From Asterochloris sp. CNOR1 (taxonomy: Eukaryota > Chlorophyta > Trebouxiophyceae > Trebouxiales > Trebouxiaceae), in assembly GCA_963969365.1 (NCBI GenBank), contig OZ017763.1, positions 744,001 through 808,000 on the forward strand: a stretch of 64,000 nucleotides of DNA. The letters run 5' to 3'. This document shows, in pieces, positions 1 through 64,000 of this stretch. A program made the translations under genes and the position numbers. Below the pieces are notes generated by a model. It did no database searches and was not told the DNA's origin. It was given only the letters and a program-made list of their open reading frames with translations. How positions within the stretch are numbered: position 1 is the first letter of the stretch; every line of letters begins with the position of its first letter.

Positions 1-101
1 TGGGAAATTACAGACCTGGGAGCGAATCACAACACAGAGTCCAGGGTCCCGTCAATGGTCTGCAGATGCACACATCTCTCTTGGTCTGGCCTCTGGTGCC
101 T

Positions 102-146
102 GCAGGGCACTTGGCATGCTGCGTAAGTGGCATGGATGAACCTCTC
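102..146 (+). repeat. Degenerate upstream copy of acceptor plus exon start (Rieske gene)
   Basis: The stretch around 102-146 resembles the true acceptor and exon start at 191-236. Both read C-TGCAG or C-CGCAG, then a short spacer, then gcatgctgcgtaagtggc versus ccatgctgcgcaagtggc, then tgGATG. The upstream copy has diverged and is not needed for the reading frame. Spacing to the real edge is about 90 bp. Confidence 0.7.
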
Positions 147-197
147 ATGACATTATCCCTGGTATCACCTTAGCCAGTGCCCCCCCTGGTCCCGCAG

Positions 198-1512
198 GGG
201 AGTTGCCATGCTGCGCAAGTGGCTGGATGGGCCTGGTGGCGGCGGCCCCACCTACTACGGCCCAGGCAGGCCAGGGGCAGGGCAGATGAGGGATGCACTC
301 GGTCATCTGGACAGGCGCCTCATGCTGGACAGGACGGACCATACTCAGAACTGTTCTGCCTGCCGCCAGGTGAGCACCACACTGCTCAGCGACTTGGGGA
401 GGCACTTGATGCTGGACAAGCGCTTGAACACGCAGGACTATCAGCTGCCGCCAGGTGGGCGCTGTTGTGGCTTGGTTGTCTGCAGCAAGTGTAGTGGACA
501 TGCAGCGTTGCACAGCTTGGCAACTGGTGGTCAGTGCAGGCCAGTCTTGATCTTCGCCACTTGGCATGCGACTGATGCTGCACAGGCGGGCCCATACCCA
601 GAGTACGGTGCAGCCTGCCGTCAGGTGGGCGCTGTCTTGGGTTGGTAGTTTGGGGCAGGTGCAGCAGCTGCACAGCTCGAAGGCCTCTTCATATTGCCAG
701 ACCACTCACCCTGTGAGTCGCCAGGTAGGTAGGAAGGCAAGCAATCATTACGGACGTGTTGCTCTGCCAGGCATAGTGTGATGGGATAAGGCCCTGCGCT
801 TTCAATCAGGGTTGCACAAGGCAAGTGGTTGCTTGTTCATGTTCTCAGCTGGGCTGCTGATCAGCACAACAACAGCTACACAGCATTGTTGTCAGATAAC
901 TAGGTCCTCGATACAGGCAATTCAGGGAAGTCTCATGTTCAGAGCTGTGCAGATTGCTGCCAGGGGACCAATGCTCCCGCAGACCTGCTTTGTGGACTGC
1001 CTCTCCCACCTTCAGCTCTCTGGAATCACCTGTGCCCTGGCAGGTGATCAGCAGGAAGGTCAGGTTGCTCCCAGAGAGTCAGGTTGCGCAGCACAGGCTC
1101 CATCAAGTGCTGTCCTGCCGACCAACCTCACCTCTGTTTCTGAGGTAGTCTGTGACTCCAGCAAGTACGAGCCATTCTAGGTCAGCTCCAACATGCTCCA
1201 CCATCCCCCATCTGCTATTGCGAGCTCAATGATCCCAGGATTCCAGCATGTAGTCTGTCCCCTGCAGACTTGCAATCCTCTGCGCTGCAGGCTGAGAGGA
1301 CGCTTCAGACCCTGAAGAGCCTTGGGGAGGCCACCTGTCTGGCAGCATTGCTGGGGACCTTTGCCACCCTCGGGCAGGGTAAAGGACTCTTGGACCCAGC
1401 TCCGTTGGCGCTGCTGGCCCTGGCTGTGGGAGCAGAGCTGGCTGCCCAGAAGTGCGTTGTGCTCAAGCAGCAGTTTGAGTTCACCGACTGGCACCACCAT
1501 GAGCAGAACTGA
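198..1512 (+). CDS. Rieske-type oxygenase of the PAO/TIC55/PTC52 family, C-terminal end (5' partial)
   Basis: Two exons are visible, 198-369 and 1291-1512, joined in phase 0; the rest of the gene lies left of the window. The first exon carries a LRKWLDGPGGGGP segment, then MLDRTDHTQNCSACRQ, which contains the CxxC motif placed near the C-terminus in pheophorbide a oxygenase, TIC55 and PTC52. The second exon has two hydrophobic stretches (around LAALLGTFATLG and LALLALAVGAELAA) and ends FEFTDWHHHEQN-stop, like the FVDYVHAD ending of this family. Family members are chloroplast envelope or thylakoid Rieske/mononuclear-iron monooxygenases acting in chlorophyll breakdown or related steps; the CxxC is a known thioredoxin target in the family. 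The Rieske and iron sites themselves are outside the window, so the exact subfamily (PAO versus PTC52 or TIC55) is not decided. Exon edges are copied into the flanking introns (separate entries). Confidence 0.85.
375..632 (+). repeat. Two downstream copies of the Rieske exon 3' end with donor
   Basis: The true exon end is ...tgcctgccgccag then gtgagc at 370. Similar blocks end at 454 (agctgccgccag then gtgggc) and at 624 (agcctgccgtcag then gtgggc), 85 and 170 bp apart. Upstream of each, the tgatgctggac or tgatgctgcac word and a following ca-rich block also align with the exon. The copies lie inside the intron and break the frame, so they look like decayed tandem duplicates that keep a usable donor. 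Confidence 0.75.
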
Positions 1513-2284
1513 TGCGATGTGAAGCTTCCCTGAGTGTACCACCTGGCAGAATCCTGAGCAATATTGATGTGACGGCCTGGTCTTGAGGACAGGCAGTCGC
1601 CTTCTTGATGTGACTGGTAAGTAGCCTGGCACAACGAAAGTGGATGATGGCGTGCCCGCCTCCAGGGAGCAGGCTGGTGATGATCTACTATCTGCTCTGG
1701 CATTGAACAAACATGTGTTCTGAGGAGGTTGCAGAAACTTGACCCAGCACTGTTGTACAAATAGAAGGTACCCTTTTGTGTGTCTGTTTGCTTTTTGTTG
1801 TACAGCAGGTTTTTGAGGTTGCTGTCACAGAGATGTGATGAAGTGTGAGGAAGAATGCATGTGAGGAAAACAACATCAAGTCTCTCCATGCACAGAGGCA
1901 GCCGTGCCATGGCTCCCTCTTAGGCAAGCTTGCACAGCTGGTCTCTACTTGTTCCTATCCAATGGAGATGCATAGTATTGGTGGTGTCAAGGCAGGAACA
2001 ACTTGAAGCTATGCAATGAAGTCAGATCAGCAAATGATTCAAGAAAGCAAGGCAGAAAGATGAAAAGCTCATCATGAAATGCAGAGACATCATGGGGGCC
2101 AGAGGTCCAAAATAGCAAGGGCGTCCACGCTTCACAGGAGCGCATCTGGGGGCTTTAAACAACGATGCGACCTGCAGTATCATGGCCAAGGAGCCTCAGG
2201 CTTGGCAGGTGAACACTGCTGCTGGACAAGTCAGGCTGTTAGATCAGGTGTGTGACATCAGACTTTGAGCCTGCCTCAACGCCT
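1513..2284. other. Convergent intergenic stretch, 3' UTRs
   Basis: This stretch lies between the stop of the Rieske oxygenase (+) and the presumed stop of the PAN-like gene (-). It presumably holds the two 3' untranslated regions. It is more A/T-rich than the flanking exons (for example 1750-1870). I see no coding exon, RNA gene or clear TGTAA poly(A) signal in it. Confidence 0.5.
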
Positions 2285-5200
2285 CTAGCCCGCTGCACGA
2301 CGGCAAAAGACCAGGTGCACAAATGGGCACCAATCTGATCTTACCTGAAGTGAAAGGAGTCGGCGGCCCACGGCTGAATGCCAGAGGAGCCTGGGTTGGG
2401 TCTGTCAGGTTGGGCTGGGTTTTCAGGTCGCAAGCATAGGTAGGAAAGATTGTGCCGTTGCCATACATACAGCCCTGCAGGTGGCGGCAAGATGTTGGAA
2501 GTTGAAGCTGCATTACACTGCAGCTAGACTTTAAATGCAGCTTCATCCGTGATGATGGCGAGTTAGCACACTTTGGAGGGGCTGCAGCCTGGGTGCATGT
2601 TTCTGGCAATTGCCTGGGCTCCAATACTCAAGTGCAGTCCATGGCAAGACGAGGCATACACGTGGCAGCATGCGATTTCTGCCGCTGACCTCGAAGGCAG
2701 GGCACCATACCCAGACGTTGCAGCCTGTGGTGTTGTAGCAAGCGGAGCAGCAGTCTCCCTGGCTGAACTTCTGGCCGCGTAGGGACTGCACCAGACTCCC
2801 TTCATAGTTGGCGTCTGACTCTGAGATGCAGTTGCCTGCAATATGAAAACGCAGCATTTAGGCTGAGCTGTGGCGCAATGAAGAGACCGGAGCATTTCAT
2901 TTGAGAGTGGCTTGAAATGCGAAGGTTGCCCTGCAGCAGCATAGCAGTCAGCGACCAACTCCTGAGAAGCAGTCTGCCACGTCATCATGGCAAGACCCAC
3001 CTACTTTGGGCAGTGCGGCATCCCCATGTGACTACATGGCCCTGGCTGGCCTGAAGACGAGCGCAGGACATTTGCTGCCAACACAGCTGCGGTTACACAC
3101 AATTGCAGCAGGTAGCTCCAGGGCTAGTTACACAGCGCTGACTGACACAATGCCATGTACAACAGCACGCCTGCCTATACGGGCACAGCAGCCCAAATGG
3201 CATGACACAAACATCAGCTGCTAGGAGCCAGCACATGTGCAGCTGTACTTACCTGGCAGCCTGGTCTCTGTGGGGCGAAGGCCGTCATCAAGGTTGGTCA
3301 CATTTTTTATCACGCTGAGCACTGAGCCCAGGTAGTTGTACACAACCTGCAGCAGCATGCATGGCAGGGGCCGGTGAAAATCCCTCTGGCAGGGAGACAC
3401 TCAATGCTTGGTGGCAGCCATTGGGACCATGCTCTGCAGCACACAGCAGTGGTAGCTCTGAGCACAGCCAGCTGACAGGTGGAGCCTTCAGAGCTCTGCA
3501 CTGTGAGGCAAGACTGTGCTCATTCTGCAGACGTAGGCAGCGCTTGGCGCCACAGACCCGCAAAGAGCAGCTGGCATGGCATTCCCCAGCGAGAGATTGC
3601 TGACAAGTGACTGCCAGCATGGCGTGCCCCCACCCACTGTGTCACAAAGCATGCAGCGCATTGCACCAAGAGCTGCCCCTGTCCTTGGCAGTTGGGGATC
3701 CAGCAAGGACTGTTGAAGCTGTGGCACTAGGTCAGGCCCTGCACAGACCTCCTTGCTTACCTGAAGCTCTGGAAACACTGTGGTGCAGTTCTGGGTCCCT
3801 GGTCCAGTGCCAGTGCCTATGATGAGGCTCTGCACTGCGCTTTGCAGCTGCGTAGCCCATACCCTGCAGCGAGCCAGTAGCAGTGTCAGGTCCTGCCCAG
3901 CAAACAGGTCAAACTTCTTGAACAGCATGTACGTGCTCACACTCAGCTTGGCTGGCTGCCCACTGTTGATGGCTGGCCACACACTCCAAAGCTGCCAGCA
4001 GTGGGGCCTGACTGTGGCAGCTCAGTTCCTCAGCACGCTGCTGCTGGCCCTTCTGTGCGCGAGAACCCTCAGAAGGGCATTCCGCAGCCACAGACTGATG
4101 CTGATGCTAGGCAATTTTCAGAGGCTATGTGCAGCAGCGAGCCTGCGCAGCAGGTGCGTGAAGGCTACAACAATGTGGAAAGCTCACGTGTATTGTGGCA
4201 GGTCCACCAGGTTGGGCAGCAGGACGGTGTAGTTGTAGTAGTTGAGCTGCTTGACCCAGTCCAGCTCGGAGGTGGCATAGATGATGTTGCCTGTCTCCAG
4301 GTCCATGTAGATGATGTTGTTGGGTTCAGCCTGCTCACGCTCGGGCACGCTGTAGCTACGGATGGCATAGGTCATCTCCTCCTTGGTGGGCACCACCTGC
4401 AGGATGCATCACTGACAGGGACTGTGTGCTGGGCTGCAGGGATGAGGGGAGGTGGCAGCCCCTGCGGCAGGCAGTGAAGAATGCGTCAGGGCACAGGGGC
4501 TGGGCAGGCTGCGCCTGCACATGGTGTGATGATGTCCAGGTTGACATGGAGCGCCAGCAGACAGGGCAGTAGCCAAGTTTGCAGGTGTGGGTGGTCAGCT
4601 TGAGGGAGTGAGCCTCTGTGCACAGTAGGACCAGCCTGGAAGGCAGGCTGTCAAAAAGAGCTTGTGGTCAAACAGTGTGCAGAAGATAATGTAAGGTCAT
4701 GGTCTTCATGCCGCATCACAAAACCCAGCCTGGCACTGGCTGCAGCTGCATAGCTGCCACAGCATGTGACGCACAACAGTCCTTGCCAGGTCACAGCCTG
4801 TGGCACAGGGGAGCAATAGATCTGTACAAACGGCTGCCTTCAAGCCACAGACAGCTGCTGGCCACTGCTGCAGCAAGCTGTTGCCAGCCGGAGCCAGGCA
4901 CCTCTGATGCCTGTGCTGCAGCATGTGTCTCTGTTGCCAGCTGGGCTGTTGCCAAACATGGGACCTTCACCCTATGTGCAGCTGCTGGGTGTGCGATGAC
5001 CCACCCTCGCTGTCAGGCAGTGCCAGGCAGCCTGGCACCTGTGCCTTTCTGTGCAAGATGCTGCGCTGCCATGTCCCAGACACCTGTGCCACAACTTCCT
5101 CAGTGCATGACTGCCACCAGGATGGACCAGGCGACTCTGGATGCCTGGACTGCATACCGATGCAGGTGACACCCTGCCAGGTCACCGTCTGAGTGATAAC

Positions 5201-5919
5201 AAGGAAGTTAGATGTGGCTGCTGTGATCCAAACTCTCAATGCCTGTGCCGCAGCTCAGCACTCTTGTGTGGGCCACATCAGCTCACCAGTTCGCTGCTGC
5301 CTGGCAGGACTCGACATACCTGTCTGACTGCCTTAGCCACAGCTCTGCACCTCTGCACTGCAAGCTCTGCTCACCAGCTGTGTGACCATGAGAAAATCGG
5401 TGTTGGCTGAGGGTGAGCAGCCATCCTCTCCCTGGAACAGGCGGCTGCCAAAGTCGACAATGGGATACTGGAAGCGCAGCAGCGTGCTGTTGATCATGTT
5501 GCCTGCACACACATGGCCAGCGGATCGTGCCAGGTGTCTGCTTGAGCAATCCCCTCTGGGGTTCACCGCTGCATGGCTGCCTGATTTGGCAGACCACTAC
5601 GCAAGCTGCAAATCTCTGGCTGTGATCTTTGAACGCCACAAGTCATACATAGGTGACACAGTGATTATGGCTGCAAAGCAGTGCTGTCTTTCTTCCTCAG
5701 CCGGGTAGCTTAGTGCCGCTGGCGAATGCTGCAAATGGAGGACCGCGGCAATGACCATGCCTTCCGCTATAGTGGCCAGCTGGCAGATGATCTGTGGACC
5801 AGCTACTTGCCTGCAGCAGTTGAGCTCGTCGGCGCTGGTGTGGTTTGTCCAACGGCATAGCCCGCGAGAACGCCCAAAATGAGACTGGTGGTGAACCGGC
5901 TGGCCATTCTTGAGAGCAT
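2285..5919 (-). CDS. Secreted PAN/Apple-like glycoprotein
   Basis: Eight exons chain in phase on the minus strand: 5811-5919, 5375-5502, 4188-4396, 3761-3962, 3253-3346, 2690-2835, 2345-2474 and a tiny last exon 2285-2292, giving about 341 aa. The N-terminus MLSRMASRF plus a hydrophobic run TSLILGVLAGYAVG is a signal peptide (a second ATG lies 12 bases in). The body has seven or so N-glycosylation sequons (NST, NYT, NCT, NVT, NTT, NGT, NLT). The C-terminal third has the CC..C....GCNVWVWCP..E-GC pattern followed by YACDLK, typical of the PAN/Apple-like modules common in chlorophyte extracellular proteins. Role: probably adhesive or carbohydrate/protein binding at the cell surface (inference). 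The first intron uses a GC donor (gcaagt). The last exon, after a 52-nt intron, is tentative; reading through instead would end near 2244. Confidence 0.8.
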
Positions 5920-6127
5920 AATTTCAGCTGCAGCGTGATGTTGCCGGAAGGTTGAGTCTTGCTAGTCTGCCAAGAAAGGGTTTTGTCCAGAGGGTTGTGT
6001 CCAGCAAATATCTCTCACAGCCTTTCACAGATTTCCGGCTGCGCTGAGCCCTCCAGGCTCTGCTGCGCCTGCAGCGACAAGCACCTGACAAGGTCACAAT
6101 CAGATTGCAGTCGGTTTGGCAGCTTCC
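5920..6127. promoter_or_regulatory. Divergent promoter region between PAN-like gene and small + strand gene
   Basis: About 208 bp separate the two opposed start codons, so both promoters and 5' UTRs must lie here or overlap the first exons. No TATA box or other named element is recognised. Confidence 0.5.
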
Positions 6128-7712
6128 ATGGCCTCGCGTTGCCTTCTGCCCACGCATGCAGGCATGCGGGCAGGGATCCCAGCGCTCCCTTGCTCAGGGC
6201 ACCGGCTCAGCCTCAGGATGTCTCCTACCAGCCACCACATGCGGCGGCAGGCTCCAGCCCAACGGCACACCCAGCGGTGTCAGGGCACCAGGATGAGTCC
6301 CCTATGCATGGCCCAGCAGGTGCGCGCCGTGCATATCGGGCGCTTTACTCACTGCCAATGGGTGGACCCCAGGCCCCTGCCTGGTCCACCGCTTTGCAGC
6401 CAGTTGGCTGCTGTATACACTGTGCTGCGCATTGCAGGCCCAGCAGAGGCAGTGGAAGCAGCAGGCAGCAGCAGTGGCGCTTGTGATTGGAATGGTGGGC
6501 TCTGCAGTGGGGCATGGCACGCGCGCGGCCACTTGATATATCCATGCTGCATGCCATCTGTGGCAGAATGCACATCGAGAGACTCCTGTCTCTAATGCCT
6601 GTGTTTGGCTGTGGTGCAGAAGCTCACAGCAGCATGGTACTCTGCTGCGGAGGCAGCTAAACATGCGTGGGCTGGCTGGCATCACCCTCAATCCAATGTT
6701 GTGAGTCTGTCAGGCAGTTCCCGGCCTGTTTGCTGTAAGCTACCTCTGCACGGGGGCAAGGCGCTGAGCCAGGCCCTTTGCGTGGGTAGGGGTGTTTGGA
6801 ACTGTTCTGCATTGGTGCCCTCCCAGCAGATGGTCTGATTCTGGGACCTGACAACTGCAAAAGCTACGCTTGCCCAACAAGGCGCACAAGCAAGGCAGTG
6901 GGGGCACAGCAGCCAGTTCTGAACTCTGACAGGAGCTCAAGAGCGCAGTATTACAGGCTTAACACTGGGCTGCATTGCTGCAGGGTCAGGAGACCAGTGC
7001 AGCTGCACAAGCCCAGCCCAGTCCCAGCCTGAGTGCCACCGCTGCGGCCACTGCGGCTGCAGCACTTGTGTTTGTCCAGGAGAAAGCAGACAACTTTGTC
7101 CAGCTCATGCTGCGAATGGACAAGCCCAGCATCACCCTGGAGAGCAAGTGGGCAGACCTGCAGCAGCTTAGGCATGATGAAATAGGGTAAGCATTCATGA
7201 CCAGGCATGCATCAGGTCATGATCATGTGCTTTGCTGAGCAGACAAAACAGTTTGGCTGCGTGACAGAGCTTCAAGAGACTTTTGCTGCTACTGGTGGCG
7301 TGCAGGGAGCGGTGTGCCTGCTTCTGATTCAGCCCACCCTTTGTTGCAGGCAGCGCATGCAGCGGCTCTTTGCTGCCAGCCAGACGGCCTCAAAGACAGC
7401 AGCTACCATGCTGGCTCAGACCGGTGGCACCCTGCAGGTCAGCTGAGCACCAATCCTTCTCGAGACACAATGTTTGCAGTGTCGCTTCTCACCTCTCACA
7501 TTACATCAAGCAGCTCCCGTGAGAGGCTGCGTGCCAACTGGCAACAGCTTAATGAAGGATGCGCTGGATCATTGTCAGCCATATCTTTTGAGACTGTCTT
7601 TGCTGCTGTGCAGGCTAGCTACTGGCAGAGTCAAGAGACAAAGCAAGTGATGGAGGAGGAAGATGCGCTGAGGAGCGCCATTTTTGCTCAGATGCTTTCA
7701 GCCTCCTCATGA
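6128..7712 (+). CDS. Small Ala/Gln-rich helical protein, function unknown
   Basis: Four exons join in phase: 6128-6319, 6984-7186, 7350-7437, 7614-7712, giving 193 aa. The first quarter is basic and low in pattern. After an Ala/Ser/Gln linker (LSATAAATAAAA) comes an amphipathic helical region containing EKADNFVQLMLRMDKP, then KWADLQQLRHDEIG, QRMQRLFAASQTASK and, in the last exon, YWQSQETKQVMEEEDALR ending AQMLSASS. The helical part looks like a coiled-coil subunit of a larger complex (inference); I do not recognise the family. The start is uncertain: ATG at 6128 or ATG at 6219, both in frame. Downstream lies a convergent partner with a shared poly(A) signal. Confidence 0.7.
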
Positions 7713-8279
7713 CGGCTGTGTCTCGCACAGCAGCTGCTACCAATCCAATGGCAGCACCAGATTGAGAGCGTGTGGTACAAGTCCAAGGGCATGCAGCTCT
7801 CTCTGTCCTCCAGCTCAGCATGTTGTCAACTCAGGGACATCTGCTGCAATGAGGGCAGTGTATCTATGCAGCACAGGCTGACTGTCATCCTCTTGAATGA
7901 ATCTGGGAAGACCCCAATCTTCTGAACTCAGTCTGGATGACTCCATGAAATCCAGGCGTGCAGAGCGCTGCATCTGAACTGAATATGATACACGCTATTG
8001 GCATTACCTATCTACCTGCTTGAGTGTAATTTACACCCCTTGAGCAAGTTGCCTAGGTCCTCACAGGTTGCCCTGTTGTGGGTGTCAGAATAAGCTGTGT
8101 TCAGCATGCATTTCAAAAGGGACTGGGGTTGGAGAGTACATCACAGAAGCAACATGTGCAGAGAGGTCAGCTCAGCGCTGCCAGGGCCACCTTCGATTGC
8201 TGGAGTCACCATCTTCACTCTGAACCCGCAGTGGCAGTCGACTGGAGACCTGCCCAGCCCCCTGCATTCCAGCACCATT
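7713..8279. other. Convergent 3' region between the small gene and the LIMR tail
   Basis: No coding exon is seen. The stretch holds the 3' UTRs of two convergent genes and a back-to-back poly(A) signal at 8025-8035. Confidence 0.5.
8025..8035. terminator. Palindromic back-to-back TGTAA poly(A) signals
   Basis: TGTAATTTACA reads TGTAA on both strands. TGTAA is the usual poly(A) signal of green algae. It lies about 313 nt after the plus-strand stop at 7712 and about 245 nt after the presumed minus-strand stop at 8280, so it can serve both genes. Confidence 0.6.
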
Positions 8280-8586
8280 TTAGGTTGCACAAAACTGGTT
8301 GGGGCAGAGGTTGGCCAGCAAGAAACACAATGATCACAAGGCCACAAGGTGTTGACGAGAATCCGCACAGCGTGAGCAGTTGATGCAACCTTCTGCCGCA
8401 CGACGTCAGCACCTCACCGGTTGTGCCTGCTGCTGCTGGCCCTCAAAGTGTGAGAATACACTGTCCAGACCCTGGCCCCGCAGCAGGCTGGCAGACTCCC
8501 CAGCCTCTGCATCCTCACTGTCACCCCCGTCCAACAGACCGCGTGCATTGCTGGCCTGCTTCACTGGCGAGCGCCGCCCAACAGCC
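8280..8586 (-). CDS. Candidate C-terminal exons of the LIMR protein (acidic tail)
   Basis: The minus-strand exon 8418-8586 (phase 2 start) encodes RRSPVKQASNARGLLDGG, then DSEDAEAGESASLLRGQ and an FSHFEGQQQQAQP end. It is followed by GTGAGG and a short exon 8280-8294 encoding FCAT-stop. Codon use and the acidic, dileucine-containing tail look real, and the TGTAA signal downstream fits. It could be the end of the LIMR gene at 10651-15874, but the linking exon (length 1 modulo 3) between 10650 and 8587 was not found, so a separate small gene is possible. Confidence 0.5.
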
Positions 8587-9609
8587 CTGCAGACGCCAGG
8601 CATAGCAGACACATTAGTGTGTGCAGACCTGTCAGAGGGCAGGAGCTGGGCTGCTTCACTGATGAGCATACAACAGGCCTGCAGAGGGACATGGCAGCAG
8701 TCAGAGTGCATGAGAGGCAAGCTGCATGTTCAGGGGTCACAAACCAGGCTGTGGTTTGGTAAGCAGTCCGTGGCCAGTTCCACCCGTTACTCCTGCAAGA
8801 AGAGATGCAATCTGCCAGCACAGCTTGCTCCACGCTTTGCTGGCCTGCTGCATTGGCCACTGCTGCATGACAGCCCGAAACATCCTCGTGGGAAGGTCAG
8901 GTGCGCGGGCGGGGAGAGGGTTTCACGTGCATGCATGGCATTCTTTGCATTGGGTTGCTTCAGCTGGCAGACGTGTCACTAAGGTGTTCTGCAGGGGATC
9001 ATGCAAGCCAATCAACAGGCACAAAGGCTCATCGACATGCCATGCGTGCAGCAAGTTCAGCTGCCACGGGTGGGCTGCTTCACCGCTGGCTGTTGCATGT
9101 AAGCAGCATGCAGGAGCATCTAGGTGGTGTCTAGACGCTGGACCAGCGTTTGATAGCGTTAAGCTGCACAGGCGCCAGGCTGCACGCAACAGGTGGAGAC
9201 CCTGCCTGCTCCCAAGATGGCTGGCACTTCGCGTTGGCTAGCCAGCAAAGATGCCAAGAAGGTCCTGGGCCCAGACACTGTCACCCTGGCAGCGCCAGGC
9301 ACCAGAAGCGCTGCAAAAAGGTGCGTGCTGGTTGAGGGACATGCCTCCAGAGGCCCTTCTGCCTCCTTGCAACACAAAGGTCTGGGACCAGCATGGAAAG
9401 CCAAACATGCAGCAGAGGAGGCCCCAGCTTGGCCCTCCCAACCTTTGCACAAATATTGACTCTGAAAGTCAGCTGTGCTGCCCCTCGCAAGCCTGTCCTG
9501 CCAAGACAACGAGCCTCGCAAAAGCGCAAAGGAACATCAAAATCTCTCCCTTATATTGTCACAAGGGCATGTCACATCACATACAGAGACTGACACACCC
9601 AGCGCAAAC

Positions 9610-9873
9610 ATGGACGCACCCAATTTTGCCCTGCAAACTCAGGAAGCAAGCAGCGCAGCTGACCTAGCAAGCCTGTCTCGCGCAGACGAGGGGGCGGCCT
9701 CACCCGTGCGCAGAGTGCCGCCGGCTGCCTCCACATCTGATTGGCTGAGCCCACCCCTGCGCCATTGCTGCCACCAGCGCCCACCGCCATCTGAGGGGGC
9801 GGGGGGCAGCAGGGCGTCATCAATTCTGCCTCCTGCCGCCAAGCAAGCAGCGCCTGCAGCAGGAGAATACTAG
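9610..9873 (+). CDS. Small open reading frame, doubtful
   Basis: An 87-codon ATG-to-TAG frame starts MDAPNFALQTQEASS and is Ala/Ser/Pro-rich. It overlaps the GC-rich block, where long frames occur by chance, and no flanking exons chain to it convincingly. It may equally be part of a promoter or an intron of the minus-strand gene. Confidence 0.2.
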   Translation: MDAPNFALQTQEASSAADLASLSRADEGAASPVRRVPPAASTSDWLSPPLRHCCHQRPPPSEGAGGSRASSILPPAAKQAAPAAGEY

Positions 9874-9892
9874 GTCAGGTGAGATGACTCAT

Positions 9893-10240
9893 AAAGGTGT
9901 GTCTGCAGGTACAGAGGAGAGGGCCGGAGGACACAGAAGAAGATGGCCAAACCTGCCTCCAGCCAGGCCAGCATAGCCTGCAGCACAAAGACAACCGATC
10001 AAGTGAGGTGAAAGGCGCAGCTGTGTCCACAGGCACAGGAAGGAGGGCTTGAGTCCACCGGGGAAAACGGTCCACCCTGCTTCCTGACAGACCAATGAGG
10101 CCTGCAACAAGAGGACATCAGGTGACAGGAGGTAGGGGGGCACATGTGTCTGCAAGCACAGGCCAGCGGCACGAGAAAGGGTGGCCCAGGCATTTACAGG
10201 AAGCTGAGGACAGATGGAGGAGGCACCAGCTGCAGTAGAG
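9893..10240 (-). repeat. Degenerate tandem repeat, unit about 120 bp
   Basis: Corresponding words recur at 9906 (ctgcaggtacagaggaga), 10026 (tccacaggcacaggaagg) and 10150 (ctgcaagcacaggccagc), each followed by an agcatagcctgca or aatgaggcctgca-like segment. That is about three units, read on the minus strand as related 40-residue pieces. It sits downstream of the last confident LIMR exon and resembles the exon-edge arrays elsewhere in the window. Confidence 0.6.
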
Positions 10241-10650
10241 AGTCCTGAAGCCTGGCTCCTACCAGGCCAGTGGGGGCTGGAGGGCACTGGGCAGTGCAAG
10301 TGCGGTCGGCAGGGCTGGCAGAGAGTGCTGCCACATGCCACATGCCGCAACAGCAGGTGCTGCAGGGCACAGAGTGCATGGCGGAGACATGAACAGGGTT
10401 GGCATGCATGTGGCCTACTTCGTGCTCAGAGTAGAGGTGTGACGCACCACCTGCTCAAGTGCGCCCAGTGCAGGCAGGGAGCTGTGCCAACAGCTGGGCC
10501 CTGCAAGCCGTAAGTCGGCATTTGGAAGAGCTGCTGAGCAGCATGCAAAGTTGCCAGCATGCAGACGGCCAGCCACCAGCCAGCCCCACCTAGGGCACTC
10601 CATGCAGGCGGAATTGAGCTTGACAGCAAGGAAGTGCCTCAGCTGCTGAC

Positions 10651-13600
10651 CTTGTGCAGGCAGAATGGTCAGCCCGATGTCCAGGCCTCTGCTGCGGTTG
10701 TCCACCTCCTGCCGCAGCAGCTTAGTGCCCTCGATGGCCTCAGCTGTGGTGACGGCTGAGAAGTCGTCCTGGAACTCCACCTGCTTGCTGCGCGTGAGGA
10801 ACTGGGTGAATCTGCACCCGCACATGACGAAGGGGGTGAACGAAAAGGGTAGACGGGGAGGGCTGGGATATCAGGCCAACTTGATCATGTGGACTTTCAG
10901 TGTGGCACGAGATGTACATTATGCGCGGACCTGGGGAGCAGCCAGGCAGAAGGCTCTTGCTGCGTATGCATGGTCAGCTGTCAGGTCAGGGGCCTTGCAC
11001 AGGTGCAACATTGTATGTGGTCTAGCAGGCAGGCACAGGCTCACTTGGCCATGTGCGTATGCTGCACATCTGCACAGCACACATTCTCTGCACCGGGACG
11101 CTCTGCCCACCTGTTGAAGAGGTTGAAGGACAGCAACAGGATATACGGGACGATGGCCACTGGCAGCCAGGTTTGGAAGTCGAGGCCAATGACGGGCTGC
11201 TCCATCATCAGCTCCCCAAACTCCTCATAGAACACCTGCACTTTGGTTGGTAGGACTCAGGTGCAGTCTTCTGCTGACGGTCAGGGTATCCAATCCACAC
11301 AGGGAGGAATGCATGTGATTGCCGAGTTGTGGTCTGGAGTGTTTAAGGCTGCATTTGCTGATCAAGGTGTCTTGAGGGCTACTTTGAGCAAGCAGGCACT
11401 ACTAGCAAATCTTTGTCAAGATACTCTGCAGCTTGTCAGCTGTAGCATCATGACAGACTCGGCCAGCAGCATGGGCTGCAGCCCTGAGCTGCTTGCTGTC
11501 CTTCATGCATGGCAGTGCACAGCTGGGTGACAGCACAAGACGCAATGTGCATCGTAGGCAGGCAGATGCAGGAGCAGCTGTGGCATGCTCACCGTGTTGG
11601 TGACGTCAGTTGCTCTGTGGTCTGGTGAGGGCGGCAGGGCAATGGCTGCCATGAAGTTGAAGGCCAAGGGGGCGGCAAAGCGGCACATCAGCAGCGCATT
11701 GGCCAGCAGCGAATATGGCGCAGTGTGCCTATAAGTGCCGGCAGCAAGGGATCATGTCAGCCAGGGTCTGTAGTAAGCAGTGTGCAGTGTGTGCGCAAGG
11801 TGGAGTAGCAGTCATGCCAGCGATGCAGCGGAGAGCTGCAGGTAGGGCGCCAGCTTGCGCATAGGCGTGTTCAGCATCAGCAATGATCTGACCTCTGGGA
11901 AACAAGCCCACCAGATGACAGCAGAACTGCACCCATGCACCAGGTGCTGACATGCGCTGCAGTCCCAGCTTGCAAATGGACACATCCACTCAGACTCAAA
12001 CAAAACAGTGACATGCAGCAGCAGCAGCACTGCACTGGGAACACCAACAGGTAGCAGCTCCAGCGCCCCCATTTGCCAACAGGTACAGTGTCACCAGAAC
12101 TCAGCAATGACATCCAGCAGCACCAACACTGCACCTGAGCGCTCGCTGCTTGCAATACAATGACAATTGAGTGCAGGTGTGCAGCAACCCAAAGACCACG
12201 CTCCTTCAAAGAACATGCCCAGAATCTACAGCAGCAGCACTGCACCTGGGCACCAGCAGATAGAAGCTCCAGCGCCCCAGCTTGTAGATGGCAAAGTAAG
12301 CGGCGCAGCAGGGGTAGATCAGGAACAGGAAGCACAGCATCTCGCAGGCGATGGGGTTGTGGGCCACGCGGCGCAGAGTCTGGCTGAAGACAGACATGTT
12401 GGGCAGGGCGGGAGTGATGGTGGCCTCTGCCACAATCACTGCCAGGGAGTAGAGGCCTAGCAGGACTGCCAGGGCCCTGCAGGCATGCAGCGGCACAGTC
12501 GACAGACCGCAGACAGAAAAGTTGGGTAGGGGCCGGGGGTTAATAGCTGCCAGACAGTGGAAGCCCAGCAGGGCTGCCATGACCCTGCGGGCATGCAACG
12601 GCACCAGTGACAGCTGCAGACACACGTGTTGGGCAGTGTGGCCTCTGCTGCAATGACCACCAGGACCCAGGGACCAACGTAACTGTCAGGGCTCTGCAGG
12701 CATGCAGCAGCCATGTTGTCAGAGTGCGCAATGACCTGCTGGCCGGGGCTAGGGATGGGCTGTAGGCTGTAAAGGAGATCAATGTTGATAGAGCAAAACA
12801 GATGCAGCAACAATGCACTGGGTGGGGGGCAGCATGGAGCAAGGTGCCTCCTGCAGAACTCAGCTGCTCTACAGGTGCAAGTTTGTGCCATCAGTCACAT
12901 GACATGGCTCTGCTGCAACTTAGCCGAGTGCCTCAGAGGCGCAAGCGTGCGCAGCGTAAGGTCACGAGCAGAGCTACAGAGATCTGCTGCTGCATCTGAG
13001 CAGGGCTGAGGTGGCGAGCATGGTGTTGAACCTGTTACATCGAGCTGATGCTCTCAGTTGAGCTGTGCTGCCACATGCCAGTGTCACTCACCTGAACACA
13101 GGGCCCCGCAGGCGGCAGAACCACCACCACTCGGCATGCGCCAACCAGACAGGCAGGGGTCCATGCGTGCTAGAGGCGAAGGGCTCCCCCGGGCGCTGCT
13201 GGTTCTTCACAACGTCCTCCAGGTGCAGATACGTGAGCACCAGTTCTTTGTACAGCTCCTGCTCCCGCTCCCAGCTCTCAATGCTCTGCAGTGCATGAAG
13301 GGGAAGTGAGAGGGACAGGGGTGGAGGTGGGGATGAGGAGGAGCTCCTGCCTGTCAAGGCTTGAGGACTTGCTGACCAAGCACTGCCCCCACCTTGTGCA
13401 AACTCCTTCTCAGTCGCCCCAGATCCAGGCGATCAAAGTAGTCCAGCTCCACATCATCATTCAGGGCCACCTGCTGGGGCTTGCACTCAGCAGCCTTGGC
13501 CTGCACCGACAGCAGGAGACGGATTGAGTGCAAGCACCACCCGCTGGACTTCTGCACCCTTGGCCGGTAGGTGGGCTGATGGCCTCAGTTCAAGCAATGG

Positions 13601-15874
13601 TGAGATGCGGTACAAGTATGAGCGGTTGCTGTTCGCTTGCACAGGGAAACAGGACGACTGAGTGACATCATGCATAGCGCATGCAGCAAGACCACGTCAG
13701 CAGCCTCAAAGCTGCATACGTATGCCAGCATCAGATCACTCACAATGTCCAGTTGAGCAAGCCAGGTTGCTGACTTGGGCTGCAGCATGCAACCCAGACC
13801 AGAGCCTTCCATGCATCTCAGTTACATACCTGTGCTGTAGCCAGAATTTGGTCCATGTACTTGGCCATGGGGTCACTCTTTCTGAACAACTGCTTGACCT
13901 GCTGCACAACAGCCATCTGCTCACTCATGACCCTGCAGGCAGGAGTGATACCAGACATGAAGCAAGCAAAGGCCGAGGCCGAGGAGCAGCACGCCTGCTG
14001 CACGGTGGCCATCTGCTCACTCATTGCCTGGAGGCAGCCAAGATTTGGCGCCGGGCAATGCTTTCGCATCCAGCCCAAGGCTACGACATGGCCGTCTCAG
14101 GTTTGCATACTCCAGGGCTGCACACTGGATGTCCTGCCAAGGGACCCCAGCAAAGTGCCACAGCATGGCCTGAAACTCTGGGGAGCCGCCTTTGCCACAA
14201 GAGCTGTTCCATCATTCACCAGCAGTCAATTTCCTCACATAAATGCGAAAGGACTAAGCTTGTGCTCACTTGTGCGCTGCCTGGGCATTGGCTGCTTGCA
14301 TGCCTGCCCGATGGAAAAGCTGCCGCTGGTAGCCCTTCGTGTCAGCCATGCGCCACAGCTGCTTGGGAATGGCCACCAGCCCAAAGCCCAGCAGCAGGAT
14401 ACCTGCAGCAAGGGGTGCAGTGGGTGGCCAAGGCAGCCAGCAGGGCGACATGGAGAGTGCCCAGTTGCAGGATACCCGGAACAATTGACGCTGTGGCCAT
14501 GGCCAACAGCCCAAAACTCAGCAGCAGGGGCAAGGGACGCCCTTTGGCTGCAACTGGCATGTCCAAGGCATTGCTGTTGTCCAGTGCAAGGCAAGCAGAT
14601 CAGGTCATATCAGGTCAGGACAGGTCAGGTCAGCCAAAGCATCCAGGCCTGTCAAGCTACAATGCGATGTTTGCAGGCATGCAGCGGGGCATGTGCACAC
14701 CTGCTATGAGCCCAAAGGCATTCGAGGCTGCTATGCAGAAGCCCACGACGTTAACAGGGTCCAGCTCGCCACTGATGAGCAGGATCAGGACGCCGCTGGC
14801 TCCTAAGCCCTGCGGAGGGCACAACATTGTCAGCAAAGGCAGGTCAACCCGATATGGCCACGACATTGCATGGCGACCAGCCAGGCAAGCAGTAGTTGCA
14901 TCATTGCTACAAGTTGTCTATGTGCATCAACGCAGCACGCATCCGGCAGGCAGAGCAGACCTGTCAGTCAATTGTGCGGTCACTGTCGGTGCCCATCACG
15001 TTGAATCTATGTTGGGAGGGGGCTGTGCAGGCAAGCCTTGTCTAGCAAACACATGACGCACCATGAGCACCAGGTAGAAGATGGCATTGTTGCGCAGGCT
15101 GGTGACGACCTTGTCCAGTCGATGAAAGTGCCCTGCAAGACACCATTGGAGATCTGAACTGTGATGAGCTAGCTAGCTATGGGAGGAGGTGGTGGGCGTG
15201 AGCTAAGCCTTATTTGCCCTGTCAGCAGCACCAAAATCCATAGTGAGCACAATACTGACCTGAGTCTGCATATTCCTGGTGGAAGGGGAGTACTGTGAAC
15301 TGCACAATGAAGCCATACCTGCAGCAGAAACAAGAGTTTTGATGCTGGCACAATTATGTGGACTTGGTAGCAACAGCATGTTTGCAGCAGAGCAATTGCT
15401 GCTTGCGCTGTCACCCTCACCAGTAGGCTCCCTGCCACCAGATGCTGAGCAGCCTTGGTGAGTGCCTCTGCAAAGGAAGGCATTTGTTGGGTCATGGCAC
15501 TCCCTTCATTGTTCTGCCTGAATGCCTCAAGTTGATGCTGAGCTGGCCAGGCGATATGCACAATGGCCATAGACAATGCCACCTCACCTGGAAGGCAGTT
15601 GCCACGTCTGTCGGCACCAGGACCAAGGTGCTGATCGCTGCAGCCCAGGCTAGTCCCACATCCAGCTTCACTGCCCAGCTTGTGGCCCGGGAGGGCATGT
15701 ATCTCAGGCCATACACGATGCTGGCCAGCAACAGTGGGATTGCCAGGGAGTAGAACAGCCTGCACAATACATAAAGGCCTGGCTGATAAGATGGCAGAGC
15801 ATGAAGCTGACCTGCCTGCTCTGGTGCAAATGTAGGATGCAAGCAGGCCCAAGATCTCACCACAGAGGTTGCAT
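10651..15874 (-). CDS. LIMR / LMBR1-like multi-pass membrane protein
   Basis: Fourteen minus-strand exons chain perfectly in phase: 15861-15874, 15588-15759, 15421-15467, 15260-15318, 15062-15132, 14701-14809, 14270-14402, 13830-13932, 13393-13500, 13092-13285, 12246-12476, 11593-11728, 11111-11235 and 10651-10811 (554 residues so far). The start MQPLWLFYSLAIPLL parallels MWVFYLISLPL of plant LIMR family proteins (At5g01460, At3g08930). Further family landmarks are LVPTDVATAF, IWWQGAYWYGF, NNAIFYLVLM, CIAASNAFGLIAG, LLLGFGLVAIPKQLW, the coiled segment with LRRSLHK and YLHLEDVVKN, LAVIVAEATI, YFAIYKLGRWSFYLL, LLMCRFAAPLAFNF and YILLLSFNLFNR. The animal relatives are lipocalin-receptor or lysosomal-transporter-like proteins; the plant and algal role is unknown. 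The first coding exon is only 14 nt. The C-terminal exons are unresolved. Confidence 0.93.
11928..12200 (-). repeat. Downstream copies of LIMR exon 12246-12476 donor end
   Basis: The exon end (plus strand tgcacctgggcaccagcag at 12241) recurs as tgcacctgagc at 12130, tgcactgggaacaccaac at 12031 and tgcacccatgcaccagg at 11928. Each has the agcagcagca run on one side. At the 12031 and 11928 copies a cagctccagcgcccccattt-like or cccagcttgcaaatgg-like block follows, matching the exon. Spacing is 111, 99 and 103 bp. The copies decay away from the exon. Confidence 0.75.
12477..12730 (-). repeat. Two upstream copies of LIMR exon 12246-12476 acceptor and start
   Basis: Read on the minus strand, the true edge GCATGCCTGCAG-GGCCCTGGCAG is preceded by GCATGCCCGCAG-GGTCATGGCAG (edge at 12584) and GCATGCCTGCAG-AGCCCTGACAG (edge at 12693). 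Spacing is 108 and 109 bp. The copies continue for most of the unit, with GTGGTCATTGCAGCAGAGG in the distal one matching GTGATTGTGGCAGAGG in the exon. Both would code for related peptides but are interrupted or out of register. Confidence 0.85.
13990..14035 (-). repeat. Upstream copy of the start of LIMR exon 13830-13932
   Basis: The minus strand here encodes MSEQMATVQQ. The true exon, whose acceptor edge is at 13932, begins VMSEQMAVVQQV. The copy follows an AG (edge near 14027), about 95 bp upstream, and is otherwise intronic. Confidence 0.75.
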
Positions 15875-16095
15875 GCTGCCCCCTTCGACAGAAAACAAGC
15901 AGGGCCCTTCTTGCCTTCTTCCTAAACCAGGTGAGGTAATAGAAACGGAAAAGGCAACGCAACTCCTAAAAATTGCTCCAGCGCCTGATCCGCTGTTCAC
16001 TGAGGCAGCCTAGTCTCTCCGCGAAGCTTTCACTGTGAAAAGCTGACCTGATCTTCTGGAATTTCAGGAGGAGGTCTTGGAGTTGCTTGGACAGC
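15875..16095. promoter_or_regulatory. Divergent promoter region between LIMR and bZIP genes
   Basis: 221 bp separate the two start codons. The middle is locally A/T-rich (gtaatagaaacggaaaagg, cctaaaaattgctcc) compared with its surroundings, as expected of a core promoter. No specific element is assigned. Confidence 0.5.
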
Positions 16096-19000
16096 ATGTC
16101 AGCTGTCGTCTCCCAGATGGGAAGACAGGATACGTCTGACATGATGTCCCTGCTCCTGGAAGGCGACACTCCCATGGTGAGTGGGCGCACATCATGCAGT
16201 GCCTTGCAGAGCATTGCCAGCAGGCGGTCCTGGGGCTGGAGTCTTCACTATTTTCTTGGAATGCTGTTTGATGGTGGTTTGTTGTTTGCCCCGGCAGTCC
16301 AGCCCTGTTCACCTCAGACCTGGCCATTGCCACTGTGCACATGAAAGCCGCTTTTCTTTGCGCTGCAGCAAGATGACGTGTTTGAGTTTGGCGCTGTGCC
16401 TGTCGATGATGCCCTGCTAGGAGAGTATGTGACACAGCTGGGAGCCAGGAAGCAGTCGATGGACATGCTACCAGCAGGTCTGCCTTCAGCTGTGTACTGT
16501 CTCCGCGCTACACTGAGGGGCTGGGAACAGGAAAAAGCCCTCTGTAGAAGCAGCCCAGCCGCTCCTTGGTGCCACTCGAGGAGCTTGAGTGCAGCAGTGC
16601 CTCTGCAGCACTAGGCCCCTGGCTATGAGTGTTAAGGTGCTGCTTCTCTCTCATAGTCCCCACCCACAAGCAGCACAAATGCTAAACAGGCAAGCCTGAC
16701 CGCTTGCAGTCTGGGGCGTGCACATGCTTGGAGCGGGTGGGTGGCACTGCGTGCCGGCCCACCCTGATAGCTGCAGCAAGACCAGATGGAGATAGATCTG
16801 CATGTGTGGTGCCTGGTTCATGAGCTCCTCACTTAGCAATCGGGCTCAGAAAGCAGGGAGCTGTGCTTGTCAGCCAATCGCTTGCATCTGCAGCCCCAGG
16901 CTCATCATGACACCTCTGTTATGCAGCCAGCTCAGGACTGGGAACCTACAGCCTGCCTGGCGCCTTTCCAGAGGTGCCAATCAGCGCGGTGGCCCCTGCT
17001 GGCATGTCGAGCCAGCCATTTGCTGCCAGCCAGCCCTTCGCTGCCAGCCAGCCCTATCTGTCCACACTTCCCTCAAGCTTGGAGTCAGCAGGTCTGGCCA
17101 CTGAAGGTGGGTACCTCCGTGATCTGCTGATGTCCCTTTTCTGGTGCTTGGCATGGGCCTTGCTGCGCTGCCTCGTCGCCAAGGCTGGCCATACTTTACA
17201 TTGCTGCCCTCTGAGGCCATGCATGCTCACACAAGGGCAGCCCAGTCGCTTTTCTGGCCTGCAATGCCCTCAACAGTTTTGCCGTGCCTGCAGGGCTGGC
17301 TCAGCCCGAGATGCTACCAGTGGGATACCCTGGCTCGGTGATCACGTCCGGCAACTTGACCAGCTCTGTTCCGCAGCCAGGTGACAAAGCTGGCAAGCGT
17401 ACGGCTGCAGGGACTGGTAAGCCCTCAGGTTTTGTCAGCCTCAACCATCAGGGTGCCCTTTCTGCAGCCTGACATGCTGTCTCGTGGCACCTTGTTGCTT
17501 CAACATGGAAAATTCAAGCCCCCCAACCTTGCCACTAAGGAGGCCTGCTGTAAGAAGCATGGATTGTCTTGTTTGGTGCCTTCAATCGTCCTTGTAGATA
17601 GCAGAGGAGTATTCTTTTCGCTGACAATGACCAGCAGCCACGTCTGTCTTCCATCTGCAGCTGATGATGCAGACTTTGACACGGGGGATGAGGACTGGGG
17701 GTCAGGGAAGGCTAGGAGCAGTGCTCACACCAACGGGACCAGTAAGCAGAAGCGCAGTGCCAAGCAGCAGCTGCAGAACAAGCAGGCGCAGCAGCGGTAC
17801 AGGTGCGCTGCGGCACAGCTCTTGGGGCTGCCGACATGGCTGGTCTCTGGCTCTTCAAGTGGCAATGCAACCTGCGGCTTCTGGGCACAAAGGGGACATA
17901 CCATAGTGGCTGTGCTGCTTCGTGAAACTGTGCTGCCACCATCACATCTGTGATCTGGCCCCAGGAGGCTTCATTTGGAGCAGATGCAAGGGCAGGCCCA
18001 TCTGCGGGGGTGAGGGGGGGCTCAGGATGCTGCACCTGCAGCTGCACTTGCAAGCCACCTCTCAATGTGCAGGCTACAGCACCTGCGGGCCTGCCACCGT
18101 GCAGGCTGCCGCGTCTATAGGAACACTCGGCTGTTGCAATACATGCTGCCCCCTGGTGGCTGCTGCAACTTCAGGGGGTTTTTAGGTGGTATCGTCAAGT
18201 GCGCCTCATCTGCGAGAAGAGGCCCCTGCAGGCCGCTCATAGGCAGGTGGCTGCACCCGCACAGGATCCTGGCCTGCTGCATGTGCAGATTGCTGCCTGC
18301 AGACTGTGCAAAACGGCACCAAACAGCGATCCCTGTCTGCAGGGAGCGGAGGAAGATGAAATTTGCAGAGATGGAACAGACCATTGAGGCGCTCTCGCAG
18401 CAGACGCACAACATGGGGCAGCTGCGGAACCAGAACAATGCCCTGCAGGTGTGGCTTGGTCCCGTACACCTGACCGGCACAGGCGTGCTGTGCCTGCCGC
18501 ATCACCCCACCTGCAGCAGGGCCTGGCATTGCTGGAGCTTTGGCTGGCTGGGTGTGACTGTTGCACTGCAGTGCAGTCTCTGGTATCACATCACCTGCGG
18601 CGGTCAAGCAGAGGGGTGACTCTGTGGGGCTTGCGGGTCCACTTGCTGGCTTGCTTGCTGAGAATGCATGTTGGCTGCCTGTCTGTCCCAGGGCTAGGGA
18701 TGGCACCAGCTCCAGCGTCATGTGACCAAGGGGTACTGGAGCTAGTCTGCGCCTGAAAGGCACCTGCCATGGCAGGCCCGCCAGGCAGTACCTGCTGACT
18801 TCCAAGTTGTCCTGCCGCAGCACCGGTCGGCAGAGCTGCAGCAGACCCTGCAGCAGAGGGAGGCCGAGCTGCAGCAGCTGCGCATGGAGCTGCAGAGGGC
18901 ACAGCAGCAGCAGCAGCCGGCTGCAGGGCAGGTCCGCCAGGAGCTCGTGGAGGCGCAGAGGGCTCCTGAGGTCTCGCTGGACCCCGTGGACGATGTGAGC

Positions 19001-22000
19001 TGGGCTGCTGTGGTCAAGTGTGGGCTGTCTGGCGGCGGATGCTCTGAGCTGTGCATTGTCATAGTGCTATTCTCAGCACTTCAAGTTGCCCTCATCTTTG
19101 CAAGAGGCCTGCATGAATCCTACCAGCCTCTCTAGACCTGCACCGCTGTCCGCATTGCTGAGCCTGAGAAATTGAGCTTAGCTTGGCCTGCCCTTTGGCA
19201 GGCGCGTAGGAGGCTGCCAAAACCTGCAGCAGCACCTTATTGCACCAGGCTGCCTGCGCAGGCTTGGTGCTTACCACAAGTCTGGGAGGCTGCCCGGACA
19301 ATGGCTGGTTGCATAGCTTGGCATGCCAGCATGCTGCCAGGCTTGTATGCCTGCCATGAGGCAGCAAGAGGGCTGTAGTATTACCTGGCAGCACCGGCAG
19401 GCCTGACCGCTGGGGAGGGCAGCAGCAGGTCAACGGGCTTGCCATGTAGCCTGGGCAGCAAGAGAGGCAAGGCATATGGACCCTCAGTGCCTGATGCAAA
19501 TCCTCTCTCTGAAATTGCAGTCTCCTCTGCACGGCTACAGTCTAGCTGTGACAGCACCACCTGGCCTGCTCTGCTGTCTGAGCAGCACCAGAGGCAGCAG
19601 AAGCACTGCAGTTGCTGACTATGTTCTTTGAAGGTGCCCCTTGCGTGTGTCACGAGCATGTCCTCACAACTGTACCCATGCCTGCCCTGCAGTTTTAGTA
19701 ACATCAGAAGCAGGGAGTGGCCCCAGCACCTGACACTATGCTTTGCAGGCATGTCTTGTGCATGATATCTGAAGCCTGTCCTGACAGGTGTCACCCTGCC
19801 TGACCCCTGCAGGCTGAACAGCTTCAGAGACAGCGGAGGGCGGCCCTGACCAAATATCAAGAACAATGGCGGGCTGCTGTGACTAAGCTAAGGGCGTACG
19901 TGGACCAGCACGGGTTGAGAGAGATGGATCGCAAAGGTACAGCGTACAGCAACGATTGTAACATATATTGATCAGCCTTTGCAAGGCCCAGAGTGACCCT
20001 CTTATTGGTGATATCGGCCAGTGCATCATGCCGGTCAGCACTGGCTGAAGAACCTAGACTGCACAACTGGGCAGAGCTGATGGCCTTTTGTACAGCATGA
20101 ACAGCATCAGAGGCTGGCATTGGTGGGGGCCCTCAATGCTTTCTGGGAGCACAGTGGATCAGGAAGGCCTCCTTTCTGCAAGAAGACACAGCTGCACGCA
20201 GGTGTTCTGCCACTACTGCCAATACTGAAAGCGGCTTTGTGTCTGCATGCAGCAAGCACTGTTGAGGTCGAGGCCCAATGCCTCAAATTTTGCCTGGGAT
20301 TGGTCCCGGCCTGGATAGCAGTCCTTGTGCAGTTTGTTCCCATCACTACTGGGCTGCTCTTCATTTACAGGCTAGGGCAATCATTTAGCTGTGCTGCAAC
20401 AAAGAGCCTGAGCTTTGCTGATGTTGGCATACACCACAAGCGCACCTGTCACATTTCCTGCCGGTGTGCTGCCTGTATGCTGCCTTCAGGCAACAGCTGG
20501 ATGTACTGTCAGCAGAGCTTCATGCTGGTGCCTGCAGGCAAGGGTGTGGATGCAGCGATCCTGCAGCAGACGGCTGAGATGGTGCGCCAGACATGCATGA
20601 CCTGCAGCCGGGCCATGCGGGCAGAGGGGATCAAGGTGCTGGAGCTGATCAGCAAGGACCTGGAGCAGCTGTCGCACATCACGTGCGAGCACCAGAGGTC
20701 ACGAGTGACGCACACCCTGCAGGTGGGGAGGCTGCAGTTCTGTGGGGTGGCCTGGGCTGGAGGAACTGTGGGAAGGCTGGATGGTCATGCATGTTGCCTG
20801 GCAGGCATGTGGCACCAGATTACCCTGGGCACATCACTGGCCAGCCCTCAAGGTGTTGATGCGCCTATGATCCTGAGCTGTGCTGCTTGAGCAAGCTGCT
20901 GCTTGGCAACAACAGCTGCTATATGGGCGGGCAGGCAGACCTTGCAGTTCGTATGGCCATGGATATGCCCATGCATCACCCCTGCCTGTGTGTAAGGGAC
21001 AGTCCTCTGCCTTCCTGCAGCATTGCCAGGCACTGGCTCACTGTATGCATATGATGATATGCAGGTGCTGCAAATGGACGAGAGCCAGCAGGAGAGATTC
21101 ATGGGGCTGCGCAAGCAGCACCTGAACAAGCTGCGCTCCATCTACCAGGAGCGCCAGGACCTTAACATGCAGGTTAGTTATATCTCTAGAACTCCGTGCT
21201 GCTGCTTACTACTGACAAGGCTAATGCGCACCAGCTGAATGCTCTGCACTGGTCACGCATGCAAGCGGCCATCCGCTCCTTGTTTTGTGGCCATTGTTCT
21301 GTTTTGTTGTGTGCAGGCAGGCGCTGCATGTTGTGCTGGTGTATGGTTTGCTGTCGGGCATTGCAGTGCCTGCTTTGTGGTAGACTGAAGCACAGGCTGA
21401 GGGGCAGTGGCCACCTGCTGCATTCTCCTGGCACTGTAGCAGTGGCACCCCAGGCAGGCCATTGTCCCTGCTGTGGGGTATGGGCACATGCAGGTGGGCA
21501 GTGGCCGGCTGGTGAGCAGCTGCCATATCTGCACGTCTCTTGCGGACTCTGAAGGGGTGTGAACCGATCCTGCTGTTAAGTTATCTGCACTGCACTTGGC
21601 AGGGCAGCGCTGTGCTGCAATTATCAATCATACGGTGTTCTCTGTTCTGCCATCAATGCTGCCAGGGTGTGCATGTTGTGTGCAGGCAATGGCCTTGATG
21701 CTGCCGCGGGAGGCCAACATGTGCAATGGGGAGAACATGGCGGGCTTGGAAAGCAAGCTCAACTGCATGAGCATTGCAGGGTATCACTGGACAGCAAGAA
21801 ACAATGTGGACCTCAATGAGTGAGTGTGTGTACCTTGTGCCTTTGCACAGGCTCAGCATCATGTAGTACTGGGGCCTTTGCTGGCATCCTTACGTCCTGC
21901 ACACATGCTCTGTTGCCTCCTTCACGTCTTGCACCTTCTGTTGCCATTTGCACCGAGGGCTGTACCCAAACAGCTGCTTCCTCCAGGCTGCTGTTTATGA

Positions 22001-22950
22001 GCATTTCCTGCGTTTCCAGTAACACATGTCAGTCACGTGGGCCCCTGCAGGGCAAACATGCCAAATGCCTTCTTGCTTGTTGTCAAGGTTGTGTCGTAAC
22101 AGCTTACCTGTTGCTGGGAAGCATCAGAGTGCATCACGCATCAGTCTTTCTGTGCTGCAGGGTGCTCGACAGCATCAAGGACAATCTGCGCAAGGAGCAG
22201 TCCACTGTCATGGAGTTCAACTTCCTGACAATGAACAAGATCCTCAGCCCCATTCAGGTCAGGCATCCCCAAGCCTATTGGTGTCCTGTTTCTGGGCTTG
22301 TGCACCGTTCTGTCTTGTCCTGTCAGCATTATTTTCGTTACTCATTCTCCAGTCACTGTGCCAAGTGTGTTGCCCAAGAGCTGCACCTGCGTTCTTTTCA
22401 AAATGAAAACCTCATCTCGTTACAGCGTCTGACCTGCAGGGAGCTCTCTTCTTTGAGACGGCCTGGCCGGCCCACTGTGAGTTCACCATTGTGACGGCAC
22501 TAAGATGCAGTCATACCACCACAAGCCATGCTGGGCCCTCCCAGGCAGCTGTGCTGCACTGGGAACAATTAGAAGCCAGCAGTGCTAAGCCAGTGCAACA
22601 TTTTGGAGAACGTGATGCCTACCAGGTCAAGCGCCTGCTGATGCCTGTTCGTGCCTGCAGGTGACTGCCTGGCCCTGGCCAATGTGCTGGCCTCGCAGCT
22701 GCACAGGGAAGACAGTTTTGACAGGTCGGGGAGTGGGAGCGGGGGTCAGGTTAGCTGCTGTCCTGTGTGCTAGAGACCTGCTGCGAAATCTGGGCCAGCC
22801 TTGGAACATTGCATATCAGTTGCATGTCAGGACTTTGCTGTGTCCGTTGGCCCCGACAGAGATGGAGAGCAGCAGCCACATTCACCCCAGGCATCCGGCT
22901 CTGGCAAGGCCTTGCTGAGCTGGGCTGGGCCGGGCACATCTTGGCTTTAG
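16096..22950 (+). CDS. bZIP transcription factor with C-terminal helical domain
   Basis: Fifteen exons chain in phase (16096-16176, 16369-16477, 16927-17106, 17294-17416, 17661-17802, 18343-18448, 18821-18994, 19813-19936, 20538-20704, 21065-21172, 21686-21819, 22161-22257, 22440-22476, 22661-22724, 22860-22950), giving 578 aa. An acidic/Ser-rich N-terminus with a repeated FAASQP motif precedes the bZIP region at about 204-245. The basic motif NKQAQQRYR fits N-x7-R, and heptad positions follow as M, L, M, N (EMEQTIEAL...HNM...). A Gln-rich coil (ELQQTLQQREAELQQ) and WRAAVTKLRAYVDQH come next. The last 200 residues are helical with KILSPIQGALFFETAW and CDCLALANVLASQ, similar in style to the sensor-like C-termini of plant TGA/DOG1-type and chlorophyte bZIPs (inference). 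It is a nuclear DNA-binding regulator; its targets are unknown. Confidence 0.9.
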
Positions 22951-23615
22951 TTGGCTGTGTGCTGGCCCTGTGCTGGCCCTGTGCTATGCTGCTGTGCCCA
23001 GCTTTTACCAGTAGCGGAGCCATGTCGTAGGTGTGTCTCCATGGTCTGCTGCCTGCCTGCAGCAGGGCTCCCTAGCTGCAAGAAGCTCCGCTGCACCCTG
23101 CAGGTGTCAAAGCAAAAGCATGGTGATGGCAGTGGCTCTTTGGGGGTCCCAGATGACAGCCGCAGCGAGAAATCTGAGAGCTGTCAGCATGAATCAATGG
23201 GTTTGTGACTGCCAGCACTGCCCAGCAACTGCACTAAAGTGGAACTCCAGCAATGTATGCCAGACTGTAGCTTCACATCTGAGCGTGTCATCCAGTGGGC
23301 TTTTCACAGATCTTGTTGCCAGTTGACTGTCCTGTGCTCTGTCACTAGAACAGCAGGTTCAAGACACTTTTTTGCCTCATGTACATGTTTGTACAGTCAC
23401 TTGAGTTGAATGAAGGCGCAAGTACTCCACACAGCAATGATTGCTATAGACCACTGCGATTGAGACATAGCCACGGTCAACATCCGGCATGCCATGTGAC
23501 CTTCCGGCGCAGCACAGGCCCCGGCCCCGGTCCAGAGGCCACTCCCTGCAGCAAGAACCGTACCCGTTCATGCCAGCGGATTGACCACTGACAGTAGACT
23601 CATTGGCATTCTCAC
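22951..23615. other. Intergenic stretch between bZIP and giant gene
   Basis: This 665-bp stretch lies between two same-strand genes. It must hold the 3' UTR of the bZIP gene and the promoter of the next. No clear TGTAA signal, coding exon or RNA gene is seen. Confidence 0.5.
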
Positions 23616-26600
23616 ATGAGTGCCACTGACTTGCTGGATGCTTACCTGAATGACACAGTGGCAGAACACAGTAAACGGCAATCTCAGCTAAGCACTCAGC
23701 AGGCCAGCGGCGCGGGCATTGTGAGGGCAGGGAGCAGGCGGCCTGTCAGCAGAAGCGTTTTGTCCAATCTTGCAGGAAGGGCAGACAAGTTGGCTGGGAG
23801 CAAGCAGGGCAGCCTTCAGCACAGTAGAAGCCTTGTGGGGCAGACCCTAGGGGCAGAGGCTGCAGCAGGTGACATGCAAGCGATCAGGGACCTCTGCTGC
23901 TGTGATTCACACTTGATCTTTTCCTGCCCCTCTTGACAAAATCCTGCCAGTGCAATGCATGGCACCCCGGCCTGCAGCTGAGACCACTCTGGCTCCTGTG
24001 CAGACAGGGAGCAAGTGCCAGAGCAGCCCCGCTCAGCGTGGCTGGCACCAAGACCTACTGCCTTGACAGCAGCAGACAGCAGCGCACGCTCACAGGTGAG
24101 TTTCTGCAGCCAGCTCGGCCAGCTCCAGCAGGTGGCGTGTGCTCCTTGGCCAAATGTGGTGCCCTGGCAGTATGCTGCAAACGTGAACAAGCTGTATCAG
24201 CGACCATGAGTACTCTGCAGGCCTGCTTGCTGTGCGGGTCACCTGCAGGCAAGTTTTGTGCATCAGGGAGTTGTAAGTAGTTGCCATGCAAGCTGCATAT
24301 GTGCCGCAGTTGCTGGGAAATCCCTTCGTATGTGGTGGTGCATGTGGGGTTTGCAGGCCCAAACAGCCTCAGCCATGCGGCCCCTGGCGCCAGCCAAACC
24401 TGATAGCCCTTTCCAGCCATACAAATAGACGTTGCTGCATTGCCTGCCGGCAAGAAGCGCCCTGGCCACTAAAGTTGTCTGCTTGCTTGTCAGCAGCATG
24501 GACTCTGACCATGTCCATGTGCGCTCTGCAGGCGGGGAGGACCTTAGCGCGAGAGCCTCTGAGGACAGCCCTCAGCTTAGGGCCGCAGCCTGGTGACGGG
24601 CGATGGAGCCTGCTGCCTGAGGCGCCGACGCTGGGCAGAGGGTCGCTTCGCAAAGCCTCCTTTGAGCAGCCGCCAGAGCGCCCCAAAGCAGGCAGCATGT
24701 TCCGTATCCACAGCAGCAGCGACAGTGAGGGCAAGCAGGCCATGGAGGCGGGGCAAGCAGGCCAGGGAGGCGGGCTCAGCGGCAGCCTGCTGCACCACAC
24801 CATTGCAGACAGCATGCCCGATCTGCCCAAGATGGGCCCCAGAGCAAGGCCTGCAGTCAAGGTGTCCATGCACGACACCCTGCATAGCAGCTCGGGGTCG
24901 ACTGTGGTGCTGTCGCGGCAGCAGCAGGCTGAGGCCAAGCACTTGAGCCGCCAGAAGACTCAGAACCTGAAAGGCAGCCTGCTGCAGCGAGGCAGCCCCA
25001 GCAAGACGGGTGGGTGAGGCCTCAAAACCCAACGAAGCATTCCAGTCAATGTCCTTGTGGCAGCTAAACCCATCTCTTGCGCTGCACCTGGCAGCATCAG
25101 ACATATTCTGGTGTTGAAGTTCTCTGCCTGCCTGCTGCAGAGGACATGAGCCGGAGCAGCAGCTTTGCGACAGGGCTCAGCCTCGCAGCGGCAGCACGGG
25201 GCATGGGCAGTCCTAACAAGAACTCCCCATCGCGGCGTGCGCAGAGCATCTTTGCCTCTGCTGACAGAAGCGCTCGCAATCCAGGGGTGAGGCAAGGCCA
25301 GGGGTGCTGCGCTAGACATGACGGCGTGCTTTCCGCTCTGTGAACACCTTCGTCTCAGCAGACAGCAGCGCTCCTATCTTGAGGTAGTGCCGCAGCCCAG
25401 CGGTAACCTGAGGAACATGACGACGTGCTGGTTGTCGGCAAAGGCTCTGTGCCTAGCTGACATTGACGCAGGCAGCCCGGCGCTGCATCGCAGCACTGGC
25501 CACTGTATTTCAAAGGTGGCCTGCATTGTGCCGGCAGTGGATGTTTGCCTGTGCTGCAAATGGCGCACGCTGCCAGGGGTGTCCTACAGGCCACCAATAT
25601 GTTTCCAGGCTTCTGCCTTGTCCTGGCTACCAACATTCACATGGCAGCTTTGCCGCTGTCAGCTGCCAGCACAACAGTGGTTGCAGACCAGCACTGAGCC
25701 TACTGGGCAGGGCAGGGCACAACCGTAGTGTTTGAGGAAGACCCTGGGGCCCAGAGGCTCACCTTTGTCTTGCTGAACAAGTACTCCCTGCTGCCATGCA
25801 GGCGGCCAGCAGACAAAGCAGGGGCGCACAGAAACATGCATTCGGCCTGAAAAGCTGGCACCTCAGCAATGTCTGGCTCTGCTACAGGTGGACAGCGAGC
25901 AAGCCAGAGGCTGTGTCTGCAACGTGCGATGCAAAGTAATGCAGAAAACCACAAAGATCCCTCCATTTGCAGGTAGCAAGCAGCAGAGGTACGGGCACTG
26001 CCTGGGAGGAGGACCCTGGGCCCCAGAGGCTTTTGGCCAAGCAAGCATTGCAACAGCAGGAGACCCGTGAGCGCTTAGCTCTCATGCAGCCTGTGAGCGA
26101 CGCTGCGCGGACAGCTGCAGGGTTTGCCAGGCCCTCAGACGAGGGAGGCCTCCCCTCGGTGCTGTTCAGGAGGGAGGCGCCACCACCGCCCCCACTGCCA
26201 CCACCGCCACTGATGAAGCCAGCCCTGGCAAAGCCGTCAGACCTGCGTGGGGTGAGCACGCAGTGTTGCCATCAAGTAGCAGGGGCAGGCTGCATGAGGA
26301 GACCCTCAAGGATCTTGAAGCCAAGTGTGGCACAATCGCTGGACATGCGCGCCAAGTGCTGGCTTCCCTGCATGCAAGTCTGCATAGCTCATTGTCCCAA
26401 ACACTCTTTGCAAGCATGCTATCGCCCCTGGCACCGTCTCGAATCGGTCCTGACGAGGCCACCAGGTCTGCGCGGGGCGGCCATGAAGAGCAGCAGCGAG
26501 GGCGCCCCGTGAGCTGGTCTTTTTGCAGCCACCACATCTGCACAGCATGTCATGATTGGGGCAGTGCTACTCCTGGTGCAGGCTTACCATGCGGCAGCAT

Positions 26601-29600
26601 CTGAGGGCACGCTGGACAAGAGCAGAACCCTCCACAGGAGCACCAGTTCTGCCGGCCTGCACGAAGGCAGGGGCAGAAGCGTCAGCCCTGCCAAGTCTGA
26701 CTGCACCAGGTGAGGATCACACATGCAGGACTGAGATCGTGTCAGCCTCTTGTGCTGCTGGCAACCCATCCAATTCGATTGATGGTGCACACCACCCAGC
26801 GCCTGCCCTGCTGCAGCCTCCCACCCCATCCCCTGGACCATGGAGGCGGCCAGCAGCCAGTCAGCAGCTGCACCAGCACTCCTGCCAGGTGCCCAGCCAC
26901 TGCTATGCTTGGGGCAGCTGCACCAGCACAGTTGCCTGCCCCAGCCTCGTTCCCCTGCTTGGCCTGCAGAGACCTGCAGCGGCTGAGGCAGGAGTGGCTG
27001 GACTTCTGCGGCAGCCACAGCCTGGGGCCAGGCACAGCTGGGGGACTGAGGCGGCAGGCATCCGAAACCTCTCTCAGGCTGCGGCCGCAGACGGGGCCGG
27101 CATCCCTGCAGGATGGCCTGCATCAGGGTGAAGGCCTGCACATTCGCAGTCCCCACCTGCAACTTGGCTGCAACTGCCTTGTCATCAGGGCTGGCATGCA
27201 GGCAACCACTCTGTCTGTGCAGTGCATGCATGCCTCCCTAGCGCAGTGGGTATATGCAAACAGAGCCTGCTGGCTGGTCCAGTCTGCTGCTTTTCTCAGG
27301 TTCAAATCAAGGTGCGAGCTGGATTCCATCGCCCACTGCTGTCAGCTGCAGTGATCCGCGGCAGCAGCCAGACCACGTGGCTGGCGCACTCTGGCACACG
27401 TCCCCTGGCGGCTGATGCTGTCCTGGCGGCCTCTGCAGGACCGTCCTCACCAGCCAGGAGCACTGGTGCCCACCCAGGCAGATGGCCTCCACCGCAACAA
27501 GGTGAGTCTGCAGCCTGCCCTTTGTAGTAGATCCTGGAAGACAAGGGCCTCCCCTCAGCCGCCAGGAGCGGCAGTGCTCATTCAGGCCATCACCGCCATG
27601 TAGTTGCATGGCGGCAGACACTCATCGGACAAGGCCATTGCCAGCTCCTAGGACTGGCGCACCTCCCAACTCACCTCCCATCTGTCCTTGTGCTGCAGCC
27701 CACAGCGCTTACACAGTGTCGCCTGGGAGCAGCCGGGTGCGCCCCAGCTCTCCAGGTCGCAGCAGGTCGGCGCAGAAGTCCTATGTTGCTTACCTGGACG
27801 GCGACACAAGCGGGCGGAGCATGGAAGACTGGCAAAGGACTGCATCATCCTTTGAGCTGCCGCTGGGTGAGCTGGCACTGCCATTTGTGCCAGTGTGCAG
27901 GCTGTCTTTCCCACTGGCATGGTTGGCTTGACAGCTTGGCCCTGTCAAGGCACATCTGGCCAGGTCTGCTGCGGCATCCGTGTGCCCTGGGCCTAAGTCA
28001 AGCTGTCTTCATGCCGTTGCCCTGTCGTGGCAGACCCTCTTGGCATGCTCTTTCTGCAAATTTGCCACAGCATGTGAAGCGGCTAGAAAGGCCTGCCCCT
28101 TATGCTGCAGCCTCCCAGACGGGCCGGTCGCTGACCCCTGAGGAGGTGAGGGTGGCGCAACAGCAGGCAAGGCTGCAGGCTCGACTGGATGAGCGCCACG
28201 TCTCCATGTCACCAGGTATGCTGCGTTGTGGCTCTATGTGAATATGCTTGTGTGAGGCAGGCCTGCCGTCCTTTTTGCCTGGGCGCTTCAATGTGATTCA
28301 TTCAGCTGCAGCCCAAACTTGGCTACTCTAGCTGCCTCATCAAATCATGCCGGGCACCCCATGCAGATACTTCATACCAGCCGTTGTTGGGCCCAAGGCC
28401 TGACTGATACAGGCTTGAACCTGTGCAGGGCCTCACGGTGCAAGCGTTTGATGCAGCCTGTCTGCACCCTCAAAGAGCTGCAATTGATGTGCAGAGAGCC
28501 AGCAGCGCTTGCACAGCGTGCTGCAGATGTGCACTCTGTCAGCACTGTGAGGCATTGCAAGCTTGGCTCACACAGCACAGCACTTATGCTATGTGCTTAC
28601 TTCAAAGCATGTAGAAGCTTGTGAAACAAAGAGTGTCACACACACTACTGTGTGTGCCTGCAGCAACTGCTTGTGCGCAGTGAGTGCATTCCTTTGGACA
28701 GAGCAGGGACCCTTTTCATGATCATGTCACAAGCTGCAGCAAAGCAGAAGGTACCAACAGGCGGTCATAGGCACTGAGTAATGCTCAATGCTGTGCAGAG
28801 GGCCAGGGCCGCCTGCAGGGCATGCTGCGGGATGTGCAGCACCTCAGGCTGGGAGGCAAGCCGTCCCCCACCCTCCGGCCAGCCTCAGCCCCACAGCCAG
28901 CGCACAGGAGCAGGAGTCGCTCCCCTGCAGCTTGGGCTGGGCTACCCAGCTGGTGGGATGCAGACTGGAGGCCCAAAGATCAAGCAGGTGGGGACCTGCG
29001 CCAAACCTTCTTGGCATGCCTGGCACCTCGTGCTGGAGGGACGGCAGTCAAAGGTGCGTAGGCAGGTGCGTGGTCCAACCTGAGGCATGAAAGTCTTTGT
29101 ATATTGGGTAAAGACAAGCGGCCAGGGCTTCCCCCTGCATCTTTGTTCGGAGCGGTGGAGGGCTGAGTGTCTGCCCCTGTGTGACCCGACAGGCGCGGCC
29201 AGGTACAGCTCAGTAGGATGCGAGCCTACAAAGCTCACCAAGATTCGATGAGCAATGCAATGCCTGCCTCCTGCAGGACACTCTTGCCTGCCAGGCAGCC
29301 ACAACCGTCAGCATGAGAATGGTTCAGGCCTGCATGGGCAGCGTCTTGGGTGCCTGCAAACCTGACTGAGTCTTATGGAGCAGGAGCATGCCTGTTCTCT
29401 GGAGGGCATTCCAGAAGCAGTCACAAGCATCATGCTGGGCTTGCTTCAGGCCTGCCTTGTCTGCAGCCTGACAGCCGGCAAAGTTTTGCAGTCTCGTCGA
29501 TCAAGCGCAAGCCTGCCTCTGCAGGCGTTCTGGAGGCAGTCCCAGCCAGCATGATGCACTTGCATCAGGCCTGCCTGTACAGGGAGCCCGCAAACTCACC

Positions 29601-32600
29601 ACGACTCGTCCGTGGAATGCAGTGCCTGATCTAGGCAGGCATTGCAATCCCAGGCTCACGATGGGTTCCTTGCAGAGCTGCTGCAACGCAAGTCACCCAC
29701 AGGAGCTGTCAGGCACAGCTCAGCAGCATGGGAGCCAGCACAGCTCACCATGACTAGCAGGATAGATGAAGTGCCTTCTGCAGGGCCATTCCACTCAGGC
29801 AGTCAGGGGGGCCACAATGAGGCCCTTAGTGGCGCAGGGCACTTACATGGCTGGCCAGGCACAGCTCAGCAGCATGCAAGCCCTACACAACTCACCATGA
29901 TGTCTCGACCAACTGCTGCTTTTGCAGGGCGCTCATGCTCACCGGGCAGTCATGGCGGGCTCGCTGCAGAGCTGCTGCAGCGCAGATCACCCAAGAGGGC
30001 GGCCAGGCACAGCTCCCCGGGCCACAGCAGATCCCGAGCGACTCGGTCCAGCCTGCTCAGGCACAGCATGCTGTCAGACGATGAGGAGTGCGACGCAATG
30101 GCTGACAGGCTGGCAGGGAGGCGGGCAAGCAGCTCGCCGGGGAGAAGGGCAATGTCTGCCATGCCCTCAGGTAAGACTGTGGGGAGGACAGGGCTGCATA
30201 ATACGAGTACGGAAGACGTTGCCCTGACTTCAGCCTCAAATGAGGCTGAAAGGCAGTTGTCCTCAAGACCAGCAGTCCAGGGAACAAGGACACATTTCAA
30301 GCCACACGGTGAGGTGAATCTGGGATTGCACAGATGCTGCAATTGTGTGCTTGCTTAGATCTTCTGAACTTGCCACTCATCGCCCTGCAATAGATTTTGG
30401 GAGGTAGCCCCCTTTGGGCCTTTGCCACATAACGAGCTTAGCAAGTGTTGCTGGAATGTTGATGGCTTGAGCATGTCCACCTGCCATGCAGTAAGCAGCG
30501 GCAGCTCAAAGTGGCGATATCGCTTCGATGGCTTGTGCTGATTCACCTGCCCTGCAATGAGCAGTACAAGCTGAAGTGTCGCCTGGTGCAGGCCTCAGGA
30601 ACAGATGCTGCAGGTGTTGGCCCACGCTCTTCACCAAGGCAGTTCAGTAGTTCCACTGCAGCTGCTTCTGCTGTCATTGCACCATGCTACTTGTCACAAG
30701 AAGGTACCTGTGAGCCTCCAGTGGCAGGCAGGCGGTGGGCAAGCCCCCTTTTATCACGCTGTTATGAAATGAAAGGTGCACTGGTCAGAAACATGTAATC
30801 CCCTATGACTGCAGGGGCTCGCAGGTGACAGGCAGAAACCCTGTTGTCGGACGCCTCTGAGGCTCAGAAACACCCCGTCAAGCTCACGCAACCTTTGTGT
30901 GCCTGCAGCAGCAGGCAGGTGGCGGGCAACGCCTGTGCTGTCAGACTCCGCTGGGCCAGCACGCCCTAGCAGGGCTCATGTGCTTGCCTGCAATACTGGC
31001 ACCCGCTCTCAGCTGGCTAGCTCTTCAGACAGACGTCGCAGCTCTAGAGACGGCCTCGAGAGCCCAGGCATGGTCAGGAGGCGGGCGGGCAGCAGAGTCT
31101 CACCGTGCAGGCAGCGCTGGGAGTGCACAGATCAGGTGCTCAGTGCTCGCAGCCCAGGCAAGCACAGCCCCCGCGTGCAGCAGCTGCTCAGCAGGAACTG
31201 TTTCCAGGAGGCCTGGCAGCAGTACATGGGGCGCGCCAGGGCAGCACAGGCCCACGCGGTGCTGGCCGCCTCAGCAGCGACGGCGGCGGCAGGGTTTGAA
31301 ACCACCAGCTCTGGCAGCGGTGCCACAGCTGCTGCAGGGCAGCAGAGCAGGCGCACGGGCGCCTCTCTGGGGGTGGATGCCCTCGCAGGGCTGGAGACGA
31401 GGGTGGCAGGGATGAACCAGGAGGCTGCAGGGGATTGGGGACCCAAGGGCAGGCACCGCAAAGGCAGTCGGGGCAGGCACTCTGCACTGGACCCAGCAGG
31501 CAAGGTACATCAATTTGCACTGAAGGCATGCCTGAGGTCAGCACAGATCATGCCCAGCACATCATGCCAGACGACATTGCAGGCCGTCCACATTGTGCCA
31601 GGCATAGGGTGCAAGCTGGCTGCAGCTGGTTCTTCCGCTACTGCTGATGCACTCAAGGCACACCTCAGGTCTCCTTGGCCCTGCAGCAGCACAAAGCTGT
31701 GGCACCCATGCCAGCGGCATATGTTACATACATGGCACGTGGGGCGCATTACACTGCAAAACGTAATCTTGCCTTGAGGCACTTGAGTGCCTGTGACCTG
31801 GCTGTTACCACCTTGTGTGAATCAGGGTAATTATGCCTAAACTGCCTGCTGCAGAGACGGCCCAGCTCCCCTACTAGCCCTGTGGGGCGCTTGATGCAAC
31901 GCCTGGCTGCCCGGCAGGGGCGCAGGCACCGCAATCCCGGCCGCAGCAAGCCCGGACAGGCAAACAAGGCTGCCTCAGCCACCGCCAGCAGCTGCAGCGG
32001 CAGTGGCTCGGAGGAAGCGCCTGCCGCTCAGGCTGCTGGTTGTGGCCTGGCAGAGAATCCAGTGCTCAGCATTGATGCCGGAGCTGCCGACCCTCCCAGG
32101 CAGCAGGGGGAGGGCTTGGTCGCTGCAGCAGCTGCGGGGTTTCAGGCATCCAGCCTGCAGGGCGGCATCATGGCATGTCTGGGGCAGCAGCCGCTGGGAG
32201 CCCAGGCAGTAGGTGGCACCGCTGGGCTGAGCAGTGCCGCAGGCTCATTGCGTGAGGCCTTGGCAGCTGCTGCCAGGGAGGCAACTGCCTGCCGAGACGT
32301 CAGGCTGGCAGCAGATGAGGGTGGAGCAGAGCTGGATGCAGATGACCCCGCAGCTGCAGGCGGCAGCGCAGCAGCAGCTCGTCTGGAGGCGCTGCTGCGG
32401 CTGACAGCAGAGCAAGTGGGCAGCCTGACAGAGGTGCCTCGCAGCCAGTCACTGCAGGTGTGGCGGTGCAGTGCTCTGTGTGAGGGGTAGGGCATGGGAT
32501 GTGCATATGACCGCCCGCCAGCAGCCTTCTCCAGGTGGGGGGCATGGTTGGCCCAGTCTTGACAGGATGTCTTGGCGCACCCCTTCAGCTCATGGGTGTT

Positions 32601-35600
32601 CTATCTGGACCTGTCTCCTTGCCAACAGCTCATGTAGTGCCGTATGGTTGCTGTGCTCCGCATCTTTGTGCCTGCACAATCAGGTACTGCTCTTGGCACA
32701 CTTCTATGCTGACCTCATGCCAAGCTGCATTTGCCTGCAGAGTCTGCATGTTCTGGCAGCACCCAATTGGCCCAGTCTGGCTCACAGTGAGGCTCTGGCA
32801 GACAGTCCCCTGCTCATTGGCGCACACCGCTCAGATGGCGACCCCTTGAAGGGGACCAGCAGGTTGTGGGGGCTCACCAGTCTGGCAGGGACCCTGCCAG
32901 CCGACGCTGGGCGGTGTACAGCAGAGCCTGCCCTCGTCTCTGAGCACAGCAGCCACTCTGCGGGTAAGGCCTGGTCGCAAGCTTTTGTGGGCTGACACCA
33001 GGGCTGCATGGCTGGCCACTCATCTGCTCTTGTGCTGCTCAGCAGCTCTGGTGCTGCTCTTTTCAGGCCACCTGCAATGTTGCAAGGTTTTGCCAGCTTT
33101 TGCCTGCTCAAGCTGCCAGCCTTCCGCTGAGTTGTCGGTCAAGGTCTGCAGCTGACAGCTTGAGGCATCAGCGTCATGTCATACAGGCACGCGCCGCAAG
33201 TTGCTGTCCTATATTGAGCTATTTGCCTGTGCCTGCAGCTGACAGCATCAGGCGCCGCTACCCTAAACTGTTTGGCAGCCGCCCAACCTCGCCGCTTGCT
33301 GGCGCCTCTGACGTGCATTCACCGGCGCAGCAGCCGCAGGAGCAGATCAGTGCTGGCCGGCCCACGACGCGCCAGCAAAACGCCTCAGGTGTCCCAGAGA
33401 GCCCCTTGAGGCGTCTGCTGCAGGTGTGCCATCTTGTGCTGTGAGTCATTCCCGATGCATCTGCGGAGTGATGTCCTCATGATGTAGTGCTGCAGCCCAG
33501 AAAGCAGAGCCTGCATGGCAGCATGGATTATGAGAACTGCTCCAGGCTGGCACACTGTGCTGCAGCTCTCAGAGCAGAGCCTGCCTGGCAGCTCAGAGAG
33601 CCCTGTGAGACGCCTGGTCCATCTGACCGCAACATCCAGGCTATGCAATCAGAGCTGCAGCCTGTGTTTGCAGTGCAGAGCCTGCCTGTCCACAAGCCCC
33701 TGGAGAGGCCCTCCCCATGTATGTGGCAGCTGTGCAAGATTTCTTGCAGACACATGAGATTGCTGCACCTGGCTGAGGAGAGCTCAGTGAGGCACATGCC
33801 ATCCGCCTGCACCATGACAGACACAGTCACATTCCCTGCTGTACTTTGCCACACAGGTGCTGGATGATCTGCATGCAGGCCACGCAGGCTGAGCAGCACC
33901 GCTGGCAGGGGCTGCCGCGACCTGGCAGTGCAGATCTGCTGCTGGCAAGGGCATCTGAGACAGACAGGGTGCTTCGGCCACGCCCATCAGCGGCCAGCAT
34001 CGCGAGCCAGCAGTGTCAGCCTGATGGCGCAGCTCCCCACACACAGCAGCGGAGGTCCATGTCTCAGTCTGCTGGTGTCCCTGGAGAGTTGCTGCAGCAG
34101 CGCAGCTGGTACCATGGCCTCGCAAATACTGCTGCACTGCCTGCTGGCCACTCGCAGGATTGCAGCCCCATGTCTCAGGCTGCTGAGGTCCATGGGCCCC
34201 TGTCGCAGCAGCACAGCTGCCACCACGTGAGGGGGGCCAGCAGTCCTGCTGCATCACCTGCTGGTGCAGCTTCCCACCTGCAGCGGCACAGTCCCATGTC
34301 TCTGTCTGCTGAGACGGCCGGAAGCCAGCTGCAGCAGAGTTGCCGGAACCATGGGCCCGCCAGTCCCGCTCTGCCTCGGCCAGGCAGCGGGGAGGGGCGG
34401 TCTGCTCTGGCAGACCTACTGTCAGACCTGGTGTCTGCTGGTGGCAGCTCAGAGGCTGGCCGGCCCAGTCTCCAGGGGCTGAGAGGCACCGCTGGCGCTG
34501 CTGCTGATGTGCAGGCAGTTGGAGTCTGTGCTCCTGAGGAGCTGCTCTCGGCTCGGCCAGCGGCTGCCCCAGCAGTAGCTCTGCCAGACATGCGGCCAAG
34601 CAGGAGCTTGGATCCAGATGGGCAGGCTGCGCAAGCGGCTCTGTTGTCAGGTGGGACTCATGGCATGGGCCGACACCTTCAGCAGCTGCTCAAAGTGCTG
34701 CAAACAGTGTTACATGGACCTGGCCAAGCACAGATGGTGCACTGCACAGATGTTGGCCAATGCATTGCAGACTGCTGCCATGGGCAGTGACGCCAGCAGG
34801 GGAAGCCCGGAGTATGGCAATGAGCGCTGCATGCACTCTTATCTGATGAAGCAGCAGCCCCAATCCTGTGCTCACTTAGGTGATTGTTCAAGCGGTGGCA
34901 GGCTCTTTGCATCATTTGCTTACATGGTGCCTGCAGGCCTGGCTTCTGTGCACATCTCTGGTGCTGGCGTGACTGACACAGGCAGGGGCACAATGGCAGG
35001 AGATGCCGCACCGGCCTCTGCACGAGCAGGTCCCTCAGAGACAGGCCCTGGCGCGGCTGCAGGTCTGCTGCTGGCCCCGCCAAGCCTGGGCAGCCAGGCA
35101 GCAAGCTCCCAAGCGCCACATGGCGCCCATATCAGGAGCCCAGACGCTGGCGGGCATGACCAGCCACAGCCTGGCAGCGTCTGGGGTGGCAGCTTGCAGC
35201 CAGGCAGCGGCAGGACCACAGAGTTGGGCATGGACACTGGTGCTCATGGTCAGCTGCTAGAGGGTGGTGGTGGTGCAGTGCAGGCAGACAGCGGCATGTT
35301 CAAGGGGACCGGCATAGGTGCCACCAGCCTGCCGCTGGATGGCAGGGGCTGGAGCTCAGACATGGGTGCAGCGGCCCCGTGCCAGCTGCCAGAGCTGCGG
35401 CAGGCATCGCACAGTGCTGCTGGTGACAGCAGTGCCGCTGCTGCTGCAGAGAGAGATGCCCCTGGCGAACAGGATGCAAGCTGGCAGCAGGCTTGTGCCC
35501 CTGCCAGGCTGCCTGCTGTGGTGGACTCAGGGCAGGCGCCAGCAGCTGCTGTGGCCAACCCTGCCCTGCGCAGAGCAGGTGTTGGCAGCGATGCTGCTGC

Positions 35601-37013
35601 AGCCGCCAGCAGTATCTGGGGTGGCCAGGCCAGCCCTGGCGCAGGCGACCCAAGTGAGCAGGCAGCTGATGCTGGCTGGGCTGAAATGGACAGAGCTGGC
35701 GGCTTACCACCTGAGCTGAGCGCAGCCAACGCTGGCGCAGGCAGCAGAGGTGGGCAATCTGCCGCTGTGATGGAGGACCCTGCTGCCTCAGCTCCAGGGG
35801 TGAGCACACCGGACTCAGCTGCAGGCAGCAACCGTGGGCAGGCATCTGCCAGCAGCAGTGCTGAGCCGAGATCCTCTGGCAGCTTCAGACAGCAGTCTGT
35901 GGCCCATGACCAAAGCACTGCCTTCAGCTTTGGAGGGCCCAGCCAGCAGCCACCAACTTGTTGGCAGAGCACTGCCGCCAACTTTGGTGATGCCGGTCTG
36001 CGTAGCGCTCAAGTCCTGATCGAGCAGAACTCCAGCCGACTCGCCCATCAGCCGCCGTCCCGCTCCCAGAGTGCTGCCACCCAGCAGCTGCCTTCACGCT
36101 ACCAGCGCATGCTCTCTAGCACCTTGCATGGCAGCGCCTTGCGCTCAGAGGGTCAGGTAGCAGACGACGGCGCCTTCTTGTTGGGCGGGCAGGACTCTGC
36201 CAGACGGGCCCAGCAGCCACCGCCTACCCGCTACCAAAGCGCCGTTTCAGCCTTTGGCGATGCCATGGAGAGCACCTCTGCAGTGCCTGGCGGGCAGACA
36301 GCCGCGCCCGCTGCAGAGGAGGCTGGTGCAGGCTTTGACAGCAGGCAGGCGCTGCAAGCTGCAGCTGCAGAGACTGCCCTCACGCTGGGGCTCTGCGATG
36401 GCAGCGGACAGCAGGAGGGCCCTGCCTGCACACCAGAGCAGGCTGCTGCTGACAGCCTGCAGCAGAGTCGAGCCGTCACAGAGCCACAGTCTGTGGCAGA
36501 GGATATGCATGTCCAGCCGCAGGGCTCAGCAGCCTGCCTGCAGGCGATGCAGGAGGAGCCTGAGCTCCCCAATCCTCAACAGGGCAGCACACAGTCTGGT
36601 ACCTCCCAGACTGAGCAGAGGAGCGGCCCTCAGGAGGCGGCTGGGCAGGCTGCCTCAGGGGACAGCCACAGCTCAGCAGTGGCTGCCCGGTCGCCCGAGC
36701 TGGCAGCGTTGCTGGCCCGTGCAGCTGCCTTCTGTGACAGGCTCCCGCAGCAGAGCCTTGTCAGGTGCGCATGCAGCGCACTGTTCACAAGCAGGCTGCG
36801 GTATCATGGGCTTTCGTGTGACAGAAAATTCCCCTTGCTGCACAGGCGTCCACAGCCGAACTTGCTCATATGCACCTGCAGATTGTTGCCTCCTGTGCTG
36901 GCCTGATGATAAAGGACGTCAGATTCACAGATGCCCTGCCCTGGCCATGCAAGTGTGTGTACTCCCAGTACATCCTACACAAGATGGTCCATGCGGCTGA
37001 GCTGGTTTGCTGA
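23616..37013 (+). CDS. Giant low-complexity Ser/Ala/Gln-rich protein, function unknown
   Basis: Nineteen exons chain in phase: 23616-23868, 24004-24095, 24532-25009, 25141-25286, 25973-26251, 26582-26709, 26970-27127, 27352-27501, 27699-27866, 28111-28215, 28799-28987, 29928-30170, 30909-31504, 31855-32457, 32741-32963, 33239-33423, 33879-34650, 34937-36759 and 36846-37013. The product is 2252 aa. It starts MSATDLLDAYLNDTVAEH and is mostly disordered, with many S-P and R-S motifs (SRSRSP, GRRASSSPGRR), a PPPPPLPPPPL tract and short helical islands (DLQRLRQEWLDFC; QEAWQQYMGRARAAQ). Only the end looks folded: ELAALLARAAAFCDRL, then AELAHMHLQIVASC, GLMIKDVRFTDALPWPCK and SQYILHKMVHAAELVC-stop. 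No family is recognised. Its size, S-P density and folded tail suggest a phospho-regulated scaffold (inference). The last two exons join using a GTCAGG donor at 36760; using GTGCGC at 36765 would give a different, less plausible end. Confidence 0.75.
25737..25775 (+). repeat. Upstream copy of a segment of exon 25973-26251
   Basis: gaccctggggcccagaggct near 25739 matches gaccctgggccccagaggct near 26011 inside the exon, about 270 bp away, while the surroundings are intronic. Confidence 0.55.
29180..29927 (+). repeat. Array of about six decayed upstream copies of exon 29928-30170 start
   Basis: Edges comparable to the true tttgcag-GGCGCTCATG lie near 29784 (tctgcag-GGCCATTCC), 29652 (atcccag-GCTCACGATGG), 29524 (tctgcag-GCGTTCTGG), 29401 (ctggag-GGCATTCC) and 29278 (cctgcag-GACACTCTTG). 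A further partial unit starts at about 29190. Spacing is 123-144 bp. The internal words ggccaggcacagctcagcag and cacagctcaccatga recur in the nearer copies and decay with distance. The 29652 copy encodes AELLQRKSP, against AELLQRRSP in the exon. Confidence 0.85.
33490..33700 (+). repeat. Downstream exon-end copy and short tandem units after exon 33239-33423
   Basis: tcagagagccctgtgagacg at 33592 resembles the exon end cagagagccccttgaggcg at 33395. Between them, tgcagcccagaaagcagagc at 33491 and tgcagctctcagagcagagc at 33561 are tandem, with a third weaker unit near 33668 (agtgcagagcctgcctg). Confidence 0.6.
34050..34390 (+). repeat. In-frame coding repeats in the giant gene
   Basis: Three successive units of about 39 codons begin RSMSQSAGVPGELLQQRS, SPMSQAAEVHGPLSQQHS and SPMSLSAETAGSQLQQS, and each continues with HG or HV, then an Ala/Ser/Pro segment. 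The unit length, about 117 bp, is within the range of the intronic arrays. Confidence 0.8.
35890..36270 (+). repeat. Second set of in-frame coding repeats in the giant gene
   Basis: Short related motifs alternate: QQPPTCWQSTAANFGDA, HQPPSRSQSAA, QQLPSRYQRMLSS and QQPPPTRYQSAVSAFGDA, separated by variable Ser/Ala/Gln-rich spacers. Confidence 0.7.
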
Positions 37014-37623
37014 ACAGATATGGGTGTGTGGTGGTGCAGGTAGCATGCAAAGTATGTTGAGGAGCATGGCCACAAGACCACCACACCCTTAGTGAAATCC
37101 AGCCCCAGCTTTGCAACGTCCAGTGGCATACACAGCCTCACTACCTGGGTTCCACAGTATACATCGAATGCAATAGCAGCTGCTTGGCTGCCGTCGCTTG
37201 GCCCCATTTACAATTTTGCTGCTATAGCTGTCTTGAGCTATCTCACCGTGACTCTCTTGTACGACGGATGGGCTGGGGCATGGCACATCGTTTGAGCAAG
37301 GTTCCATGACTTTGCGCATGTACAACCCATCAGACCACACCACACCATTGGTCTGCCTCAAACCACACACATATCCTAAGATAACATGAAAAGGACCACT
37401 GCTTATGAAGTTCCCTGACTAATTGCGTTCGCCAGCTTTGCACGGCTGCAGAAGACACTGCCCTGCAAGCCAGCACATTTGGGCAGCGGAGAGAGCAGAT
37501 GCAAAAGGCTGCATGTCTATTGGGCTGAACCAGAGTGAGAGGGAGAGACACGATGGCTGCGGCGTTGCTGTGCTGCCTGGCGTGGACAGGTGGGGACGTC
37601 TGGCTGCCAACAGCTGGCAGGAG
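37014..37623. other. Convergent intergenic stretch, 3' UTRs
   Basis: This lies between the stop of the giant gene (+) and the stop of the phosphodiesterase gene (-). A minus-strand TGTAA (ttaca at 37208-37212) could be the poly(A) signal of the phosphodiesterase. No coding exon is seen. Confidence 0.5.
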
Positions 37624-40600
37624 TCACCACCATCCCTTGTGCGGGTCAATCTGCTTCTGCTGGGCTAGCCGCTCATGCTCTGTCCAATGAATTTCGGTCT
37701 GCAGGCTCACCACAAAAGCGTCAGGGGAGGAGCATACGCATGTCACACTGGGCTTGACAGACGTGGCAATGTCTCACCTGCTGCAGATGATACAGCGACC
37801 TCTCGTAAAATGCCCGCCCTGTCACAGGGATGGCTATTTCAAGGGTGGGCTGCAGGCATGACAGCGACCCAGTTAGACCTCATGAGTATTGATGACGTTT
37901 GGGACAGTGCTGCGCCTCATGGCTCAATGCTGTTCTGCACAACTCAAATCTCAAGGCACAGAGGTAGCTGCACAAGGCGTGTGCAGGGCTGCCTTCCAAG
38001 GCTTGCCTGAGGCATGCCATCTGCGGTGTCCCAGAGACACACTGACAATGAAGCTTTCTGAAGCTTGACACCACTCCTGACCTTGAGGAAAAAGTTGATG
38101 AAGCGCAGCTGGTTGGTGGACACCACAACCTTGCCTCGGTCACACATAGGCGTCACTGACAGTCCCTGCAATGCCTCTGTGTCCCCCTGCGGCAGCACAG
38201 CAGGTCACCTGCTGAGGCTTGAGTCTTGGGGGACAGCACACCTCCATTGGCAGCGTCGCAGCTGACATGCAGGGCTGCTCAGCTCCTGCTCAGACAGAAT
38301 GCTGGCTGCCTGCCAAAGTATTGGATGACTGCTCAAGCACCAAACCGGCTCCTTGCTGCAGCTTGTGCCGGCTGGTCTCACCAGCCACTGAACAGGGCGT
38401 AGACCCAGACATCTGACACCACCACTGCAGACAGACCCCAGGCAGCCGCCCTGCCTGCTAAAGGAACTTGCAGCAGATGAGCTTCCAGGTGGGTACTGTG
38501 CTGCAGGCAGGCACCGCATGGGTGCTGCTGATATGACACAGTCCTGAACATTGAACACTGAAGGCCGGCCCATAGATTGACAAAACAGTGCCAGGTGTGT
38601 GAAGGTTGCCGTTTACCCCAGCTTCTCACCTGCTCCAGGAACTCGCAGCAGATGAGCTCCCCCCAGTGAATGCTGTGCTGCAGCTGGCGGCAGGGGTTGC
38701 TCAGGTCAGCTGCGTGCAGCACCATCTGCAGAATCAGGTCGACATCGTCCCACTGGGCCAGCTCGGGCTGGACCGCCTGCTGCTTGGTGAAGGCCTCCAC
38801 CAGCTTGAAATGCTGAGTCATGTCTGTGGACAGCACCGCGTTGACGACCAGCCGCCGCACCTGCAAGTGGGGCAAGTGAGGTGGGGTTCCAGCCATGCAG
38901 CCATGGAGTCTGTGCCAAATGGCCGGTGCTGCTGTACCTGCACACAGAGGTTCACATCTGCACACAGGTACTGGCCAGCTTTGCTTGTAAGTGATCCTGT
39001 ACCTGCCTGGGAGAGGACATTATAGCACCAAGAAAGCATGCTTGTAACAAAATGGTGATTGCTGGACTGATTTGAGGTCAGCGATGGTGGTGAGGCCAGC
39101 AGTAAAGGATGCATGCAGCTGTGAAGATAATGTATGCCACATCCCACGACAAGCAGCGCCCATGACACCAAACTGTGGCTAAGAGCCCGCGTGGAACACC
39201 AGTCGGCCCCTGAGGTGCAGGCCGGCACTGTGCTTCCTCCAGCAGCCTGGCAGGCCCCCCTCCACATTGCCGCAAAGGCCTCCGCTGCACCACAGCCCTG
39301 ACGTGCATGTCTCTGTCCAAGTGCTGCCAACATAAGAGCTCTAAGGGGTTGAGGTCAGTCACCCCGCCAGGCTCGTCCTCAAGGTGCCAAGGCGCGCCCA
39401 GCAGCATCGAGCAAGTCACCAGGGCTTCCCCTATACAAACCTTGGCTGTGAGAGGCCCATGGATGTGTTGGTCTTCAGCATTTGGGCCTGCAGAAACCAA
39501 TGTGAGGCAAGCACTCCTAGCCGCGGCACAAGCCAGTAAGCCCTCACACCTGCACAAACTCCTGCCGCGAGAGCCCCTCGAAGATGTTGGTCTCCGGCAG
39601 CTGTGCCAAGCGGAACGCACAGCTGACATGGAAGTTTTCATTGACAGAGCGATCATTGTAGATGATTGCATTGGGGTGCCGCGTGTTGATCAGGAAGTCG
39701 TTGGTGAAGCCTGCGCCAGAGGTTCTAATCAGCTGGGGTGCAGGTACAGGAGCAGAGGCAGATGCGCTGGCAGAGCAAGTCCAACGTGCTCTGGAAGCAG
39801 CCAGGCTCTCAGGTCCTGTGCAGCTGATGTCAGGCCCCAGCGCTGCAGGCCAGGGCTGACGGTTGTTGGTCCAGGTCATGCGTTGCAGCTGCCACGATGA
39901 AGCCTGGAGCTAAGGGGCAGCCTGGCCCTCCAGGCTTGCGCAGCAGGTGCCAAGCCCAGACTGTTGCACACCACGGCAGGCAAGCAGCAGGTCGTGCACC
40001 GCAGCTGCCACAACTGGGCACCGCAGCCCAAGCGAAGTATGACTGGTCCACGTCGACAAGTCAGAGAAGCAGCTGAGGCAGGCCCCTGGAGTGCACTGCC
40101 TGCCTGGCTGTCTGGGCTCCTGCAGGCAGTGTCAAGCCTCAGCATTGCAAGACAGGACAGACGGCTGTTGGCTCACCTGGGTGTGCCAGGTCGTGCACCG
40201 CAGCTGCCACAATCAGGCTGAACACCTCCAGCTTCGAGAAGTTTGCAGCATTCCCCGCCCTCAGCATCAATACGGCGCCCTGCAGCACATTCCAGGCTCT
40301 GAGAAATCTCTACCAGTGATAGCAGAGTTTGCTACACCCAGTTGCAGCCGTGTCACGTGTTGCACATTCCCTGTGGATAGCAGCCATCGCAAACAATCTT
40401 GCAGATGCGGGCCTGCAATAAACAGACTTCTGAGCAGAGGCAGCCTCTGCTGCCCTGGCGGATGTGGGACCTGCAGGCTGAATGCACTGCTGCAGGCAAC
40501 CTCAGAGGCAGAGGCTCTCCTTTGCACTGTCAGCTGCAAGACGGCGCCCTTCAGCACCAGAGCATGCTTGCAGATCGAGCGGGAGCGCATGTCAACAGCA

Positions 40601-43600
40601 TGTGTGGCAAGCCACAAGTTCAGGCACAGAGCAGGCCACAGGAGGTTGGCAAGCAGCACACTTGGGGGGTGGTCGGCACTGCTGTCCTGTCACTGCTGCT
40701 GGATGCTGGTGTACCAGTTTGCTCGAGGGATGCAGGGCAGCTTATGCTCAGCTGCCCTTGCAGGTGCCTACAGCAGGGGCTATTGGCCAAGGCAGCAGAA
40801 AGCAGTGGTTGCATGATGCGAGATGCGCTGGAACCTGCGAAGTGTGCTGCCAGTCAACTAAATGGGTCTGGTGCAGTCTCGATGCCAGCATGCAGGTCCC
40901 TCAGGATGCCTGACGCCAGGTCTGAGATGAAGCATGTGCCACTACTACAAGCAATGTGCAGATTGGTCTTGGTGCCCAATGCCTGTTTGCAGCAGCAAGG
41001 TCACACCTGCGTCACATCAGCTGCATGTGTGCTGTTGTGGTACGCATTCCGTGACTCATAAGTCTGTTCCACCGCTGCAAAGAAGGCCTCCGCACGAGCC
41101 CGCTTTATGTTCCAGTGCGGCTCCTGCAGGTGGAGAAGGTGCAGTGAGACGCCTGTGTATCACAGCAGGGCTCATGAACATCTGGAACGCGCAGCTGAGC
41201 CGCCAGGTACATGCACGTGCACATGCCTGATCAAAGCCTTGAGCAGCAGTCTCGCATGCACATGCACACGCTGGCCCTTGGTAAAACGGTCGCATGCAAA
41301 AATAGGCAATTGCGGCGCTGCTCAGGCACTGTGCCTGATCGGCAACGCAGCCTCTGTCCCCAGGCGCATTGCAGGAGTGCCCTTGGCAGGGGTGCACGGC
41401 AGCAGTTGATGGTCGAGTGCCGTTCTTGCATACCACCAGAGCGCGCTTTTCCCTGCACAGTGCTGCGGCTTGAAAGCCAGACAGCTGCAGCCGTGCGTGC
41501 ATTGAGCCGCATGAGCAGCACCTCTCTGCCCTCAGGCATGATGCATGAGTGCAGATCACTGGCAGGAGTGCACAGCAGTGGGCCTACTGGCAGCACCTCC
41601 CACCAGCAGGTATCTAATGCCCACAGGCACAGGCGCAGATTACGCAAGTACCCGAAGGGGAAGGGGCAGTAGCAATCAGAGGCGACATCAGCATCTTGCA
41701 GAGGCCTCACCAGCAGCTGCTCCTGCTCCATCAGGCACATGCACACAGTGAAGAGGGCGCGTCCATGTGTCAGGCTGGCTAGCTCAAAGATGTCAAAATC
41801 CTCCCAGTGGAGGATCTGCAGGGCAGCACACATGCTTGTGAGTGCAGTGGGCGCGGCTGCTGCCGAGGTAGAGCTGCTGAAGGCATCTGAGCTTTGGGAG
41901 CAGGGCGTTTGGGACTTGCAAGGTGGCTGTGCACCACAGAGCTCCATGGGGCTCAGGATATATAGGACTCACTCGTGACTGTAAGACAGATGGGAATGGG
42001 GATTGGGCCCAACCAAAACATGAACGCAGGCCAGACGGGGTGCTTTGCAGCTTACAGATTGACGCCCTCTTGCAGATCATGCTGCAGTCCTGAGGCATGG
42101 GCCCTGCATGCACGCCCCTCAATGCTATGCTTGGCTACTGTCTGCATGGAGCCCAGCTCAGTCCCCAACAGAGCACCTGGTCTAGCATTCAGTGTGTCCG
42201 CTCTGGTTGCCGTACAGGCCACAGCAGGGCTTTGCCACACGCTGGTGCACCTCAAAGCAGAGCGGTGGCCCAGTTGACACGGCTGAAAGCCAAGCCCAGA
42301 GCTGATCAATCCAACCCACCTTGCTAAGCTTTCCAGAGGACCTCCACCCCATGCAAGCAAGGGCCCAGAGACCTGCAGGCCAGGCCCCAGCTGTGCATCA
42401 CCTTGTCTAGCATCCCCTGCGTCTGCTGAGTCATCTCTGGCGCAGGGCGGCTGTAAGAGGTGTGGTGCCAGTCCCCCGCGTGGATGGCAGTGCTGATGCT
42501 GGTGGCTGAGTCAGGGGACGCCGGCTGAGGGGGGTGGGGCGGCCCCGCCGGCGTGAACGGAAGGGTAGCCACCTGCAGGAGTACAGGGCAGCATTTGTGA
42601 ACAGCAGCCACAAGCAACTGCATGAGTAAAGGGACAACTTGCATGTGACAAGGAAGTCTCAGGGCGCTGGAGCCTGAGGAAGGTGGGGCGGCATGGCCGA
42701 TGAGGGTGACAGGGGGGCCTCCCTCGCTGCCAGGCGCAGGCCCTCACAATGGGTTGAGCACCAAGTCAACATCCAGGCCCCATGCAAGGTCATGCACTGG
42801 TGGTCACGCCACATGCAAGGTCAGGCTCACGCAGCATGAGGCCCCACTGCAGGGGCGCATGCAGAGATTAGCCCGGTGCACAAGGACACACGAAGGGTGC
42901 CCACCTCACTGCCCTGTGGGACCACAATTGTGCGCTTGGGAGCAGTGTTGGCGTCGCCTGCACGCCCGTTGGCGTCCTGCAGGCAGCAGCAGCAAATATC
43001 AGCTGAGCTTGAGGAGTGCTTGTGTGAGGATCGGCAGGGAAGCAACCACCGTGGGCCCCGTTAAATGGGCATCCTGCGGGTGTGCGCAGTTGGGCATTGG
43101 CTGCAATGCAAGGAATGAAGAGAGGGCAGCGCCTGCAGCACCAAGCCGGCCAGGCTAGCCAGATGCCAGCCAGGCTGGCACGGGCAGTGTCACTGCCTCA
43201 GCATGCCATAGCACTTGAAGCTAAGCTCTGGCTGAACTGCAGGTAGCAAGCCCGTCAGGGAGGGTTCCTGTGGGCAGGCCCATCTCAGGACGTCACTGAG
43301 TGATAGGTGCCTGCGCGGGCTGCTCTGCCGCACTCCTGCAGGAAGCACGGGAGTGCACTGAACTTTTGGCAGCCCCAACAGTGGTCCAGTCTGTCTGGGC
43401 TCTCCTGCAGACAGAGAGGGTGGAGGGTTGGGTGCGCTTCCTGTCGCCCCGGTTGGCATCCTTTGCCCGTGTTGCAAGCTGCTGGCTGGCACCCGACCCT
43501 GCTGCGGCTGTGGCTGCACTTCTCAACCTGTCTGCAGGACACATGCACTGCAGCCAGGCAGGGGGGACGATGAGCCAGCCCTGCGGGTGCAGCAAGTGGC

Positions 43601-44272
43601 CAGCTGCACCGTGCTCATGGTGCCCCCCTGGTGCTTCCTGCAGGTGGGCAGCTGGCCGGGCTGCTGTGCTGTTTTGGCGCCGCCAAACCGGCTGCAACCC
43701 CACATACAGTCCCAGTCTGCTGCCACTGCTGCCACAGCTGCATCTGCTGCGGTCTTCCCTGCTGAGTTCTGGTTCTGCAGGCAGTGCTGACCACATGCAT
43801 GAGGTCCACTCATGTTGCCTGCAGGTCACCACACCGGATGTTGACTTGCGTGCAGCCCAGGCTGTTGCCAGTGGGCCGCGCACTGCTCAGATCCGTCAGT
43901 ATATGGCCCAGAGCTACATCCAACACAGCACCCTGCACTTGCTGGGGATGGGTCCTTGAGAGCATACTTGAAGCCTGCAGGGCACGCATGACTGCAGCAG
44001 GGCACCATGCACTGGATGGGCAGCTGTGCTGAGTGGCTGCACAGGATTGGCATGCCCATGCAGTGCCCTCTGGCGTGCAACAGCTAGCCCACAGATGGTG
44101 CTGCAGGGCTGCCACATCTTCCACCGTCCTCGGGGCTGTGCGGCACTCTGCAGCCCACCTGCACAAAGGGGGCCTGCCTGACAGTGAAGTCTCTCATGCT
44201 GCCTCGTGAGGTGTTGTACGCATGGACCTTGAGGCACACCTCAAAGCGCTGGCCAAACCATTGAGACATCAT
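37624..44272 (-). CDS. Class I 3',5'-cyclic-nucleotide phosphodiesterase
   Basis: Catalytic exons on the minus strand chain in phase: 41711-41815, 41007-41123, 40177-40279, 39550-39710, 38630-38860, 38082-38186, 37778-37849 and 37624-37698 (322 residues). Signatures are YHNSTHAADVTQ, AVHDLAHPG, NAIIYNDRSVNENFHV, VVNAVLSTDMTQHF, MVLHAADLSNP and LSVTPMCDRG...STNQLRFINFF, including metal-binding His/Asp residues and the purine-binding Gln. It ends TEHERLAQQKQIDPHKGWW-stop. The enzyme hydrolyses cAMP and/or cGMP to the 5'-monophosphate; which nucleotide cannot be read from the sequence. Upstream exons 42402-42572 (Pro/Ser/Thr-rich) and 42905-42976 (DANGRAGDANTAPKRT) join in phase. A likely first exon is 44159-44272 (MMSQWFGQRFEVCLKV), whose ATG has an in-frame stop before it; 43830-43932 may follow. 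Exons between 43830 and 42976 are unresolved. Several catalytic exons have decayed copies in the following intron. Confidence 0.9.
38440..38540 (-). repeat. Downstream copy of PDE exon 38630-38860 donor end
   Basis: Plus-strand ctgctaaaggaacttgcagc followed by agatgagctt at 38455 matches ctgctccaggaactcgcagc followed by agatgagctc at 38631. The downstream tgtgctgcag is also shared. Spacing is about 175 bp, inside the next intron. Confidence 0.8.
39425..39495 (-). repeat. Downstream copy of PDE exon 39550-39710 donor end
   Basis: Plus-strand tatacaaaccttggctgtga then gaggcccatggatgtgttgg at about 39432 matches tgcacaaactcctgccgcga then gagcccctcgaagatgttgg at 39551. Spacing is about 119 bp. 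Confidence 0.75.
39865..40045 (-). repeat. Two downstream copies of the PDE HD..HPG exon end
   Basis: The exon 40177-40279 contains, on the plus strand, caggtcgtgcaccgcagctg at 40187. Near-identical words occur at 39988 (caggtcgtgcaccgcagctg) and at 39872 (caggtcatgcgttgcagctg), followed by ccaca or ccacg. On the minus strand all three read VAAA(V/T)HDL or similar. The outer two are intronic. Confidence 0.85.
43300..43959 (+). other. Long plus-strand open frame antisense to the PDE 5' region, doubtful
   Basis: A 219-codon frame without an ATG start covers 43300-43959. Two sub-blocks look exon-like in other respects: 43555-43643 (DDEPALRVQQVASCTVLMVP, in another frame) and 43825-43959 (VTTPDVDLRAAQAVASG ... 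LHLLGMGP-stop), with TGCAG acceptors and matching phase 0. It overlaps the candidate minus-strand exon 43830-43932. One of the two readings must be wrong, or the genes overlap. Confidence 0.25.
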
Positions 44273-45910
44273 TGATCAGAAGTCTGTGTGGCTGGCTGGT
44301 TCCAGCGTGTGCGTGCCATACAGCGTTCATGACATCGCCACCAGTTGTGCTTGCGCCCTGCACTGACTGCTCTATCATGATGGCGAGCATGCCTACCCCA
44401 GAGCATGGCGCATTGTGTAGAGACAGTTGGCTCCACAGTGACCTAGCAGTGCTCTTGTACAGCCTTGTTCACCTCGCCCTCGGCAATGGCGCCTCCGTTC
44501 GCAAGCTCCAATTTAGGGCTCTTTCTGCGCAGGTTTGGCAGCCCAAAACGTTCCAACAAAGTTTTCCGCTCTTCGCAAGACCTCTGCTGAGAGTCCCTTC
44601 GCCACAGCGCTCTCATATCCTGTTGCGCATGTGACTGTCGCCGGAGCTATAGCAGCTGGCCACTGAGGATGCCAATCAACATCTTGCCCAACAGGTCAGG
44701 CCGCACACCAGAGCTCAGGAGCAGCAGAGAGGTATGTATTTGCAGGCAGTGACAGTCAGCGGCAGGCATTGGAGTCGATGACTAAGCTGCATGAACGGGC
44801 GCTTGAAACGCTCAGCAAAAGCACTGTATGATTAAGGCAGCCGGAACACCATATCGTCAGTGGACGGCATGCAGACTGCCGTGCAAGCCTAGAACATCAG
44901 CTGGTGTGTCACATCACTTGCTACATGGCAGCGTTCACCAAAGGTGCTGCACTAAGCAGCGTCTTCGTGCCAAACTCGGCAGGTGACCTTTCACGCATTG
45001 GTTCTTTTTAATCCACTAGCAGACAATGCAAACTTGAACACTGGAGAACTCGGGGACATATTTGCCACGCAGACGGTGGAGTTGCATCTTTGAGGGCCTG
45101 AGGCCCAGCTGGCTATGTGTCACTGTGGAGCTGACTGGCTAGCATGACACAAAAATGCTGATGTCCCAAGGCTGAAGGCTCCCTCGCCCTGAATGGGCCT
45201 TCAGTAAAGGCGGCGTCTGGGAAGCACAGTGTGGAACAGGGTAAGGTAGATCACATCACAGCATAGCAGGAGAGGGTAGACTGCATCAGAAAGAAGGGTG
45301 TTTTGTGGCAGAGCATGCTTAGAAGCGGCCTTGATGGCTCATCTGATACCGGGGCAGGTAGGCTGGCGGCCTCCTGCATGGGTGGTGGTACGGCAGCTGC
45401 TGGCTGCCTGTGTGTGGCTCAGAAGCGGCCTCGGCCTCTCAGGCCTCTGCTGCGCCCTGCCTGCCCGCCTGGCTGCCCGCCTGTGGCAATCACACACAGT
45501 CTGTCAGACAGCAAGCTGCAATTCCCGCCAATTGCAAGCAGCGCACTATTCCCGTGATCGCTGACTGCAGCAGCAATGGAGCTCTGCAAGAAGAGGTTCA
45601 ACATACATCAAAGCCTATCACGTGGCGTCTAGTCTCCTTTGGGGCCACCTGCAGCAGAGTCGACAGCTCTGCATGGGACATCAAGACCTCTGCATCAGTG
45701 CCTTGCACTGTAGCTTAGGGTCAGATGCCCTGAAAAATGCAGGAGGCCTGGACTTGGTGCATGTACTGAGTTGTTGTAGCTGACAGCGGTGGTGGCGACT
45801 GCGGCATACTGCTGTGCTGTGCAGGCAAGATTCTCACCACAATAGAAGCAGCAACGTGAGGGCAACTATTGGTTGCAGGATGAATGCCAGGGCAGCCTTA
45901 TGCAACATAT
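44273..45910. other. Intergenic stretch between PDE start and hnRNP U-like gene end
   Basis: This 1.6-kb stretch lies between two minus-strand genes. The part next to the PDE (about 44460-44660) has more CpG and A/T-rich runs than nearby introns and is probably the PDE promoter and 5' UTR. Short open frames at 45298-45564 show no exon structure or recognisable protein. Nothing else is identified. Confidence 0.5.
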
Positions 45911-48900
45911 TCAGCACCCAGTAAGCATTGCCACCGCGATCATCCCTGCAGGGCGCGGAAGCCATGGAGCCTTGTCCAGCAGCAGCGCAGTAATGCATGC
46001 CCGACAAGACAGCTGTGTTGCTATAGCAACATGTAGCTGTGCTGTACCAAGAAACAGTATGCCCGGCACTCCCCAACAAGGCGCCTCACCCGTGTGACCC
46101 CTCACCAAGGGCAGTGCAAGCAGCAGGTTGCCAAAAACAGGGCAGCTTCTGCCGTGTGGCCACAAGCAGCCTGACAGATGGACCCCCAGATATAACCCAG
46201 CCAGCCAGGGCATGCCTGTGATGCGCAACACCAGCCTCAGCTGACCCCAAGCAGCATCTGTGCTGAGACCAGCTCCACCGAAGGCATAAGTCCATCCCAC
46301 AGACACATGGTTGCCAATAGGACAGCTCACCTGACTGTCTGCCTGCAAAGCGTGATGCAGCCGCAATCCTTGCAGCCTGTCCGCCAAACTGGCCAGGCTG
46401 GTGCTGCTGGCCACCTGAGCCCAGGCCAGTGCCCAGCATGCCGCCACCCATGCCCTGCTGACCCTGTTGCTGCTGGGCATCCATGCCTGCACCGTGCTCA
46501 GAGGGCCGAGCAAATTGTGGATGCTGAGGGCCCATGCCGAACTGCGCCTGCTGCTGCTGCTGCTGCTGCTGAGGGGCCAAGCCAGAGGAGTAGACCGGCC
46601 CCTGCTGCTGCCATCCCCCCTGCTGCATGCCGGCCACATGCTGCGACCCCAGCTGCTGTGTGGTGGTGCCAAAGTTCTGGGGCGGCCCTTGCCCGTACCC
46701 TTGTGTGGCAAACTGCTTCTGCTGGCCTACAATGCCCTGGCTTGGAGTGTTGAAGTGAGAGCTGGGCCCCTGCATGGCCCCTTGGGTGAACTGGGGCTGT
46801 GTCTGGGAGGTGAGGGCTCCTTGGTACTGGCTGCCCTGCAGGGAGGAATGCACAAGCTTCAGGGATACAGCATATGAGATGACAGGGCTGCCTGAAAGTT
46901 CTCTTTGTAATGGCCACCCTGCAGGGAGGAACAAATGACATATGTCTAAGGTTTTGGGGCTGCCCGAAGGGGATCCAGTGGTGTCTTGCCTGCCGCGCAG
47001 AGCGCACAAGCTTATGGTGTGTGACGCGGCTTCTGGACGACAGGGGGTCACGCCCAGCGCTTTGCATCCATGCCCGCCAAGCAAGCCAGGGACACATCAC
47101 CCTGACAGGCTGTGACAAGTGCTTGTAGAGGCCGACAGCACCTGAAGGGCATTCCGAGCAATTGGGCTTTGCGCACGCTGTGCTTGAGCACAGGACAAAA
47201 GTGAGCCTTCGTCTGATGTGCGCTGATCTTGCAGGGGAGACATGTGAGACGGCTCACAGCACCCTACCTGTGCAGAGGCTGCATCTTGACAGGGAGCATG
47301 CTGCAATGTCAGGCACCCCTGCGACATGGTGGTTCTGCACCCCGGCCTCACCTGCAATCCAATTCCGTGAGCCACAAAGCTGCCGCTCTGCTGGCTTGGG
47401 GTGCTGAACTGGTTCTGGGCAAGTGGCGCCTGGGCCCCGCCTAAACCCTGCTGATAACCCTGGCTGCCGCTCTGAGCGTATGCCACCTGCCCGCCCTGCC
47501 CTGTGCCTATGCCAGCACCAGTGATGTGTTGCGTGTATCCCTGGCCATGACCCTGCTGCAGCTCAAAGGAGCCAGGCTGCTGCCCGGCGGCAGCAGCTGG
47601 GCCACTGGCTACAAAGCCCTGCGCCTGATCCTGGTCCGCGTACTCTGTTGCCTGCTGCTGCTGCTGCTGGGGCACCTGGTCAGCCCACCCCATACCTGTC
47701 CCACCAGTAGCAGTGGCCACATATCCCTGGGCTGAATGCTGGTGGTGGTGGTGGGCTGGCACCGGCACACCAGCAAGGTTTGCAGGGAAGCCCTGCCCCT
47801 GCTGGTACCCATCCATGGCTGCCAAGGTATAGGCTGGGCCACTCCCGCCCACCACCATACCGCCGCTACCCAGTCCCTGCTGGGGAGCGCTCATAATTAC
47901 CTGCTGCTGCTGGGGCACAGGGGCTGCCTGCAGGGCAGAGCAAGAGGAGTTCAGCACTGCCCAGGACGCCCTGCAGCTGCTGAGGCATGGCAGGCGGGCC
48001 CAGTGCCACCTGAGATGCAGTTTGCAGCGATTTTGCAGCTCAGTGAATGCAAGAGAAATGGTTTTGGCTGGTGCACATGCAGTCACCACCAGCTGTGCAC
48101 TCACATGTACCTGCTTGCCTCAACAAGGGCCATGTGCCTTGCACAGCATACATGCAGCCAAATCCACCTTCAAGCGCTGTACAAAGCGAGCAAAGCAGTC
48201 AGTTGCTATGCAGGCTCATTACCCTTGCAGGAGAATGGAAGGCACAGACAGGCTTGATAGACCAGGGTATCTTTCCAGCTGCCAGCTGCAGGCTTTTACC
48301 TGTGGCACACCCTGGAAGCCGTCCATGACATAGCCCTGGGCGCCAGCCTGCTGCTGGAAGACCTGTCCTGCCGGCTGCTGCTGTTGCGGCTGCGGGTTCA
48401 GGGCGTAGCCACCTCCCCCACCCACAAAGACCTGCGATGCAGGTGCAGACAGCGCCGGCGTGTGCGGCTGTTGCTGCGAGGGGATGGCCGCAGCTGCATA
48501 GCCGCTCTGCACAGGCCCGCTGCTGGCAGCCTGCAGGCCCATGCCAGCCCTCTGCTGCTGCAGCGTGGGCATGGATCCTGCAGCGAAGCCGCCCTGCATA
48601 GGCATGCTGCCAGCAGCCAGCTGCCCAGTGCCTGTTGGGCTGTACCAGGAGCCCTGGTGCGAGGCACTCTGGGGCTTGAGTGCTGCCACGCCTGGGCTGG
48701 CAGTGGCGTATTGCTCCAACCCAACTCTGTGGGTGCGCTGCCCCCCCTGCAGCTGGGACGGTTGCAGGCCAGCAGGTGGGGCTGGCCGCGGGGTGAAGCC
48801 TCTGCCACCCCCGCTGCTACCGGCGTAGCGGGCTCCTGCCTGCTGCTGCTGCTGCAGCTGCTGTGGTGGCACAGGGTCAGGGGCAGTGCCAGCCTTGTTT

Positions 48901-51900
48901 GGTGTGCTGCCATGCCCTGCCTGCCGATTTGGGAGGGCTGAATCCCTAGGGTTCTGGAGCAGCCGTCCCACAGGCCGCCGCTGCTGCTGCAGCTGTGCTA
49001 CAGGTGAGGCAGCCTTGATGGTAGCCTGGGCCCCCTGGCCCTGCTGCTGGCGCTGGGGTTGCTGTGCCTGCTGCCCCTTGCTGGGCGTCTGAACTGTGGC
49101 ACCCCATCCGCCTGCCACACCTGCAGTCAACACAGCCGTTGGTCAGCCAACTCGAAGAGGGTCCTCAGCACCTTCGCTACTAGGTGCTCTGATCAGGCCT
49201 GAAGCTGCACTTGCTAAGGCATGCCGATGTTGATGACAGCAGGCAGCCAGCTAACTAGCCCGTATATGGCAGGCATGTGTTTGCGTGCACTAGGCATGCT
49301 CCATGGGAGGCACCCAAAACAATCTCAGGTCGCTGCTCATAGCTGGTGCGTGACGGCAAGCATGTTCTGGGTAGTAGCGCGCGCCAGGGCAGTACTGCAA
49401 GCCAGAGTTATATCATTGGCTGCACCTTTAGAGATGCAAGCAGCAAGCAAGCCGCTCAATAATCTGCTTATCGAACTAGTACAAACAGTGGTACAACAAG
49501 GTGCAGCATGTCCTTGACCTTTTGGCTTCTGCACGCCTCCGTCCTGAACACCCAGGGCTGCCTGGCCAGCGCCCTGCGGGTGCTTAGTGTTCTGCCTACC
49601 ACGGCCCTGCAGGCAGCAAAAGAGGCGGTCCATCAGTGGAGGAGTGCTGAGTGTGAGCAGCCAGTTTGTGGTGAACTCCATACGCAATTAAAATCCACTG
49701 GGGAACAAGCAATAGCAGCTCTCAATGATGACAGTATTTCACATGCTGCTGTGTCATGCAGGATGTTCCATACTAGTCCTGGGGTTGCTGCAGTGCTATG
49801 CATGCCTGCTGCCTGCGTACGACAGCAATGCACCACATGCAGCCTGGCGGCAGGTCATGCTGCGCAGCTGTGGCATCACAGCCACCTGCCTCATCTGCAG
49901 GCTGCAGCAGAAGCCCTAAAGCTGCACCAGCAGGGTCAGCGACACTCCAGCAAGATGAAGGCCTCTTCATGACCAGCAGGACCAGCAGCCCAGCTTACTG
50001 TTTACCAGCAGGGTGAGGCCCGAGGCCACTCTCAGCCCTGCTGGTCCTGCGTCTCCTGCTGCTCACACCCTGCTGCAATTGCAGCAGTTGCGGCCTGCCA
50101 GCACAAAGTGACAGCAACAGCATGAGCATCTCACCATTGGGGGCGGCAGGCTGGGCTTGTGTCCAGCTGCCCTGCCAGAATCCTTATTGCCGCCGCGACC
50201 TGCCTGGAAGCCCCTGCCAGCTGCTGGTGGCGCTCCACGGCCTGCAGAAGCTGCCTGCTGGCCGACAGAAGGCCTCACGGCCCCTGCTGTGGCTGCTGGC
50301 GCTTGAATCTGCAGGTAATGACCCACAAAGGTGTTAGCCTGTGGAGCTGTGTGCTGTGAGCGACTGCAGGTCACACAAGGGCTTGCAGCTGCTGGTGTCC
50401 CACCGCACATGCAATCGCCTGCTGGCTGCCTGAAGACCTCACTGCCCCTGCTGTGGGCTACTTGCACAGAGCCCTACAGGCAGGGGCTGGTGAAGCTGTC
50501 ATCCAAGAAAATGCATGCTGTGAGTGACTGCTGGTGACAAAGGCTGATTCTCGCCTGTTTGGGTGTTTGGCAGCTTCTTGCCATCGTCAGGGTGTCAGGC
50601 AAACAAGTTACATCAGGCGGAATGGCACTGCGCTGCTTGCTGGTGTATTAAGCGTCTGATGCAGTCTGTCATCAGGCCACACTGGCCCGATTTGCAGAGC
50701 TCTGCAGGAGTGGTGCCCTCCAGGGGACTGGTGCTGACTTCATGCATGCCAGATGCAGATGTGCTCCTACCCAGCCACCCCAAATGAGATAACCACTGCC
50801 CAACGCAGCACAACTCTGCCGGCTCACACAGTATGCTCACCCTCTGGGGAGCAGGCTGCAGGGTGGGTGGCCACTTCCACCAATGCCTCCAATGGCAATC
50901 AAAACTTGAATCCCTGCCATATTCCAGATGCAGGCGTGCCCTGACATCGTCCCCCAGCAAGTCAACACTGCCTGCCTTAGCACAGGTTCGCTGCTTCATG
51001 CAAGCCTCACTCACCACTGAGGGAGGCAGGTTGCTACGCCCACGGCCGCTTCCGCTGACACTACCCATAGGGACTGCACGGCCACAGCCCCGGGCAACTG
51101 CTGGCTGCCCATTGGTCACAGGCTGCTGGCCCTGCTGCTGCGTGCGTGCAGGTGGCAGCCTGGACAGGCAAGGTCTCAAGTGTCACCTGATGAGTGAGGT
51201 CAGAGAGCAGGTCAGGACAGTCTGTAACTTGAATGGGCAGCGGCTGTACAAACTGTAATGCCTTAGGCATGGCAAGGGCAGCAGATATTGCCAATCTTGA
51301 CCCAACAACAAGTGCAGAGAGGCAGGCCTGCAAAGTGTTCGTTGCGCCCCGGCTGTGCAGGTGTGACCGAATTCAGTAAGCAGGCACACAGCACCCCAAG
51401 CATACCTGCTGCCATTCGCCACAGCAGGCCCTCCAATGGCGGGCCTCTCCTTGACACCCTCCACCACAGGCGCAACAGCCAGCCCATCTGCAGGCAAGGC
51501 AGGTGTGCGGAGCAAGCCACTGCAGTTTGCACAGAACGCGTACACAGCCTCACATGCACAGCGTATCAGTGCATGACGCAACAGACAAGCAGCGTGGGCT
51601 AGGAGCCCACAAGATGCCATTGGGAATGCTGAGCAGCCCCGGGCATAGAATGCATTGCAAAGCGCTGATCTCAGGCCAGCATAGGTAGCTTGTGGCAGCG
51701 CAGCTTAGACGCCAGCGCAAGCCAAACGCTCAGGCCTTGGTCAATCTTTAACAACCACCCAGAGCTCTGTACAAGAGCTCCTGACCTAGAGAAGTGCTGC
51801 AGGCTGGTAACTCCACATGGCAGATGATGCAGCTCACTCTGCAGCCGCTGGCGCTTGGCACCCCTGTTCCCATCCTCAGTGCTGTGCCTCTTAGCACCCT

Positions 51901-54900
51901 GAGCCGAGACCTGCGCACCTCCCGTGCCTGCACCCGAAAACACAGCGCTGCGTGGCCAGCCACAGGGCAGATGACTGTGACTCTGCAAGCAGCCTGCATG
52001 TGGGCCGGGCTGTGGCACCTCTGGGTAGCTGATAAGCTGCGCTAGGGCAACCTAACAGACCCGTCTGTCGGCATGCTGCAGCGCGACGCAAACAGGCTCC
52101 AGGCAGCCCAAGCCAGATGGCTGTCAGCACCAAATTCTGCAGAGCAGACAAAGGGGAAAGCAGTGCATGGTGACGGCCCCGGCCCACCTCTGCCTGCTGC
52201 AGCAGCTCCAGCTCCCCGGGCCTGTCCGCCACTGAGGTGGGCAGGCTTGGAGGGAGGGGTGACACCTGGTATGGCAACAGGGCCCCGGGCAGGAGGCAGG
52301 GTGAGGACAGCAGGTGTGCTGGTGGGGCCAGCAGAGGGGGTGTGAGACACAGGCCTCCTGGCAGGGGGCGCACGGTCCTCAAACACAGCCAGACGCCGCC
52401 CAGAGTCAGCGCCACCTGTGCCAGGGCCTGGGCTGGGGCCTGTGGGCTGTAGGTCAGCAGTGGGTGCAGGCTCACCTGAAGTGGGAGTGGGGCCAGAGGT
52501 CTGGGGCTGTGGGCCAGCGGCAGGGACCCCAGCCCCTGTGGGTTCCAAAGCTGCTTTGGCCACAGCTGCTGTGGGCCCATGTGAGGCAGGAGTGGGGCCA
52601 GAGGCCTGTGGCTGAGCAGGCGTCTCAGCAGTGACCGCAGGCTCACCTTTGCTAGAAACGGGGCAGGGGATCTCGGGCTGAGCAGGGGTCACAGCTGCGG
52701 CCATGGGCTCAGAGGCTGGGCCAGGGTGGGCTGGGGCCTGCGCAGGCTTGGCTGCGGCGTTCTGGGGGGGGGCCACAGCTCCAGGTGCCTCCATTGGGGC
52801 AGCTGCAGGTGCCTGCTCCTGCCTGACTGCTGCTGACGGAGCAGCTGCGACTGGCGGTGCCAGGGCCGCGCTGGCTGGCACTGGCACACCCGGGGACATT
52901 GACTTGGATGCCAGAGCAGCTGTGGGCGTTGCAGGAGGGGACTGAGCAGCACAGCCAGTGCCATCAAGCGCAATGGGTCCACTGACCACAGCACCTGGAG
53001 ACCTCCGGGCGCCCGCAACCGCAGGTGGGGAGCCGCCTGCGGAGCAGCAGACAAACCTGGATGTGGACCAGGGTTGCCATGGTCTTGCAGCGCCTACACC
53101 AGCTTTACTGCATGTGTGGAGCCACGTACACACGTAGCACCTGCATTGGACCATACAGCTGTATGTAATTTAAAAATCAGCTGCTGATCTCCTGTGACAG
53201 CGTCAAGCATTGGAGGCCTCTTGGCTCCTGCAGCCGCCCCTGCTGCTGGTCGGGAGTCTGTTGCTGGACCATCAGGCACCAGCCATCACCACATTCATCA
53301 CTGGGCCAGTCAAAAGCCAGCAGAAAGCATAGTGCCGGCAGCCCTAACCCCTGCTGGGCAAGCCGCGTCCTGCTGACTGCGCACCCATCAAGCACTGCAC
53401 AAGGCTAGCACCAGGGCGCCAGGTCACCTGATGAGGGGCTCTGGCCGCTCACACTGCCGCCACCAGACTCGGCAGGCTGCACCTGGTCAGCACCTGCCTG
53501 CCTCCTGGCTGCTCGAACCTGCATGGTGCTGCACGCTTCAGCTGACCCAGCGCTCATGCAGGAGAGGGGCTGCTGCTGGTGGCTGCTTCCCATCATCAGG
53601 ACGCACCAGCATGCACTGATGCAGCAGAGTATGTGTGACCCTGGGTGCAGTGAACAGACCCATGCAGCCGCCATGCCTGCTGTTTAGGCCAACATAGCAC
53701 GGGCAAGAAGCCAGCTCTGTTGGTGCCCATTGTGCATTGCAGAGCATGCCTTGCTGAGAGGTGTGGCCTGTCCCCAACTCTCTCAGCCCAGGGCACGAGT
53801 GAGAGTGCAGTAGAGGCGAATGTGGAGGGAGCCTTGGCTCAGTGCGCAGCAGACATGAGTATGTGGGCAAGCGAAAGGAAGTCAGGTGCAGGAATTTACC
53901 GCTTTAGAGACATGGTTCTCAGCAAAGAAGACCTCCTCAAAGTCATCTCCAACAGCAGGGATGCTGAGGCTAGCTGCAGCACCAGCAGGTGAAGCTGCAG
54001 CCTCAGAAAGTCCGGCAAGCAGAGTTTGATAGGACTGACACTGACACCGTGATCCTACAGACTTTTGCCAGAGAGCTCTGCCAGGACAATGCGGTGCCGT
54101 CAGCTAGAGCACTGACTGGTGCTGAGAACCTCATGAGCATTCCACCAGCTTAGAGTCCCCATCTCCCGCAAAGCTTTTGCCTTCCAGCTCAATGGCAAAC
54201 GACAGGGACAAGCACATGGTGGCTGTGTTGCCAATTGAAGCCGCAAGCCATGACGAGCAACTAGCATGGACCTGTGCGTGCATTACTGACCCCTGCCCAC
54301 GGGAGGCACAGTCAGGCAAAGCAGCCCACTGGTATGCATCCCTGACTGCACCAGGATCAGATAAGTGCACTCCTGCCAAGCAATTGGACCTCCACAAAGC
54401 CCACGAGACCAAAGTAGCACCTGATTAGTGACAAGAATGCATCAGGGCAAGCCACAACTTAGCCTGTGCTGTGCAGAATAACCCTTGAAGGCTTGATGAG
54501 GCATTCCCACCTTTGGCCTCAGCCAGCAGAGTATCAGGCGCAGATCTCCCCTCTTCTTCCAGCAGTTTCTGCCGCCGCTCAGCCAGCATGTTGTCTGGCA
54601 GCATGAACACAGCAGCACGGCTCTTGAACCCAGCAGCGTTGAATGGAGCCACAATCTGGTTGCGTTTGGCTTCATCAAAGCTGCAGGGGGGTACCGGGAG
54701 GGTGAGACAGGGTATGCAGGGAGGTCAGCTGAGGTCATGTTTATGACGGCTGTTTCTGTAGGGGCAGCAGTGCATTACTGACCAGGGTGCCCGCTGCATG
54801 CCATACAGATGTAGGGTGTCCAGTGCAGTGCGTGATGCGGTGTGCTGTGTAATTCAGGAGACTTGGAAGATGGGCCAATGCCATCAAAAAGTGCTGGGCT

Positions 54901-57900
54901 ACATGTAACAGCAGCAGAGGTGTAAGGGCCATTGTGGTGTGTTGTTGTTGCTGGTCTCAAGCACACCAACACTGCCAAAGCATAAGCTCAGCCCCTCCAA
55001 CCCCAATCCCTCATCAGCTGGCAAAACAACTGACAGTGACTTCAAGTGAGCCATTCGCAGAACTACTTGCATCCACATTCAAGCCAGTCCTGACTGCATG
55101 AGCTGGGCTTGGTCTGGGCAATCAGGACGGGTTGGGTTAGCTTGACTACCCATCAACATGCCCGTAGGTCCTACTGCCAGCCTATGAACCCATCACTGGC
55201 TACTGTGACACACTCAGAATTTCAGCTGCAAGCGGGCTCTGTCATTTTCTGGCAGCACAAGCGCACCCCATTCGACAGAAGAGTGCCCAGAATACCCATA
55301 CGCCTGCCCAGCAGGGTGATGCTACCACGGTTTCGTGGCCCAAGGCAGAGAATCTTTTCTGTGCAGGCACGCTCATCACACAAGCCCCCTGTGGGCAAGC
55401 CCGGGTCTCTCCCTGCCCAAGCCTCAAGACGGTCATCCACCCGGGTTTCCCATCTGCGCCCTGTCAGCAGTATAACGACCCAAGGTCACCCATGATGGGA
55501 GCAGAGCAGCCAGCGAGCCCCCAAGGCCCCAGGCAGCATGGCAGCCTCCGCCGGCACGAACATTACAACCACCGTCAACCCACCACTCACCTGGGCAGGT
55601 CCAGGATGTAGTTGCGCGGCACCTCGACTGCCCTCTGCGCCAGCACCCTGGCAGCACTGGTGGCAAGCTGCAGCAGCTTGGCATAGTGCTGCTGCTCTGT
55701 GGCATTGCGCTTCCGTTTTGGATCCACCTGCAGGCGCAGAGGGAAGCCAGAAGCTGTTTAGGCATCAGCACTTGTGCCTGTGCTACAGCTGCGCCTCTTG
55801 GTGTAGCAGGAAAGTGGGGCAGGGGCAAGCCGTAGATGACTGCATTCTGCTGCTTCAATAAGTTATGCTGGGGTCTGTATTGCAGTGCAACAGGACGCAA
55901 AGCAGAAGATGACATCGCTCTAATGAGGCCTAAGCTGTATGGAAGATTCCTGGCCTTGGACTGCTGAGCAATTGGCGCCCCACCTGCACAGCTGGGTCCA
56001 GCTATGACACGTAAGGAGGCCACAAACACCTGGTGTGACATGGACACCCCCCAAGGAGGTAGTGAGTCACACAGTAGGCTACCGGTCTGTACAAAGGTCA
56101 GCGACCAAGACGCCTTAGCCATCTGGAGCTGGGCACTGAGGCAGGTGGGCCTGAATCTTTTCAAAAAGATTTGCAGCAACCAAATGCATTCCAAGCCTAT
56201 GTGCTGATGCATGGCATGGACTTTCATGGTGCATCAGGGCAAACATGAAGGCACACCCACATGTTTGTGGAGGGAGCCCACTCACCCGCATCTGCTGAAG
56301 AGCCGTCGCTGCACTGAGCAGCACATACTGCTTCCCAGGGTTCTCGGCCATCGCCTTCCTGGCCCAGGTTGTCTTGCCACACCCTGCAGCACGGCCAGGC
56401 AGCTCCGGTCAGCACACAGCGATAGCAGGCCGACACTTACCTGCTCAAAGGCAATGGGTAGACTCAGGAATGCTGGGGTTGCTAGAGCCAAGGGCTGGTG
56501 CAGTGATTCAGAAAGCAAGTGGCAGACACTGCATCTGCACAGGCTAGTAGATGCACGGCCATGCACAGAGCCATGCAGTAGGTCACAAGCACATGAGTTT
56601 TGGGTAGGCTGCATGCATGACAGTGCGGAAAAGCATGCTAGTAGGCAAAACTTGCAGCAAGACAAGTCACGCCTGGCAGACTACAGCTGAGTGGCACTGA
56701 GTAATGAAGGAGCAGCGCACCTGGCAGGCCCACCAGTGTCAGGACCTCAAAGTCCAGGCAGTCTGGCAGGGGGTCTGGCAGGGTAATCTCACAGTGGCCC
56801 TGCCTGGCCGCCTCCTGCAGGGAGGATGCACAAAAATCAGGCAGCTGGCATCTGTGACGAGTCTGCAGTGCAGCTTGGCAGGGCATCTTTGTGCTGCAGC
56901 AGCCACAGCCAAGAGCAGGTCTGTGCCCCTTTCTTTTTGGATAAGATGCTTGGGCTCACCAGGTTGGCGAGATAACTTCGGCAGGCACAAAGCAAGGCAT
57001 GGCTTCTAAAACCGTCTCATGCAGGTCTTGTGGGCCTCCTGTCTTTGGGCAACATCTTCAAGTGCCCACATGTGAGGGCATATGTAGTAGGTAGGTCCAG
57101 GCCTGATGTGCAAGGCTGTCAGCCTCAGGCCCGAGAGCCCACATGCTCAACTGCCCAAGTCAACAGGCTAAATTGCCCTCTGCCTGACAAGCAAGACCCT
57201 CAAGCCTAAAGCATAGAGGTGCAACGGGTTCGATGTGCAGGACTGTCGAGCCTTGGCCTCACGCCCTCATGCATAGATGCTCAAGACAGCAGGCCGCAAC
57301 TGACATGCAAGACCCCCAAGCCTGGGGTATATGTGAGCTAAGACACAGCCCACAGAAGCATCATTGCAAGACAACCAGCCCATACCAATGCAGTGCCTCA
57401 CATACACCTGCCATGCAAGGCAGTGCCCCATATACACCTGCCAAGAGTGAAAGCTTGAAGTGTCCAAGCCGGTGTCTACTTTCGGCACGGTGTCAAAGGA
57501 GGCTGTGACAGCTGCATTCTTGGCAAGCGCGTGAGGGAAGATAGGCTGGTCCTTGGGAATGGTGAAGGCCTCCCCCAGCCAGGCACCATTGACAGCATAG
57601 GATACGCTGCCAGCATCCGTGTCGACATAGCAGGTGACAGTGTCCCCTGCAGCAGGATATTTGGGCTCTTGCAACTGAGCTTGCAACTGAGCCCTCCATG
57701 TTGCCGCAGCAGGTGACTGTATCATCTGCAGCAGGGACTTCGGCTTCTGCTCTGAGGCATACTTGGGCTTTAGCAGTCAACCTCCAGCAGGCGCTACACG
57801 CTTCCAGCCTGCGTGTCGACACAGGTTGGCTGCCGCAGAAACACTTGGGCTTTGCAGTTGGGATCTCCCAGGCACCTCCCAGGCACGTGAAGCACAAGCC

Positions 57901-58640
57901 CACTGCACTACTGTCAATGCAGCAAATGACTGTGCCGCCCAAAGCAAGGCAGACCTAGTTTTGCATCCCAAAGGAACTGCTGAGCCTGCAACACAAGGGC
58001 AGCAACCCTCTTGGACGAGCTGCCTTGGGAAGGAGTCACCAGATATTGACCAGCAAGGTGCAGTGAAGGCGGCAAGCATGCACTCAACAAGCAGGCCTCA
58101 GCATGCCTGGCCTGGATGCCATACAGATCTTGATGCTGCAGATTGAGAAACAGCAATTGGAGCGCAAGACAAGCCACTAGCGGGCCAAATTAGTAGCTCT
58201 CAATCTTGTTGGTCTTGCAGGGCAGTACCTGGGCCGAATGTGCGACCATACTGTGCAAAGACACCAGCTGAGCTCTTGCGGCCAGGGCTGCCATAGCCCC
58301 AGGACCCTGCTGCCTCTCCCAGCTGGCAGATGTCTGTTTCCTGAGTGGATACTCCAATCATGCACAGATACTGAGGCGCAGCCTTGCCAACAAGGGCTGG
58401 GTTGGTCTGCACATGCACCGTGAAAGCGGCCTTGTTGGCTCTGAGGCCAGCTGAGGCTCTCAGTCCGCACCACATGCGGGCCAGGGGCCCTGACAAAAGT
58501 GGTGTGGCAGTGAGCTGATCTGCTGACAGCACAGCATTGAGGTTGCTGTCGAGCGGGTTCCAAACGACAGCGGTCATGGCCGCCGAGAGCCTGTACAAGG
58601 CCGAATCCAGGAGTGCAGAGCTTCTTTCTTTCCCTGCCAT
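45911..58640 (-). CDS. hnRNP U-like protein: SPRY and P-loop domain with long Pro/Ala/Gln-rich tail
   Basis: Seventeen minus-strand exons chain in phase: 58229-58640, 57480-57646, 56721-56814, 56286-56383, 55591-55727, 54511-54680, 53900-53973, 53428-53518, 52188-53036, 51838-51927, 51406-51487, 51015-51159, 50135-50308, 49519-49606, 48300-49120, 47352-47927 and 46331-46835. A tentative last exon is 45911-45945, giving about 1535 aa. SPRY spans about 45-190 (WCGLRASAGL; GSWGYGSPGRKSS; SYAVNGAWLGEAF; FPHALAKNAAV). The polynucleotide-kinase-like P-loop follows: Walker A GLPGCGKTTW split between exons, KQYVLLSAATALQQMRV, VPRNYILDLP and AGFKSRAAVFMLPDNM...ERRQKLLEEEG, matching hnRNP U block by block. 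Then come an Ala/Pro-rich segment (415-697), a KR-rich GAKRQRLQ, RGG-like stretches and prion-like Gln/Gly-rich exons with a Q8 run. hnRNP U proteins bind nuclear RNA and chromatin. The start could also be the ATG at 58577. Confidence 0.88.
46547..46570 (-). repeat. (CTG)8 microsatellite coding polyglutamine
   Basis: Eight CTG triplets on the plus strand read as eight Gln codons (CAG) on the minus strand, inside the last long exon of the hnRNP U-like gene. Confidence 0.9.
46836..46990 (-). repeat. Upstream copy of the acceptor of exon 46331-46835
   Basis: ccctgcagggaggaa occurs at the true edge (46836-46850) and again at about 46917, followed by gggctgcctgaa (46887) versus gggctgcccgaa (46967). 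Spacing is about 80 bp. Confidence 0.6.
57647..57950 (-). repeat. Three upstream copies of the SPRY exon start with acceptor
   Basis: On the minus strand the true edge is CTGCTGCAG-GGGACACTGTCACC at 57646. Copies have edges at 57725 (CTGCTGCAG-ATGATACAGTCACC) and 57829 (TGCGGCAG-CCAACCTGTGTCGACACG), plus a weaker one near 57940 (GGCGGCACAGTCATTTGCTGC). Each of the nearer copies is preceded by a shared AGCCCAA(A/G)T word, presumably from the acceptor or branch region. Translated, they read DTVTCC or VDTQAG, against DTVTCYVDTDAG in the exon. Confidence 0.85.
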
Positions 58641-58748
58641 TTCATATTGCCAGCAGCTCGTCCCGAGATCTTCGCTGGCTCTCCCTTACTCTGTTGACCA
58701 GGATCTCACTGCACACTCTCAGGCTGGGCCTACAGGGCCAGGTGGGAC
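58641..58748. promoter_or_regulatory. Compact divergent promoter between hnRNP U-like gene and prion-like gene
   Basis: Only 108 bp separate the two start codons (171 if the hnRNP U-like protein starts at 58577). The stretch is locally less G/C-rich (ttcatattgcc; cttactctgttgacc). The two genes must share or overlap their core promoters. Confidence 0.6.
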
Positions 58749-61700
58749 ATGTCTGAGGCCCCTCCTGGCACCGAGGAGGCTGCCCCAGGCACAGAGGCAG
58801 CTCACCCAGCTGCCAGTGCAGCTGATCAGGCTGCCTATGCAGCAGCCTATGCACAGTACTATCAGGCTCAGGGATATGGAGGATATGACCCCTATGGACA
58901 GTATGCTGCAGCAGGCTATGGCTATGATCCCTATGGTGAGGGCATCGCGCAGCAGCTCTCGACAGAGTGCTGGCTGACTTGTGAAACACTGCTGCTAGCT
59001 GTCATGAGCCTTGCCTTGGTGAGGGCTCACATTACCGCCAGTCATTCATCACACCTTGGTCAAGCCACCTGCCATGTCAACATGAGGCTAAGCAAGGCCA
59101 AAAGCACCTTCTGAGGAACATGGCAGCATGTAGCTCAGCTGTGTTGTCCGACCTACAGCCGCATGTCCATCACGAGGCTTATCTCATCCCCTTATGCGCT
59201 GCAGCGGCGTACCAGCAGCAGTATGGGGCATATTACCCTCCCACCAGCTACGGCTACGATGCCTATGGGCAATACACAGGGTATCCTGATCCGTCTGCTG
59301 CTGCTGCGGCCTCTACTGCCCCAACACCGGTAGCGTCAGCACCCGCTCCAATACCTTCAGCAGCAGTGCCTGTGCCAAGCACTGCGCCGTCCACGGCGTC
59401 CAGCCTGCCAGATGTCAGCGCCGCCCCTGCTGCTGCACCGGCGCCTGCAGCAGCAGGTGCCACAGAGGCCAAGAAGGCCGCAGTGGAGACTCCTGCAGCT
59501 GCAGCTCCTGCTGCTTCAATGCCACCAGCTGCCATTGCTTCACCGCCAGCAGCAGCTGCCGGACCAACCCAGCCAGCAGCAGGGCCTGTAGCCACCACTG
59601 AGCCTTTGACGGCACCTGCAGTGGCTGCGCCAGATGCGGCGCAGTCTGCGGCGCCTGCAGGGGCCAGCACTCAGCCGGCGCTGCCTCCCGCCACCTCTGC
59701 TCCTGCCCCCACGCCTGCGCCAGCAGCCGCAGAGGGCGCTGACACACCGAGTGCCACCGCAGCTGTGGTAGCAACAGCAGGTCCTGCAGTGCCTTTCGAT
59801 GAGGCCGATGACACTGCCAGAGCTCAGCAGAAGGTGGAGGAGGCCCAGCGTGCCCTGGAGGCTGCCAAGGCTGCTGCAGAGCAGCTGGCCAAGCTGCGAC
59901 AGGAGGCCGCTGCCAAGGCGCAGAAGGAGGCCGCCGTGGCCGCTGCCAAAGCCCAGCAGGATGCAGCTGAGGCGGCTGCTAAGGCCCAACAGGCCGCGGC
60001 TGAGGCGGCTGCCAAGGCCCAGCAGGCCGCGGCTGAGGCTGCTGCTAAGGCCCACGCTGAGGCCATGGAGCGGAGGAGGATCCAGGAGGTGCGCCCACAG
60101 CAGGCCTGTGCTGGGTGCATTTGATCCTCTTGGTGTTTGGGGCTGCTTAGAGCAGAAAGGAGCACATGCTGCCACTTGGAGATGGCAGGTATGGCCAGCA
60201 CATGTGACACCCAAGGTTTCTGATCGCAGAGCTGGAGGGTCCTGACCAGTTCATTGCACCTTGCCGAGGAGGCAACTTTGTTCGAAAGGTCAAAGTGAAA
60301 GCCAAGCATTGGTTGCAGAAGGGCTGCGCTGCACACAGCCTCAACACCTGGTCCTAGCCTGACCTGCATGCGCTGGAGCATGAGAGGCAGCATTGTGGGT
60401 GACTTGCAGCAGCCGAGCTGAGGGCATAACAGCCAACAGTGCTCCATTGAAACCTCAAACACTGCAGGAGAAGGAGCGTGAAAGGCAGCGCCGAGCAGAG
60501 GAGGAGCGCCAGAGGCTGGCGGCAGAGGCGCAGGCCCGCCTGCATGCAGAGCTGCAGGAGAAGATGGCCAAGGCCAGGGCTGAGGAGGAGGCCAAGAAGG
60601 AGCTGGAGCAGCGGCGCAAGGCGCAGGCGGTGAGCAATGAGCACTGCATCCCTTTGCCTACAGATCGCACCTGGGCAGCTGAGCAGCAGCGTGTCTGGTT
60701 CTTCTGGGACTGTAGATTTGCAGGGGCTCTTCACTTGGAGGGTGTACTGTCGGCAGTGGCGCAATCTGCAGAACGCTGTGCCTTGTGGCGGCACAAGACT
60801 TGGTTTGGTGCAAACAAGGATTTGGAGCAGCGGCTCTGAGGGGTGTCAAACAGGTCAGCCATTGTTGGGGGACCTTTATTGGGGTGTAGGGGAAGGCCGG
60901 GGATGAGAAGAGAATTGGAGCAGCGCAGGAAGGCTCAGTCAGTGGCTGACAGGGCGCTAAAGGTGTGTCAGCACTTGTAAAGACAAGCCTGAAAAGGTTG
61001 ATTGCATGGAAGTGCTGGACGGTGCAGTGTTGGCGTGGTTGTGGGCAGGTTGAGATGTCAGAAGGGGGGACCTCAGGTGTCTAAAGGCAAGCTTGAGGTG
61101 CCTAATAAAGATCAGGAGGCGTGCAGGCTTTTGCCATGGTGCCCAATGCTTGGCCTGTCTGTGCGCTGAGTGTCCGCGGCTGCTGCCATAGGAAGCACAT
61201 CAAGCAGGTTTGCATACGCAAGCCGGCACTCAAGATATTGCCACAAACGTTGTCAAATTGCAGACGACGCTCAAAGGAGCCAAGCTGGCAGGAGCGAGGT
61301 TGGCAACAGGGGCCTTATCAGGCCAGACTCCCACGCCTCCACCAGCAGCTGCAGCTGATGGGGCAGCACAGCCTGCCAGGTCCCCACTGCAACCGCCTCC
61401 TCCAAAGCCTGCTGGTGAGCCTAAGAGCCGTATGCGTCGTGCGTGGACACTGTGTGCCCCTGGCTGCAGGCTCCACAATCGTGTGAAGCCACTTACTGTC
61501 CAGGGGCCCAAGCCTACAGGGGTGTGCAGTGCCATCCAGCGTGCCCCCACTCATCCTGCAGCCCATGCAAGTTTTCTGAGTGTGTTTCCTGGACCCATGT
61601 CAGCTGCAGTGCGGGCCGTCCTCCTCGATCTTTGCCTGCGCACAAGCGCTGCTGGTTCCCTGCTGCAAGAAGGTGAGCAGGCCCCCTTTTTCCCCGGGTC

Positions 61701-64000
61701 TTGGTGAGCGTATGACTTCACATGCCCTGCAGATCTGCCAAGGCGTGGTAGTGACTCAGCTCAAGGAGTGGACCCGGCCAAGCCTGCCAAGAGGCCAGGC
61801 CAGCTATACCTGCCAGAGCCCTCAACAGTCACCAATGCCACACTTCTGCTGGCTCAGAAGGAGTGAGTGCTGTCATCCTACTTGCAAAGACCTGCAGGCT
61901 GGCTGCTGGGCGGCTGGCCTAGCCTGCCAGCTCAGCTGGGTCATTGTGTGCTGTGTTGCTCTCTGCAACTCAGTCAAAAAGCTTGCTGTGCCTGCTGTCC
62001 ACCTTGCAGGTTCACTTTACATCCATCAGTACACCCCTGCAAGGATCCCCTGCTTTAAAGTTCTGTGCGTTTCATGTCTCTGCCAGGCTGTCAGATCCTG
62101 GCATCCCTGCAGGAAGTCTCTGGGGCAGCGCCCCAAGCCTGTCAGTCCTCGCAAGGAAGATCGCTTTGGCAGAGATCTGGATGTCAGGGGCTACAGTCCA
62201 GTACGTGGCAGTGGGCCACAGGAGCAACAGGTAAGGTGCTGCACACCTCTGGAGCAGCTGTCCTCCCTCTGACCACAGATGATGATGCCAGTCTGCCTGA
62301 GTCCTTTTGGAGGCCTTTCAAGATATGCTGGCCGACAGCAAGTCACTCCTTTGCTGAAGGAAAGCAACAGCGGTGAGCCTTTCCCAAGTTTGAGATGGCA
62401 ACTTTCATCAAGCTGCCCGCCCTCCATCCTCACTGACACTTTTGCTCGACCTTTGGCCACCTCCAGTACACATCTGTCAGTCTCAGGTAGAACGGGCCCA
62501 TGTGGGTAGGTGGAGCTATGACGTGTCCAGCCCAGGCAGTCCGCAAGGGTCCGGTAAGCCACCCTTACCTGTCATGTGCCTGCCAAGCTGCAGGACCCAA
62601 GCCGCCGGCGCACCAGCAGCCGATGGGGGGCCGACACTCTTGCTGCTGTTGGGGACGAGGATATGGATGCTGGCAGGGACCGGCGCAGGTGAGGAGGCAT
62701 GCAGGCATCAGCCAAACTTTGAAGAAACCCAAGCTCCTGCTCTGACTTTGTTCAACTGCCCAACCTGCAGCGCCTTTTGGCCACCGCCTCTGTTGTCACC
62801 CCTGCCTTGTGTTTCCTGACTTACCGCCACATAGCATCACACCTCACATCTATCATATGTCCACCTCTCTGATTGGTGGATCAGCCCCCCTATGGTGGTG
62901 GCACATGGTTTGACCACAGGCAAGGCCTCAGGTGCTGCAATGCACCTGCTGATATGTACAGCCTCCTGCCATCTGCTGGCCCTTACACGTGCAAGCCCTA
63001 CAGGCACCGCGGGCGGCACCGGTCCAGACGGCACAGGCACAGCCCTGCAGGAGAGGAGGCCAGCCCTCTTCCTGCAGGGCGGGGTGCAGTGCCTCTGCCT
63101 CAGCAGCAGCAGGCCCAGCCACTGTTTCCATCCTATGTACCATCCACACAGCAGCCAGCTGCGCCTGCTCAGGTGAACACCTGCACCTCTCAGTCTCTGG
63201 CGTGCACCTGGCAGATCTGCAGCGCCATGCCACCCACCATCTGCAACAGTCCCTGTCCTCTGAACAGAGCGCACACCTGCCTGAACACTGCCTGTGGACA
63301 CCTGCCTGTAGAGTACAGAGCATGGGATCTTGCCTCCTCTGTCCCATGTGCAGGGGAAGTATGGATGGCATGCAGCAGCACCTGCAGCCGCACCTGTGGC
63401 CCCAGCGCCCAGGCAGATGCAGCCACAGGCTGCTACTTCACCTGGTGGGCCTGTGGCCATGGCAGTTGACAGCAGCTCAGAAGACGATGAGGATCTGCCC
63501 TCCCCCTCTAGGGGCCGGGCTGCTGATGTTCTGGCTAAATACCTGAAGCCAGACCCAGGTGCGCAGTCGGTTGCCTGTGTGATCTGCAGCAACCCTGGCT
63601 GAGTACTGGGAGCCAGACCAGGTGTGTTCTTTGCTGGACGGCAGGCCCAGGGCCTGCCTTGCTGATGTAGAGCTTTAAATGTGTCAATAAGATACGATGG
63701 TTCCTGTTTATGAGACAGCAGAGCAGGCCGTACATGGTCTGCATGGGTACCAGGAACCGGGAGCCAGGGACAGACACACCTGCCTCACCCTGTACCCAGG
63801 TACGCAGTCTGCTGCGCAGCCCAGCCGCGTGTGCAATAATCTTCCTCATGATGTCAGACAGTCTGCCCACCACAGCACATGTGCGACCTTCTGTGATCAC
63901 CTTGCTGGGCCTTGCAGGGGCTAGGGCTGCAGATGTTGCTGCAGCTGCTGCTGCGCAGGCGTCAGTGGGCTTGGCTGCGCAGCCAGTGGTCCCCTCACCA
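58749..64000 (+). CDS. Prion-like Tyr/Gly/Gln-rich, coiled-coil and RS-like protein (3' partial)
   Basis: Exons chain in phase: 58749-58935, 59205-60088, 60468-60629, 61264-61414, 61733-61862, 62113-62230, 62594-62688, 62962-63172, 63354-63558 and 63918 to beyond the window. A 63-nt exon at 61610-61672 may be included or skipped. The N-terminus (MSEAPPGTEEAAPG) leads into YYQAQGYGGYDPYGQYAA and YGYDAYGQYTGYP, a FUS-like prion-like region. An Ala/Pro/Thr-rich linker follows. Then come a coiled coil of KAQQAAAEAAA repeats and a charged helix with RQRRAEEERQRLAAEAQA. The last part has RQ-rich and RS-like stretches (KSLGQRPKPVSPRKEDR; DPSRRRTSSRWGADTL; HRGRHRSRRHRHSP) and an acidic SSSEDDEDLPSPSRGR. 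It is probably a nuclear RNA-associated or splicing-related protein (inference from composition). No known domain is recognised. Confidence 0.8.
60810..60955 (+). repeat. Two downstream copies of the end of exon 60468-60629
   Basis: The exon end aaggagctggagcagcggcg (60597) recurs as aaggatttggagcagcggct (60816) and aagagaattggagcagcgca (60908); the last continues ggaaggctcagtcagtgg, parallel to the exon's caaggcgcaggcggtgag. Spacing is 219 and 92 bp. Confidence 0.85.
63605..63810 (+). repeat. Downstream copies of the end of exon 63354-63558
   Basis: The exon end agccagacccaggtgcgcag (63549) recurs as agccagaccaggtgtg (63611) and in pieces as gagccagggacagac (63771) and tgtacccaggtacgcag (63791), all within the following intron. 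Confidence 0.7.

Follow-up and report, generated by a model that had tools for sequence, protein, structure and literature searches.

Results

Genes and gene models

The window, i.e., the whole 64-kb stretch of DNA analysed here, contains a first gene, a PAN-domain stretch, a LIMR (LMBR1) gene, a giant gene, a PDE stretch, a Q-rich gene and a SPRY/AAA (hnRNP-U-like) gene. Pfam confirmed the PAN, PDE and SPRY/AAA assignments and gave no name for either the in-window part of the gene previously called 'Rieske' or the 'bZIP' protein. LIMR was confirmed through its homologues, the closest of which are Trebouxia (61-63%) and Myrmecia (62%) proteins. In addition, a tandem repeat with a 33-bp period was observed at 59861-60054, inside predicted exon 59205-60088, where it codes for an Ala/Gln/Lys-rich stretch.

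The complete sample comprised 329,239 bases: the window and 265 kb from elsewhere in the same assembly (56.4 Mb, 21 contigs), taken as 24 ten-kilobase stretches (L009-L032, on 17 other contigs) and eight 3-kb loci (L001-L008). Gene models were predicted ab initio by a self-trained hidden Markov gene finder (HMM). Neighbouring genes were merged in these models, so exons were used as the unit of analysis. The gene finder yielded the consensus (C)AG/GTRAG for donors and CTGCAG/G for acceptors. Exons had a median length of 145 bp (score at least 5) and were shorter than introns (mean of 278 bp for predicted introns, median of 371 bp for the 340 tested). A mean of 9 introns per gene is given for the published Asterochloris glomerata genome (PMC6652019). 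Predicted 3′ splice sites were strikingly uniform. T, G and C occupied positions -5 to -3 in 95%, 95% and 98%, respectively, of all predicted introns in the 329 kb, values that may have been sharpened by the gene finder, which was seeded with a weaker acceptor motif; TGCAG formed most predicted acceptors, often within the palindrome CTGCAG.

Copies of exon edges in the window

Introns of the window contain diverged copies of the edges of neighbouring exons, here called fossils (Table 1). At a score of at least 95, they were found in the first gene, LIMR, the giant gene, the PDE stretch, the Q-rich gene and the SPRY/AAA gene, and also at 8586 and 60629. The original prediction had named six affected genes and reported none in the PAN-like and bZIP genes; likewise, the PAN-domain stretch and the exons as far as 18994 (its bZIP gene) were free of matches, the assignment to genes leaning on the names that it used.

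LIMR exon 12246-12476 has fossils of both of its edges. Its first start fossil lies approximately 108 bp upstream in the intron, outside the alignments of homologous proteins, and the gene finder miscalled an exon (12626-12766) on the second one. Similarity falls with distance at this exon start (67/83, then 84/124). The same trend had been claimed for the clearest arrays, but the nearest copy was more similar than the farthest at only 1 of 10 multi-copy junctions, which is a weak test as alignment lengths differ.

Several other copies are worth noting. For the exon end of the first gene, the gene finder picked a donor at 455 and not the one within 275-375. In the giant-gene array, 56 of 74 columns are identical between 29942-30015 and 29650-29721. 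The end of PDE exon 38630-38860 falls within a contiguous alignment to solved PDEs; for the perfect PDE copy at 39988-40013 (score 130, distance 199), the end of the parent exon was confirmed at HDLAHP. The copy in the SPRY/AAA gene had an own-intron score of 121 at 79 bp.

Table 1. Exon-edge copies and related features of the window (alignments are given as identical/aligned positions)
Feature	Position	Strand	Evidence
LIMR (LMBR1) exon, functional, with fossils of both edges alongside	12246..12476	-	HMM exon; Trebouxia P0001 12478-12248, Myrmecia P0003 12484-12233
First fossil, start of LIMR exon 12246-12476, acceptor CCCGCAG	12542..12622	-	67/83 to 12434-12515
Second fossil, start of LIMR exon 12246-12476, CTGCAG acceptor	12613..12723	-	84/124 columns
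Fossil, end of LIMR exon 12246-12476, GT donor, downstream intron	12019..12069	-	46/52 to 12229-12278; score 183
Fossil, start of LIMR exon 13830-13932	13994..14037	-	37/45 to 13898-13942; exon homology 13928-13833
Fossil, start of LIMR exon 14270-14402; match starts 4 bp into exon	14490..14528	-	34/41 to 14358-14398
Exon-start copy (TGCAG and following sequence), first gene, upstream of 183-234 copy	90..143	+	44/54 columns
Exon end, first gene, candidate donor CCGCCAG/GTGAGC (one of three similar)	275..375	+	401-460 (47/65), 529-630 (72/103)
Downstream copy of first-gene exon end 275-375, CAG/GTGGGC	529..630	+	72/103 columns
Giant gene, array of acceptor/exon-start copies (candidate acceptors)	29181..30015	+	pairs at 128, 250, 511, 656 bp
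Fossil, end of PDE exon 38630-38860	38454..38529	-	59/78 to 38629-38701
26-bp perfect copy, 10 bp inside end of PDE exon 40177-40279	39988..40013	-	26/26 to 40187-40212
Acceptor and start copy of predicted exon 50135-50241	50377..50543	-	score 258, identity 0.68 to 50208-50380, 169 bp
Start copy of predicted exon 57438-57646 (SPRY/AAA, hnRNP-U-like)	57695..57756	-	score 132, identity 0.73 to 57616-57679
Start copy of predicted exon 8418-8586	8645..8697	-	score 121, identity 0.73 to 8550-8608

Local direct repeats

When the window was compared with itself by BLAST (cutoff of 50 bits), 8 direct repeats were detected within 3 kb, along with neither distant direct nor inverted matches. The 24 other stretches contained 65 direct repeats at distances of 25-800 bp versus 2 local inverted ones (raw score of at least 45); 14 additional direct repeats, confined to two stretches, and 2 inverted repeats were farther apart. 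Most arrays escaped Tandem Repeats Finder, which reported 11 rows for the window. The blastn program discards near-diagonal matches. As its self-comparison showed no repeats with a spacing below 60 bp, a purpose-built aligner was used for short spacings. With this aligner, 210 direct pairs at 15-900 bp were found in the 329 kb (score at least 120). The inverted control (900-bp windows) gave 2 pairs, and a distant band of the same width gave 9 direct ones. The spacing histogram of direct pairs peaked at 80-140 bp; among the 144 pairs scoring at least 140, spacing was 60-140 bp in 63, shorter in 21 and longer in 60.

Some high-identity arrays run head to tail, with units of 50 bp (L017), 68 bp (L027) and 64 bp (L015). 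An exon-start copy at L016 5940-6085 is 93% identical, and only 54 bp of its 92-bp spacing are repeated, implying a spacer or a later insertion between the copies. A local duplication at L026 6184-6995 has a 404-bp spacing, far above the usual unit size, and 81% identity.

Matches between exon edges and their own introns

For each predicted junction, up to 70 bp of exon and 25 bp of intron were compared with the adjacent intron, using a threshold score of 100. The own adjacent intron was matched by 79 of 819 predicted junctions (20/144 in the window), compared to 4/4,095 comparisons with other length-matched introns and 0/819 with the reversed own intron. Exon sequence alone gave 51 own-intron matches versus 1/4,095 elsewhere. 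Exon pieces located 75-145 bp inside the edge matched in 1 of 444 cases; for the same exons, the edges did so in 41 of 444. Thus, the central claim of the original prediction, that exon edges are copied with their splice sites into neighbouring introns, extends well beyond the window: a decayed copy of the own edge is present in the neighbouring intron at about 1 in 10 junctions, and the pattern is real and genome-wide. The divergence of the copies also agrees with the earlier statement that they are not an assembly error.

The nearest copies lay at a median distance of 128 bp, and 39 of the 79 were at 80-145 bp, the spacing previously described as frequent. The junction was crossed by at least 8 bp on both sides in 57 of the 79 alignments. 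Matches affected 28 of 58 predicted gene units, and 8 exons, including LIMR exon 12246-12476, matched at both edges. Introns with fossils were longer (median 520 versus 347 bp; 67 of 340 introns); this was not counted as evidence because long introns give more room for matches.

Position of arrays relative to exon edges

We identified 105 arrays (score at least 120, identity at least 0.64), which together span 30.7 kb. Intron-side copies of exon edges accounted for 46 of them, compared to a mean of 16.6 and a maximum of 27 in 200 global relocations, and to a mean of 18.6 and a maximum of 31 in 300 local relocations within 1.5 kb. Edge arrays on the wrong side of the junction were absent (0/105), whereas about 5.6 were expected by relocation. 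The remaining arrays were wholly non-coding (33 observed versus 47.8 expected), exon-interior (9 versus 9.6), exon-exon (5 versus 6.9) or of other types (12 versus 18.5). The exon sequence copied in the 46 edge arrays was 18-96 bp long. One junction that was later refuted, PDE 39842, is included in both these 46 arrays and the 79 own-intron matches. An apparent acceptor bias (32 acceptor versus 14 donor junctions in arrays) was not reproduced in the targeted test (45/412 versus 34/407) and was discarded.

The association of repeats with junctions depended on which exons were counted. With all predicted exons, junction-spanning pairs showed no significant enrichment (68 versus a null mean of 57.8 and a maximum of 72). 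With exons filtered by coding score, intron-side edges were in excess at all nine settings (coding-score thresholds of 3, 6 and 10, each with three alignment settings), ranging from 55 (20.5 expected) to 22 (4.9 expected); wrong-side edges numbered 0 in eight settings and 1 versus 5.0 expected in one. The filter was chosen after the unfiltered result had been seen, with a planting control and homology checks serving as safeguards. In the planting control, 726 duplications were placed in non-coding DNA; 714 were detected, and only 3 of these were classed as edges. The gene models are not drawn toward repeats.

Comparison with homologous proteins

Seventeen fossil-bearing junctions in six proteins were compared with homologues. 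Fourteen were confirmed: four in LIMR (12245, 12476, 13932 and 14402), three in RuvBL2, three in PDE (38629, 39549 and 40176), two in beta-COP, and one each in DnaK and Rpn11. One was refuted, and two belong to neither class (beta-COP 2536 in a loose alignment and DnaK 3259 at the query end). Apart from LIMR and PDE, the proteins had been selected for being recognizable, and the comparison covered 4 of the 20 edge-bearing gene units outside the window. The refuted junction was PDE 39842, for which homologues place the border approximately 130 bp (about 43 residues) further in, so that the predicted acceptor is probably intronic. One wrong junction among 15 decided does not alter the contrasts. 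The corresponding segment, 39711-39842 on the minus strand, reads as an open frame, has a CTGCAG acceptor at its upstream end and is either intron or a lineage-specific extension of PDE exon 39550-39842.

In LIMR, each stretch aligned by Trebouxia P0001 has a matching predicted exon. Predicted exons with no counterpart in homologues are 12626-12766, which is a fossil, 9953-9977 and 10076-10101. A search for relic insertions in 21 LIMR homologues revealed one clear case. In P0013 from Micractinium tetrahymenae, an insertion of 47 residues after residue 86 closely repeats the following segment (local score 196); this may reflect either the recent tandem duplication of an exon or the way in which the gene was annotated.

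Decay of the copies

Identity was 0.77-0.79 in the exon-derived parts of the copies and 0.73-0.75 in the intron-derived parts, a difference that would result from constraint on one exon copy and drift of both intron copies. Within the exon-derived part, 34 of 39 gap runs were not a multiple of three, and the copies display neither an open frame nor coding constraint. Differences were unevenly distributed over codon positions 1-3 (0.226, 0.179 and 0.257; p 0.007), and codons with a single difference comprised 184 nonsynonymous, 86 synonymous and 2 stop changes. The slight surplus of third-position differences is attributed here to synonymous changes in the functional exon; had both copies been coding, it should have been much larger. 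The displaced copies decay as non-coding DNA.

Relic splice sites appeared to be well preserved in gapped alignments: 13 of 14 donor copies retained GT and 22 of 32 acceptor copies retained AG, and motif identity was 0.87 versus 0.77-0.79 for the exon part (Fisher p 0.0009 for acceptors and 0.065 for donors), in alignments that had been selected with the motif inside. When fossils were found from the exon part only and extended without gaps, identity was 0.80 in the flank used for finding them and 0.60 (116/194) in the splice-site core, a figure depressed by small shifts near the junction; the dinucleotide was kept in 19 of 48. Selective retention of relic sites, which was not observed when alignments were found without the motif, was therefore dropped as a candidate, and neither keeping nor purging of these sites is claimed.

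Junction preference and survivorship

Exon edges may be over-represented simply because their copies are recognizable for longer. In a pairwise simulation, slower decay alone favoured edges 1.16-1.55 fold. In forward simulations, duplications fell uniformly; units that spanned a junction were kept and those internal to an exon were rejected. When 70-bp exon flanks were compared with intron windows, the ratio of matches was 0.82-1.02 in six settings. The observed ratio was 2.98 (95% CI 1.81-4.77, resampling loci), with matches in 70 of 680 edge windows versus 63 of 1841 intron windows. Simulated junction preferences of 3, 8 and 15 fold gave ratios of 1.56, 2.45 and 3.31. For intron sequence beside junctions, the frequency of repetition was 1.26 times that of intron interiors (CI 0.82-1.82); the same preferences predict 1.10, 1.49 and 2.10. 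When the intron-derived part alone was considered, 11 edge arrays versus 33 intronic ones were counted, a ratio of 0.33 compared to 0.18-0.19 under uniform duplication (about 6 expected).

Because the exon-flank ratio exceeds the uniform prediction, junction-spanning duplications seem to be over-produced or over-retained, with little excess in the junction-side intron sequence. Very roughly, a junction preference of about 5-10 fold would fit both ratios, an estimate that depends on the gene models and on simple mutation rates. The suggestion that junctions are special is thus upheld in part: the flank ratio favours it, but slower decay explains some of the excess and the junction-side intron gives only 1.26.

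Discussion

In this study, we report that the edges of exons, together with their splice sites, are copied into the adjoining introns. The copies are local, lie in direct orientation on the intron side and are restricted to exon edges. They very probably arose by recurrent short tandem duplication across exon-intron junctions, with the exon-proximal copy remaining in use and the displaced copy becoming an intronic fossil. Recurrent local duplication of this kind, with one functional copy, decaying others and longer introns, had been put forward in the original prediction, and it accords with the 46 edge arrays (versus 16.6 and 18.6 by relocation) and the lack of any on the wrong side. DNA segments, commonly of about 60-140 bp, would be duplicated head to tail again and again, each copy representing one past tandem duplication. 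A segment spanning a junction would yield two copies of the splice site. The copy joined to the exon body would stay in use, leaving the protein unchanged, and the displaced copy would join the intron, add one unit of length and decay as ordinary non-coding DNA; successive rounds could thereby build short arrays of exon-edge fossils. The spliceosome may choose the exon-proximal copy through exon definition, and staggered breaks repaired in an error-prone manner, or slippage, may have produced the duplications. Some observations fit this explanation less well: the refuted PDE junction 39842, the partly unrepeated spacing in L016, the 81 of 144 pairs spaced outside 60-140 bp, similarity that decreases with distance at 1 of 10 multi-copy junctions only, the intron-only count (11 edge arrays versus 33 intronic ones), the lack of significant enrichment with unfiltered exons, and the junction-side intron excess of 1.26, which is below the prediction for strong preference.

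Whether the junction itself attracts duplication is a separate question. We tentatively consider that exon-intron boundaries could be hot spots of short tandem duplication in this lineage, at which such events arise or become fixed several times more often per position than within introns. A rather doubtful, if serious, alternative is that duplication is even over exons and introns, and that edges are merely recognizable for longer since the functional copy does not drift. The near-equal repetition of junction-side and interior intron sequence (1.26, CI 0.82-1.82), the 1.16-1.55 fold effect of survivorship alone, the commonness of wholly non-coding arrays (33/105) and the smaller excess in the intron-only count all favour even duplication, whereas the simulated ratio of 0.82-1.02 in all six settings is well below the observed 2.98 (CI 1.81-4.77), with edge windows matching in 70/680 and intron windows in 63/1841.

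Other explanations appear much less probable. That the copies are retained because they serve as alternative exons or as decoy splice sites is improbable: the conservation of GT (13/14), AG (22/32) and the motif (0.87 versus 0.77-0.79) in gapped alignments would suggest it, but these alignments were preselected for containing the motif, fossils found without it had a core identity of 0.60 and kept the dinucleotide in 19/48, and both gap runs and codon pattern are those of non-coding DNA. It is very improbable that the introns were born by duplication of an exon segment (a Rogers-type model) and have held exon copies from birth. Such a model accounts for exon-like sequence within introns and builds on a described route of intron gain (PMC3443670, PMC4974935); however, 57/79 alignments carry an existing junction with at least 8 bp on either side, and only 3/79 have the relic junction 30 bp or less from the far end of the stretch tested. 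The pattern is growth of an existing intron. An artefact of gene prediction, low complexity or assembly is the most improbable of all. Ab initio models do merge neighbouring genes, at least one counted junction (PDE 39842) was mispredicted, and some of the five exon-exon arrays are in low-complexity proteins. Against this, only 3 of 714 planted duplications were classed as edges, the other-intron, inverted and distant controls were near zero, homologues confirm 14 of the 17 borders checked, and the divergence of the copies implies that they are not doubled reads.

The origin of intron sequence is hard to trace because introns decay. With tandem duplication across junctions, each duplication can be recognized against the exon, which acts as a frozen reference, and intron growth could thereby be read step by step. 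If boundaries are hot spots, such 'splice-junction stuttering' would be a main engine of intron growth and would provide a standing stock of duplicate splice sites for new exons or alternative splicing. The fossils also pose a testable question about splicing, namely how a second splice site beside the real one is tolerated, with exon definition as the obvious candidate. In addition, they are a warning for annotation: the gene finder called a LIMR fossil as an exon, and residues absent from homologues were added to the RuvBL2, Rpn11, DnaK and PDE models.

The elementary step is ordinary; its frequency and its tie to splice junctions are unusual. That introns can be gained by tandem genomic duplication is accepted, and the duplication of splice sites has been described in that context (PMC4974935, PMC3443670); the original statement that no established description exists was therefore too strong, although the passages concerned do not describe the present pattern. 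We found no description of exon-edge copies in introns in one open-licence literature collection, which omits most subscription papers, and they go unmentioned in the intron passages of PMC3446292 (Coccomyxa genome) and PMC12712428 (Trebouxia A48).

Several known systems are related to these fossils. In tandem exon duplication, including mutually exclusive exons, copies of exon sequence lie beside the original. Here, in contrast, the copy is limited to the edge (18-96 bp of exon across the 46 arrays) and decays. In the potato RdRp gene, most splice signals were reused from a duplicated intron-exon piece (PMC4974935), and an 83-bp tandem duplication within an intron of that gene is also mentioned (PMC4974935, PMC3443670). 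As far as these accounts go, the potato gene and the present fossils both involve local tandem copying of gene sequence by which splice sites are carried along or created; however, a new intron was made in potato, whereas here an existing intron grows, the coding sequence stays intact and the extra site is debris. Human UBC contains introns inside tandem repeats, with dual-specific splice sites (PMC10809524). It likewise has tandem copies within a gene that each bear splice-site sequence, but its copies are, as described there, coding monomers whose copied sites are used, unlike the intronic, decaying copies reported here. Fill-in of staggered breaks by Pol alpha-primase/CST makes small tandem duplications at induced breaks in mouse cells (PMC8355091). 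In the account given there, these are short, direct and free of mobile elements, as the present copies seem to be, and they are a possible source of the duplicated units, which here are known from old products alone. Finally, introner elements are also repeated sequences within introns, and are characterized as common to several genes (PMC9860276), whereas the fossils match their own exon (79/819 versus 4/4,095 for other introns).
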